Source: Thuidium tamariscinum
Taxonomy: Eukaryota > Streptophyta > Bryopsida > Hypnales > Thuidiaceae
NCBI GenBank assembly: GCA_947034885.2
Contig: OX344753.2
Span: 27,606,347-27,670,346, forward strand
Length of the DNA: 64,000 bases
Reading direction: 5' to 3'
Shown: positions 1 to 64,000 of the stretch, one piece after another
How positions within the stretch are numbered: the stretch's first letter is position 1
How the letters are laid out: each line of letters begins with the position of its first letter
Position numbers and translations under genes: made by a program
The notes under the pieces: model-generated
Database searches by the model: none
What the model saw: the letters and a program-made list of their open reading frames with translations, nothing else
Told to the model about the DNA's origin: nothing

Positions 1-1240
1 CAACCCCTTCGTTTTGATTTCCACCACTTGACCCCGCAATCGATGTACATGGCATCCATGACGGACTGCCATCATTTCCCCCGTTGTCATTTCCACCCTC
101 GTCTCCCCCGTTGTCATTTCCATCCTCATCTCCCCCGTGGTCATTTCCATCATTATCCGCGCCATCAAAGTCAAATACGGACTCGTCAATTAGGGGACCC
201 CTTTCTTGCCTTTCACCCAAAGGCCAAAATGGTGGATCATCATCGCCATTGGAACTGTCGTCTGAGTCATCGTTGTTAGCGTCTGACGTAACCGAACCAC
301 GATCCAAGCCATCTGATTCGGTTGTCATGGAATCTTTGGACAACATGTTCTCAGTGTACCACCGTGCTGCATCCGCGGCACCCCTTTCCCTGAGAGTCCT
401 CGAATTGGTATAAATGTAAACCAATTCCTTTGCGCGCTCAGATGTCAATCTGTTGCGAGACTTGCTGTGGACAAATGAATACATGCTCCAATTGCGTTCG
501 CATGATGATGCGGAACATACTTGTGCGAGGATCCTTCTTGCAATAGGTGCAAGCATATGAGCACCGGCTCCGAGAAGATCCCACCATTCATGTGGCTCCA
601 AATTCAAAGTATTCACATCGGGAAGTCCAGCGAACATGCCTCGGCGGTCTTGAAAGGATTGGTACTCAAACAAAGCGGCTGCATATCCCAACCCTCCAAC
701 TGCCAATTTGCGTAGTACTCTAAGAATGGCCTCCTTTGCCTCGTTATCGTCTATTAGTACAATTTCATCAAGGAGGAATGGATTGAGCAAGGCAGCTGCG
801 TAGTGCAAATCGGTCTTCATCAAATCCCATCGTTCGTAAAACGCGTATTCAGCACGGTCCGCATAATTTGCCTCCAATAAAAATGGTCGATTCCTCAAAG
901 CCAAAACATGCTTTTCTAGCTTCTTCATCACGATCCATGCTTTGCCCATGACCGGATGTTTTCCATCAAACTCTCGAAGAGCCACCAACACACGCTCTAC
1001 CATATACACAAAGTTGAGACACCTCCTCCAGAACTCGTCCTTTCGAACCCTACGTCGAACCTTTTCTGCCTTATTGTGTATTGCAGCGTTCGAGGACCTC
1101 ACATATTCGTTCCACTGCGGATCATGGACTGTAGATTCCACGGCTTCCTTGACCTCGGCCAAACGCTCGATCATGAGGAACATGGTCGCAAAACGTGTCT
1201 CACTAGGATTCTTCAACATGAGATTAGGAGCAGGGTTGTT
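1..1240 (-). CDS. hAT-family transposase, C-terminal part
   Basis: The minus strand is open from base 1240 to the window edge, about 413 codons, so the true end lies outside. Seen: a lead-in with LKNPSETRFATMFLMIERL, a middle block with LLNPFLLDE, then WWDLLGAGAHMLAPIARRIL followed by CERNWSMYSFVHSKSRNRL and SERAKELVYIYTNSRTL (about 390-505 on the plus strand). This is the classic hAT dimerisation region, which pairs transposase monomers in the nucleus. After it comes a low-complexity acidic tail rich in Asp, Gly and Asn. The frame meets a TAG at 1241-1243, where GGTAG followed by AAC could be a splice acceptor; otherwise the gene is truncated 5' at the edge of the next element. The upstream DDE part is not present. 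The hAT call is firm; whether this copy works cannot be told. Confidence 0.9.
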
Positions 1241-1384
1241 CTACCGGACATTGCGACATCGCGACATCGCGACGTCACGAAACGTCCAGTAGACCCTCCG
1301 CAACATCCATAAAAGTCAAATTTACCTTTGACTTTTTAAAAATTACCACGTGGAAAATAATGCCACCTGGATGCCCGCGTGGCA

Positions 1385-1665
1385 AAATTTAGGGCGCATG
1401 CGGGTATAGCGATCAGGGCGACTGCGGCTAGGTGACTGCGGGTAGCGGTTAAACGTGGGGGCGACCGCGCTAGGGGCGATTGCAGGATTAGGCGACCGCG
1501 GCTCACCCGAAGTCGCCCCATCCACAACCGCGATCGCCCTACACGGACCCGCGGTCGCCCCCTCCAATACGCGGTCGCCCTAAGCCGCAGTCGCTTGTAG
1601 CCGCAGTCGCCCTGGCGCCACCCGTGGTCGCCTCTGATTCGCACACGCCCTGGATTTGACCCGTA
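1385..1665. repeat. GC-rich GCGACYGCGG array upstream of the RING gene
   Basis: A GC-rich island in AT-rich DNA, built of many short copies of GCGACTGCGG / GCGACCGCGG. Copies in the left half read forward and those in the right half read as the reverse complement (CCGCGGTCGCC, CCGCAGTCGCC), so the island is itself roughly an inverted repeat. It ends just before a TATA box and lies 170-450 bp upstream of the ATG of the next gene. The paralogous gene at 10,062-11,558 has a matching island upstream. Confidence 0.8.
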
Positions 1666-1673
1666 CTCACCCC

Positions 1674-1680
1674 TATAAAG
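1674..1680 (+). promoter_or_regulatory. TATA box of the RING-H2 gene
   Basis: TATAAAG directly after the GC-rich array and about 160 bp upstream of the ATG at 1837. The position suits a start of transcription near 1705-1715. Inferred from sequence only. Confidence 0.5.
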
Positions 1681-1836
1681 CCGTGCTCGCACAAGTTATT
1701 GATACATTCATTCTCCATCGAGGCTCTTTGTCTTGCATCCTTCATTGGCTGCATGCATTAACTTCGGGTTGAATAATTACATCTTTCTTCATTCATCCAC
1801 GTTTCCTTATTGGTGTTTTGAACACCAACTTATCTC

Positions 1837-4311
1837 ATGGCTACAGAGCAGACCCCGGAGGTGCCCCTCGTTGTTCCACGCAATGCACGAATCACTTATG
1901 CTGCGAGGAAGTCTATACTAGACAAAAATCGGAAGCGCAGGGGCAATACTCATCGCAAGCAATTACACGTGTTGAACAATCCTGATCACCCCGCATTTAA
2001 AGGCTGGAGCGAGGAGGAGGAACCTTGGTCAATTCAAATCTGCGAAGACTACATTGAATGGTGTCACATTGGGAAATTGTTTCCGGCATGGCGCCATCAT
2101 CACAATCGGCACACAAACAAGGCGAACTTGAAATATTGTGAAAATCCAGCTTTTGTTCAAAGGTGCATCGAAATTTGGCAAGTCCTCTACAACACTCTTT
2201 TTGTAGAAAGGAATGAAGTCACGCTTTCCATTGCTCGAGGAGCGTATGCTGAGGTGGTTTTAAAAAAAGAAGTGGATTGGTCCACCATCAAGGAAAGTAT
2301 GTATGTTTCCCCCCCAGAGATTGGATCAATACCAAGAGGAGTCTTGAAGTTTCCGGAGGGTGGACTTGGACCAATTCGAAAAGATCCTTTCGATAAGAGT
2401 GTCATCGAAGTTATCACATCGGAATCTGAAGAAGATAGTGATTCCGATGGCACACATGCTCCAAGGCCAATGCGGGTTGCTCCACAAATTGCCCCTGTAC
2501 CAGTAATTCAAGATCGAGCTGTCACAGGAGCTTCATCATCACGAGGACGGAAACCTAGACGCCCCTCTAAGGTTCCACGCTCGCCGAATCAAATCGGACT
2601 TGGATCGACCTCAGCAACAGTTCGCAGTCCATCATTACCACTACAAAATGCGACCGATGTCTTCGACTTCGAACCGAATGATGAAACGCCTGTAGATGCG
2701 AGCATTCCTGTTCTTTTAGCTCAAGGGGATTCAACCACGGCTCTCAATAAGGCTCTTGACCTCTTGAAGACCAAAGACACGACAATTGCTTCACTCCAAT
2801 CTGATGTGAAGAAATTGCAATCAAATTTGGATCAGAAGAATGCTCTCATCTCAGAACAAGCCAAAGAACTTCAACGCCTTCGACAAAAACAACATGAGAC
2901 GATTACTTTGTCAGATATGGACGAAGGTTTCATTGAACATGATCCCTATCATTTGGAGAGGGTCGTGGAAGACCTCACTAGCGGTCTCATTCAGTATACT
3001 CCTCCTGGCAAGCGTGTCAAACGTTCTTCAGTATTGCCAACTACGATTTTTCCTACCGTCACGGAAGATGCTATCGTGGGGGCAGATGGTGTTCACGAGA
3101 TTCAAGATTCACTTTCATTTCCTTCACTTCCACTCCCCGTACCGGTACCATCTCCGAAGAAACTAGGCCTTCGAGAGGAAAACAAGATGCTTCGTGCACG
3201 ATTGAATGAGTTGGCAGCAACATACTATCACTGGAAGGTTGCGTGCATTCTCTCCGTGGACAGATCACAGCAAGTTGCGAAGGAGTTGGACAAAATTTCA
3301 AAGAACTTCGTCGCAAATGGCCCTCAACGTGAGAATGGACTCACATCGTGGGCATTTATGGAGGACATGTTTCCTGAGAATATGCCTATGTTGAACACCC
3401 CTGGAAATAAAGGAATCAATTGGACACAGCTTGGTTGGGACCACAAAAACCAGATGTCATGCCATGTAGATGAGAAACAACGACAACTTCTGTAGCCGAA
3501 GCCAGCAACTTTTGTTTTGGACCATACAAAATGTCCTATATGTCAAGAATCCTTCGGCCCTGAAGGAGGATGGGCACTTGGATCATGCGTGCACGTATAC
3601 CATCCTCAATGTCTAATTACATAATGCCTCATACAGAGACGTTGTGTTATTTGTTCAACCCCATTCCATGATCGTTTATACGCCTTGTTCAACTTGATGA
3701 CATATATGCCGCCCTCTTGGGAACACACAGGTGACACAACTCCGGAGACCAGATTATGGGTCCGAGACTTGATTTGGAGTTGGCGACAAGGCCAACATGA
3801 TCAAGAAAAGGGCACAGATAGTTCTCAATTGAATTGGGAAACTGACCCAGAAGAGATCGTGCAAGTTGCATCCAAGCTCATGGGAAACGGTCCACAAAAC
3901 GAGGGACGGAGGGCATTTTTTTTCCAATGCCTTGGTGGATTTTTCGATAAACAATCACAAAGCTTCATGTGGGGACGTCATCCAGAATGTCACCGTTGGG
4001 ATTTTGAAGGAAAAAGAGTGTGCGACCAGACTGCAAATGCCTCTGAAGAAGATCTTACTAGTATGGCATTGTTGGACTCTACATCTGGGCCCTACTACAC
4101 GAGTCAAACAGTTGACTATTTGTTGGAGAAACACTCTCCACAGACCATGAGGACCCTCCAAGCCTTGAAGGATTCCAATGTCTTAGAATCCATTCTAAAT
4201 GCAAATGGACCAGCTTCACGCACTCGCGCCAAGCGCAAACTTGTGGTTGGAGAATCATCCAACCACGAGCGTGGTGAATCAAGCAATGCACATGAAGACC
4301 CAAATGTTTAG
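1837..4311 (+). pseudogene. RING-H2 coiled-coil protein gene with two in-frame stops
   Basis: One frame runs from ATG 1837 to TAG 4311 (825 codons) with only two interruptions: TAG at 3493-3495 and TAA at 3622-3624. Both would be Gln after a single T-to-C change. There is no frameshift. Residues 1-150 hold a Trp-rich block (EEPWSIQICEDYIEWCHIG, LFPAWRHH, WSTIKESMYV) shared with the gene at 10,062-11,558. A Ser/Pro-rich linker and a coiled coil (about residues 310-350 and again after 440) follow. A complete RING-H2 pattern lies at 3532-3654: C-x2-C-x14-C-x-H-x2-H-x2-C-x10-C-x2-C. The TAA falls inside it, between the sixth and seventh metal ligands. RING-H2 domains usually act as E3 ubiquitin ligases; that role is inference here. 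Being repeated and next to transposon DNA, it is probably a mobile-element gene. Confidence 0.75.
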
Positions 4312-5042
4312 GGTTTAAGATGCTAACTATGGTTCTATAGCTAGCCTCGTAATCATCTAGGTCACTTGTGACTTTTCGTCATATTATATATATAAAAGAA
4401 GGCTCTTAGAGTCTTCTTATACGATAATACGATGGAACTTCATCACTATTTGCATTGTGAAGTATTAGCCTATTTGTTATTGTTATAGTTTTATTTGATG
4501 GATTCTAGTAGGTTTTCTTCATTAATTGTTATTTCATAACAATTTTGTGTTACCTTTTTTTTAATATATACTTTTTTTTTGGCTTTACCTTACTGTGTAG
4601 AAATTCTATTGTTTGCACTTGTCTAAATAGTGAATGGCTTCATTTCTATAAATACAAATTGAATCTTTGTATTAAGAAAATTGATTTGTTTTTTATTCTT
4701 GTTTTATAACAAAATACTCTTTCATGTTGGATCATTGAAAGGAGTAGCCTACGTCGGTTTTATTTTTGAATGAAAGAAAGGTACTTTGTTCATTAAATCC
4801 TATACAAGAAGACCGCATTTTTTTATTCTAATAATTTATATGATAAATATCGAAAAATGAACAATGAGAGAAGTTGAAGGTTCAAATTTTTTTTAACATA
4901 CATACTTTTATGGAATAATATAGACTAAATATGTCTTTTGAATTTTGTTTTTCCATAATTCATTGTTGATTGACATATTAGAGAAAAATTAATTTTCCTA
5001 ATTTTATGTTATTTGAAAACCATAGGCAAATGTATCTGTAAA
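4312..5042. other. AT-rich spacer
   Basis: AT-rich DNA with poly-T runs and a short TA-rich stretch near 4,384-4,396. I see no coding signal, RNA gene or clear repeat. Confidence 0.6.
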
Positions 5043-6438
5043 TGTGAGTCCCCGATTCGTCACCGGGGACTCACGGGTTCTTTTTTCGAATTTATACATA
5101 AACTAAGGCGTATTTAGGCTAATAACACCCACAAAAAGGCATTAAACCTATATTGGCATTACACATACCAATGTGCCATTTGGTCATTAGGTGGGATTTA
5201 GGATAGTTTACATCCAAAACGGGCCCGGTCTTAGCTAAATAGACGCCAAATTGATGGAGACATGCAGGATTAGGGTAAGAAGCCTAAAAAGGCCCTGCCT
5301 AGGCTAGGAAGTCCTCATAGGGGGATCTAGGAGGAATCCCCCACTCCCCATAGCATCGAAGAGGATACGGATAAAGTACTAACCTTGAAATGCAGGTACC
5401 GGGCAATTTCCTAATTCTAGGAGCACACAATGGGGATGCAGATTTGCATCCAAGTGGGGGGATCCCATAGGTGGTCCCCTCTTAAGTTTGGGAATTTTCC
5501 GACATTGTTTGGATATTTTCCCAGACGGTCAACCGCGATGGACTTTGGGTGGGAATTCGAAAGAATATCCCAAAGTGCGGTAAAATCCCACTAAAAATCC
5601 GGCGAGGCGGTCTCACACCAACGGAGCCCTTCCCCAAGTTTCAAGACAAAACGATAGTTAGAAGATCCCGAATCGGCGACATTCCTCCCCAACTGACAAA
5701 TTAAATGACGAAAGCGGCGGTTGACCGGCGTACAAGGGCCATACGACATCGGAACGGAGCCTATTTTGGGTCTATTCCTACCCCCTCCCATCTACTTGGA
5801 AGATTGGCGAAGGTTTGGGGTCCAAAATTGCTAAATTCCAAAAGTTGGGAATTTATCCCAACTTGGATCCCAGCTTACGCTAAGATTCCTCGAGAATTTG
5901 GACATAGTTAAAGGGGTAAGGGGTTCTCCTCAGGCTAATTATGGCCTTCCGGAGCCAATGGCGCAATCCGTTTGCCATTTGGAGCTAAACTCCAAAAGTT
6001 AGCCTTTTAGGGACAGCACATGGAGAAGAAATGGGGGTTTTAGGCCCCCCAATGCATTTTTGGGGAGTTTGGGCCCCATTAGCCGTGGGGAACGCATAGG
6101 GAACGTGTGGGGAACTTCAGGCACATGTGGGAGCAAGTACCACCTCAAAAAGTTAGTGGAGGTGGCTCATGTGCTTTGGTGTAAGTAATTTCAAATTAAG
6201 TAGGTGGGAACACATGGGAACTTCTCCCATGTGAGAACTTGTAGATTTTGGGGAAGGTAAATTTGACGGTTTTGCAAGTTCTTGTAAGGTTAGGTAAGAT
6301 TTGAATTTCCCAATTCAAATTGTGTAGATTTTAGGTAGATAATTAGATTTGGGAGGGGTAAACATGTACGGACCTCCTAATTTCCCTCATCTAGTTATTC
6401 TTAGTAGATTAAGGGGGGGGGTGTTGCTCCCTTTTGGG

Positions 6439-6445
6439 TATAAAA
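6439..6445 (+). promoter_or_regulatory. TATA box inside the diverged large element
   Basis: TATAAAA followed by GGGGCGACATTCTCC and a CT-rich leader. It occupies the same relative place as the TATATAAG boxes at 15,870 and 56,938 in the sister elements, which supports a conserved promoter. Confidence 0.55.
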
Positions 6446-6754
6446 GGGGCGACATTCTCCTCTCATTCTCTCTCTTTTCTCACTCCTACCCATTGAAGGG
6501 AGGAGGAGACTATTGGGCCCGGGTTATGCCGGATTTCCTTTGGCTTTTGATGCCAAGGGAGCCTTTGATGGTCTTTTGGGGTTTGTACACCCTTTGGTAA
6601 GTGTGATTTTTACTTGGGGACTTGAGACCCCCCCAAGTGGTGAAACTTGTTGCAATCTAAGCTTGATTACTCATTGTATTGTGTACTATTGAGAGTTGTT
6701 GTGGGAGAGTATTGTGAGGAACCGAGGGGTAACTTGGGAGGTGACTTCGAGCAT

Positions 6755-7225
6755 ATGTTTGCACTTTGTACTACTCTCTTCTCCCTCTTCTCTTAGTCAC
6801 GGGGTTAACTTAGTCCCATAGGGGACGGCGAAGCTTTGAACTATAGGACTAGATAGGTTGTGTGGACACTCTCTTCTCCCTCTTCTCTTAGTCACGGTAT
6901 TTAATTAGGTCCCAAAGGGACGGCGAAGCTTTGAACTATAGGACTAGATAGGTTGTGTGGACACTCTCTTGTCCCTCTTCTCTTAGTCACGGTATTTAAT
7001 TAGGTCCCATAGGGACGGCAAAGCTTTGAACTATAGGACTAGATAGGTTGTGTGGACACTCTCTTGTCCCTCTTCTCTTAGTCACGGTATTTAATTAGGT
7101 CCCATAGGGACGGCGAAGCTTTGAACCCCCTAAGGGTCAAAGCAATTAAACTTTTCCCTCTCCCTCTTCTTTTGTTCACGATATTTAATTAGGTCCCATA
7201 GGGACGGCGAAGCTTTGAACCCCTT
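6755..7225 (+). repeat. 95-bp tandem repeat, about five copies
   Basis: The phrase GACGGCGAAGCTTTGAAC (one copy reads GACGGCAAAG) recurs at about 6825, 6919, 7014, 7109 and 7203, spacing 94-95 bp. Each unit also holds CTCTTCTCTTAGTCACGG and TTTAATTAGGTCCC. The sister element at 14,307 has only one such phrase (near 16,270), so the repeat expanded in this copy. Confidence 0.85.
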
Positions 7226-8094
7226 AAGAGTTAAAAGCTTTGTGGTGTGAGTAAGACGTCAAAAATTAGAGAGATATTGGTAGGAGAAGTCTAGTAAAAA
7301 AGCAATAACAAGGAAAGAACCCTCCCAGCCCAAACCAGCCCGCCGCAGTCCCTGGACAGCCCCCCAGTCCGCGGAGCCCGGCCGGGGTCAGCCCACCCGA
7401 AGGGCGCCACGTGGCAGTCTCGGACCCCTGGCTTATTTGTACTCGATTTTACCGGCGCGCTACCGCTGACACCGAATCCGGCGTCCTTTCTTCATTTAGA
7501 GTTACGGTTTAGGACTGAGAGCCTATTTTGTGCACTGAAGTCGTCACCGCGTTCGCCACGTCGCCTGCGCAGTCAGCAGCTGCAGGGGTCGGACGAACCG
7601 GGAGGCGCCACGTGGATTTCTCGGAACATGGTCTTATTTGTACTCATTTCAGTTGGCACAGTGCCTTTGAGCATAACTATAGACTTTGTTTTCTGCTTGG
7701 ACGCATAGTATAAGACTGATTCAATGATTTGATTGGCTGGCCGGTTGCAAACTCTTAGAATAGGAGATAGTTTAGAGGTAGGAACTAGTTTAAAGGATAG
7801 TTTAGAAGTAGAAGGTAATAAGAGGAATAGTGTAGAAATAGTTTAGGAGATTAGTGTAGAAATAGTCTAGGAGCACAATTGTAAAAGGAAGGGAAATAAA
7901 TTGAGAATAAAGGGCTAACTATCGCACACGGAACGGCGGAGGTTATGGAGGCGGCATGGAACAAGGAGGCCCGGTATGGGGCACGCACGGGAAGGAGGTG
8001 AGCCTCTACAACTCTCTTTTGATTTAATTTGTTAATGCAATTAGGAATTAATTAGTAGGAAAAGGTTAACATCCCAAGTGGGATTAAGGTCCGG

Positions 8095-8790
8095 CAATTA
8101 GCAAATACAAATAGGAAGATAACCACAACTAGAATAGAAAGAAGAAGAAGGAATACACAAACATAGAGAAGAATACATGGGGTAGAGGAATACCAATACA
8201 TAGAGTAGAAGAAGACGTAGATTAGACTAAGACAAATACATATACGTAGAGTAGAGTAGAATGAAGTGAAGACAAATATGTAGAGTAGAGGTATTCAATT
8301 AAAATACGTAAAGTAGAAGTAGAGCAAGACAAATACGTAGAGTAGGATAAAGTGAAGACGAATACGTAGAGTAGAATAGACCCAAGATAAATACGTAGAG
8401 TAGAATCAAGCAAAGACAAAGACGTAGATTAAAACAAATACGTAGAAGTAGAGTAAAGGAAATACGTAGAGTAGGCCCAGACAAATACGAAGACGTAGTG
8501 TAGATTAAAAGAATACCAATACGTAGAGGTAGACTAGACAAATACAAAGATGTAGAAGTAGGTTAAGATAAATACCAATACGTAGAATAGGATAAAGATA
8601 CAAAGACGTAGAGACGGGGTAGGAAATATCATACGTAAAGTGGGCTAAAACAAATCCAAACATGTAGAGGTAGGATAAACAAGAACAAAACTTAGAAGTA
8701 GGACAAGAGAACGAAACACATAAGGTAAGAAAGCAACTAGAAGTAGGACAAGAGAACGAAACAAGTACACCTAGGATAATTAGGGTAGCA
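8095..8790. repeat. Degenerate short tandem repeat (AAATACGTAGAGTAG)
   Basis: About 700 bp of loosely repeated 15-40 bp units with the core AAATACGTAGAGTAG, mixed with GACAAATAC and GTAGAAGTAG. Open frames on the minus strand here translate to repetitive Ser/Leu/Tyr strings and are by-products of the repeat. Confidence 0.75.
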
Positions 8791-8909
8791 AAAGATCCAT
8801 TGCTTGGAAGGCACAATGGGTTTGACGCTTAGACACCCGTAGGAGTAGATTGGTAAACAAGAGCCTGGTTGTGATTGCTTAATTCCAAGGGTGGGAATGA
8901 AGCGCCCAC

Positions 8910-10061
8910 TGTAAAACAAGGATTGTACAAATATAGATTCATTTTTCAAAAAATCACGTATTATTTGAATTCTCTAAAAAGTTTAGAATCCATGTTATAA
9001 TTAGAAACCATATAATTTGAAACCAAATCAACACACTTAAGACATCCATTAGGTATAATAAATGAATTTTTGAAGGAAATTTCTAAACCAATAAAAGGTT
9101 TGAATTGAAGTTCAATTAAATGTCCAAAAATTGATTTGACATTTGGATCTTTATTTCAAAATTTATGGATAAAAAGGAGAAATAATGTTGAAGTTTTTGG
9201 TAAGTTTTGGGCCTTTGAAGCCTTCTATGATTTTTGCACATTACTTTTGATTAGAAGCTTGAAATCTCAATTTTCATACGGATTTTTGGAAAAAATAAGT
9301 GAACTTTGTCACACAAATTTTTTTAGAAAGTTATCTTTTTATCAATGTTAATTTACTATGCCAAAAAGATTATCAAAGTTTGCTAAAAAATATCATAATT
9401 TTTTTATTATTATCACAATTGGAAATTTCGAATGTACTAATTTATTTTTCTTAAAACTCCACTTTCGTTCCACCATAAAAACATGAAGTATTTCTTCTAT
9501 CAAATGAATGTAATTAGTATTTTGTATTCTCCATTTATAGGGATTGCATCTTGGAAAACTTTATTTCGAACTTTCGATGGCCATATCTTTCAATCTGTGC
9601 GGTCAAACTTCCTAAACATTTCACCACATGATCTTAGGCAAGTAAAGTACAAGATCCTACGGTTGGATATTATGAAAAAAAAATTCTTCTTTTGGATGAA
9701 TGCAACACAAATGGCACACCACAAAGTAATTTTTGGAAAAATTTGACATTCCTCCTTTAGAAGTTAATCATTATGTGTTCTTTTTTATAAATTAACATTT
9801 GTCATTACAATGTCCTAAACAACAAAAAATAGTTGATTTTATATTGATTTGGGTAGGGTTTTCAATTGGTGGAACAATTATTCAAGTGGTTATGTCCTAA
9901 ACTATCATAATACTATTTCACATCTTCAATAAAATATCCTCACGACTTGCACATTTTTCCCGAAAATTGCTTTTTACATTAATTACAAAAAACTTACATC
10001 CTAGAATAAGACCCACTTGTCCAAAACGCAAAATCAAAGTACAACCCTATAATACTTCACT
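8910..10061. other. AT-rich spacer
   Basis: Roughly 1.1 kb of AT-rich DNA. Short open frames (9,136-9,351; 9,483-9,746) have no recognisable domain and AT-driven composition. It covers the 3' flank of the minus-strand gene that starts at 11,558. Confidence 0.5.
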
Positions 10062-11558
10062 TCAACGTGTGGTATTACAAAAATCTTCTTCTTTGGGTTC
10101 TGGACCTATCTCTTCAAGGTCTTTACGAGTAACACCTCCAGCTGTAGTACGCACTTTCCACTTCATCCAAGCGTGCTCAAATTGAATTTGTGAATCCAGT
10201 TGTCCCACCTCTTTCACTGATTCCACAAATTTCTTCTCATGTAGCTTAACAAGCTTCCGCAATACTGATACTTCTTCTTCTGTGGTACCGTATTCAGGAG
10301 CCATAGCGAGAAAATCTAGCTCTGAGGCACATTGTAGAGCAGCAACGTAGTTGGTCTTTTCTTCCTCATCTATTTGCCGATTGAGGACTCTTACGTCATT
10401 GTGCACCCGCCAACGTTCGCGTTCAAGAATTCTCAATTTCTGTTGAAGTATGGCATACACGTCCATTGGGTGTCCACACTTCTCTTGCTTCTTCTTGTAA
10501 TAATGATCTCTAACTTTTTTCATAGAAGCTAGGCGCTCGTCATTTTCAGAGATGGCCCTGTCTATGGCCTTTTTCTCTTCCATCAACATAGGCATGGCGT
10601 GTGCTGTTGTGCGAGCACTAAGTTCCATTGCTCTTATTTGGCGCAATTCTGACACATCTTTTTTCACCAAATTCAAGGCCTCAATTGCTGATTGTAATTG
10701 AGCCTCTACAACGTGCACACTCTCTTCTTCATCACCTTGTCTCCCATCTTGGTGGCCTTCAACAATTTTTTGGCCTACTCCCATATGCTCGTGACCTTCC
10801 CTGACTTGTTTTTGGATGTTTGATGGAGTCTCTCGGTCCTCCACCTTTCTTTTGCCTTTCTTGGCAAGTTCCAACTCCAAGGCCTTTTTCTGGTTGCCCA
10901 TGCCAACATCCTCATCGTCGCTCTGGAAATTATACCCATCGTATTCATGGGTGTGTTCATCCGAGCTAGAATTAGGCGACCATACTACCTCTTCATCCAA
11001 AATAGCTAACTTCCCAGGCTTCACTCGTGCCAATGACTTCTTCACATCAATTGTTTCACCTTCTGCTACAATAGATGCTTCTTCCAGATGGTCTCCAATT
11101 AGAAGCCCCTTCAATGTTGACCAATCCACTTTTTTCTTCAATATGTTTTCAGCATACACCATTTGGACCAGGAAGAAACAAAAATTGTCATTTCTATACG
11201 GCTTAGGCTCCCCATACAACCTCATCCATACTTCCAAGCATCTGAGTATGAAGTCTTCATCTTTGCAATATGCAAGATTGGCCTTGTTTTGCCCCAGATG
11301 AATCTTGTGGCGCCAATGTGGAAACAACTTGTTGATGTGGCACCAATCAACATATTTGTTGACTGTTTTGTAAGTCCAAGGCTCAGGTTCAGTCCTCCAA
11401 CCCAAAAAAGCCTTGATTTTTGGATGTTGAAGGAGAGGCACTCGCTTCTTGTGACCTTTCCCCTTCCTTTTACGATCCTTGTCTCGAGCTGCCCTCTTCT
11501 GTGGTGAAATCAATGGTTTGCCTGTACTAGGCTGGGCTGCTCCAGTCTCATCTTCCAT
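10062..11558 (-). CDS. Paralogue of the RING gene, RING domain absent
   Basis: An intact 498-codon frame from ATG 11,558 to a TGA. The first ~130 residues align with the gene at 1,837: a basic start (DKDRKRKGKGHKKR), EPEPWTYKTVNKYVDWCHIN, KLFPHWRHK, VDWSTLKGLLIGD. The middle is acidic (SDDEDVGMG). The rest (about 240-450) is a long charged coiled coil with KLRILERERWRVHNDVRVLN and a final Trp-rich HAWMKWKVRTT, comparable to YYHWKV in the other copy. The frame stops where the other protein would continue into the RING, and I found no RING downstream. It shares a GC-rich array upstream with its paralogue. The function is unknown; a DNA-binding or oligomerising protein of a transposon family is one possibility. 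Confidence 0.75.
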   Translation of the reverse strand: MEDETGAAQPSTGKPLISPQKRAARDKDRKRKGKGHKKRVPLLQHPKIKAFLGWRTEPEPWTYKTVNKYVDWCHINKLFPHWRHKIHLGQNKANLAYCKDEDFILRCLEVWMRLYGEPKPYRNDNFCFFLVQMVYAENILKKKVDWSTLKGLLIGDHLEEASIVAEGETIDVKKSLARVKPGKLAILDEEVVWSPNSSSDEHTHEYDGYNFQSDDEDVGMGNQKKALELELAKKGKRKVEDRETPSNIQKQVREGHEHMGVGQKIVEGHQDGRQGDEEESVHVVEAQLQSAIEALNLVKKDVSELRQIRAMELSARTTAHAMPMLMEEKKAIDRAISENDERLASMKKVRDHYYKKKQEKCGHPMDVYAILQQKLRILERERWRVHNDVRVLNRQIDEEEKTNYVAALQCASELDFLAMAPEYGTTEEEVSVLRKLVKLHEKKFVESVKEVGQLDSQIQFEHAWMKWKVRTTAGGVTRKDLEEIGPEPKEEDFCNTTR

Positions 11559-11879
11559 AACTATTGCTACTTGAGTACTATGCTACTCTATGGTTAACTT
11601 AACTAATTGTTCTACGACTAAAATGTTCTTTTCTAAAAACCTAAATCCCTAGAACAAGCAAACTTCACATTTACAAACCTATATGCATTTACAAAATGTT
11701 TTTTTTATTAAAAAAAAGGACACATTCACATACATAATAGTATGCCAAGCATGTGCAGAGCTCGAGCGCGAAAATGGCAATCAAATCCCGACGTGAAGTA
11801 TGGAATCCCTTACTCACGGGCACGCAATCAGCCACATCTAAGTGGGTGAAGGTCAATGCGCAAAGCAAGGGATGTGGAC

Positions 11880-12120
11880 TACGGGTCGGGGCGACTGCTT
11901 AAGTACCCGCAGTCGCCTAGGGCGCGTGCGCAAGGGCGACTGCGCATTCAAGGCGACCGCGGGTCCAGGAAGGTGCGCGTTCGCGGGGTGCAATTGCGGC
12001 TGGGCGACCACGCCTGGACGTGCGCGAGTGCGACCGCGGGTGTGCGACCACGGGTGCGCGTTCGCGGGATGGGCAACCGCGGCTGGGCGAGCGACCGCGG
12101 CTGGGCGACTGCGCCTTCGG
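11880..12120. repeat. GC-rich GCGACYGCGG array upstream of the paralogue
   Basis: A GC-rich block with repeated GGGCGACTGC, GGCGACCGCGG, GTGCGACCACGGG and GGCTGGGCGAC. It lies about 320-560 bp upstream of the minus-strand ATG at 11,558. Relative to its gene, most copies have the same orientation as the gene-proximal half of the island at 1,385-1,665. The pairing of this block with both members of the gene family suggests a promoter or subterminal repeat of the same element. Confidence 0.75.
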
Positions 12121-14306
12121 GTTTAGGGCTTTGGGTTTTGGAAAATAGTAGTACTTTGGTTGTTTTAACACCTTCATTATCAAATATTATAGTCTTTCAC
12201 TCTAGAAGTGATATATCTTTTTCCTATGCAACCTTTGATGATTATGTTTAATTTGAACTTGTCATTTTTAATCAAAGTGAAATAAAAAAAACTTATGAAA
12301 ATGTTTACATTCCGTTTTAATGAAAGCAAATTCGAAGAAGCTCAAAATAGGCCCTGGGCATTTACTGGTTAATGATAAGTTCAGTGACTTCTTTGAAGTT
12401 AGCATCCCCTGAAGTCGTGAAGTCCCTAATTTGTGAGAATTTTGTATGGTTGAAATCGAAAAATCCTTTGTGTTGTAACTTTCTATAATCTTTGAAGATA
12501 GAACTTCAATAGTTCACCAAAAAAAAGATATCTCTTTTCAATAATTTATTTCTGAGGAACCTCTCATGTATCTAGAAATGGTTTCGTAAGTAGTTAAAAA
12601 ATAGTAGTCTTCTTCTATATTTAGGAAAAAATAAATTTGATAATGTATTAAAAGATTTTAAAACTATTCAAATTATATATGATAAGGGAAATAAATTGTA
12701 AATAGGCAAAGGTAGAAAATTATTGTACATGCCAAAATGGCAAGAAAGTGTTGATGGAATAACATAATTGACCATCCCTATGGTTTAAATGATTTCTAAA
12801 CAACATAGTTGAGTACTATCTATCATTTTCTTCCTTCTTTGAAAATATTGCAAATAAAACAAAATAAAGGAATTCAATCTATAATTGTATATAAGTTAAA
12901 GAAGTTAAATATGCCAGGAATAAATAAATTCACATCCATTCTTCCAAAATGTAATAAACAAATTTTTGTAAAGCATGATGACAAACTCCATTTTCTCATC
13001 CAAATATCCAATATGTCAATAAGCCAATCTAAAATCATTAAAGAAAATAAAAAAATATAGTGCCTTTCAATATTTTCTTGGTTTCTCCCATTACAAATTT
13101 ATAACTTCATTTTGACATTCAAACTTAACCAATTAGGTATTCATAAAAGGTAACAAAACCGAATATTTGGAATTAAATTTCGATTCCATTCGAAATTTTT
13201 AAATTGAAATCTTGTACTTTATTCAAGATCTATAGCAAAACTATCAAACATGGAATGGCACAAGAAACTTCTCCACATGTAAAGTCATTACCTCCTAAAT
13301 GCCCAAGGCGGCAAGGCCTATTTTGAGCTTCTTGGAATTTGTTCTAAATTGAAAAAATTGTCTAAATTTTGACAAGTTCAACAACTTTCTTTTAATTAAA
13401 ATTGTTCAAATTTTAATTCAAGTATTCCATATGTTAGATCTTTCAAAGAATTTTATGTTGTAGACCATTAATCGTAAGTTCAAGAAAGATTGACCAGTTT
13501 TAGTACACTTTGGCCATAGTACTCTTGATTTTCCGGGAGTACTTTCAAAATACAAAAACAATTTTTAAAAAATATAAAAAATATAGTAAATGTATATTTC
13601 TTCAAGAAGAAGATATCCGATGAAGGAAAAGTGTAGAAAAGGTTTCTAAGTAGGTGAAGTGGTGAACTAGAAAAGTATAAATGGCTCATGGAAATAGGCA
13701 CTTTTATTTTCCAATTTGTAAAAAATAGGGAAATTGGCCAAATTGGATCTTAACATTTTTATAAAAACTATGTATGTGTAAATTTCCAATTTTTATAAAT
13801 CTTTTATTATCATTCTATAATTAGAAACATCTTCCCAAAAAATTGGAATCATTCTAATTATTTGGTATTTTTCTATCATACATTCACACTATAATTCTAG
13901 AACTCTAGGTTGAATTTAATATTTTTCAGATTTCTTATAAATAAAATTTGAAAATAAAATTAAAGTTTTCTTTGTATATTAAGAATGAAGACTTAAATTA
14001 GTTTTGCCCTATCAGGAATTTGTCATTGAAAATTTCGAGTGGGTACATTATGTCCCCCTTTGCCCTTCAAGGATTAAGTATTGAATATTAGTTTCTTTTA
14101 AGCTTTCTTCATAAATTCATGATGATCGGAAATTTTTACAAGAAAATTCAAATTCTGAATACATGCACTAGACACTAGTCAATCATGTAAGTCAATCAAT
14201 TAACGGGGTTGCTATATTGCGAGCTCGGGAGCGTGAGCCCAAGAGCCCAAGAGCCTGCGAGCCTAGGAATTTCTCAACTTTTTTTGGAATTTTTAAAAGT
14301 GAGGCC
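12121..14306. other. AT-rich spacer with a distant inverted repeat
   Basis: About 2.2 kb of AT-rich DNA without a convincing gene. A 19-bp perfect inverted repeat (AAGAAGCTCAAAATAGGCC at 12,335-12,353 and its complement at 13,315-13,333) lies in weaker flanking similarity and could be the ends or arms of an old ~1 kb element. Near 14,219-14,266 there is a purine-rich run of GAGCCC / GAGCCTGCGAGCC units. Confidence 0.5.
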
Positions 14307-15869
14307 TGTGAGCCCTCGAGATGGCACTCAGGACTCTGGGTCCATTTTTCGCGATTAAATAGCGAAAATTAGTCAAAATATTCAAGAAAAAGACATAAAA
14401 AGAGTGTTAAGGGAGTTTTGGTGTCAGTCTATGCCAAAATGGTGGAAAACCAACTTAGATGGTGGAAAATTCCTAATACTAGAAATTGGAATCATTCTAA
14501 GTCTCCAAAGCAAGTATATGTGAAGAATTAGTAATTCCGAGAGAAATAAGGAATAGAGAGTTAGTCAGTCCTAGCGAATGTCTGTGCAAAGTCAACCTTT
14601 TAAGGATGCATAAGACATACTGACTAAGCTAGAAGAGTCTACTACGAGCGTGGGAGAGTTACCAAGGCTTAAGTTCAATTTTGGAATAAATTGGATTTAA
14701 GGGTAATACCACTACAATGGATTTGGAGAATTCGAATTTCACGAGACAAAAGATGGAGGATTGGAGATTGAAGACTACAGAGAGGTGTTCCAAGGGTAGG
14801 AGCATGCCAGAAGCGAACAAGAATCAAACAATTGTCCAAGATTCCCGGGCATCAGGAATTAAATTGTCCAATTGGGCAAAGTAATTCCAAATTACTAAAA
14901 TTAGAAAGGTGCAAGGTTGCGTGGGACTTACACCAAGAATCTAGGAGTGCCCTAGATGTTACCCAATTTATTTCGGATTTTTCCGGAATTCCACGTTGAC
15001 TCCATGGGAAGTCAACCGCATATAGAAATGTTCGTTAAATCATAGAAATTACATATGATGCGGTAAAATCCCACTAAAAATTAGGATAGGTTTTTGTGTG
15101 CTTAATAAGCGCCCGGTCAAGTTTGAAGACATTCCGACATTCCCAACTACCAAAACCGGCATCGACATTGAAATTCACTAGAAGTTACAAGTTGGCGGCG
15201 GGTTGACCGGTGTATCAAGAGCGAATGATGTCCAATTATCGCAAATAAGGAGTCATTCCTTACTCTCACGGACATTCCTAACGACCCTGGCCTGACAGAT
15301 TCATCAAATTGCGCAAATCCTAAAAGTTAGATTTTTGACTTTTAATTGGAGTTACCGTAATTCCAATTTGGGCACGCAAATGGCCTAGGAGTGAGGGGTA
15401 AGGGGTCCCTTAGGCTAATTGGGGTCTTCTGAAGACAATGGCGCAAACGGTTTTCCGTTTCGAGTTGTTCCCTAAAAGATAGAGAGGGTCAGCTCTTAGT
15501 TTGACTTTTTAATCGTTAATTGCGGTTAATTAGAAGTGATTTTGGAAATATCTCTTGGAAAATCAAAGATTGGATTTGGTCAAGATCTCTTTCTTGCATA
15601 AAAAGCCATCTTTGGGCTAAAGAAAGACAATTTTCGAAATGACTTTGGATTAATTTGCAAAATATCTAGGTAGATTAGGGTTAATTCCAAAATATTTTGG
15701 GTTAAGATCTTGGATTTGATTTGGCCAAGATTTCTTTGACCAAATGGGGATGTTTTTAGAAATTTCCACCATTAAACAACTAATATTTTGGAATTACATT
15801 AGGGTAGTTTAGGATAGAAAGTAACAAAGTGTTTTCACCGGCAATTACCGAGAGGGGCCCGGCCACGGG

Positions 15870-15877
15870 TATATAAG
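15870..15877 (+). promoter_or_regulatory. TATA box in large element copy 1
   Basis: TATATAAG within GGCCACGGGTATATAAGGGC, followed by GCCCCCCTCGAGG. It is conserved in the inverted copy at 56,938-56,944. Confidence 0.6.
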
Positions 15878-18022
15878 GGCCCCCCTCGAGGTTGCCAGTA
15901 CCCTTATTTCTCGCACCGACATTCTGTTATTTCACTTAAGTGCTACCGGCGTGGCTGGAGCACTACTTGGACCAACGACTTGGCCAAGTTTTTATGTATT
16001 TTGTTGGAATTTGAAGGCTTAGGGCCCCTTCAAGTGACTTTCAGTTTGTATTTGAGGATAATCTTCAATCTTTTGTTGGCTAATTGAAGTGGAAATTTCA
16101 AGTGTGAAGCATTAAAGTTCGGTTTAAACACTGTCATGTGTACCTCCTTTGATTGCAAAACCTTGAAATACTGGATATTTTGAGAACTTAAAGTGAAAGT
16201 TCGGTTAAGCACTGTCATGTGCACCTCCTTTTGCGATTAAAGTACTCAAAATATTATTGGAACTTCCTTAAACGGCGAAGCTTTGAACCTTTTACAAGAA
16301 ATTTGACAACCTATGAAAAAATAATTTCAATTAACCAATTGAAATTGAAAAAATAGTACAAGGTTGGTCATATGCTAAGAATAAGGGAAGACTTGATATC
16401 TCACTCACAAACCCTTTATTAGCATTTCCCGTGGAAACCTTAATCACTCCTCTTGTTCTATTAGAGCGACACGTTGTGGGATTACCAAAATGTTGAGCCA
16501 TTAAGTGGTGTGTCAAAACCCTCCTCGTGTTTGGTTTAGCCCAAAAACTCCTGAAAGGTTCAGTTGATTATGTTAGAAAGTTAGTCTAGCCTAGAATCCC
16601 AAGAAAATTGAGAGATTAGTTAGTTTTAGTTATCCAAAAATTAATTAAAAATCCCAAAAAAAAAAGTGATTTTTAGAAGCCAGTCCAGCCCGAAGAAGCC
16701 AGTCCAGCCCAAGAAGCCAGACCAGCCTGAAAGAGTAGTCCGGCAGGAGCCAATACACGACCCCCCCCACCGACCAACCACCGGCCACCACGTGGCGGGA
16801 GCTGACGGGGCAGGGCTGGGGGGTCTGACCAACCTCTGGCCGCCACGTGGAGGGGAGAGGGAGCCCGTGGAGGGGAGCGGGGGACTGGGGAGGAGCGGCA
16901 GTCCGGCTGGGGAGTCCAGGAGCTCGGTTGGGAGTCCAGGAGCTCAATTTTGGAGTCTAGGAGTTCAAGTCACAAACTAAAACTAGAACTCAAAAAGAAA
17001 AAACACAACTCACGCTTTACAAGTAAGTTCAACTATCACAAAATATCTTTTGACATTGCAAGCATTGAAATTTTTGACCAAATTAAAAAGAATTAGAAGG
17101 GAAATTTCCAACTTCTCCTTTTAATTTTCCATCAAAAAACTCAAAATTTGCAACATCTAAAGAGGGTCTTCCATCATTGACAACTCAACTGCCATAGCCA
17201 TCCTCTAACTTTCAAAATTGCAACAACTCTTGCACAACAAGAATGAGAAAGAGAGAGAACTAGGTGGAAGATTAAGGTTGTGAGATTCCTAACCGTGACA
17301 AATTAGATTAAAAAACTAATTTCTTTGGAATAACACTATATAGTGGGATTCTTTATTCTTGGGGGTTGACCTTTGGGAATAAAAAATCCATTTATTTGGA
17401 ATAACACTATTGAAATTGTTCTCGGTCTTTTGGAATGTTCTACATTCTTTGGCTATTAGATTCTTAGAAGGTTTGGATTTTGTTAGTTTTGTTTTATTAG
17501 GCCTAATAAGCCAAAAGGAAAACAACAAATTGACAACCAATTTCTTTAGAAATTTTAAGAAAATTAAAATTAATTGGATTATAAAAGATTTGGTTGCAAT
17601 TCTTTAAATTAATTCTAAAAGCCAACTAATTGACAACCAATTTTGTTGGGAATTACCAAGAAATTGAATTAATTAGGTTTGGTGATAATATTTTAATTCC
17701 AATAAGCCCAAAGAAAGAAAACAAAAGAACAACTCATTACTTCAAAATCAGGTGAAATTTAATTCGTAATTCAATTAAGTTGCTAATCAATTAATTTGCT
17801 AATTCAATTAATCAAATAATAATAATACTAACGATTAGATAGGGTTTTCATTGATCATTCGAGCTATTTAGTAGATTCAAAATATTGTGACATTTTCCAA
17901 TTACCAATAAATTCAGAATTGAAGAGAGAATGTGCAATTAACTCAAACCTACGTAACTTTCAGTGGTTTCTTTTAATTAGGAGAAAATTTACCAACAGTT
18001 GTGGGAAATTACTATGGATTAG

Positions 18023-18193
18023 ATGGAGAGACGGGATGATTTCGATGGCGAGGTCGTAGGGGAATATTTACACATGATGATGTTTGACGACGGGACCATG
18101 GAGATTTACGCAGAGGAGGTAAACCGCTCACATTTGATTTTCATTCTCATTGTTTTACTATTAAGCTTCTTTTTACCAAACGTTTGGAATTAG
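18023..18193 (+). CDS. 56-residue conserved small ORF with hydrophobic tail
   Basis: ATG at 18,023 to TAG at 18,191. The first 32 residues are acidic and polar (DDFDGEVVGEYLHMMMFDDG, then TMEIYAEE). The last 24 are strongly hydrophobic (LIFILIVLLLSFFLP) and look like a tail-anchor membrane segment. The inverted copy at 54,564-54,734 encodes nearly the same protein with only a few substitutions seen by eye. A GAG followed by GTAAAC at 18,116-18,121 could instead be a splice donor, making residues 1-32 a leader exon for a longer element protein. The diverged copy at 5,043 has a donor-like site in the same place but a different short ORF. Function unknown. Confidence 0.4.
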   Translation: MERRDDFDGEVVGEYLHMMMFDDGTMEIYAEEVNRSHLIFILIVLLLSFFLPNVWN

Positions 18194-18636
18194 ATTTAGA
18201 CAAAGCTAGAAAATAGAGTAGGGTTACTTGGTTGAATCGTAGACTAAAAAAGATCGAATCATAACCACAAAATTAGATTAGAAACACTTAAAAGACGTGA
18301 CTAAAAGAGTTCATTGCTTGGAGGCTTTCTTTTTCACCCAATTAGGAAGAAAACTCAATTAGACACAGGACCCGTGTGAAAAACTCGTAGCTCGAGGGTG
18401 GAGTTAGGAGCGCTCACAGGGCCTAAGACCGTAGAAAAAGTTTTAGGGCGGTTTACAAATAGGAAACAAATGAATTTAGAACACCAAAGTCCAACAAAGG
18501 GCATAGAAAGGGTTTAGAAGTAAGAAAATAGCGGATATACATTCAGTACAATGATGGCTGATAGAAGCAAATAGATACCAACACAAAATATCATATACGA
18601 GTATAGTGGGTTCAAAATCAGAGAGTCTAGGGGGGT

Positions 18637-21600
18637 CTAGGTACTACTAGAAGACCCTGATGTAGAGCTCTCACCACTCATCGATAGCTCACTGTTTGAC
18701 TCTATAGCAGACTCATCTACAAGCAATGATACTCGTGGATCCGTTCTACGAGATCTAAAAGATGGTTGAGTATCTATGGTCTGAGAATGCGTGGCTACTG
18801 CCTCAGCATACACGGGTAACAAAAAAGGTTTAGGAGGGCTAGGGAAAAACGTCGGTTTAGCAAAGAATGGTCGGGATGTCTGCATCTTCATTTCGGCTGC
18901 CTGCCTACAAAATCATGACACCAAATGTCAGATACAAAACACTGGAAACTCACATTCTCAAAGTATTGAAAAAAAAAGAACTTACTTACTGAAGTGCGAA
19001 GTCTTCTGCAACTGACGAATTAGTACCACGTCTTCATCGTCAGCAATTGGGATAGGTGTAGAGCTTTGTGGAGTTGGCTCTGGAGCTGAAATGGGGCGTA
19101 TGAGTGGAGCTAAAACTGCATCAAAAATGCTCTTATCCTCCTCCAACGCTACAATGTGGCGACCAGTAGCTCGACAAGCGTAGATGCTTGCTCCTGCAAA
19201 AGCCCAAACACATTAAAAGAAATGAGACATGAAGTTCAAAGTTCAAATGCCAAAGACATGTGTTAAAACACTAAATCAAGTGATAAAGAGTAAAGAATAA
19301 AACCTGTAGAGGCTGTGCAATCCATGATGATGTCACCAGGCGAGGTAGTTCCCTCAATGATCATTTGCATGAATGATCGTGCCTTTTCACGAGAACCACG
19401 CCATGGAATGGTACCATTCATTGCCAAATCCTCCTTCTCACAACAATTTAGAACAAGATCATCTTTGCCAATGTTAAGGTCGATGGCCTGGTGCGCTGGA
19501 ATATGATGAAATGCAAAGCAGGACTTCTCAGACTTCACATACAAGTTCATTTTGAAGCGCACAGTCTGCAAATCCAATCCAGTACATTAGAATCAATGTA
19601 ACATTTTCAAGATGGAAAAAAAAAATCAATTTGAAAAGACCAGAAGAACATACCGTGGAAGAACGGTCCAGTGGATTGGTAAGACGTAGTCTGTTCCACA
19701 CCATCCACTCCATTTTTGATGTAAATCCATACTTCTGAGAGAAATCCAAAATATAAGATCGAATCTCACGACTTAGAGAGTACATGAGAACAAGGCCACC
19801 ACCATCATGGAGGTAGTTCTCTGCGAAATCAAAGATCGTCTGTAGCCACTCTTCTGAAAAGCTGTTCCAATTTGGAACAGAGGATGGCAGAATAGAGATG
19901 TTAGGGACAGGTAAGCCCTCAGGAACATCTACTATAATGAGATCAACTAAGGCCTGCTTAGTAACAACACCATCGAAGAAACGATCCTTGTCCAAAGCAT
20001 GCTGTAGATAAGAGAAAACAAGGGACACTTTTATTAATAAATTCATACAAGTTCAAGACCAACACAAAGAATTTTTCCACACTCGCCCTTATACTATAAA
20101 GAAACAACATGTTCATATTTCAAAGCATTGACTACATAGAGGATTACCTTTTCCAGAAGGGAGAGAACCGTTGTGAATGAAGCGGGGATAGGGCCATCAT
20201 CTGAACCAAGCAAATTGGTGAGAGATTCATTTAGAATGCATTCATCCACATTGGCATCCACAACCGCAACCGGAGCCAAAGTTAGATTGCCTTGTTTCAT
20301 CTGAGATTTTGTAAGCGAGAAGCCTGAGGAAGTGGGATTAGCGGCCCCATCACTTGTCGCATGCTCCACTGGAGTAGCCTCTGCCTTGCGTTTCTTCCCC
20401 TTCCTCTTCTCCTTAGTGTCACTCTTCGCTTTCTCAGACAATCTCTCTCTCTCTTTCGCACCTCGGTGTCTTCTAGCTTCTTCTTGGCCGCCTCCCACTG
20501 CTCCTCCTTCTTATTCTCCAACTCCCGCTTCTTGATGGCCTTGTCACGAGCCTCACCTTCCAATCCAGAGAACTCATCAACCTCCGACACCACAACAACA
20601 GAATCCTTGATACTTTGGAAGAGCGCCAGTTCTTCAGGTGCTGTAAATCCCTTGCTACAATCCAAGTACCACGCACCAAGTTGAAGATGGCCAACCGGCC
20701 AAAACTTCAACTGAGTGGGTGAAAACATACAATCGGATGATGTCGAGTCACGCCACGTGCGTAAGAATGGGGGCAAATCTGACTTGGAGATAGCTTGCTT
20801 CCCATATAATTCAAATGTAAAGTATCTGAAGAAGTAAAACACAACAGAAGTGAATACCAAAGAAAAATACAAATCATGAAATTAACAACCGTATTGTGCT
20901 CATACTAAATCTTGGTGAAGGTAAAAAAAAATGAGACATCAATGAGAACACGTGATGGAAGCAATAAAGAATGATGCTTCTGTGATCATGAGCTATGTCA
21001 ATATGTACATTACATTCCAAAGTCATTGCCAACATTCCAAATTCCTCCTAAGAACTAAGGTAAATAACTGAAGGTGCAAATCAAAATGAAGTGAAAGAAC
21101 TACCTGTATAAGACTCGTCTCACGGCAAGAAGGGAGCCCTTATAGTCTTTAAAGGACTCAGATTTCTTGAACGCCTCAGCACCTTTGAAAACTCCGGGAT
21201 ATGAGTGCTCCCACAACTTCATCCTCTAAGACTCGATGTAGTCAGAAAGAGTCATTGGCTCAGCGGGCACGTCCATGTTAACTTGGATGTTGTCAGACTT
21301 GAGGATGGTGTCATACAACTCAAGAGCTGCATCCTCCAACTACACACAAATGGTAATCATATCAGCACATCTAGGCAAGTCATCCTTACTAAGCGTCTTA
21401 ACTAAAAGCATAAGAAATGAAATGCACATCCATACTCACCCCTGCAAACCATACCGCCTTCGATAAGAAAGATCCAATCTTATCGTCATTAGCTGGTCGG
21501 GGTGGAACTCGACGAGCTTCACGAGTAGGAGCGGATGAGTTTATCTACTTCAGCCACTTCACCTTGTGTCTTGGGTTAGCATTGGCAATAGCAATAAGTT

Positions 21601-23026
21601 GAAGCTTGTCAAGCGTCAACTCCTGGACACTATACAACTCCAGTGCCTCTCAATCTGCAAGCATAAAACAAGACATAAGAGAGTAGAATTGAACATAAGG
21701 AAGCAAAGATGATGACAAGAATTGTAAAGCTATAATGACGCACCTCTTTCAACCAGTCATCTCCCAATGCTGGATTAGCAACGGACACAATCTTAGAAAG
21801 CTTTTTATAAAGCTTGTCTGTGGCATCCTTAGTAGCACTCCTCATAGCATTTGTAATACCAGCACTACATACATCTTCTAGGGCAGTCTCCTCTCGATAC
21901 TTCCGAACTGCAGCATCCGATGCAAGAGATATTTCTTGCTGCCAAAACAAGAAAGAGTTCATGAGCAATTCGAATTTTATAACAAAATCAACAAATAAAT
22001 TAAAATATCCATCGAAACTGAATTACAAACCAATAAGACAAAGTTTACATTGTCAAACCTGAAAAATGAATGTGGTGAATACATCCAGGGGCATCGTATA
22101 CCAAGTCTTCCTTTGGGCGTGGCCGCCGCAAAGTTTAACTTCCTCTGGGCTCAAGAGCTCCGCAAACTTCTCAATGGACATGGTTCCATACTTACGAACA
22201 TGATAGAGTGTGTGGACAAGGTTTGTCTTCACAAATGAATTCTCCGTGTGCCTTCACAAACAAACACATTGTAAGCATTCCAAAAGGTCAAAAGATATCT
22301 CCATACAAATAAGTGGCAATTAGAAAAGAGAACTCACTTGTTCACATCGTGCATGACTTGCATTGCTGTCCCAAGCCTATCCTTTGTGTCCAAGACGATT
22401 GAGTCCACTCGAACGTGCCACTTAGCTTCTCCACCGTGAAGCCTTTTGATATGCCGCATCCATGCAGCATACCTGTGGTTGCCATCGCAAATGTAGAACT
22501 TGGCATCGACCAAGTGCTGCAACTCAATGTGACTGCGGAGCTCCTTGTTGAATTCAGCATTCACTGAATTCCAAATCGGTCCCCATTGAAGCTTCTCATC
22601 TTCAGAAAATACACCAACCTCACCCTCCTCGTTTGAGACAGAAACATAAAATACTCTTGCTCCATCTTCGTAACCGTGAACATACTTTGTCTCCAACTCA
22701 TCCACATCACAATCCAAGGTGGGCCGAACCATTGGCATGGGGACCATACGGCATAAAGGAATTGCCATTCGGGAGAGATGATGAGGAGAAATTCTCATAC
22801 TAGCAATTGTTGATATTGAATCAACATTCTGGGATCTTCGAATTTGGTCTTCATCCTCCAGGGTGGTGACCGGTAGTGAACTCGAAGGAATGCCCTGCCC
22901 ATGAGAATCTCCTACAACAGCCTCAGGATTCGGTATTGAAAGAGTTGGAACACTATGGTCCTCAGTAACTTCTACTACCGCGTCGGAAGAGGACGGATCT
23001 AGGGATGTAACGCGAGTATCATCCAC
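18637..23026 (-). pseudogene. ParB-like / DNA-methyltransferase-like fusion gene, exons 3-12
   Basis: Exons set from GT-AG sites and phase: 22338-23026, 22059-22251, 21744-21938, 21440-21646 (acceptor uncertain), 21104-21339, 20148-20825, 19654-20001, 19304-19565, 18986-19193, 18637-18904. The first exon listed holds a ParB/sulfiredoxin-like core (KFYICDGNHRYAAWMRHIKR). Later exons hold a Lys/Glu-rich linker and a beta-class methyltransferase-like fold in IV-to-I order: DLIIVDVPEG where DPPY is expected, a Rossmann stretch (GGGLVLMYS), then SPGDIIMDCTASTG joined by splicing to ASIYACRATGRHIVALEEDK. Phage and bacterial ParB-methylase fusions have this layout. The DPPY motif is degenerate, so catalysis is doubtful. 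Damage: TAG at 21,545-21,547 and 21,226-21,228 (both fit CAG), and a frame change in the TC/GA repeat at 20,442-20,454. The gene's first exons lie at 48,411-49,360. Confidence 0.7.
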
Positions 23027-23090
23027 CTGATCAGGCAGTAGGAACAAAGATGGATTTTAGCACAATCCGAATACATATAAAGACCTTCTT

Positions 23091-24134
23091 GGGGTGGGGT
23101 GTGATTGCCCATCCCGAACAAGAACAGGAATACAGTTTTTATAAAAAATCATAGCCGCGGCCCCCCTCAAGCGGGCTCTCGGTGGCGAGAGAGCCCGGGG
23201 GCGCGCGGCCGTGTGGGGGTGGGGTGTGATTGCCCACCCCACGACAAGATCAGGAATACAGTTTTCAAAAAAAAATAATTGGCCGCGGCCCCCCTCAAGC
23301 GGGCTCTCAGTGGTGAGAGAGCCCGGGGGCGCGCGGCCGCGTGGGGGTGGGGTGTGATTGCCCACCCCACGACAAGATCAGGAATACAGTTTTCGAAAAA
23401 AAATAATTGGCCGCGGCCCCCCTCAGGCCGGCTCTCGGTGGCGAGAGAGCCCGGGGGCGCGCGGCCGCGTGGGGGTGGGGTGTGATTGCCCACCCCACAA
23501 CAAGATCAGGAATACAGTTTTCGAAAAAAAATAATTGGCCACGGCCCCTCTCAGGCGGGCTCTCGGTGGCGAGAGAGCCCGGGGGCGCGTGGCCGCGTGG
23601 GGGTGGGGTGTGATTGCCCACCCCACGACAAGATCAGGAATACAGTTTTCGAAAAAAAATAATTGGCCGCGGCCCCCCTCAGGCGGGCTCTCGGTGGCGA
23701 GAGAGCCCGGGGGTGCGCGGTCGCGTGGGGGTGGGGTGTGATTGCCCACCCCACGACAAGATCAGGAATACAGTTTTTTTTTTTAAATCTCTTGCCGCGA
23801 CCCCCCTGTCATGGGCTCTCGGTGGCGAGAGAGCCCGGGGGTGCGCGGCCGTGTGGGGGTGGGGTGTGATTGCCCACCCCAAACAAGATCACGAATACAG
23901 TTTTTTTAAAAATTCTCTTTCCGCGGCCCCCCTCAGGTGGGCTCTCGGTGGCGAGAGAGCCCGGGGGCGCGCGGCAGTCTGGGAGGTGGGGTGTGATTGC
24001 CCACCCCAAATCGAGGACAGGTACTCAGTTTTGAAAAAAAAATCTTGGCCATGGCCCCCCTGTCATGGGCTCTCGGTGGCGAGAGAGCCCGGGGGCGCGC
24101 GGCAATCTGGGGGGTGGGGTGTGATTGCCCACCC
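23091..24134. repeat. 128-bp tandem array, left part
   Basis: GGGGTGTGAT recurs at 23096, 23221, 23349, 23477, 23605, 23733, 23861, 23988 and 24116, a period of 125-128 bp. Each unit has two hairpins with 8-bp stems and 8-nt loops: GGGCTCTC/GAGAGCCC and GTGGGGTG/CACCCCAC. It lies in the intron between exons 2 and 3 of the minus-strand ParB/methyltransferase-like gene. It continues at 48,100 across the inserted 24-kb element. Long open frames on both strands here are repeat artefacts. Confidence 0.95.
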
Positions 24135-24158
24135 AACATCATATTCATTAATTTGGGA
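24135..24158 (+). repeat. Left terminal inverted repeat of the giant element
   Basis: 24 bp, exact reverse complement of 48,076-48,099. Its inner end forms part of a further small palindrome: TTTGGGAG at 24,152-24,159 pairs with CTCCCAAA about 9 bases on. Confidence 0.92.
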
Positions 24159-24530
24159 GATTTGGAACCTCCCAAAATAATGTTGCCCATTTTGAAGTAG
24201 CAAAAATTAAATACAACTTCATTTAATTGAAGTCGAAAAAGTCTTCATTTTTTAGGAGGAAATTGTACTTTTAATTGGAAAGACTATTCCAAGCTAAAGA
24301 AGAGCAAGTTGCGTCTCTATTGCCCAACGAGAATGAAGAATCTGTTTAGGCGTGCTGTACATTTGAAGTAATGTTAGTATAGGTAGCAAGTTCTATCCTT
24401 ACCAGTGCTTCTTGAAGGTGTAGAATATATGATACAAACTTGTAGCTCATAACTAAATAGCAGTCTATAATTATTAATATATGTATAACTTGGATTGTTG
24501 ATCACCCCATTGAATTAGGGTATATTGTGA

Positions 24531-24602
24531 GAAGTCAACACTTCTGAGATTGATAGTTGATTGTGAGATTGGAGGTTCGGGTTCGATTCCCGTTGACTTC
24601 CA
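24531..24602 (+). other. tRNA-like remnant
   Basis: About 71 bases with tRNA outline: a 7-bp acceptor stem (GAAGTCA with TGACTTC), a T-arm with loop TTCGATT closed by CGGG/CCCG, a perfect B box GGTTCGATTCC, and CA after the acceptor. The D-arm is weak and no credible anticodon stem forms, so it is more likely a decayed tRNA, a tRNA-derived SINE head or chance than a working tRNA. Confidence 0.3.
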
Positions 24603-25218
24603 TCTTCTGAAGCCGTGGGCACTATCCTGATAATGAGCTATAGTTTAGAATAGTGCAGCTTTCATTCATACGAATTTTTAGTATTTTTTGTTATATTGAA
24701 TAAGTTTATTCATGGATTACATAGAAAGGATGTTCTACAAATAGAGATGATGTTGATAATGATTATTTTTTATATATGAAGTGCAAATTGTGTCCTTCAT
24801 TAAATATTAAGTCATTAAATGAAGCGTTGATTGAGAGGCAATTGTTTTCAAAGTTGTTATAAATTTGAAGAAAATAAATTGTGAAATAATAAAAAAAGGA
24901 AATATTTCACTTCTATACACTATAGAAGTAAACGTGTAATGCAATAGAAAATATATTAAATACCAAGTGTAAATACATTTGCTCTGCAAAGTACTTTACA
25001 CAATACAAAATACTAATTTCAATACAAATCTATAAAATAAAATCTTAACACTCCAATCAAAACAATACTATCTATATTATAACACACCAAATTCTATGAA
25101 TCCTATAGTTATTCAAATACTTGATCCTAAAGCAAAATCAAGCAATCAAATATCAAATAGAAACTATCCAAAGCCGGTTCATATGCTATGTAGTATTTCT
25201 GTAGTATCCTGTAGAAAC
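24603..25218. other. AT-rich spacer inside the giant element
   Basis: AT-rich DNA between the tRNA-like remnant and the 3' end of the DUF7869 gene. No coding signal or strong repeat seen. Confidence 0.5.
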
Positions 25219-28200
25219 TCAATCTGAATTGTATGAAGTCAAACTACCATTGATGACTTCAACTTGATTGGATGGGATCTTAAGGACACATTCTATTGTG
25301 TCCTTCTTCACCCTAGACTTCCACGCTGTCACAAGAGAATTAGTGTTTTCCCAAACAGGATTTTGGGTCTCATCTACTTTCCAACGTAGTCCTTTCGTGG
25401 AGTCCCATCCATGATAGAAATCTTGAACATTTCTCTCTCGAGATGTAGGCCGAAAGTACTGAATCAATACACAATTAGGGTGATCAGCATTAGCAAAAGG
25501 ATCAGACAAGGCCCTCGCAATCCATATTGGCTTCAAATCTCCATCAGCTGGTCGAACAGCAACAAAATATCCTTCGTAAAGATCACGTGCTACACGAAAA
25601 GATGGCAATGGGCGGTTACGAAGGTTTCCCACGAAAACTTCATCCTCAGCAAACTCCTCACGAACTTCACCATCATCATCAAGTTCGTCTTCTTCTGTAG
25701 TTTCTACTCGAGTAGTAGGCCAAAAACCATCCGTTAATGCTGCAGATGGTTCAATTGGCTCCTTCAAGGTTGCATTCACCGCTCGCCAATAGAACACCAA
25801 ATGCTCAAAGCGTCTTCTATATTCTCCACTTCCGTCTTCATTGCATAATGTCTCCTAGTACTTAATGAACCCAGATAAACCCTTGTAAATGTCATCCAAG
25901 CTCCTCATTGGAAGGTGTACAACAGGGTTTGGCTCTCCTCGAGGCCATAGACTCCGCCCTTCAGAATCCTCACGCCACAATTTGATCCCCTCTTCCGGGA
26001 GCCAATCATTATCTGTGCAATAGAACTTATACTTCATAATTGGAACGCCTAGAGCATTGAGGTAGAACTTGAATTGTTGAGCCTTTGTATGTCCAACAAG
26101 CACATCATCCCCTCCACACAAAGAGTCTTCAATGAAGGCTTTAAAGTCGGGCACCTCCTCGATGAGATGAGGAATTGTGGGCACCGAATCCACATCCATG
26201 AATGACTTCATGAGGGATGGAATAGTAGGAAAATTTTCCTTCTTCAACTGCATACTCCACCTCCCAAACAAAGCGTCAATGTCATCATGAGTGTGACCAA
26301 CCAACATGAAACTTACATAAACTTCCCGAAAAATTTTCTTCGCAACAAGAAGGGACCAAAATGCAAATACAAATCTGTTCTTGTTGTCTCCCGTTGCATT
26401 GTCCATTTGAACATTCAGAACTGGTGGGAGGGAAGTTCCAGCAACTGGAACTTCAGGCGCTGGCCGAAGTGAAGATTTGCAAATGTCTGATCCTTGAAGA
26501 ATCGCACGAAAAAGAGGAGCATTGCCAGATCCAACGAACAATTCCCGTGACGAGTACTTTGGAGGAAGTTCAAGATCCCGTAGAAGTTTTGCAAAGGATC
26601 CCACTGTATAGTTTGAATCATGAAGAAAGATATCAAGACCATAATGTGCATAACGCACATCACCATGTCCATGTGCAATCATACCTATCACAGAAATAGG
26701 AAGCTTCATAAGCCCGTCAAGTTGCTTGCTCTTATGCGAGAAGACTGGGGAGGCCGTCTTTGCATGATCCATTTTGTCATGCATGATCGTCAGACATTCA
26801 TGAGGATAGGCGCTCGATCTATACCGATTGGCATAATATTGGTCACGATGTGCACGAGCTGTAGCCAAATGCTTCTCCAAGAGATGCGTCCATTTGCGTT
26901 GCAAGCCAGTACAAGCTCCCCTTCTCAAAGTCTGCAATCTATCACATTTAGCGCAACGTGCAAAATTATCCCCGGGCTTTTTTGCATTGTATTGAGGGAA
27001 GTTCAACTTCCTAATCTTGCTGATATTCAAAGCCGACACTTCCTTCAATCCAAAAACAGCATTCGCTGCATTAACTTGTGGGATAGTCTCTTTCCACGTA
27101 AAATTGGCTGGCAAGACCATAGACACTACCTTCTCTCCAGAAGGTAAAGTGTGTGTGCGATGAGGCATGTGGTCAGCAGACTTCTCTAACATGGACTTAA
27201 GTGTAGCTGTAGCTTGCAACGTATGATTTCGAGTCTTTAGCATGCCCAAATTACCGTGTGATTGAGCTTGCTCACCTTTGTTAGCATATCCTTGAAAACG
27301 ATGGAATGTGCTCTCTGAAACCCCCGAGATATGCCTCCATGCTGCCATACACACATCGATTTCGTCGATGGTAACTACCCTCTTCCCTTGAGCATCCCGA
27401 TGCACTTGTCGATGAACATCTAATTTCATGTGGTACCGGAATTCGAATGATGTCTTATGGTACATCCGCTCACGGAAAGCCTGAATTTTGGCTCTTGGAA
27501 AAGGTTGGACACAATTGCTTGAGCAGCAGACCTTCGACGATACTGCATTGATTGACTCCTCAGTGAGAAGGCTTTTTGCCTTCACACAAGTTTGAAGAGG
27601 TGGATTCCTCACCAGACTTGTATATGGTCTCCCACGTGCAGATGACGGCCGCAAGAGGTTAGCTTGCTGACAGTTGTATTTGAAACGGACCTCATGATCG
27701 TGAAGGCTTGCTCCATCCAAATACACTTGCTCTATGGGCCATGCACGAAGAGAGTACTTCCATTCATCAGGAACATCTCTAGTATCTATAGACTTTGAGA
27801 TTTGAACAGCCACAGAAGAATCACCTATGGGTCCATTGCAACCAAGGACTAGGTCGGAATTCACGCTGTGACAGATTCCCTCGACAACAAGGAGACCGTG
27901 GTTATTGTATAAAGTGACAACCTTAGTCATCCAAAGCAGTCGTGGGATACCTTCACATTTTGGGATGTCAACAATCGTCTCAACGATGTTCTCACGATCC
28001 CCTTCATCAGAGGAATAGCCATGAGATAGAACCCCACCTGCCTCCATGATCACTGCACATAAAGGACAAATTATGGTTACTCAATTATGCCCAAAAGAAA
28101 CTCTGTAGAGTGAGTCATGTCATTCAACTCGACTCGAGTTGAATGACTTTTGAAATGAAAGTATTTCTTGCATTAACAAACGAGTCATATTCTTATATGA

Positions 28201-29716
28201 TAGTCACCTCACTATTGATAATAAAATAGTGATCACATCGTGTTCCACATCGACTAAGATTGTGAAGTACCACATGCGTCTACTGAACTCAATCTAAACT
28301 CAGCTCAACTGTTAATCAGAACGTTCTGAAGAAGTATCCCAGATACCTAACAACAATCTTATTAATCAGAAGCAGTTCTCGGAAAACGTAGACAAGTACA
28401 TACTTATAGAAATCAAACTTTTTTGAGACGTAAATTATAGTCAAACAATGATAAATGCAATTCGAAAAAACATAAACAAAACATGGTATTCATTTCTGGA
28501 AACTCAGATATAAGATCATCTATACAATCACTGAAAACGAATGCAACTAACTCAGAATTCCTATTGCCATATTCCCAGGATTGTACATTCGAGTCGAATG
28601 GAGTTGAATGTACATTATTGGTAGCCAAGAACTATTGACCAGAATTCCAGCTTACGATACCCATTACTCACTTTAAACGGATGCAACTAACTCAGAATTC
28701 CTAATGTCATATTCCCCGGATTGTACATTCAAGTCGAATGGAGTTGAATGTACATTATTGGTAGCCAAGAACTATTGACCAACAATCCCACTTACTATCT
28801 CAATACTCAGATTTCCAAATTATGAAGAGTGTGAAATCCAGAATCGGAAGTATCAAAGGCTGTTTTTCAGGTCAAATGGAGTTAAATACACATGCTTTGT
28901 ATATGTGTTATGAACGGAGTCACTAGGAAAATCCAGAAACACGTCTACTATATTGGAAGTATATTTCATGGACTGTAATGACTGTTGGACTGTACATTCA
29001 AGTAGAGTCGAGTTGAATATACACCTATCCTAAACTCATGAAGGATGTACGTAATTGGGTCTAACTCAGGTGTCGAATTAGCTCACTAAACTTCTGTTTA
29101 TCTTATATAAGTAGTGATGAATAAATTAATCGCATCTCAAATCCTCGTCATTTCAACTCGAGTCGAGTTGAATTGCAATCACAGCATGCGATGATATCAC
29201 TTCAGTTTCTCATTAATAAACTTAAATCCAGTTCAGTTTCAGCATGACCACTGCTGCAGCAAGGCATTGTAAGTAATGTTAATGTCGAGTCCCGGAAAAT
29301 ACGGCGGCATTTACGGGTTATACATTTTCTTATGCAAATTCTATAAAATGCGTCCGAAATGATTATGATGGCTGAGTTTCGCCCGAGAAGAAGTCAGTAT
29401 CGACAGATTACTCGAGAACTGCATCAAATTCCTATACACATCACTGACATTGAATACCAAGAAATCAGAACAATAGTCACAAAATGTGCGCACAGTTCAA
29501 AGTACTGTCATTCTATCAAACAGAACTTCGGAACATACCAAAAGTGTGTACACCGTGTAAGATGAGAGCCACTCTTGCAACCTCTGTTGCTGAAACAGAA
29601 ATAACTGCACGATGAACTACAAGATCGAACCCAAAAACGCACTCTGCACAATCTCTAACACCATACAACAAGAGTAACAACGCAGTCTTCGGAGCGACAA
29701 CATCAAGCTCAAACAT
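25219..29716 (-). CDS. DUF7869-type gene (candidate transposase), copy 1
   Basis: Exon 1 is 29,539-29,716 (ATG at 29,716; donor GTATGT). Exon 2 is 25,219-28,052 (acceptor TGTGCAG). The phases agree and join TTT-G to TG-ATC. Exon 2 is open for 732 codons, then a TAG at 25,855-25,857, then open again for 212 more codons to TGA at 25,219. Copy 2 reads through the same place with Trp (GYIQHWTDIAQEDG versus GFIKY-stop-ETLCNEDG). Seen: Cys clusters (VCCSSNC; ARCAKC), AAWRHISGVSESTFHRFQGY, DHMPH, IMHDKMDHAKT, then QMDNATGDNKNRF and VGHTHDDIDALFGRWS near exon-2 residues 550-595. Known: these last motifs mark the DUF7869 family, which is scattered in many eukaryotes and looks nuclease-like. Inferred: it mobilises the 24-kb element. 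The TAG may simply shorten the C-terminus. Confidence 0.75.
28119..29172. repeat. Palindrome cluster in the DUF7869 intron
   Basis: Five copies of one palindrome family. At 28,119-28,147 the arms are 14 bp each (GTCATTCAACTCGA, centre C). At 28,582-28,614 and 28,722-28,754 the outer arms TGTACATTC / GAATGTACA are intact with a decayed core. 28,991-29,023 is partial. At 29,152-29,172 the arms are TTCAACTCGA / TCGAGTTGAA, centre G. All lie in the 1,486-bp intron 28,053-29,538. Confidence 0.9.
28541..28800. repeat. 140-bp tandem duplication
   Basis: ATGCAACTAACTCAGAATTC begins at 28,541 and again at 28,681. Each unit carries one palindrome and the phrase ACATTATTGGTAGCCAAGAA. A few differences separate the units, including one in the palindrome arm. 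Confidence 0.9.
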
Positions 29717-29776
29717 TGAAAATGAACAGACGAGCTTCGTTTGGGAGAAGGTCTATGGTCAGAACGCGGAGAATCC

Positions 29777-29815
29777 TGGCGCGAGGAATCTTGGCGCGAG
29801 GAATCATGGCGGGAG
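29777..29815 (-). promoter_or_regulatory. Tandem GGCGCGAGGAATC promoter motif
   Basis: Two and a half direct repeats of TGGCGCGAGGAATC with a 15-bp period, followed by GGCGGGAGTTTCAAACGGGA. They sit 60-130 bp upstream of the minus-strand ATG at 29,716. TTGGCGCG and GGCGGGA resemble E2F sites, which would link expression to S phase. That link is inference. Confidence 0.4.
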
Positions 29816-30529
29816 TTTCAAACGGGAATTTACTATAGCATTGTCAACAATAAGATTCTCTCGTTTTCAGGGATTTCTAATTAATGCGCATACTTTTCTT
29901 TCATTCGATTCTAGACTTCAATGGGGGAATTTTCTATTTGTGAAAGTAGTTGGGAGCTCATCGCTACCATCCCTACTTGGATTTTCAGGCCCTCTTTTGG
30001 AGGAATGACTTTTGAGAAAAGTAGGAATGTTCCGACGTTTTTTTAAGTATTCAGTGTACTGTAAAGTATCCAAAGCCCTATAATAAGTGGTTTAGGAGGA
30101 AACCTATATCTACAACAACAACAGCCTTTACGTATTTTACGTTTTGATTTTTCAAAGATTTCTAAATAGTAGTAAAGATCAGTGACCAAACAATTTGCTC
30201 ACACGAACAGGCTTTTCAGTTTGGCAACGCATTAATATATTTAAGGAAGACGGTATATTGAACCGAAGTTTTAATTTTGGAATTTTTTTCCTTTTTCTTT
30301 AGACCCAAATTTGTAGATGCACTGAACCTTATTTGAATTCACTGACATCACTTTATTAGCACTCGGTAGGAACAGCTCTCGTGGGGATGATGGGCGCGCT
30401 GAATTATACCTTTTTAACCCCCCTTGAAATTTTTTCTTTTTCGCATTTTTTCTTTTTTTTTCAAATTCAGAATTAAGATTCGAAATCAAAGACCCAAAAT
30501 TAGCTTTGGAGACTCCAAACATACCCATA

Positions 30530-31181
30530 CAGTCAAACCTCGATAAGTGTTAAAACTCTATATGTGTTATGGAGTTTTTTGCTCCCTTCAAATTAAGACT
30601 AGTAATTGTTATGTGTTAAGTGTTACGCAATGTCGCGCTCCTGACTTTGTTAATTTTACCTCGGTAAGTGATAAGTTTCCAAAAAAAGGCTTTTTGTAAG
30701 AGCCATTGCTTAGAAGGAGATAATTTTGAGGTAAAGTAATAGTTTCTAGTTGCAAAGTCACTCTAGATGTCCGTTCTAAAACTATAAAGTAGAAGAGGTT
30801 GTAGGCTTTCAAGATGTAGGTAGTGCTCTTCAAACTTTGAAAAAGTTTTTGGAGCAAAGAACTAATGACACCATGTTATCTATTAGGAATATTGAAGCAC
30901 TAGAAAAGGAAGTAGAATCTTGGCATGTAGTAGAAACTTGCCAAAGTACTATTGATTCATTCTTTCGACGGACTTAGATGAATAATGAATCAATATTTTA
31001 TAATTTCATCCATTTTTTTCTATAAATATTACATATTTACCTTTTTTATTCTTCTAAGTATTATTTTTTATAAGTGTTATAAATCATCGGCATCACTCTC
31101 TATAAGTGTTATGTGTTACTAGTGTCGAAGTGTTAGCTAAAAGTATGCTCCCAACCCCTAACACTTATCGAGGTTTGATTG
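30530..31181 (+). mobile_element. pogo/Tigger-like (Tc1-mariner) non-autonomous element
   Basis: The 23-bp inverted ends start CAGTCAAACCTCGATAAGTG and differ by one base. They are flanked by TA on both sides (30,528-30,529; 31,182-31,183), the expected Tc1-mariner target. At 652 bp it is an internally deleted copy nested in the giant element. It keeps the last part of a transposase frame. Confidence 0.85.
30780..30977 (+). pseudogene. Remnant of pogo-like transposase C-terminus
   Basis: An open frame of about 65 codons ending in TAG at 30,975. It contains DVGSALQTLKKFLEQ and a final CQSTIDSFF. An ending of the type QxTIxxFF after a charged helix is usual at the C-terminus of pogo/Tigger-type transposases. 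The DDE domain and DNA-binding part are gone. Confidence 0.6.
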
Positions 31182-32439
31182 TAAAACCAACACAAATATA
31201 AACCCCAAACCCTGGAAAAAAATCGTTGCCGAGGACTTGCCCTCTGTTCTATGTATTGTTTCCCTCTTAATGGAAATTGTCCATATTCCCAAAAATTAAA
31301 AAGAATAAATAAAGTAGTGCACTTCCTCCATTTAAATAATGGGCACAATATTACCTTTTGAACAAAAGAGGCTTCAACAAGCTATATGGTAAATCGCATA
31401 AGATATTAACTACTTGGTAAACAATATAAGAAAAAAACTACATAGTAAACCATATCAAGTTTTTTAAATAGCAAATCGTTTAGGGTCTTCTTTATATAAT
31501 AAGACATATAGGGTTTTCTTCATGTGGTAAATCGTGAAGGGACTTCTTTATACGGTAAGCAATTTAGGGTTATCTTCATCTAGTAAATTCTATGGTGTTT
31601 TCATAATATAATGAACCATGTAGGATTTTAGTTATATGGAAAACCACATAGGACTAAACGTAAAGAATGAATTAGTGATTTAAAGGTGGTTCACAATTAA
31701 ATGGAAAGCATCCTCAAAGATTCCAAACCAAAAAACGGTGGAAGAAGCCTCTATTCTTTTAGAGGAACACAAAAGCAAAGTTTTATTAATTTCAAATAAG
31801 AATGCGCAATTAGTGAATATGAAATGTAATTTGTTCCATAAAAATCAATGATTTATTACCCTAAACCCTATACACATTTCTTTGAATTTTTGCACTATTC
31901 ATTCCATAACATTTGTGGATTTTGGATTTAAATTTAAAAGAAGGCTACACAACACCTTCTTCTATTTACATTCAAATGTGGCAAAACACATCTTAGATCT
32001 ATACCATTACAAACTTTAGTCTGTCATTTTCATTTGGCTTTTCTCCACATGAAATTCATTACAAATGAACATTTGGAATTTAAATTTTAAAAAGGACATA
32101 CCAACTCCTTTGTTCTTCTATTTCAATGGATTTTGGACAATTAGAATACAAAATAAAATATTACAAAATAAATTTATAAACTATTACCTAAGATAAATTC
32201 TAGGACATTCTAACTAAGTATTAAAAATGAATTTCATGACATTCATGGGAGGGGAGGGTTTATATAAAAAACAGGGCACAAGTGCAATTTCTTTCATGAT
32301 AAAAAAGATTGGCATATACTCAACATGGAACTCTAACTAGTCTCCAAATATATAGTTCTCAGACATTCCAACTTCTCCAATGAAAAATAGTTCTTATTCA
32401 CTTGCATTTCATGAAGAATATAAAATGTTTATTTGAACC
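31182..32439. other. AT-rich spacer with a decayed short repeat
   Basis: No gene seen. At about 31,385-31,640 a loose ~50-bp unit (GGTAAATCGT, TTAGGGT, TTCTTTATA) recurs five or six times with many changes. Confidence 0.5.
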
Positions 32440-35310
32440 GAAAAAATGGCATTGTAACCATCATTTATTTCAAAATTAAAACTAGTGAAGTCATAATCAC
32501 TCAATTCAAATAAGTATTCAATTTGGAGTGTCCTAAGACTTGAAAACTTCTACCTATTTTTTGGCCTTGTATTGACGTGAAATTAATGACATCGGGGGCA
32601 TTTTGATTTCGAATTAGAAATGGTAGTGCGGTCTATTTTCTTCTTTCTCAATTGAAATTGTTCAATTAGCGATCATTTGATTCAAATTAGTGTTCAATTT
32701 AGAGTGCCCTAACACTTCATAACTTTCACCTTTATTTTTTGGCACCCTTGGACATGGAATTTATGACATTGGAGGCATTTTGATTTCCATAAAAAAAATG
32801 GCAGTGTGGTCTATTTTTTTTCCTAAATTAAAATTAATCAATTAGCGGTTAGTTAATTCAAATTAGTGTTGAATGTAGAGTTCCCTAAGACTTTGAAACT
32901 TTCACCTAATTCTTTTGGCTTTTATTGACGTGAAATTCATGACATTAGAAGGATTTTGATTTCCATAGAAAAATGGCAGTGCGGTCTATTTCCTTTTTTC
33001 TCAATTGAAATTGATACATTAGCGGGGATTTCATTCAAAGTAGTGTTCAATTTAGAGTGTCCTAAAACTTTGTAGCTTTCGCCTACTCTTCTAGCACTGT
33101 TGGAGGTGAAATTCATGACATTGGACGGATTTTGACTTCCATAGAGAAAATGGCATTGTAGTCTATTCTTTTTCTCTCAATTGAAATTGGTCAATTAGTA
33201 GACATTTAATTCCAATTGGTGTTCAAATAAGACTGTCCTACATCTCTAGAACTTTCAACTATTTATCTTGACACCCTTTGAAATGAAATTCAAATCATTG
33301 GAGGCATTTTGATTTCCATAGATAAATAACGGGAGCCCTGTATTTAAACAAAAAAAAAATTGAAATTGGTGAATTAGCGGACATTTGATTCAAATTAGTG
33401 TTGGATTTAGGGTGTCCTAGGACTTTAGAACTTTCACCTATTTTTTTTTGTTTTTATTGACGTGAAATTCATGACATTCTTGGCATTTTGATTTCCATGG
33501 AGAAAATGGCAGTGTAGTCGATTTATTCTATTCAAATTGAAATTGGTCAATTAGAGGGCATTTGATTCAAACTAGTGTTGGATTTAGGGTGCCCTAGGAC
33601 TTTAGAACTTTCACCTATTTTTTTTTGTTTTTATTGACGTGAAATTCATGACATTCGTGGCATTTTGATTTCCATGGAGAAAATGGCAGTGTAGTGGATT
33701 TATTCTATTCAAATTGAACTTGGTGAATTAGAGGGCATTTGATTCAAACTAGTGTTGGATTTAGGGTGTCCTAGGACTTTAGAACTTTCACCTATTTTTT
33801 TTTGTTTTTATTGACGTGAAATTCATGACATTCGTGGCATTTTGATTTCCATGGAGAAAATGGCAGTGTAGTCGATTTATTTTGTTCAAATTGAAATTGG
33901 TCAATTAGAGGGCATTTGATTCAAACTAGTGTTGGATTTAGGGTGTCCTAGGACTTTAGAACTTTCACCTATTTTTTTTTGTTTTTATTGACGTGAAATT
34001 CATGACATTCTTGGCATTTTGATTTCCATGGAGAAAATGGCAGTGTAGTGGATTTATTCTATTCAAATTGAACTTGGTGAATTAGAGGGCATTTGATTCA
34101 AACTAGTGTTGGATTTAGGGTGTCCTAGGACTTTAGAACTTTCACCTATTTTTTTTTGTTTTTATTGACGTGAAATTCATGACATTCTTGGCATTTTGAT
34201 TTCCATGGAGAAAATGGCAGTGTAGTCGATTTATTCTATTCAAATTGAAATTGGTCAATTAGAGGGCATTTGATTCAAACTAGTGTTGGATTTAGGGTGC
34301 CCTAGGACTTTAGAACTTTCACCTATTTTTTTTTGTTTTTATTGACGTGAAATTCATGACATTCGTGGCATTTTGATTTCCATGGAGAAAATGGCAGTGT
34401 AGTGGATTTATTCTATTCAAATTGAACTTGGTGAATTAGAGGGCATTTGATTCAAACTAGTGTTGGATTTAGGGTGTCCTAGGACTTTAGAACTTTCACC
34501 TATTTTTTTTTGTTTCTATTGACGTGAAATTCATGACATTCTTGGCATTTTGATTTCCATGGAGAAAATGGCAGTGTAGTCGATTTATTTTGTTCAAATT
34601 GAAATTGGTCAATTAGAGGTCATTTGATTCAAATTAGTGTTGGATTTAGGGTGTTCTAGGACTTTAGAACTTTCACCTATTTTGTTTTGTTTTTATTGAC
34701 GTGAAATTCATGACATTCGTGGCATTTTGATTTCCATGGAGAAAATGGCAGTGTAGTGGATTTATTCTATTCAAATTGAACTTGGTGAATTAGCGGACAT
34801 TTGATTCAAACTAGTGTTGGATTTAGGGTGTTCTAGGACTTTAGAACTTTCACCTATTTTTTTTTGTTTTTATTGACGTGAAATTCATGACATTCGTGGC
34901 ATTTTGATTTCCATAGAGAAAATGGCAGTGTAGTCGATTTATTTTGTTCAAATTGAAATTGGTCAATTAGAGGGCATTTGATTCAAATTAGTGTTGGATT
35001 TAGGGTGTTCTAGGACTTTAGAACTTTCACCTATTTTTTTTTTGTTTTTATTGACGTGAAATTCATGACATTCTTGGCATTTTGATTTCCATGGAGAAAA
35101 TGGCAGTTTAGTCGATTTATTCTATTCAAATTGAACTTGGTGAATTAGCGGACATTTGATTCAAACTAGTGTTGGATTTAGGGTGTCCTAGGACTTTAGA
35201 ACTTTCACCTATTTCTTTTTGTTTTTATTGACGTGAAATTCGTGACATTCGTGGCATTTTGATTTCCATGGAGAAAATGGCAGTGTAGTCGATTTATTCT
35301 ATTCCAATTT
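32440..35310 (+). repeat. 177-bp satellite array with dimeric higher-order repeat
   Basis: TTTAGAACTT recurs at 33424, 33601, 33778, 33955, 34132, 34309, 34486, 34663, 34840, 35017 and 35195, a strict 177-bp period. Units alternate between type A (TAGTCGATTTATT with GAAATTGGTC) and type B (TAGTGGATTTATT with GAACTTGGTG), giving a 354-bp dimer. To the left (32,440-33,400) about five units of the same family are clearly more diverged. It ends abruptly near 35,310. A ~177-bp unit is in the size range of plant centromeric or knob satellites. Confidence 0.95.
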
Positions 35311-36059
35311 GTTCTTAACAAATTACTCCTCCAAATGTACTATTTTTTCTAAGTAGAAAGAATAATTCAATGTAAATATTCCATTGTTTCTTAACCTATA
35401 GATATTAATAATTTTTGTGCTATCTTAAATGCACTTATTTAAAGAAATTCCTCTTAGAGTTAAAGTTAAAGTTCTTAAAACTTTTTAGAAAAAGTCTCTA
35501 GAGTACAATTTGTTTTTGATACAAATTTAAAGCTTTAAACTTTAAACTTTTATAAATTCAAGTTAAAAAGGTTGAAAGTCATATAATTGTATCTTCAAAC
35601 AAAATTATAAGTTTTTTGTTTGTTATAGAATTGGCATTTTGAATATTTTATTGGGCACCAAAAAGGCCTTCATTGGTTCTTTATAGGTTCAACCTCTACT
35701 ACAAATAAGTTTGGCTACGGTATTTTTAAAAGACACTACTTTAGAAATCGCAAAAAGAAATATAATGTTGATAGGAGTTTGATTACTCTACTTACATTTT
35801 ATTAATTCAACAAGCACATACCTAACAAAGATGAAGTACTTTTTCTAGAATTCAACTAAAAAGAATGAAATTGCAATTTTGAGAGAAAATAGCGTTGTCC
35901 AGTTTACTATATTGAATAGGCTTATTAAGTAGTCAAACTAGACAACACTCTAAACCAAATAATTAAAGAAACTCATGTCCCAAATCAAAAATGTTTAAAC
36001 CCAAAATCCTAAACCCTTACATACTTCCATAAATATTGATGTGCAACTATTGATGTAAG
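35311..36059. other. AT-rich spacer
   Basis: AT-rich DNA with no gene or repeat that I can support. Confidence 0.5.
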
Positions 36060-38100
36060 GTACGTGGCGTGAATTCCAATTTGGCATTATAAATACATAT
36101 GAGTGGGAGTGTCGTACGCGCAGTCTAGCAGAAAGCACCTTTATCACACCCAAACGTGATAATATGACACGGAATATCGTCCCAGGAGATTCCAGACGTT
36201 ACTAATAGTTGCGTTTCCCGGTTTCTAGGTTTCTCGGATCAAAACACCCCAAGTTATTACTCTTAATCCGGAATACCAACTTATCTTCCAGACTCTTTTT
36301 CAGGATCCGTCTTTTCTTTCCGAATCCGTCTCTCAACTATGACCGGATTCCTTTCTCAGATCCGGATTTCTCCTTCACCCGGATCCGTCTCAATTCGGAA
36401 TCCGGTTCCGTCACTCAATAATTGGTTTTTGATACCCCTGTTTTACCCTCAGGGAGTCCTCTCTTGATCTTTAGAGGGGTAGGGACTTACCACTCGTACA
36501 CCTCACACTCTCTTCTCTCAAACAAAACACATGAAAACACCAAAATATATCCGATGTTGTATTAGGGCCGGATTCGGATCCTCACAACTTCCCGGATAGC
36601 TCTAGGCCAATCCGGTTAGCAAGTCACTCAGGACTACTTCACTTGCCCTTACTACAACGACAGATTCGAAAACCCCTAGACCCGAAAGGACGTATTTTCC
36701 TAGTTCTTCGGATCGACTCAGTGGTTGGCAGGCCTTCCGATGGACGGAACTTTCCTATGGCGGCTGCTTAACTCCGCACGGATCCGCCCCTGCGGTTCTG
36801 GAACCTCCTCCTCGTCACTCCTGGACTCACACTGGATCACCGTTCCGGTGAATTAAAGGCTCCACGCTCAAACTCACGATTCAAGATCCTAACTCTCGGA
36901 AGTTGGTCACTCAGTTCGGATTTCAAGTGCCTCAGAATCCGGATTCCTCCTCACCCTTCCCTCTTGCCTCTCAACACTTCAATGAACACACCAAGAAGAG
37001 ACTCAAACACAAGTCAGAGCTAGAATGTCCATCCGCCGGCTCAAATTAAAGAAGGGAATGAAAATACAATAGAATATGCACTAGGAGGGAATGACAGGCC
37101 AACTAACTTGCCTGCCCCTTAAAAGCTCAATACAAAATCAAAGTCAACGCCCTAACAAGCCAAAAAGGCACCACAGAAATCAGGGCAACCAATCAGCGAA
37201 CACCCCAAGATATCCGGAATGGTCACAACCAGCTATCCCTAAAAATCCGGATCCCCTAAAAATCTGGAACTCCTATAAATCCGGAATCCGGATCCGCATT
37301 CGGAAAATCGGATTCAGATTCTAGAAATAAAATTTAACTAAGTGGAAATAGCCTTTAGCTACCTCTCCCAATGCACCATCTTCAAACTGCTCCCACTTTG
37401 ACTCCCTGGTGTCTTCACAAAAGCCTTCATGAACTAGAGTAGTCTTGATTGCCGCTTGGGTTCAAATCTCCCATTCCGGGTCCATTTCGGATCCATTCCG
37501 GGTCCATTTCGGATCCATTCCGGATCCAATCCGGATCCATTCCGGATCCGGATCGTCAATATTTACGGAACATTTCTGTTCCTAAATATTTCCAGATCCA
37601 GTGCCGATAGTACCAAAATACTTTTGGACTACTATCTGGGTTCTGGTTTCCGGTAAGGACAAAGAATGTAATCTTCCTCCTTAACCATTTTGTCTCAATA
37701 AAGAGACCCTATGGTTTACTAATCCATATCTAAAACATTCACAGTCGGAAGTCCTAAATTTCTGGGATCCCTAAATTTCCGGAATTCCTAAATTTCCGGA
37801 ATCCGTAACTTTCCGAAATCCGTAATTTTACGGAATTCTTAAATTTCCGGAATCCTAAATTTTCGGATCCCTAGAAATCCGGATCCGGATTCTTTCCGGA
37901 TTGTTTTCGGATTGTTTCTGGATTTTCCGGAATATGGATCATAGTTTCCGGAATTTCGAGTTTAGGAACCCCTTAAACAATAAAATGCTCTAATTTGTCC
38001 TACTCCTATGTTTAAGCTTCAAAAAAAATCAAAGAATCGGATTATTCTAGCAAGATATAATATAACACTATATTTTGGACATTTTCGGATTGCGACAGGG
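36060..38100. repeat. TCCGGA-rich repeat region
   Basis: Dense in GGATCC, ATCCGGA and TTCCGGAAT, with runs such as CATTCCGGGTCCATTTCGGA (37,470-37,560) and CTAAATTTCCGGAAT units (37,750-37,930). It is relatively GC-rich against its surroundings. Short frames (36,209-36,421; 37,456-37,656) are Ser/Pro/Arg strings caused by the repeat. It may be a nested LTR-like element; ends not identified. Confidence 0.55.
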
Positions 38101-40458
38101 AGGTAAATTTTGCTTACTTCAATGTATCAACTCTATTCATTCAAGAGGTGGGTACTTTTCATGATTCTAAATGACTATTTCTTTTTTACTTGAATAATTT
38201 ATAACTAATTCCTAGAAGCTCCAATAACAATGGATTATATGCCTACTTCATTTGTATTTGAAAACAAATTTACTGGAAACTATTTGAGATCATTTACTTC
38301 TCTACAATTTAGTGTCCACCATGACATGGTTGGTTTATGGACCTCCTATCTTACATGGAATGAATTACAATATAGAGACATGTTGATTTATGAGTATAGG
38401 TCCTCTTCTATTCAATGTACCTTTTTTAAAAGTAGTTCACGGCTTCAGGTGCCTCTTTCCACGGTTGTAGGCTCCTCGTGAACACGGTTACAGGATCTTC
38501 TCTCTCGCTGAGAAAGTTGCCCGCCGCCTTTTTCGGGGCGTTTTGTGGCAATCGTGTTTTCTCGCCTTGTCGATGTTTTCAATCGCCGCGCCTTTTGCTG
38601 TCGCCGCGCTTCTTGCCGTCTTCAACATCTTCGTTTCCTGAGAGGGTTCCGTGTTCATCCAAACAAAAGTTTTCCCCCGATTGTTTGGGGTGCTGCTGCC
38701 GCTGCATCTGAAAATCCTTTGTCTCCTTCAACCATAAGTGAGAGAGTGTTTAGGATCTCAGACCTTCATTTCTGGGCTTTGCGTTTACATTGTTGGCGCT
38801 TGCGGTTCGGGCTGGCAAACCGATTTGAAGAGCATTTCAAGTTTGGTTCTCCTTTTCGCGGTTTTGGGTTGGTCGACTGTTTCTTCTTCACGCGCAACAT
38901 TTTAGTGGGGCGATTTTCAGCTCCTCCTTGTCCTCTCATTCACCAGGTATTCTCCCCATCTGTGTTGATTTGTGTTGTTGTTTGTTCTGGCACATTCTAG
39001 TGGTTAGGGTTCTTGGGCCGGCCTGGCATTGCGAGGCCACATTTCAGGGTTCGGGGATTTTCTTTTTGCTCATTTGTTACTCAGATACTATGAGTTGGGC
39101 CGAATTGGGTAGGTCGGATTCTAGGGTGCAAGGTTTTCTTTTTGGTGGTTCGTGCAAATTTGCGAGGCCAGAATCTAGGGTGCATTCGGCCAAACCTGCT
39201 TCGCTAGACATCAGGGTGCAGGGTGTTTTTTTTGTTGCTCATTTGGCGCTTAGATCCTGTGAGTTCGGCCAGCTTGCAAGGCCGGATTTCCAGGGTGTAG
39301 GGTTTTCGGGGTTGAACACCAAATGCTTGAATTTGTGAGGGTTTGCAATCAATGAAGATTCCTGGTGAGCAACGGAATTACCCTTCAGCAGGATCCTCAT
39401 TGATGTTTCCGTTGAAGCATAGCAATAATTTTACAGAGGCGTAGGTTTGGTATGCGGAGACTCCCAGTTCGTAGCACTTCTAAGTAGCGAGTGTATGGAT
39501 ACTAGTGTCGGCTTTGGATTAACGGATAGTACATCCGCATTGTTACAGGTTTTGTTGTTGTCATGTTAGAAACAACCTTCTTTATTCAAAAATAGCCTTC
39601 TCCATTCACTTGTTGCTTTCACAAACAGCTTTCTTTACTCAATTCTCGCTCATGCAGGCACAAGCACAAGCAAAGCGTGGCGGGATTCCTGGCGGTGCAT
39701 TGTGTGAAGTCTTTTTTTGGCAGGTATATTACTTTCCGCATTTGCACACTCCGGTCACTCAATGTGATTCCCTTCTTCTTCCTCGTCTTACATGAGGAAT
39801 TCTCACCAATTTGGCAGGCATAGAATCTTAGTTTATGGCTGTGTTATGACCAAGGTCTGAGCAGTATGTATTAGCAACCAATGCACATTCAACTCGATCA
39901 ATGTCCATTCAACTCGAGAAATGTAAATTCAACTCGACCGTAGTCCCTTAAACACAAATTTTGAGAACCTTAACCTGTAGCTGATAATCAGGTGCTTGCA
40001 CTTCAACTCGATTCGAGTTGAAATGCGGCCACTAAATACCCACACAAAAACTTCAGAAACTGAAAACGTAACCATATTGCACTTCAACTCGATTCGAGTT
40101 GAAGAGAGTAAATGCAATATCAACTCGACTCGAGTTGAAGAGACAGAATACAGTAAAAGGTAAAACGATCATAGACACCCGAGTTACACAGCCGATCCAA
40201 CGCCGAAATCCGAGAAACTAGATTCCTATCAAAAGGAAGAAAGTCATACAAAGATGAATTTGCTCGGACAGTTCAACTCGAATCGAGTTGAATCACCAGA
40301 AACAAACTGTCGAAAACTAAATCTCCGTCTACAAATTCGAGAAAGAAACATATAAAACCTAATAGCCCGAAACAAAAACAAGAATGCTCATTCAACTCCA
40401 ATCGAGTTGAATTGTAGGAAATGCTAGAATCAAGAGTGTTCTAACATATGTTTTCCAG
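38101..40458 (+). other. 5' region of the ParB/methyltransferase-like gene 2
   Basis: Between the repeat and the first supported coding exon. 38,450-39,000 is GC-richer and may be leader sequence. 39,010-39,330 holds about three decayed ~100-bp units (GCGAGGCC, TAGGGTGCA, TTTTCTTTTTG). A CAG followed by GTATAT at 39,721-39,728 is donor-like and TTTTCCAG at 40,451-40,458 is a good acceptor, so a 5'-UTR intron containing the palindromes is plausible. No domain was recognised in the ORFs here. Confidence 0.4.
39887..40411. repeat. Palindrome cluster upstream of gene 2
   Basis: Three half-sites (ATTCAACTCGA) spaced exactly 20 bp near 39,887-39,938, then full palindromes at 40,002-40,022 (centre T), 40,083-40,103 (centre T), 40,120-40,138 (9-bp arms, centre C), 40,272-40,292 (centre A) and 40,391-40,411 (one mismatch). 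Arms are TTCAACTCGA / TCGAGTTGAA. Confidence 0.95.
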
Positions 40459-41913
40459 GAATGGAGGAGCAAGTGAAGAAACTCCAGGCGCTTTACCAAA
40501 GATATACGATTCCAGAGGATGAGAAGGAGGAACTTGGTGATGAAGAAACGTTAGGGGATTGTTGGACATGGCTGGAACCACAGAACGTGGAATACTGGAC
40601 CATAATTCTTGTCCCCATGACAAACCATCTGGCTTTCAGGACCAAATTCAAGGGCTCCTCAGCAACTCTTCCGGTCTCCCTCACAGAATCCATAACTGAG
40701 TTTACCATCTCAATGGACGGTTTGATATTTGTGTCATGCGAGACTCTAGATCCGGACCAGTCTATGCCATACCTGTTCTCATATGTCGTGGATGCGAAGA
40801 AAACAGTCTTCAGTATAGCCGAGTATTGTCGGAGCCTTGTGAATATTGACTATGAGACTCTGAACAAGAACATTCAGATTCACATTGACGAGAAGCGGTG
40901 GGAAGGAAAGGATGGAAAGACGCTTTTGCCACAAGCACTTCTATCAAGGCTCAATCAACTCAAACTGGGGTTCGAGAGGCTGCACTTCAAGCTCGCATAG
41001 AAGAACAGAGACATGAAGCCTCTCTCCATTGGAAGAGACTACACGAGTCAGGGTGCTAGTCAGAGCTCGTTAGCCATGGGGACTCCGGAGACAGGGAAGA
41101 GCCAGACGAAGAAGAAGAAGACTGACAAGTTCAGTAGGGGTGACCCATCTATAACACCAAGCCCCCTCGCGAAGAAGGGAGCAAAAAAGGCCGCGGCATC
41201 CTTGGAACAGTCAATCATCATTGATGAAAGCATGGTGTCAGAGGTCACTAACATCTCGAAGGACTTGGGTGGGGATGTTAAGGAAATCGACTACGAAGAA
41301 TCTTGCAAGACGTATGAGGAGTATTGGGCGGAGTGCACCGACTCTTATGTCCCTGGGATTGGACATAAATTCATCATCCCCATATCGCAGTTATAGACTC
41401 CACCTGACAACTTGAACATTCGCGGCCTAGAGGAGGTTGGGGTGAAGAAATGCTTGAACTTTCTCCTCAACATGCCAGACCCCGACAAGAAAATGACACT
41501 GTGTGTCATGCCAGTTGGATTGGACAGTAAGCCTGAGTCCTTCGAGGAGGTGAGCAAGGGGAAATTCTACATGGTCAATGGACAGCATACGGTTGAGGCA
41601 TCACGGAGGATGTAGACCATGCCAAGAATAAAGTTGAAGGCGGAGAAATTTGCATAGTGGGAGTGTTTCATCGTCTGGAACAAAGACGATCACATCATTC
41701 GTAAGATTTCCGCCTACTACAACCGGGTGAACCACTTTCAGAATTTCATGCCAACATGGTCCACCAACATCATTGGAGCTCGCAAAGTGTGGGAGATGAT
41801 GGGCTGCCCTCCACCGGATAAGGAAGCAACAGAGTTGGGCAAAGTCATTGAGAAGCCTAGGCGAACAATAGCAGAAGCCCAGAACAAGAAGAAATTCCAT
41901 GTAAGTTTTACAC

Positions 41914-41934
41914 TTCAACTCGATGCGAGTTGAA
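41914..41934. repeat. Palindrome in intron 1 of gene 2
   Basis: TTCAACTCG and CGAGTTGAA around ATG, 13 bases into the intron. Confidence 0.9.
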
Positions 41935-43450
41935 ATGCTTGTTTCCGATGTCCGTTTTGTACTTGGGTGGAAGTTGAATGTTCTCTGATTCATAAAAACA
42001 AATTCTCCAACTGACATGGAAGCACTACTTGTAGGATTTCGTTGCAGCTGCCAAGCTTCGGTTCGCCATGATTGATGTCAAGAAGAACTAAGGCAAGATT
42101 AGCAAGAACAAGGAGAAGGAGGTGGACATCCACAACGAGTTGAAGATTATCACGGCGTCGAAGCCTGTTTATGATCTGTGGAGCGAACTGATCTCCTGCC
42201 AATCTCAAGGCGAGCTTGTTGACCCCGATTCCCTCTTGAAGTATAGACAGCTTCCTAATTGGGATCAAGAGAAAGATGGGGTTATGCCGCGTGAGTTCTT
42301 CAAATGGCTAGGAAACTGTTCCGAGGGTGATCTGAAGAGGTTAGCTTTGCATCTTCTAAGTAGAACACCCAATCGAAAGCTCCTGCATCCGAAGGTGACG
42401 ATGAAGAAGGTCTCAGGGGTTCTAGCCGACTGCTATACTGCCAAGGAATGGCTTGAGAGGTGCAAGAGGAAGCAGATAATTAGGAGGCAACTTCATTTCC
42501 TCAAGAAGAACCTCAACTTGTTCAGCAATGAAGGCAACTATCGAAAGGACAAGTGGAAGCAGTTCAAGAAGACCTACAATGTCACGAAAGCCACGAAGAA
42601 CACTCTTCTGACCGGTCCACCTGAGGAGTTCTTCTCTCTCGCGAAGATGCTCTCTAACAAGAACAAGAGTATCAGCGAGCTCTCCCCTAATGCTGCTGAA
42701 TTCTTCCGCATCTTCCTTGGAAGCAAAGGGAAGTTCAGCAAGCCCGAAGCTACCGGGTCCTATAGACCGTATGATATGGAGACAGATGACTTCGGGGAAT
42801 GGGATGGTGGTGTTTGGGAGGATTCGATGTCATCAAAATTGAAGCTAGCTGTTATGGACTTCCGTCATGTTCCAGGGGTCATCAACAAAGGCTCCTCAAA
42901 GGAAGGCGAGTCCTACTTCGAAGGCTTCTTAGATGGCTTGAAGAAACTCAAGGGATTCCAGACGGTGGATCCACAAGTGTGGTTGTGGATTTGTGGGGAT
43001 GCGGATATGGAGCTTGATATTCGCCAGTACATTCATACCTCGATCTACGGGGAATCCTACCTTCTTCACTATGCCGATTACATCCCTTCGCTCTTCGAGA
43101 GAATTGGAGACCTGCCTGAGCGGACATCAAAAGCGAAGGAGTCTATCAAGCTAATTTTCTTGATCAAGAAGGGGGTGAAGGTAGCAGTGAAGAAACTACC
43201 GAGGAGCTTTGAGGCGTCAATTGACGGAAGATATTCGAAGTCCAAGTCGAGCAACGATGTTGAATACAAGCTCTATAATATAGAGTTGAGGATGGATTTC
43301 TACTTGCAAGTTCTCAGTTTGTTTGCTGCTCGTAGCGATCCAGTTCTCTCAGTTTTTGGTGGTGGGAAGATCATCTGTGCTGCCTGGGTATGTTTATACA
43401 TTTCACTAACTTTTTCCCTAATGTACATTTCCACTGTGTTGAGATGGTGC

Positions 43451-43471
43451 TTCAACTCGACTCGAGTTGAA
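43451..43471. repeat. Palindrome in intron 2 of gene 2
   Basis: Perfect 10-bp arms (TTCAACTCGA / TCGAGTTGAA), centre C, in the 205-bp intron. A decayed copy follows near 43,528-43,549. Confidence 0.95.
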
Positions 43472-44720
43472 ATTACATTCTCTTGATGTTTGTATCTTCT
43501 GTGTTGGCATACGCATGAATGCTGAATTCGAACTTGATGCATGTTGAATAGAAACGTGAAGACTGAATGCAATGTTTTAAATTTCATTGCAGATGCTCTC
43601 CCTCAAGCATTTTGTAATGGGGAACTCCAAATACAAAGAGAACTTCACATCCCTTGCGCTGACATCTGAGAATTTGGATAAAAATGACTTCCTCGACACC
43701 AGTTACCGAGTGGATTCAGGGAAGTTTTCGAGGAGAGCATCCAAGGATTCCTCAAGCTTTGGAAAGGGGAAGCAGCCAATGACACCGGAAGAGGAAGCTA
43801 GACACGATGCTTCTCAGAGTCAGACTCAAGTGAACCTTGCAGACGATGATGAAGATGAAGAAGACGACGAAGAGGAGGAAGACAAAGATGGAGTTGACGA
43901 GGGCACGCAGGTTGAGGACAACGTACCTGATCCCGAGCCGCTGACAGAGCCTGCAACAGATGTTACGGAGAACACTGATGTTGCACATGAAGCCGGGGCA
44001 TCATCTGTCGTTGTGGAAGCGGCCGAGGTGCGGGATTCAACAGACGCATCATCCCATCCAGTTGTCACACCAATGGCACCTCCTGCACAACGGACTCCAA
44101 GTTCCGCTGCTTGTCCAACGAAGAAGCGGAAGAGGCAAGCGAAGGAATCCAAAATGTCGGACAAGGAGTGGCTGATGGAGTTGATCAAGGCCAACAAGGA
44201 GGAGAATGATCGATCTCGGGCTGAGATGAGAGAAGAGAATGAGCGGGCAAGAGCCGAGAATAGCAAACTCATCAAGGAACTTGTACGTGACATGCCAGGG
44301 ATGATAGCAGGCTATCTTGGAGGTAGGCCCCTTCAGGCGATTGAACCCGCCAGTTACTCAGTGCCCTTGATGATTGCCAATGAGGCATATACCTCAACGG
44401 ACAGCTCCAAGCGATTGAAGTCTGGAGGTTCGAATCCTTCAGAGATGCAGTTACTGAAGCCATCTCCAACGTCAAGTGTGCAACCATCGCCGCCGCCGCC
44501 CACATGTCCTCTGCCTTCTTCAGTATGTGCAGAAGAGGAGGAGGAGGAGTCTACTCTAAATCCTGTTGGCGATACCCTTGAAGTGCAGGGTGATGACATC
44601 GTTATAGAGGAGGAGAAGGTAGATGATGGAAGTTCAGCGGAAGGGGATGAGACAGAGCAGTCACAGGACCCTGCGACTGATAACTCTCCAGGTTGTTCCT
44701 CGTGACTCTCTTAGCCTCAT

Positions 44721-44741
44721 TTCAACTCGAATCGAGTTGAA
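44721..44741. repeat. Palindrome after the stop of gene 2
   Basis: Perfect 10-bp arms, centre A, 16 bases past the TGA and so probably in the 3' untranslated region. Confidence 0.95.
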
Positions 44742-44870
44742 TCCCTTCCGCTGCTTTCACTATCTAATAGCTAGTATAGGCTGGTAGATCGGAGCTTGTG
44801 GGTATACATTTTGTATAAAATTTCTCCTCTTGAGAATATGTAATATACCATTTTTCTTACAAATGATATT

Positions 44871-47266
44871 GTGTGTTTAATTGCATCAGCCGCAGGTACA
44901 CTTCATGTTGATACCGATGTTCCACAAGAGTCGTTGGCTCCAATTCAGTGTCCACTTCCATGTATTGATCATGGTAATGACACAGAAGAAGTTTCTCTTT
45001 GGAATGCATCAGTCGTAGTCGTCGATGTCACCTCTCTTCCTTCACCTGAGATGAATAAGGTTGAAAGCCTTGTTCATAGTTTAAAGGAGTTTGAGGTTGT
45101 TAACGATCTAGTGGACGATGCTCTTGTGGAATTTAAGATTCCACCTTCTGAGGGTCCCGTTCAAGCATGTGTATCTCCTCCCTCACATGAGGTGGCCAAT
45201 GTTGTGAGTTTCTTCTTTACCCTCTCTGCATTGTATCAGTCTTGTTTTAATGTTTTTATCTTTCATTTTGATCCACTCTGTTCAATGGGGTAGATAGTCC
45301 TTTAATACTCAAAATGACACAGACAGTGCAACAATTTAACTGTCTCGCCATTTTGGTGTAAATTCTCAGCAGGATAGAGGAGAGGCAGAGGACAGTGTCT
45401 TCTTCCCATGCACATCTGGGGTGACCAAGAAATGGCTTAATGTCATTCTAGGTTTGCATGGGCTATTGTGCGTATGTGAGGATAAGAGGTATCTTATTCA
45501 TGAAAGACGATACAGTGATACCTACAATGTTCCTCCAAACATATAACACCTTTCTATTGGCTTCAAGCGGATCACTATTAGGCCCCATCTTCAAGAAGTG
45601 TTGAAAGGGTTGTCCGAAATTGCGAATGTATCAGTGTGGTCTTCTATGAAAAGGAAGCATGCTTTAGTTATCACGAAAAACTTGTTTAGAGGCATAGAGC
45701 CTCCTCTCAATATTTTCGGAGAAGAACAATGCAATGTGGTCAAGTGTAGAGACGGACGCGGTAATTTTTACAACTACAAGGTGAACGGAACAGAAGTGGA
45801 CTTACTTTTGAAACCTTTGGACAAGTTAGTGGAGTTGGAGAACTCGATTTTTTCTTTTCAGAATACAATAATTGTTGACGTCAATCCAGCAAGGCACGTT
45901 ACCAACTATCCAAGTAATGTCGTTTTGTTTGAACCTTGGTCACATGAAGGAGACAAGAACGCAGATGGAATCCTTATTGATCACCTTCTTCCATGGATTC
46001 AACGTCTGCACATTGCAAGGCCACATTCGCTATATGCTTACCGCCTAGACAACATATTTGGTCGTTGGTCTCTTTTTGAAGAAACTGACAAAAGAAAGTA
46101 CAGTGATATAGCCGAAGCAATTGAAAGGAGCAATACAATTTACGATGAGTGGAAAAAAAGCGGTTTAGAAAAACAACATTTTTTCAAGGACTTGCATAGA
46201 GGAATCCATGCTATGGACAAAGTTGAAAGGGTCTTTATGCTCTTCCGTCAAAAGCCACAAGATACTAGAACGGCGGATTTAATAGGGCCCTAGGATCTTC
46301 CATGCCCTCTTGTATGTTTTGCGGATTCATATTTTATATGCATTTGCATGCATTCATTATGTGTAATGTCAAATACTTTGTGAGCATTAGACTATACCAA
46401 TTTGTAATATATCAATGTAGACGTTTGATGTTTTTGACAATCTTTACTGGTTTCCAGGGTGTGCGTGCTAATTCAGTTCTTGGAAATGAGTGTGAGAACA
46501 AGTGCACTGCCTCTGCTGATTCATTCTCTAACTATGGACAGTTTGCTATTTCGCAAAGTGGATTGGGGCATATCATGTATTCGGCAGCCACAGCGCAATC
46601 CACTATGGATTTCTCCATCATGTCTGTGGACGATGGTGTTGTAGATAGTCCTCCTAATAGTGCGAAGCGCCCAAGTTCTATCAGCTCTCCTTCTCCTTTG
46701 AAATGTCGTGAGCGGTCATCCTCTCCTTTTGAGCGCTCTACATTGAATGGCACGACTCAAAGAAAGTTATACGTTGATGAAGTGCTTGTGGAGCCTGTGA
46801 TGAAGGTTTGAACCTTTTTCATTTAGAATTCTTTTATTTGAAATCATCATTTGTTTTGAAGAATTGTTTGTTTCATTTTAAGATTTTGACATCCTCTTGT
46901 ATCTTCTATTAGCAGGTTCTTAATGGATCTACCATGTCCATGCCCATTCCTATCACTGCATTCAGTAAATTAGTGCCGAACGAATGTTGTGATGAACAAT
47001 TGAGGACTACTTCAAGTGGCTTTCCTCCTCTTCCACCTAAATGCACTTCTTCAGCACCAGTTCGGCCGCAAAAATGTAAAACACATCATGGGGAGCTTCG
47101 TCTTCATTCCATTGAAGGTTCTTGGAATGCATGGGAGCAAAGGTCTTTGAAGAAGCAAGTCCGTGAAAGTGTGTGCCAAAAAACAGGAAGCTATATTGGA
47201 TATAGTCGAGGTCCTGAGATATTGAAGGCAATGGAAAAATTGAAGAATAGATCATACTCGCAATAG
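44871..47266 (+). pseudogene. FCP1/NIF-type phosphatase-like gene
   Basis: Exons: about 44,890-45,203 (start unclear, probably an acceptor after GCCGCAG), 45,373-46,311, 46,458-46,805 and 46,916-47,266, all phase 0. In-frame TAA at 45,544 and TAG at 46,291, each fitting Gln, and no frameshift. The second exon follows the FCP1 homology plan: WLNVILGLHGLLC where DLDGTL or DLNGLL is usual, ISVWSS-like VSVWSSMKRKHALVI, then NTIIVDVNPARHVTNYPSNV, LFEPWSHEGDKNADG and LLPWIQRL. Known: this HAD-fold family dephosphorylates the RNA polymerase II tail and other proteins. The first nucleophile Asp reads Gly here, so activity is doubtful. Later exons are Ser/Pro-rich with no known domain. It follows gene 2 in the same direction by about 170 bp inside the giant element. 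Confidence 0.65.
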
Positions 47267-48075
47267 TCCTTGGGACTCGGACTAGTTTTCCTAGGCATGT
47301 AGTTATATTGAGCTGTTTTCATATTAGGCTCATGTAGAGCTAAGACTCTTTTTTACAATGTATATGATAATTCTATTGTAAAGCACTATAGCTACCCCAG
47401 CAAAGTAGTTGATGTTCAGAAATTGTAAAATGGACATCCAGACTATTGCATGTAAGCTTGTAGTTATTACAAGCCGGGTAGGTAAAGTTCCTTATCTCTA
47501 TTGATTGTCTTAGTCTTTCATTTAGAAGCTTGGGGATACAAGGTCATGGTGTTTGAAAATGGTAGTGGATGATGATCTTTGATGTAACTGTGAGAACAAA
47601 AGTTATAGAAAAAAACCCGTCCATGCGTCGCTGTAAGCATTTTCATAAACGGCATTCTCAATGTCAACATTTGGAATGTGGTTTGTGCTAATGCTCAGTG
47701 GCGCATGGATGTTTTTGTTTCTATAATTTTTGTACTTACATCTATGTCAAAGGTCATCATCCACTAGATTTCTTCAATCACAATGGCTTCGTTTTCTCAA
47801 GCAATCTACTTGGAGATCTAACACAATTGGTGGAGATGAGGGACTTTGCTACTAGGAGTGTAATGATGGGCATCGGGGATACAAAAGTTTGTTTATAGTG
47901 AATACATATACTACATGAGTGTTAAACTTCGCAAGAAATACATGGTATTTTGTAATTCTCCATTTATTTTTATCATTGTATATTATTGTTTCTAATTTTT
48001 TTAATTATGAACAAACAATTATTCTTACATTTATAAATTATAGTACTTTACAAAGCTCTCATTTCATTTGAAAAG
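47267..48075. other. Spacer at the right end of the giant element
   Basis: 3' flank of the FCP1-like gene, becoming AT-rich towards the right terminal repeat. An 67-codon frame at 47,698-47,898 has no recognisable domain. Confidence 0.5.
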
Positions 48076-48099
48076 TCCCAAATTAATGAATATGATGTT
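48076..48099 (-). repeat. Right terminal inverted repeat of the giant element
   Basis: Exact reverse complement of 24,135-24,158, followed at once by the ACCC target duplication (48,100-48,103). Confidence 0.92.
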
Positions 48100-48362
48100 A
48101 CCCCAAATCGAGGACAGGTACTCAGTTTTGAAAAAAAAATCTTGGCCGTGGCCCCCCTGTCATGGGCTCTCGGTGGCGAGAGAGCCCGGGGGCGCGCGGC
48201 AGTCTGAGGGGTGGGGTGTGATTGCCCACCCCAAATCGAGGACAGGAATACAGTTTTCGAAAAAAAATCTTGGCCGCGGCCCCCCTCAGGTGGGCTCTCG
48301 GTGGCGAGAGAGCCCGGGGGCGCGCGGCCATCTGGGGGTGGGGTGTGATTGCCCACCCCAAA
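48100..48362. repeat. 128-bp tandem array, right part
   Basis: Two more units (GGGGTGTGAT at 48,213 and 48,340) of the array at 23,091-24,134, same orientation. The first begins CAAATCGAGGACAGGTACTC, as in the last units of the left part, so the two blocks were once continuous. Confidence 0.95.
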
Positions 48363-48410
48363 CGCATGAAACAAACCAAACATTCAAGAGTGTAGGTCTC
48401 ATTTTCGTAC

Positions 48411-49360
48411 CTCGAGATCAGGTGGATCATTCTCTTTGTGGCGCACGGTGGTGGCTTCCGTCCTCACAATCACCCCGCTTCGAGTCTCCATTGATTCTAC
48501 CCGAACAATCTGAAACCACGAGATTGTTTCATTAGAAGAATTCGCAACAAAACCAGTAAAATGAAATCCAAATCGGAGGAATGCAATTACAAATGAGGAA
48601 TCAGTATTTTGAGAAGTAAATTGATTGTGGGAATGCAGAGGTCTATACAATCAAAATTCACACCAAGAGGACAATGAGATCACGCGAAGGAGATTCGAAA
48701 TCTCGATCTGGGTAGCAACAACCTCTCCAGAGGTTGCACGCACAGCGCCGCGGTGGGAGGGAGAGAGGTCCGTCGGGGGCTTGTTCGCGCCGGCCTCTAC
48801 CAAGGAAACCCTAATCGAGATCCTGTTGGGCTCAGGCCGGTGGGGGTCATTTTTTATTTTTTATTTTTTATATTTCAAAAAAAATAAATATTCTCGAATA
48901 TTAAAAAAGAATATCATAGTATTTGAATTGATTTGAAGATAGTTTTAACACCTATGTAATTGGAAATTTGGAAGATATGTTGAATTCAATCGGTGTGCAA
49001 TAGAATGAAACAGACCTTGCATACATGGAATACCATGCATTGGGTTTGGTGAGTACAGGAACTTACATTGCATGGTTGAGTTCTATTGGCGTTCTTCTCC
49101 TGGATGTGCGCAAGTAATTTTGTGTCAATACTTGGGCGAGGTAGTCGACCATTCTCATTGACTCCATCTGTATAAGTATCTTCCGGCATCCTATTCATAT
49201 CTTCTCCCTCATTCGGTGATGACTGAGCAATTTCAAAATGTCTGCGTCGGTTTTCACGAGACATTCTCAAGGACTTCAAACTACTAAAGCATCGACTCAT
49301 CCCCCTCTTTCTTTTTTTACTTACAGACTTCCTACTACATTCGGGAATGGATTCAACCAT
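48411..49360 (-). CDS. First two exons of the ParB/methyltransferase-like gene 1
   Basis: Exon 1 is 49,067-49,360 (ATG 49,360; donor GTAAGT), 98 codons, basic at the start (SVSKKRKRGMSRCF) and polar. Exon 2 is 48,411-48,509 (acceptor TTTCAG, donor GTACGA), 33 codons including TRSGVIVRTEATTVRHKEND. Both are phase 0, matching the phase-0 acceptor at 23,026 (VDDTRVTSLDP). Both ends lie directly beside the split 128-bp array, so they are most simply the 5' part of the gene at 18,637-23,026. The intervening intron is now 25.4 kb, and was about 1.4 kb before the giant insertion. The linkage is inferred from position, phase and the array; no homology search was possible. Confidence 0.5.
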
Positions 49361-49995
49361 AATTTGGCGTCTCTATGAAAACTGAATTCACCCAAGTATT
49401 GAATAACTCTTGACTTATAGATGGATACATGTCTACTCTAACGCTTACCTCCTATCTCAAAAATGAATTATTCCATAGTGTGAAATCATAATTTATATGT
49501 CTACAGGTTGACGTTGTCCGTTAGTATCTCAGTATCTCTGGTTTCAATTTTTGAACTTCCGATTTCATTTGATCCTATATTTACACTAGAAGTGGATTTG
49601 GGTGTAGATTCGGAAGTCACCATTGTTATGGTATTTCACAAATGAATTTATTGGTCATTCCTTTAAAAAAGGACTGATGTTCATGGATTTCTGATTCTTA
49701 ATTCCTGAGCACTTTGCAACGGATTAGTCTATCCATTATGATCATACTATATATATTTCAGTTACTTATATGCTGTACTTCTGAATTTCTTAGTGGCAAA
49801 ATATTATCAGATTCTTCTCTGCATTTGTATTTACTATGGATTTACAAGATGTGATTTTGTCCTAGGTAAATCAAATTGTCTATACAGGTACCTGTGTCCA
49901 TTATGAAAAGTTAGGTTGCCTACTGGAAGTTGAAACTCAAAAAGATTATGTGGACCGTAAGCACATCTCGGACTGACAAGCGCAATATAACAAGT
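49361..49995. other. Spacer upstream of gene 1
   Basis: AT-rich DNA upstream of the minus-strand ATG at 49,360. No clear TATA box or repeat seen. Confidence 0.4.
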
Positions 49996-52050
49996 GTGGG
50001 AACCTAGAATACAGGTTTTTAATATTTAGTATAGAATTAGGAATAAGGAAGCTAATCTTAGATAAATTTTTCGATTCTTTGGTCAAGAATAGGGAAAATT
50101 AGTAAGATTAGGAAGAGGTGGAAATTGGAGACATCCAATTGGGATAATTAGGTTAAGAAAGGGAAGTAGAAACCCTTACCTAACCGGAAAATCCAGAACC
50201 AGATTGAGGATCTGAGGTTCAACCCTAGGATCGTGGACGAGTCCAGATGTCATCCAAGGGCAAGGGTTCAGTGGAAGAGAAGACTCCACAGGCGCCTAAG
50301 GCAGCTTCCCGACTTGATCTTGATGTAGGAGAAGGGGCAACACCCGGATCCCAAATCCAGAAGCAAGTCCAAGCGGAAGACCAGGATCAAGAGACGCCTC
50401 CGAACAAGGTATCCGAGAAGTCTTCCAAAGTTCCTAGCACGGTGAAGAGGAAGGCTATAGCGAAGAGGGCGAGGGAGAGTCCCATTCATTTGGAGTCAGA
50501 CCAAGACGAGTCCCCAGAGTAGAGCGAGCACGAAGAAGAGGAGTCGGAGTTGGAATCCGGATCAGGATCGGAACCGGAACCGGAACCGTCAGACCCGGCG
50601 GAAATCACGCCTCCGAAATCTGCGGGGAAGGGTAAGATTGCTGCCACGCCTTCCAAGGGAAAAGCAGCTGCGTCGGCAAAGGTTTCCACCAGTAGGAAAC
50701 AGCCAGCACGCAAGGGAGCCGCCAAGCATGCGGATTCCCCCCAAAAGCGGATGAAGAAGTAGTTAGGAATAGAAAGTTGAGTAGGTAGAGAATTTTGAGG
50801 AGCAGACTTAGTGGAAAAGGTGGAAAGTTACCTTTCTAGTAGGTAGGAAGCAGTTAGCAAGGTGCTTTTGACTTAGAATGCACCTGGTCAGTCAGATCCG
50901 GATTTTTCGGATCTGAGATCCACTTTTTTCGGGTCCAGTTGGGTGGATAGGAAAGTGACTTTTGTGGATAAGGAATGCCACCTGGCATTCTCTTGTCCTC
51001 TGATTTTGTTCCCTTGGGGCTTTTAGGGTTCCCTTGGGTTGGTATTTAGGGGTGGCTGTTAGTTGGTTGCCCCGGGTGTTCCTACTTCTGTTTTTCTTTT
51101 CATTTGCAATCTGATTTCCAGATTTCTACTTTCTAAGAGTTGGTCTGAACAAGTCTCGACTCTGGATTGGTATGCCGTGCAATGCTAGAACCATTGGATA
51201 GTGCGAGGTAGCTGGGTTTGCAGGTGTTTGGATGAGGTGTCTCCCCCAGACTTTGTCTGAATCCGGTTCCGGGAAATTGAAGTGATTTGGTTGAGGCTAC
51301 TGGTGTATTAGGATTGAAGTCTAGCTGCTGCAGTCACTTGGAGGCTTCTGTGTGGGAAAGCCGTTCTTAGATTGGGTGTGTTCTGCTAGGAGAGTGGGCG
51401 CATGCCAATTGACGTGTTGTTGAGGTCCTACTATAACCGGAAGTGAGGGATGTGCAAACAGTTAGGATCCCCTAGTTATCTGGCTCCTAGATTAAGCCTT
51501 AGGAACTGAGTTTGGGTGAGTCTGTCATTGTAGTAATGTGGGGTTTGTAGGGGTTTCCTGAGTGACCTACTAGTTGGGATTGCAATCCGGATTAGTTGTG
51601 AGGAGGAACTTGCAGCCTATTTCTTTTATGTCTTTTGTTATTTTTCTCTTTTAGTGGAACTCCATTCACTATAAGCCTGAGGAGGGTAGGATTCAACGCA
51701 TCCTTCCTAAATGCCAACCGCGGACCCCTCTAATACAGAGGCTAAACTTCATTGGTTACTTGAATGATTGGATCCGGAAACCGGATCCGGAAGAGGTACA
51801 GAGTTTGGGCACTCCTTCCGGTTCCTAATCCATCCAGTCGGATACTGTAAGTCCAGATAGGGGAAGGTACAGAGTTTGGGCACTCCCCCCTGTTTGGAGG
51901 TTGTTGTGAAAGTGGTAAAGTATGTATGAATGGTGAGAAAGGCAATCTACGAGAATGCGGATGTTGTGAGGAAGTTTCCGGTTAGGAATCCGGTTACTGT
52001 TGTCTTGGGGTTGTTTTCCGCATCTTGTTATTCCGGATATCTTGAGGAAT
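49996..52050 (+). repeat. CCGGAT-rich repeat, retroelement-like fragment
   Basis: Rich in GGATCCGG, CCGGAAC and similar words, as is 36,060-38,100. It holds a direct repeat of GGTACAGAGTTTGGGCACTC at 51,795 and 51,866 (71 bp apart) and a basic ORF near its start. The layout (short basic ORF, then 1.3 kb of non-coding DNA) could be the 3' end of a retroelement plus LTR, but ends, primer site and pol domains were not found. Confidence 0.4.
50247..50762 (+). pseudogene. Basic Lys/Ser/Pro-rich ORF with one in-frame TAG
   Basis: ATG 50,247 to TAG 50,760, 171 codons, with TAG at 50,520 (fits CAG) in the same frame. Composition: acidic middle (SEHEEEESELESGSGSEPEP), then a Lys/Ala-rich, histone-tail-like end (SKGKAAASAKVSTSRKQPAR). 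An upstream TAG near 50,227 again precedes open frame. No domain recognised. It could be the tail of a retroelement polyprotein. Confidence 0.35.
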
Positions 52051-52389
52051 CTACGTAAAATCCTGTGGGAACGATACACGAGGCATTTGAACGGTGTTAA
52101 CGCCAAATTAACACCTACAGACGGATTTGTGCTTCCTTGTGCTACGACAACAAGATTTCGAAACATGATATTATTCCGTTCTTCAGTACTCATCAATGTT
52201 ATTTTCATGGGAATTTGATCCACTTAATGTCATTTTTACCTGATTTCCTTATTGGCGTTCTACAATTGAATTATTTTTAAAAATACTACAATTTCATGAC
52301 TCCTAAACAAGACAACCTCTGCTTAAGGTCATGATTCATCACAACGGAGACAGCTTTCACTTTTCATTTTCCAGTACTGTGTTCATGCG

Positions 52390-54337
52390 ATGGCCTCAAT
52401 CAGAGCAAATGGGCACGAGGTCCCTCTTCTTCTTTGTCTTGATTCCTCTGGTCTAGCAGAAGTTTCAAGCCACCTGCTTCATGTGCGATATGGTTTTGTT
52501 GAGTCTTCTATATATGTGGAGGAAGAAATACTTTCTGAATCTGGGACGCTTATCCACTCGATTCTTATCCGCAGAATTAGAAATGATGACGGACCTTTTT
52601 GGAGCTTAGCTGTAGGTCGTTATAGGGCATATGGATTAGCATCAGATGTCATGGTTGCTTCAACAGAAGTTTTGACGCCAGTGTCTGTGCCCGACGCAGC
52701 CTCTATTCCTATGTTGCGAGCCGTCAAGATAGAGCCCAATGGACTCTCGCCCTCTTCTCTTCATTACGGTCTGCCTTCATCAAAGGATGATGAAGGAATT
52801 TTCTCTTGTTCTGTTGTTGAGTTGTCTAGTGATTCAGAGGAAGTCCCAAAGAAGTATAACAGCCCTGCATCTGAATTAGAAACGGTTGGGACTTCTGTCC
52901 ACCTTGGCACATCTCAATCCGTTGGTATGCGAGATAGTAGTGCTGGTAGTTCAGTATTTTCTCGGCCGCCGTTGTATCCACAAGAGCAAGGCAGTTCTAG
53001 TGTTATAGAATCTTTGAAAAAGCTACGTAATATTCGAGGGTGCAGGAATGAGCTAGCTCAGATAGATTTTGATTCGATTGAGCGTAAGACAGTTCCATTT
53101 CTTCCTACATCATTTGACGGTGATATTGTTCTAGAATTGCCACCTTGTCGTTCATTACCCTTGTCCAGCTCTTCTAAGAGTATGACTGGCATGGACAAAC
53201 GATACGATGGTCATACGTGGTGTCGCACGATGACCTCAAACATTCACAACAACCTTGGACTAAAATTTAGGAAATCTTCATGCGTTGGTCACCTTATTTG
53301 TACGAATACATCTTGCGATTATATATCTAGGTGTTCAAAGAAAAACGAGACTGAGTGGATGGGTAATACTAGTACTCCGTTTCTCGTAGGCCAATACCAC
53401 CACGAGATTCTACATTAGTGTGTAGAGTTTGTAAAGCTTCACCTACCTGTGTCAGTTTCTGTGACGCTAGGATCTACTATGTTGTAGGATCATCTCATAT
53501 GACCTGGGCTTGCATTCACCTAGGCAATCATAACCACCCGATTCCAGATGGTCTTTGTCGAGATTCAGTAGACACCATTTCTGGCCTTCTAGAAAAGGAG
53601 GTCGCAAAAACTCCTACAGCTAAATCCTCCGCAATAGCTTTAGCTGCTAGCAAGGAATTCCTGGATACGTTTTTGGTTCATTCAGGTGATTCTCCGAAAG
53701 AAATGTTGAAGGGGCCTGCCTTGGATGCAATGATGGACAAGTTCCAGGTCTTAAATTCTCCAAACGTTCGGAACATCATTGCCTCCTTTCGAAGCAATGG
53801 CAGCGGGGGAGGTGAGATCGACCGCTTACTTGCAATGAAGAAGCAGGCCAAGATCGAGTTCATTCACGACAATGTATTTCCCGGACAAGGACAAGAGAAA
53901 GTTTACCTCTTCAAGATGCTAGTGGATGGCCTTGGCAGTGGAGTCGATCTCGTGAAGCGCATGCAAGCAGGTGGGGATCTAGCAAATTGTTGGCTTATGT
54001 TTGACCATGTTAAGCGTGTCAAAGGATGGACCACAATCGCTTGCCATGTTTATGATTCGATTTATTGCAAGGTGATGACTATAGCGGTTTGCGACATGCA
54101 ATCCGAGGACACGGAGGGCCAGGCCATTATGTGGAGATGCTTGAATCGGGTTATGGAGAAAAATGGCTTGGACAATCCCAACTTCAAAGGCTTCATGGCA
54201 GATAGTGCTCAAGCAAATTGGAATGCTGTTAGGATCGTTTATGGGTCCGGTGATGCATCCATCAAAATGGTTGATAGAGAACGCACATGTCTTTTCCACT
54301 GGGCAACTTCTTTGAAACAACACACGGAGCGACTCAT
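52390..54337 (+). pseudogene. MULE-type transposase, frameshifted and cut off
   Basis: Frame 1 (52,390-53,390) has a Ser-rich N-terminal half, then a zinc-binding block (SSCVGHLICTNTSCDYISRC, KKNETEW). The protein continues in another frame from about 53,390 (PPRDSTLVCRVCKASPTC, YYVVGSSHMTWACIHLGNHN), so an indel lies near 53,385-53,395. The core reads CWLMFDHVKRVKGWTTIACH, then FKGFMADSAQANWNAV and CLFHWATSLKQHTERLI. These fit the two Asp of a MULE DDE domain and its C/H motif. The frame ends where the large element begins at 54,338; the third acidic residue and C-terminus are missing, and I do not find them after 58,508. Role: cut-and-paste transposase, dead in this copy. Confidence 0.75.
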
Positions 54338-54563
54338 TGTGAGCACTCCTAACTCCACCCTCGAGCTAAGAGTTTTTCACACGGGTCCTGTGTCTAATTG
54401 AGTTTTCTTTCTAATTGGGTGAAAAAGAAAGCCTTTCAAGCAATGAACTCTTTTAGTCACGTGTTTTGGATGTTTCTAATCTAATTTCGTGGTTATAATT
54501 CTATCTATTCTATTCTAAAATGCAACCAAGTGACCCTACTCTATTCTATAGTTTTGCCTAAAT

Positions 54564-54734
54564 CTAATTCCAAGCGTTTGGTAAAAAGAAACTTAACAGT
54601 AAAACAATGAGAATGAAAATCAAATGTGAGCGGTTTACCTCCTCTGCGTAAATCTCCATGGTCCCGTCGTCAAACATCATCATGTGTAAATATTCCCCTA
54701 CGACCTCGCCATCGAAATCATCACGGTTCTCCAT
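54564..54734 (-). CDS. 56-residue small ORF, copy 2
   Basis: Counterpart of 18,023-18,193. Same length, acidic N-terminal half and hydrophobic end; differences seen include Arg-to-Asn near the start and Val-to-Ala near the end. Function unknown. It is conserved between copies, but so is the surrounding non-coding DNA. Confidence 0.4.
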   Translation of the reverse strand: MENRDDFDGEVVGEYLHMMMFDDGTMEIYAEEVNRSHLIFILIVLLLSFFLPNAWN

Positions 54735-56937
54735 CTAATCCATAGTAATTTTCTACAATTGTTGGTAAATTTTCTCCTAATTAAAATAAGCCACTGAAAG
54801 TTACGTAGGTTCGAGTTAATTGTACATTTTCTCTTCAATTCCTAATTTATTGGTAATTGGAAAACGTCACAATATTTTGAATCTACTAAATAGCTCGAAT
54901 GATCAATGAAAATCCTATCTAATTGTTAGTATTATTATTCTTTGGTTAATTGAATTACAAATTTATCTAATTTTAAGAATTAAATTTCACCTAATTTCGA
55001 CGTAATGAGTTGTTCTTTTATCTTCTTTCCTAGAATTAAAATGTCATCACCAAACCTAACTAATTCAATTTCTTGGTAATTCCTAACGAAATTGGTTGTC
55101 AATTAGTTTGGCTTTTTAGAATTATTTTAAATAAAGAATTGCAACCAAATCTTTTATAATCTAATGAATTCTAATTTCTTTTAAATTCCTAAGAAATTGG
55201 TTGTCAATTTGTCTTTTTTAATTTGGCTTATTAGGATTAATTTGAATAAAGAATTGCAACCAAATCTTTTATAATCCAATTAATTTTAATTTCCTTAAAA
55301 TTCCTAAAGAAATTGGTTGTCAATTTGTTGTTTTCCTTTTGGCTTATTAGGCCTAATAAAACAAAACTAGCAAAATCCAAACCTTCTAAGAATCCAATAG
55401 CCAAAGAATGTAGAACATTCCAAAAGACCGAGAACAATTTCAATAGTGTTATTCCAAATAAATGGATTTTTTATTCCCAAAGGTCAACCCCCAAGAATAA
55501 AGAATCCCAATCTATAGTGTTATTCCAAAGAAATTAGTTTTTTAATCTAATTTGTCACGGTTAGGAATCTCACAACCTTAATCCCCTTCCTAGTTCTCTT
55601 TGCTTCTCATTTTCGTTTTGCAAAGGTTGTTGCAATATTTGTAGATGAAAGTTTGGCTATGGCGGTTAGATGCGGAGGATGTTGATGGAATTTGTTGATG
55701 TTGTACGTATTGGATTTTTTAACCTTGAATTGAGTTTTGGAGGTGTATGAGTCCTTCACAACTTCCTCTACTTGGTCAAAATTCCAATTTTTATAGCTTC
55801 AACTTTGAACAATAAAAAGTGTTAGTGATGAGTGACTTACTTGGAGTGTTTAAGTGAGTTGATGTGCGAGTTGATGTGCAAGTTGATGAGTGAGTTGATG
55901 TGTGAGTTGGTTTGGTTATCCTTTTTTTTTCTTCCTACTCCCTGGACTCCCAGCCCTTGTCCCGCATCTCCCAGCCACGTGGCCGGACCCCCCTTGCCGC
56001 CCCGTCAACGCCCGCCACGTGGCAAGGCGTGATTGGCCTGGCGGGGGGAGAGAGGGGGGCTTGTTACTGTCTGATCGGTCTTGATTGGCCTCGGCTCGCT
56101 GGCCTTCGGGCTGTCTGGCCCAGAACTGATTTTTTTGGTTTTTTCAGATTTTTTCCAAAAAAAACACAACTAACTAATCAAGACTAACTTACGTTTTTGA
56201 TGAAAACTAAACTAATAATTCTAACACAAAGACACTATAAAACTATAAGAACACGTACTTGGGGAATTATTTAGACCCCTTGACTAGCCAAATAGAGATT
56301 TTATCCCAGCGACTCTAGTTCTTCATCAAAACATAGCAATATCTTTAAAACGCAACAGGGAAATGATAAAGAGAATGATTCAAGTGAGTTATTAGCTCAT
56401 CTTGACTGTACTAATACCCAATGCTTTGATGGTTTATTCCCCAACTGATTCTTTTACCAAAGAGGTTATTTGAATTGGTGACTAAATTTCCTTGGTTGTG
56501 AGAATTGTAGGGATTCAGAGCTTCGCCGTATGAGATTTAGAGGAATAGTATTTTGAGACTTTATCTACAAAAGGTGGTACACATGACAGTGTTTAACCAA
56601 ACTTTCACATTAAGTTTTCAAAATTTCTAGTATTTTAATGTTTTGCAGTCAAAGGAGGTACACATGACAGTGTTTAAACCGAACTTTGATGCTCCACACT
56701 CAAATTTCCCGTTTGAAGTAGATGGCAAAGGTTTGAGGTTGAACCTCTAACACGTGATTGTAAAATGAGATTTAGTTGAAGGGGCCCTAAGCCTTCAAAA
56801 TTTTACCACAAAACATAAAAGAACTTGGCCAAGATCTTTGGTCCAAGTAGTGCTCCAGCCACGCCGGTAGCACCTAAGCGAAATAACAAAGTGTCGGTGT
56901 GAGAAAATGAGGGTACTGGCAACCTCGAGGGGGGCCC

Positions 56938-56944
56938 TTATATA
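56938..56944 (-). promoter_or_regulatory. TATA box in large element copy 2
   Basis: TATATAA on the minus strand within the same GC-rich context as at 15,870-15,877. Confidence 0.6.
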
Positions 56945-58508
56945 CCCGTGGCCGGGCCCCTCTCGGTAATTGCCGGTGAAAATACTTTGTTACTTCCTAC
57001 CCTAAACTATCCTAATGTAATTCCAAAATATTAGTTGTTTAATGGTGGAAATTTCTAAAAACATCCCCATTTTGTCAAAGAAATCTTGGCCAAATCAAAT
57101 TCAAGATCTTAACCCAAAATATTTTGGAATTAACCCTAATCTACGTAGATATTTTGCAAATTAATCCAAAGTTATTTCGAAAATTGTCTTTCTTTAGCCC
57201 AAAGATGGCTTTTTACGCAAGAAAGAGATCTTGACCAAATCCAATCTTTGATTTTCCAAGAGATATTTCCAAAATCACTTCTAATTAACCGCAATTAACG
57301 ATTAAAAAGTCAAACTAAGAGCTGACCCTCTCTATCTTTTAGGGAACAACTCGAAACAGAAAACCGTCTGCGCCATTGTCTTCAGAAGACCCCAATTAGC
57401 CTAAGGGACCCCTTACCCCTCACTCCTAGGCCATTTGCGCGCCCAAATTGGAATTATGGTAACTCCAATTAAAAGTCAAAAATCTAACTTTTAGGATTTG
57501 CGCATTTTGATGAATTTGTCAAGCCAGGGTTGTTAGAAATGTCCGTGAGAGTAAGGAATGACTCCTTATTTGCGATAATCGGACATCATTCGCTCCTGAT
57601 ACGCCGGTCAACCCGCCGCCAACTTGTAACTTCCAGTGAATTTCGATGTCGATGCCGGTTTTGGTAGTTGGGAATGTCGGAATGTCTTCAAACTTGACCG
57701 GGCGCTTATTAAGCACACAAAAACCTATCCTAATTTTTAGTGAGATTTTACCGCATCATATGTAATTTCTATGATTTTACGAACATTTCTATGTGCGGTT
57801 GACTTCCCATGGAGTCAACGTGGAATTTCGGAAAAATACGGAATAAATTGGGTAACATCTAGGGCACTCCTAGATTTTAGGTGTAAGTCCCACGCAACCT
57901 TGCACCTTTCTAATTTTAGCAATTTAGAATTACTTTGCCCAATTTGGACAATTTAATTCCCGATGCCCGGGAATCTTGGACAATTGTTTGATTCTTGTTT
58001 GCTCCTGGCATGCTCCTACCCTTGGAACACCTCTCTGTAGTCTTCAATCTCCAATCCTCCATCTTTTGTCTCGTGAAATTCGAATTCTCCAAATCCATTG
58101 TAGTGGTTTTACCTTTAAATCCAATTTATCCCAAAATTGAACTTAAGCCCTGGTAACTCTCCCTCGCTCGTAGTAGGCTCTTTTAGCTTAGTCAGTATGT
58201 CTTATGCATCCTTAAAAGGTTGACTTTGCACAGACATTTGCTAGGACTGACTAACTCTCTATTCCTTATTTCTCTCGAAATTACTAATTCTTCACATATA
58301 TTTGCTTTGGAGACTTAGAATGATTCCAATTTCTAGTAATAGGAATTTTCCACCATCTAAGTTGGTTTTCCACCATTTTGGCATAGACTGACACCAAAAC
58401 TCCCTCAACACTCTTTTTATGTCTTTTCCTTGAATATTTTGACTAATTTTCGCCATTTAATCGCGAAAAATGGACCCAGAGTCCTGAGTGCCATCTCGAG
58501 GGCTCACA

Positions 58509-60556
58509 GAAAGTTGGATGAACTTCTGGTGCGGATCGGTGAAGGTTGTGGGTAGAAAGATCGCATCGGTGCTGAGTGGACTTGCAGTATGGAAGATTGC
58601 ACATTCAGGGAAAGAAGCGCGTGAGACGGAGAAGGAGATTGTGAAAAATTGTGAGCAATCGGGAAGATTGGACGCTGATGAGGACCCTGGAGCAGTGCGA
58701 CAAGGGAAGCTGATTGGAGCAGGCTGTCGGAAGCTAGCTGTAGTGCCGAATCAGGCCAACAAAAAATTCAAATCCAATTTTTTGTGTAACCTTGTGTGGA
58801 TTCACGAGTGTAACTGATCAAGTAGATTGAGTGGATGAAACGCTCGTGAAATTTGTTTGAATTCGTGTGCAAATTGCCAATTCAGTGATCTGAGGTGATA
58901 ACTGAATTAGGGATTTGGGAATGCCATTGAGTGAAAATTGCACTGTAATTGGAGAATTCGTGCAACCACTCGATCACCAAAGGTAGGAGAGGGAATGTGG
59001 TGAGAGTTTGCGTGAATTGATCCAAAACAAAGCAAAAATTAATCGCCAAAGTTCAACGAAGACAATGGCGACCCTGGTCTAGTTTGACAAGTTAGACAGT
59101 CGTCGGAGAAGTCGCCGAAGGTGTGAGATAGGTCGCGGCAGGAAGACGGGACAGGGATCAGGACAGGTCCTCATCAATACTGACAAGTTGAGACCCGATG
59201 GTCACAAGTGCTGGATATCGGACGCAGGTCTATACCGGATATCCCGCGGGTCTTGGTGGCTTGGGGTACAGGTATTGGGACAGTCCAGGGTATCAACCGG
59301 GTATCACACGGCCATAGGGTAGCGACGGATAAAACAAATTAAAATAAGGCTCAGATTTTTCAAACGGCCCTTTCGGCCGTATCCTTAGTTTAGGTATAGG
59401 TTCATGGTCAATTTCGTTAAAATGGCGATATTCCATGTGCCATTTTTTGTATTCCTTGTGCCATTTTTTTTATTCCATGTGCCAGTTTATTGTATTCCAT
59501 GTGCTAGTTTGTTGTATTCCATGTGCTAGTTTGTTGTATTCCATGTGCCACTTTGCGATATTCCATGATTTTGGCACTTTTGAATGGAGGCGCAGAGGTT
59601 GGGGAAGATGTTGCATGCCGTACCTTTATCTCCTTGCTTTTGTTGAAGTGGTGAGCATTGTAGAACTTGGTCGCTTCCAGAAGTGCAGCCCGTCTACATT
59701 GACTGAAATGAGAAGTTGTCCCACCTGCCTAGGCTGGCACATGCAAGCAATGACAATTGGTAGATACTCTTGAATGTGGCCCATCGAATTCTGAGAAGGA
59801 CCACAAGTGGAAGGGGGGCCTTGTCGGCTAGTCCCCTCCCTCCAATGAATGGCAGAGGGTGCAGTTGACGGAGATGTCGTCACGGATGGAAATGCGGGCG
59901 TTTCTCTCTCGAGTCGTTGGCGAGGGTGCGGTCAAGGAGTACTGGATCGAAGAGACTGAGGTTCTATTGAACGGAAAGAACGTTCACGAATAACTGTTGA
60001 AAACACCTGCGAAGCAACTACATCTCGACTTCATCAAGCGGCTTCTCTCTGGGAGAGTTCTGTCAAATGTTGGCTTCAGTCCTCGATGTTGGCCCTTAGA
60101 TCGATATGGTGACCAAGTTTATTAGAGTAGCCAAGACCCTAGTCTTTGTTTCTTGGGTTCGTTTCTCTTCAGAACCTATTTTTTTTATGGTTGTTGATTC
60201 TCTATGCTATCGCTTGGCTTTGCCGGTTTTGTGTTTCGGTTCTTTTAAGTGAAGTGCGGTTTCTCCATTTGCTCCCAGAAATTGAAGAACATGAAGTTGA
60301 AAACATAGTATTTCTTTGCACATGAAGGTCGGGAGTTGGTACAAAATGAGTTGAGGAACTCGGTTGTCCATATTTGCAAGACTACGTCTACTAGAAAAGT
60401 TTTCACAAAAAAGAACATACTATAGACGGGCTATCCATTTGAACGAACGATGACCGTGTGCTACTGTGTTTTGGTACGCAACGTTGAGGAGACCCCCTTT
60501 CCCGAAATAGAGCACACTTGTCGATGGTATTCGAAAAAGCGCCCACTTGGGGAGAT
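58509..60556. other. Spacer without recognised gene
   Basis: A GC-moderate stretch. The frame 58,488-58,817 starts inside the large element, and I see no domain in it. 59,428-59,572 holds a short tandem repeat. 59,800-60,450 shows short open frames only. Confidence 0.45.
59428..59572 (+). repeat. 22-23-bp tandem repeat
   Basis: About six units of TATTCCATGTGCCAGTTTGT with small changes. The Cys/His-rich open frame across it is a repeat artefact. Confidence 0.8.
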
Positions 60557-63500
60557 TCATGGTGATGGAGCTTGTTGTTCTTCCTCTGCGATTTGGCGTA
60601 AATTATTCACGGCAAATTTAATTTGTTGTCGAGGAGCAACAAAAGAGGCTCCTTCATTTTTATGTGGTTTCCATGATGCCATGATGTTATCCGTCGAAAC
60701 GTAGTCGTTTTGGGAGGCCTGCTTGTCGACCTTCCATCTGAAATTGGACTTTGTATCCCACCCTGCGTACAGTCGTTGCATGTCCTTTGATGTTCCGCAG
60801 GGTAGGTGCCATTGCAGCAAGACCTCTCGAAAGTGGCTTTCTCTAGGATCGAACCGCGGATCTTCCACCGCTCGTCCGAGCCACACGGGCTCTACATGAC
60901 CCTGTGCCGGTCTGACAAAAACGTAGAAGCCTGCGCGAAGATCGGTGACCACGTTGTACGTCCGTGGTGGCCTCCCTTCGAGGATACCGATGTAGGGGTC
61001 TTCTTCCTCGAGTTCCTCACGCGTTCGCCCGTCTTGCATGAAGTCCGTCATGAAATCCCCTGGTTGCCTTGTTTGCGGCCAAAATCCCTCCTTCAATTTG
61101 TCGGAGTAGAGGGGGTTCAGTTCGCCTCGGTCACGCAAGGCATTTCTTACGGCGGTCCAATACGTGACCAAGTATGACATGCGTGCTTTATATTCCGCCG
61201 TCCCATCTTCTTGTGCTATGTCTGTCCAATGTTGGATGTATCCATCCAGCCCGCGTAGGATGTCGGATTCCTTTGCCATTTTCGAGGGTTTGACGCTGAG
61301 CGGATCACCGGGAGGAAGGTCGGGCTTGTGCTCCGCATCTTCTTTCCACAGCCTGACTCCTTCTGTGGGCAACCATGGAATGTCCGTGCATGCCAATTTG
61401 TATTGCATGATGGGCCACCCGTTGTCGTCCATGAAGAATTTGTATTGCCTTCCATTAGAGTGGCCCACCAATTGCTTCTTGTTCATCCCGATGTAAGGTC
61501 TGACGTAGGCTTTGAAGTCGGGCACTTCTTCTATGAGGTGTGGGATGAATGGAGCTTCTTCCATGTCCATGTACGACTGCATCAGGAAGGGTAGGGTCGG
61601 ATGGTCATGTTCACGGAGTTCCATGCTCCACCGCCCGAAAGACGCGTCGATGTCATCGTGTGTATGTCCGACGATCATGAAGGATACCACGACCTCTTTC
61701 ACAATCCTCTTTGCCACGAGGAGGGACCAAAAACAGAAGAGGTACCTGTTTTTGTTCTCCCTCCAGGAGTTGTTCATTTGAATGTGTAGGACCGGTGGCA
61801 ACGGGAGAGCCTCGATCGCGGGCGACGGAGCATCTCCCAAAGATTCGACACAAATCTCGCTCCCCTGCAGCAATGCACGATACAGCGCCGTGCGCCCGCT
61901 CCCTTGGAAAAGGGATTGAGATGATTTCGCGGGCCGGGCTTCCACATCTCACAACAACTTCGCTATCGAGCCCACCGTGAAGTTGCTGTCGACGGGGAAG
62001 ACGTCCAAACTGTAGTGAGCGTACTTGCCATCCCCGTGCCCGTGTGCAAACATGGCGATCACTTTCACTGGCAACTTCATGAACCCATCCAATGCCTTTG
62101 TCTTCCTCGCTAGTGCCGGACATGCGGTTTTGGAGTGATCCATTTTGTCGTGCATGATGGACAGGAGCTGAGTGGGTCGCATCGTTGATAACCATGTGCT
62201 GCGATAATACGCATGTCGGCAGGCTTCTTGGAGGAATAAGTGTTTCTCGAAACGAGCTTGGATTCGTCGAAAGTCCTCGGACCCCGGTGCGTATGAAGCA
62301 CGCAATTGCTTCAAGTTGTCGCAAATGCTGCATCTTGCAAACGAATCTCCTCGTCCTTTAATGACGTAATCAAAAAAGTGTTTCATTCGAATTTTACTGA
62401 AGCTGGATTGCGAGAGGGGCAACAATCCCAGTTTCTCGTTGGCCTACATAGAACAAGAAACATGGTCAGCCTTGGTTCGGTGACATGCGTTCTTCCAAGG
62501 ACTCCAAATATTTCATTGCTCGTACGAGTATTGGCATGTGGGCACTCCATGATTATAAAATGGAATGCATGGAATCGATTACAAAGAAGACGAATGATTA
62601 GGATCGACGTTAGAACTTAGATGTGCAAAGACAACCACTGAATTTGGTGCCTTGCTAGATTCCTAAAAATGAAGTCGCACTTCAAGAGGCCTCATTTTCG
62701 AGACAGTGAGGCAATGTTGAAGACCATGTACCATTCTTCAACGACGTTGTTCTAGCAAGCGGTAGTTTGGATGACGATGAAATTCGTTACGAAATTCAAA
62801 AATTAGGTGCAATGCACATACTCCGTGCAACGTGCTGTCAACATGATCACGTGCTCAACGTGAATGCCTACTATGTAAAGTGTTCACATGACTTGTGCAA
62901 TGTGAACGTCCTCGTCATCCAATGTGATGATCATGAAAGCCATCACTGATGCAATTGTTGTGCTTTATTTTCCTTTTGTCATCTCTACGGTCGACGTCGA
63001 CAGACCCCCTACCTTGGCCACAATGACTAAATTCAGGGGGGAGGAGAAAAAGCATATCGTTAACCTAAATACTTGTATCGATGTAATTCACCTTGATCCT
63101 TGTCCTCGCTCTTCTGGGGCCTTTGGTTGCGAAATTGAAATCAGAATTTGAGAGAGAAATTACTTGCAAATAATAAAGAATTGTAATATTTCCACTTGTC
63201 GGTGAGCGAGGGGATGACTTCACTGCAACCATCTCAGTATGTTTATTTTGAACTTGAATGAATTCGTTTCTAGAAGAGTTGACATGAAGGTGCCTAAACG
63301 ATCTCCTTCGAGGCGATTCCTATGAGCTCCAAGGATTTGTGCAGGCAGGGTAAACATGTGGCTGCCGCCCTGGTGAGACGAGGGCACTAATGAAGGTGTG
63401 ACTTTTACCTCATTCACAGTCGCCCGCAGATGGTTCCATTGGGTTCCAGCGGGCAAAACCTTGAGACCCACTTTCTCGCCGGTGGGCAAAGTACGTGTCA

Positions 63501-64000
63501 AGTGTGGCATGTGGTCCGCCTTGGCTTCCATCAAGCCGTGCAATGTTTGAATGGCCTGCGCGGTGGCGGACCTCGTCTTTGTTCTATTGAAGTTGCCGTG
63601 CGGAGCACCTCTGACCTCCGCCTTCGCTTTTGCTTTATATCTCTGGAACGTGCGCATGGAGACATCGTGAACGATCCTCCAAGCCTGTGGACACATGTCT
63701 ATGCCTTCCACGGTGACGACATCCTTGGATCCTTGCGCTCTTTTGTGCATGGACCTGTGCACTTCCAACAGCTTCGTCGTCTTTACTTGATGTGTTTGCA
63801 GGTGCAATTCCGTGCGGAGTGAACGAATGACAGGAGGAGCGATTTTACGAGTGCATCCATACTCGCAGCACCGTTGTTCGAAAACACGAGCGACAGATTC
63901 CCATGATATCTTCTTGGATTTGCTATCTTCTGTTGCGGCGGCGCGAGTCCTCTTCTCAAATCGGTATTTGCGTTTGCCCGCTGTCTTTCGAGAACGCTCC
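60557..64000 (-). pseudogene. DUF7869-type gene, copy 2, decayed
   Basis: Exon 63,409-64,000 runs off the window. Exon 60,557-62,443 ends in TGA. Phase 0 is kept across the 965-bp intron (VNE to ANE). Order as in copy 1: RCCEYGC, AWRIVHDVSMRTFQRYKAKA, DHMPHL, IMHDKMDHSKTACPA, HGHGDGKYAHYSLDVF, then QMNNSWRENKNRYLF and VGHTHDDIDASFGRWS. Damage: TGA at 61,949-61,951 where copy 1 has Arg (AKLL-stop-DVEA versus AKLLRDLEL; CGA to TGA), and Asn in place of the conserved Asp of QMDN (GAC to AAC). The C-terminal ~200 residues after GFWP match copy 1 and show what its TAG removes. Copy 1 lacks the intron found here. Confidence 0.75.
62444..63408 (-). other. Intron of DUF7869 copy 2
   Basis: GT-AG intron (donor GTAAAAGT, acceptor ATGTAG). 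No second gene or palindrome recognised inside. Confidence 0.65.

Follow-up and report, generated by a model that had tools for sequence, protein, structure and literature searches.

A 64,000-nucleotide stretch of the genome of the moss Thuidium tamariscinum (hereafter the window) holds a long block of DNA with inverted ends lying in the middle of a tandem array, and it raises the question of what kind of element this is, which of its genes are its own and what the short palindromes in its non-coding DNA may do. The first-pass annotation had proposed a 24-kb TIR transposon with a cargo of several genes. The ends, repeats and inserts of the window copy are as follows.

23091-24138 and 48100-48362: 128-bp tandem array around the window copy
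24131..24134, no strand: left target-site duplication ACCC, direct reading
24135..24158, forward strand: left terminal inverted repeat (TIR), 24 bp, perfect
24505..24610, forward strand: tRNA-like stretch, box-B-like GGTTCGATTC
32521..35309, no strand: 177-bp tandem array, 15.8 units in the window copy
36110..38097, no strand: nested insert of 1,988 bp, TG..CA ends, 5-bp duplication GGGAG, solo-LTR-like
48076..48099, reverse strand: right terminal inverted repeat, 24 bp, perfect
48100..48103, no strand: right target-site duplication ACCC

A mobile element within a tandem array

The inverted ends are exactly as first described, and the likeness between them falls to background immediately past 24 bp, so they are not the edge of a longer repeat. 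The ACCC duplication also holds, and joining the two flanks gives, by eye, an intact 128-bp unit like that near 48230, which is the empty site expected of a TIR transposon sitting inside the array. The size stands only in part; the window copy does span 23,965 bp, but 1,988 bp of this is the nested insert, which is missing from the five other family-A copies fetched, and those copies measure 20,388-21,084 bp.

The ends recur elsewhere, as the first-pass annotation had anticipated for a genuine element. When the genome was searched with 201 bp of the left end, 41 matches resulted; 38 begin no more than two bases from the position equivalent to 24135, the remaining three being the window itself, one array unit and one match starting 21 bases inside; the right end likewise recurs, and paired ends facing each other were found at spacings of 20.4-48.6 kb. 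Twenty short end stretches were checked, ten of them giving five accepted pairs and eight being single ends that were left uncounted. Two loci (L034/L035, at C11:8222867 and C11:8180829) were considered as one element and rejected, their flanks reading CTAG and GTAG. The five full-length family-A copies fetched are about 98% identical. A perfect 4-bp duplication without a common motif (ACCC, CCTG and CTGG among them) is present in 12 of the 13 elements with both ends read, in unrelated flanks; the exception is family-A copy C3, with TTTT/ATTT.

Three branches of the lineage were examined, families A and B and clade C. The 24-bp TIR is identical between A and B, and in the clade-C copy the left and right ends differ from each other at 5 of 24 bases. 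Inverted ends, a duplication of fixed length and several copies in differing flanks are the features by which class II TIR elements are recognised, and the element is thus a recently mobile DNA transposon family of 20-26 kb in a large eukaryotic genome. The lineage is probably autonomous and its mode probably cut-and-paste; the window copy itself is decayed, with at least one stop in each of its three genes.

A gene core shared by three branches

The inferred genes of the window copy are listed below; the exon limits of the second gene were inferred from GT..AG boundaries and homology.

25219..28080, reverse strand: DUF7869 gene, presumed transposase; a TAG at 25855-25857 interrupts the frame in the window copy
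40461..41900, forward strand: second gene, exon 1, with an NGQH / ParB-like motif seen by eye; several stops in the window copy
42035..43387, forward strand: second gene, exon 2, with a methyltransferase motif-I-like VFGGGK seen by eye
43593..44705, forward strand: second gene, exon 3, acidic and of low complexity
45340..46293, forward strand: NIF/FCP1-like gene, main exon; one stop in the window copy, probable further exons on both sides

The same layout is found in A, B and C, with the DUF7869 gene, then a 177-bp array, then the second and NIF-like genes on the opposite strand; the array holds 6.8-10.9 units in the five other family-A copies, and those of B and C are homologous to it. DUF7869 and NIF gave the only Pfam matches above cut-off among the element ORFs scanned.

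The DUF7869 protein (PF25273, 152 bits against a gathering score of 26; for the window copy, E 4.9e-43) is encoded at no fewer than 150 loci in the genome, with 150 out of 150 scored loci above the Pfam cut-off. Of the five other family-A copies fetched, three have an uninterrupted frame of 953 codons. It is the product of the best conserved gene of the element (100/82/65% identity across the three branches, its 82/65% standing against 51-54 and 34-41%), and its conservation runs parallel to that of the TIR. The motifs D..MD, DN..NKN and GHTHxDID are common to DUF7869 proteins only 21-25% identical, so that acidic motifs are kept across two distant groups. Between families A and B its dN/dS is about 0.04-0.07; among recent A copies the ratio is 0.68-1.35, which means that no selection is visible there. 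The structure model (mean pLDDT 34.1, from a 10-row alignment) is too poor for the RNase H fold of a DDE/D transposase to be looked for in it, no relatives of the protein were found in viral contigs and the name DUF7869 did not appear in the literature searched. Taken together, the profile match, shared acidic motifs, dN/dS and the 150 loci support the earlier suggestion that DUF7869 is the transposase, and a role acting on short TIRs and making 4-bp duplications is well supported, if not proven, by sequence comparison.

The second gene is less easily named. None of the queried element proteins had a match at E 0.01 in PDB, PHROGs or NCBIfam, and for the second gene this extends to Pfam; a DPPY-type motif was looked for by eye and is absent, and exons 1 and 2 have no relatives in viral contigs. 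"ParB/methyltransferase", the name first given to it, therefore falls as a firm identification, ParB included, as it has no profile match and its motifs are seen by eye only. Its best PHROG match is to an unrelated protein (E 0.022). The structure model of exon 2 has a mean pLDDT of 33.8 on a two-row alignment. Identity of the second gene between A and B is 51-54%, and exon 2 has 89 matches in the genome.

The proposed FCP1-like phosphatase fared better at the level of the family than at that of the enzyme. Another copy matches NIF (PF03031) at E 3.4e-9, with 37 bits against a cut-off of 21.8, but the catalytic motif of such phosphatases is DxDx(T/V), and the DxD is missing from the protein here, which reads GLHGLL in A, DLNGVL in B and DLNGIL in C. 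Lacking the catalytic aspartate pair, it might conceivably work with the transcription machinery in a non-enzymatic role. At least 126 NIF-like matches are listed in the genome.

Both genes had been taken for accessory cargo, a description that we reject given that the same genes occur in the same order and on the same strands in A, B and C; they are a conserved core in the three branches and not passengers, and across these branches dS is saturated or high and dN much lower. The second gene lies on the expected strand beside 40 of 48 scored transposase loci (random mean 0.9), at least one counted pairing, at C9:113743, having a partner shared with another locus, and the NIF-like gene lies beside 38 of 48; wrong-strand controls gave 2/48 for each. 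Within the distance used the second gene is missing at 8 loci and the NIF-like gene at 10. A further 38 DUF7869 loci were chosen manually, twelve of them for apparent NIF-like pairing (12/12), and none of the 26 unselected for pairing lies beside any of the 126 listed NIF-like matches, so that only some of the DUF7869 lineage may carry the core set. The 89 second-gene and 126 NIF-like matches are then largely transposon and not host genes, at least where they are paired with DUF7869.

Palindromes private to each branch

Dispersed through the non-coding DNA of the window copy are 13 palindromes of 21 bp, each with three mismatches or fewer to TTCAACTCGANTCGAGTTGAA.

28123..29172, no strand: five clustered sites (28123, 28588, 28728, 28997 and 29152) lying 5' of the DUF7869 gene
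40002..40411, no strand: five clustered sites (40002, 40083, 40119, 40272 and 40391) lying 5' of the second gene
41914..41934, no strand: second-gene intron 1
43451..43471, no strand: second-gene intron 2
44721..44741, no strand: directly past the second-gene stop codon

Each of the three branches has its own 21-bp palindrome in 13-18 counted copies at mostly matching places, and such branch-specific palindromes on elements with a shared gene core are what is new here; neither they nor the conserved 177-bp array figured in the first-pass annotation. Six A copies have 13 apiece, the B copy has 17, and 18 were counted in the part of the clade-C copy read, a stretch lying outside its DUF7869 gene and left end. 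No palindrome falls in an inferred exon (0/18 in clade C) and none in the window flanks. With three mismatches allowed, the A copy scored 13 A, 1 B, 0 C1 and 10 C2 sites, the B copy 15 B, 2 A and 0 for both C motifs, and the C copy 18 C1, 2 C2, 0 A and 0 B, permuted-palindrome controls having means of 0, 0.035 and 0.003. At least four versions are present in one genome, one each in A and B and two in clade C.

The exact A core occurs 95 times in 363 Mb and the other exact core searched genome-wide 233 times, the reversed control being 0 in both cases. Listed core sites lie within 25 kb of element genes in 48 of 50 cases for A and 43 of 50 for the other, a scoring that used 48 of the 89 exon-2 matches. 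Some of the nine core sites scored as not near adjoin NIF-like matches. The cluster 5' of the DUF7869 gene is present in all eight clade-C loci read (L048, L049, L054-L057, L060 and L061). Clade C has in addition two one-mismatch palindromes 3' of the DUF7869 gene (also at L048), with none there in A or B, so positions agree across the branches mostly but not wholly.

The palindrome resembles an address carried by the element itself, one that could allow it to recognise and switch on its own copies only. We give a probability of about 0.5 to the reading in which DUF7869 is the transposase, the other genes are core and the family-private palindromes are bound by an element protein for anti-silencing. 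The palindromes would be bound by a dimeric DNA-binding protein that the element encodes, for which the product of the fast-evolving second gene is the likeliest candidate; the second gene is put forward as the reader because it diverges together with the palindrome in the three branches, both having changed between A and B. Protein bound across the non-coding DNA would keep the element genes expressed against host silencing, perhaps in the manner of the VANC proteins of VANDAL transposons, and joint change of palindrome and protein would separate the control of one family from that of the next. If this were so, a single genome would hold several transposon families each recognising only its own copies. 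The wider proposal, of a new superfamily whose self-recognition for anti-silencing arose independently of VANDALs with unrelated proteins, and whose like-ended families with private palindromes are blind to one another, is more tentative and would seem to fall a little short of an even chance.

The palindromes could instead be internal sites for the DUF7869 transposase, serving assembly of the long element at excision or control of its own gene. The cluster 5' of that gene in A, B and all the clade-C loci read is in keeping with this, as are the two sites 3' of it in clade C; however, the A and B palindromes differ despite an identical TIR and an 82% identical transposase, and 13 of 17 sites in B and 12 of 18 counted in C are at the second gene or farther on, and we consider this unlikely. 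Rather less probable is that they serve as operators for a transcription factor of the host, or that they are small host repeats which multiplied within the element, for whilst sites 5' of genes and in introns resemble ordinary regulatory sites, the A core is rare and nearly confined to the neighbourhood of element genes, the sequence differs by family at mostly the same places and the window flanks have none. A partition or pairing system, in which a clamp resembling ParB would be loaded at parS-like palindromes and spread from there, clustering or segregating copies, is suggested by the NGQH motif and by palindromes near the second gene, which we liken to ParB/DndB-type proteins and parS sites respectively; it is improbable, as no ParB profile match was found, no ATPase partner is present among the ORFs scanned and an integrated element has no need of partition. 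We give little credence to DUF7869 being an accessory protein and another gene the transposase, since, although the structure model is uninformative, it is the best conserved of the genes, has at least 150 loci and keeps pace with the TIR. Finally, NIF is a common domain in hosts and capture of genes is known for MULEs, but capture of the second and NIF-like genes as chance cargo, for which the NIF-like match missing beside 10 of 48 loci might speak, is very hard to reconcile with genes, order and strands shared by three branches, dN well below dS and the pairing at 40 and 38 loci.

Comparison with known systems

To our knowledge, VANDALs are the main case in which sequence-specific anti-silencing by transposons is understood in detail. 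These have a MULE transposase and duplications of about 9 bp, whereas here there are DUF7869 and 4 bp. According to the published accounts drawn on, VANC21 binds its own motif and causes loss of methylation in Arabidopsis VANDALs (PMC5735166), and VANDAL motifs are family-specific, occur in non-coding DNA (introns, intergenic stretches and termini) and vary between related families (PMC5735166; PMC10398659). Short family-specific motifs in non-coding element DNA are thus common to both, the accessory protein here being a putative reader, whereas the VANDAL motif as described is of 9 bases and often in tandem repeats and the one here a dispersed 21-bp palindrome. The likeness is one of motif pattern, and anti-silencing is here predicted. 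We infer a family-specific self-recognition, which would be most like VANC anti-silencing but built from other parts. At least four palindrome versions on parallel elements, some with ORFs still open, make discrimination between self, relative and host testable by binding assays.

Sola elements have 4-bp duplications and short TIRs, with a Sola2 transposase of 888 aa in one case (PMC3627910, PMC4455052), and share with the present family these features, a transposase near 900 aa and, in some elements, extra genes; compared by published descriptions, Sola2 duplications are AT-rich and those here are not. Giant cargo transposons such as the Starships of fungi, as described, are alike in size and in carrying several genes, but no recombinase match was found among the element ORFs scanned and the gene set here is constant rather than variable cargo. 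Proteins of PF25273 are alike in a domain match far above cut-off, and this entry, without a function in Pfam, gains a likely one.

A last feature kept between branches is the tRNA-like stretch, on whose box-B-like sequence ARAGORN called no tRNA; it is found some 350-450 bp in from the left end in five copies, two of family A, one of B and two of clade C.

The window element and its family

The element in the window is 23,965 bp long (24135 to 48099) and has perfect inverted ends of 24 bp, with similarity stopping abruptly past base 24. ACCC lies on both sides of it within a 128-bp tandem array, and its flanks, when joined, match by eye the intact array unit near 48230; the first-pass annotation of a TIR transposon caught inside a tandem array is borne out by these three features. 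The element is interrupted by a later, nested, solo-LTR-like insertion, which is missing in all five other fetched copies of its family (family A). About 700 bp of this insert (88% identical) directly adjoins the family-A copy at C7:26.5M (locus L007).

Nested insert and representative copies
36110-38097: nested insert, 1,988 bp, TG..CA ends, GGGAG duplication, solo-LTR-like
Family A: window copy
Family B: contig C3, from 348525 on, 26,435 bp
Clade C: contig C2, 8026827-8050294, 23,468 bp

The element belongs to a mobile family. Searching its own genome (363 Mb, 19 contigs) with the element ends, a check that the annotation had proposed, showed that both recur. The size of this genome and the introns inferred in it place the host among eukaryotes with large genomes. 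A 201-bp left-end probe gave at least 41 matches, from 127 candidates of which 40 were scored; 38 of these matches start no more than 2 bases from the position where the element begins, and the other three are the window, a unit of the array and a match that starts 21 bases inside. The right end also gave at least 41 (40 of 48 candidates scored), nine of them at 99% or more including the window. Five more full-length family-A copies (20,388-21,084 bp) share 97.5-98.7% identity with the window copy in long blocks outside the tandem array.

The duplication, whose length the annotation had likewise proposed to check, is 4 bp, perfect in 12 of the 13 elements with both flanks examined (12 of 14 if a candidate end pair with CTAG/GTAG flanks, not accepted as a single element, is included). 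Besides the ACCC of the window copy these are CAAT, TTGG, CCTG and TGAT in fetched full-length copies, CTGG, TAAG, TTTC, GTAC and CAAG in five further end pairs, TACT in the family-B copy and CATT in the clade-C copy, with the imperfect TTTT/ATTT in a family-A copy on C3; no motif is common to the perfect duplications. One family-A copy (C5:28542764-28591331 of the own genome, G000) spans 48.6 kb with its TAAG duplication intact, its length probably due to a large nested insertion.

The same genes in three branches

In families A and B and in clade C the DUF7869 gene is a minus-strand gene close to the left end, a tandem array with a period of 176-178 bp occupies the middle, and a three-exon gene (the second gene) and a NIF-like gene follow the array on the plus strand, showing that the gene set is constant across the three branches. 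Array units of A and B align with a score of 172 (best of 60 shuffles 29); those of one clade-C array score 46 and 51 against A and B (best shuffle 27), and those of another score 78 against B (shuffle 28) and 28 against A, a tie with the best shuffle. The 24-bp TIR sequence is the same in A and B, and in the clade-C copy the left end matches at all 22 compared bases and the right end differs at 5 of 24. Stops are also present in the B and C copies examined.

Protein identity to family A
DUF7869: B 82%; C 64-65%
Second gene: B 51-54%; C 34-41%
NIF-like: B 51-53%; C 39-47% by piece

The DUF7869 profile scored above cut-off at all 150 places scored (854 candidates), and linkage was measured at 48 loci scored with the family-A DUF7869 protein (950 candidates). 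A second-gene partner, taken as an exon-2 match (at least 89 matches, 446 candidates) no more than 45 kb away with the expected side and orientation, was present at at least 40 of the 48 among the matches listed. Wrong-strand partners were present at 2, and 200 random placements averaged 0.9 such loci (maximum 3); the partner at C9:139980 is common to two DUF7869 loci, so one of those two pairings is false. A NIF-like gene (at least 126 matches, 438 candidates, within 48 kb) was correctly placed at at least 38 of the 48 among the matches listed, with 2 on the wrong strand. For either gene, some of the misses may arise because the matches listed are a subset. Such recurrence, with the same content, order and strands in A, B and C, speaks against the annotation of these two genes as accessory cargo. 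A NIF-like match was found at all of twelve further DUF7869 loci picked as seemingly paired, and at none of 26 more distant ones not picked for a partner, among the matches listed; the partner counts therefore establish the core gene set for the A-B-C lineage rather than for all DUF7869 loci.

Synonymous change between A and B is at least 1.1 per site or saturated. DUF7869 has a dN/dS of about 0.04-0.07, with saturation nearly reached in its N-terminal piece; in the second gene dN is 0.41-0.44 over exons 1 and 2 and 0.71-0.73 over exon 3, and in NIF it is 0.38-0.40. Set against such synonymous change, these values indicate that all three genes have long been kept. Among recent A copies, where each ratio rests on few changes, the second gene gave 0.12-0.53 and NIF 0.18-1.07 where defined, and no selection can be read for DUF7869 (0.68-1.35).

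The second gene had been called ParB/methyltransferase-like, a label that finds little backing, as exons 1 and 2 match no ParB or methyltransferase profile and what remains is a weak motif likeness by eye. PDB profiles gave nothing significant, with two arginine methyltransferases (E 0.68 and 0.83) ranking highest. By eye, NGQH is invariant in the three branches, no DPPY was found, and a VFGGGK, VFAGGK or VFGGAK stretch is present, which we take to resemble, weakly, motif I of some DNA methyltransferases. Active enzymes carry DxDx; since GLHG (A) or DLNG (B and C) stands at this position, the NIF-like protein is probably not a phosphatase.

DUF7869 is not mentioned by name in the literature searched, and a search by title and abstract opening, with most subscription papers and Repbase outside its coverage, matched no transposon with this gene set; it may already have been described under a different name, Sola being one example of where.

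Private palindromes and a possible reader

Symmetric 21-bp sites private to each family were shown. Each of six family-A copies has 13 sites that differ from TTCAACTCGANTCGAGTTGAA at no more than 3 positions; in family B, 17 sites match TTCAAGTAGATACTACTTGAA with up to 4 mismatches (15 match a looser centre with up to 3), and clade C has 18 of TTTAGGTCGANTCGACCTAAA in the 18,824 bp of the copy covered. With 3 mismatches allowed, B has two sites for the A motif and A has one for the B motif, C has none for either, and the C motif is absent from both A and B; shuffled-arm controls averaged 0 (A, 200 trials), 0.035 (B, 200) and 0.003 (C, 300) sites. A second clade-C type, TTCAGCTCGANTCGAGCTGAA (loci L056 and L061), is close to the A motif, and the two motifs match each other's sites, with 10 hits in the A copy and 4 in the reverse comparison.

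Palindromes by position (A/B/C)
5' of DUF7869 gene: 5/4/6
5' of second gene: 5/9/6
Second-gene intron 1: 1/1/2
Second-gene intron 2: 1/2/2
Past second-gene stop: 1/1/1

Clade C has one extra site past the NIF exon and, outside the counted stretch, two one-mismatch sites 3' of the DUF7869 gene, one of them also in L048. By inferred exon limits none of the 18 clade-C sites is coding, and those of A and B are likewise non-coding. All eight clade-C loci whose 5' DNA was examined (L048, L049, L054-L057, L060, L061) have 2-6 palindromes there; L058 (an 87% relative) and L059 (an old 83% copy) have degenerate ones only. Genome-wide counts, which cover the A and C motifs, gave 95 exact A cores and 233 exact C cores, each with 0 for the reversed control, and of the first 50 listed of each, 48 A-core and 43 C-core sites have a DUF7869 or second-gene match no more than 25 kb away (48 of the 89 exon-2 matches used).

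The D..MD, DN..NKN and GHTHxDID motifs of DUF7869 are also found in DUF7869 proteins just 21-25% identical, and this conservation suggests that DUF7869 would be the enzyme that cuts and joins at the TIRs; its assignment as probable transposase is thus strengthened by the motifs. The symmetry of the palindrome points to a dimeric protein as its reader. The likeliest candidate would be the second gene's product, since A and B keep the same TIR and much the same DUF7869, and differ in both the palindrome and the second gene. In one study (PMC5735166), VANC21 occupies non-coding parts of VANDAL21, its in vitro target is a 9-base motif, and other families are the targets of a related VANC. The VANC system is a precedent for an element protein on its own non-coding DNA, where here the reader is a predicted one; by that likeness alone, a palindrome-bound protein, spread over promoters and introns, would most likely keep the element expressed.

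Other features in and near the window

2-1240 (-): hAT transposase remnant (Dimer_Tnp_hAT, E 3.4e-9)
1822-4308 (+) and 10065-11582 (-): ORFs with N-terminal stretches alike by eye
19531-23056 (-): ORFs to the left of the 128-bp array carrying a CDGNHRYAAW motif; DUF1015 (E 0.009) and DndB (E 0.14) matches weak
24505-24610: tRNA-like stretch, box-B-like GGTTCGATTC, some 350-450 bp in from the left end
60560-63999 (-): second DUF7869 gene (PF25273 E 6.4e-36), its main part showing 46% identity

No Pfam match above cut-off was found in the parts scanned of the ORFs at 1822-4308 and 10065-11582. Those at 19531-23056 have by eye a methyltransferase-like stretch and share no sequence similarity with the element's second gene; together with the 128-bp array they may be part of an older element hit by the window element. 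The box-B-like stretch gave no tRNA call, and is present in families A and B and two clade-C copies (window; L009, L044, L048, L064). The second DUF7869 gene, split over several frames and extending beyond the window, marks another, more distant element beside the one studied here. Finally, old copies of all these genes, riddled with stops, are by eye concentrated to a large extent on C11 (17.5 Mb), a repeat-rich, perhaps non-recombining chromosome.
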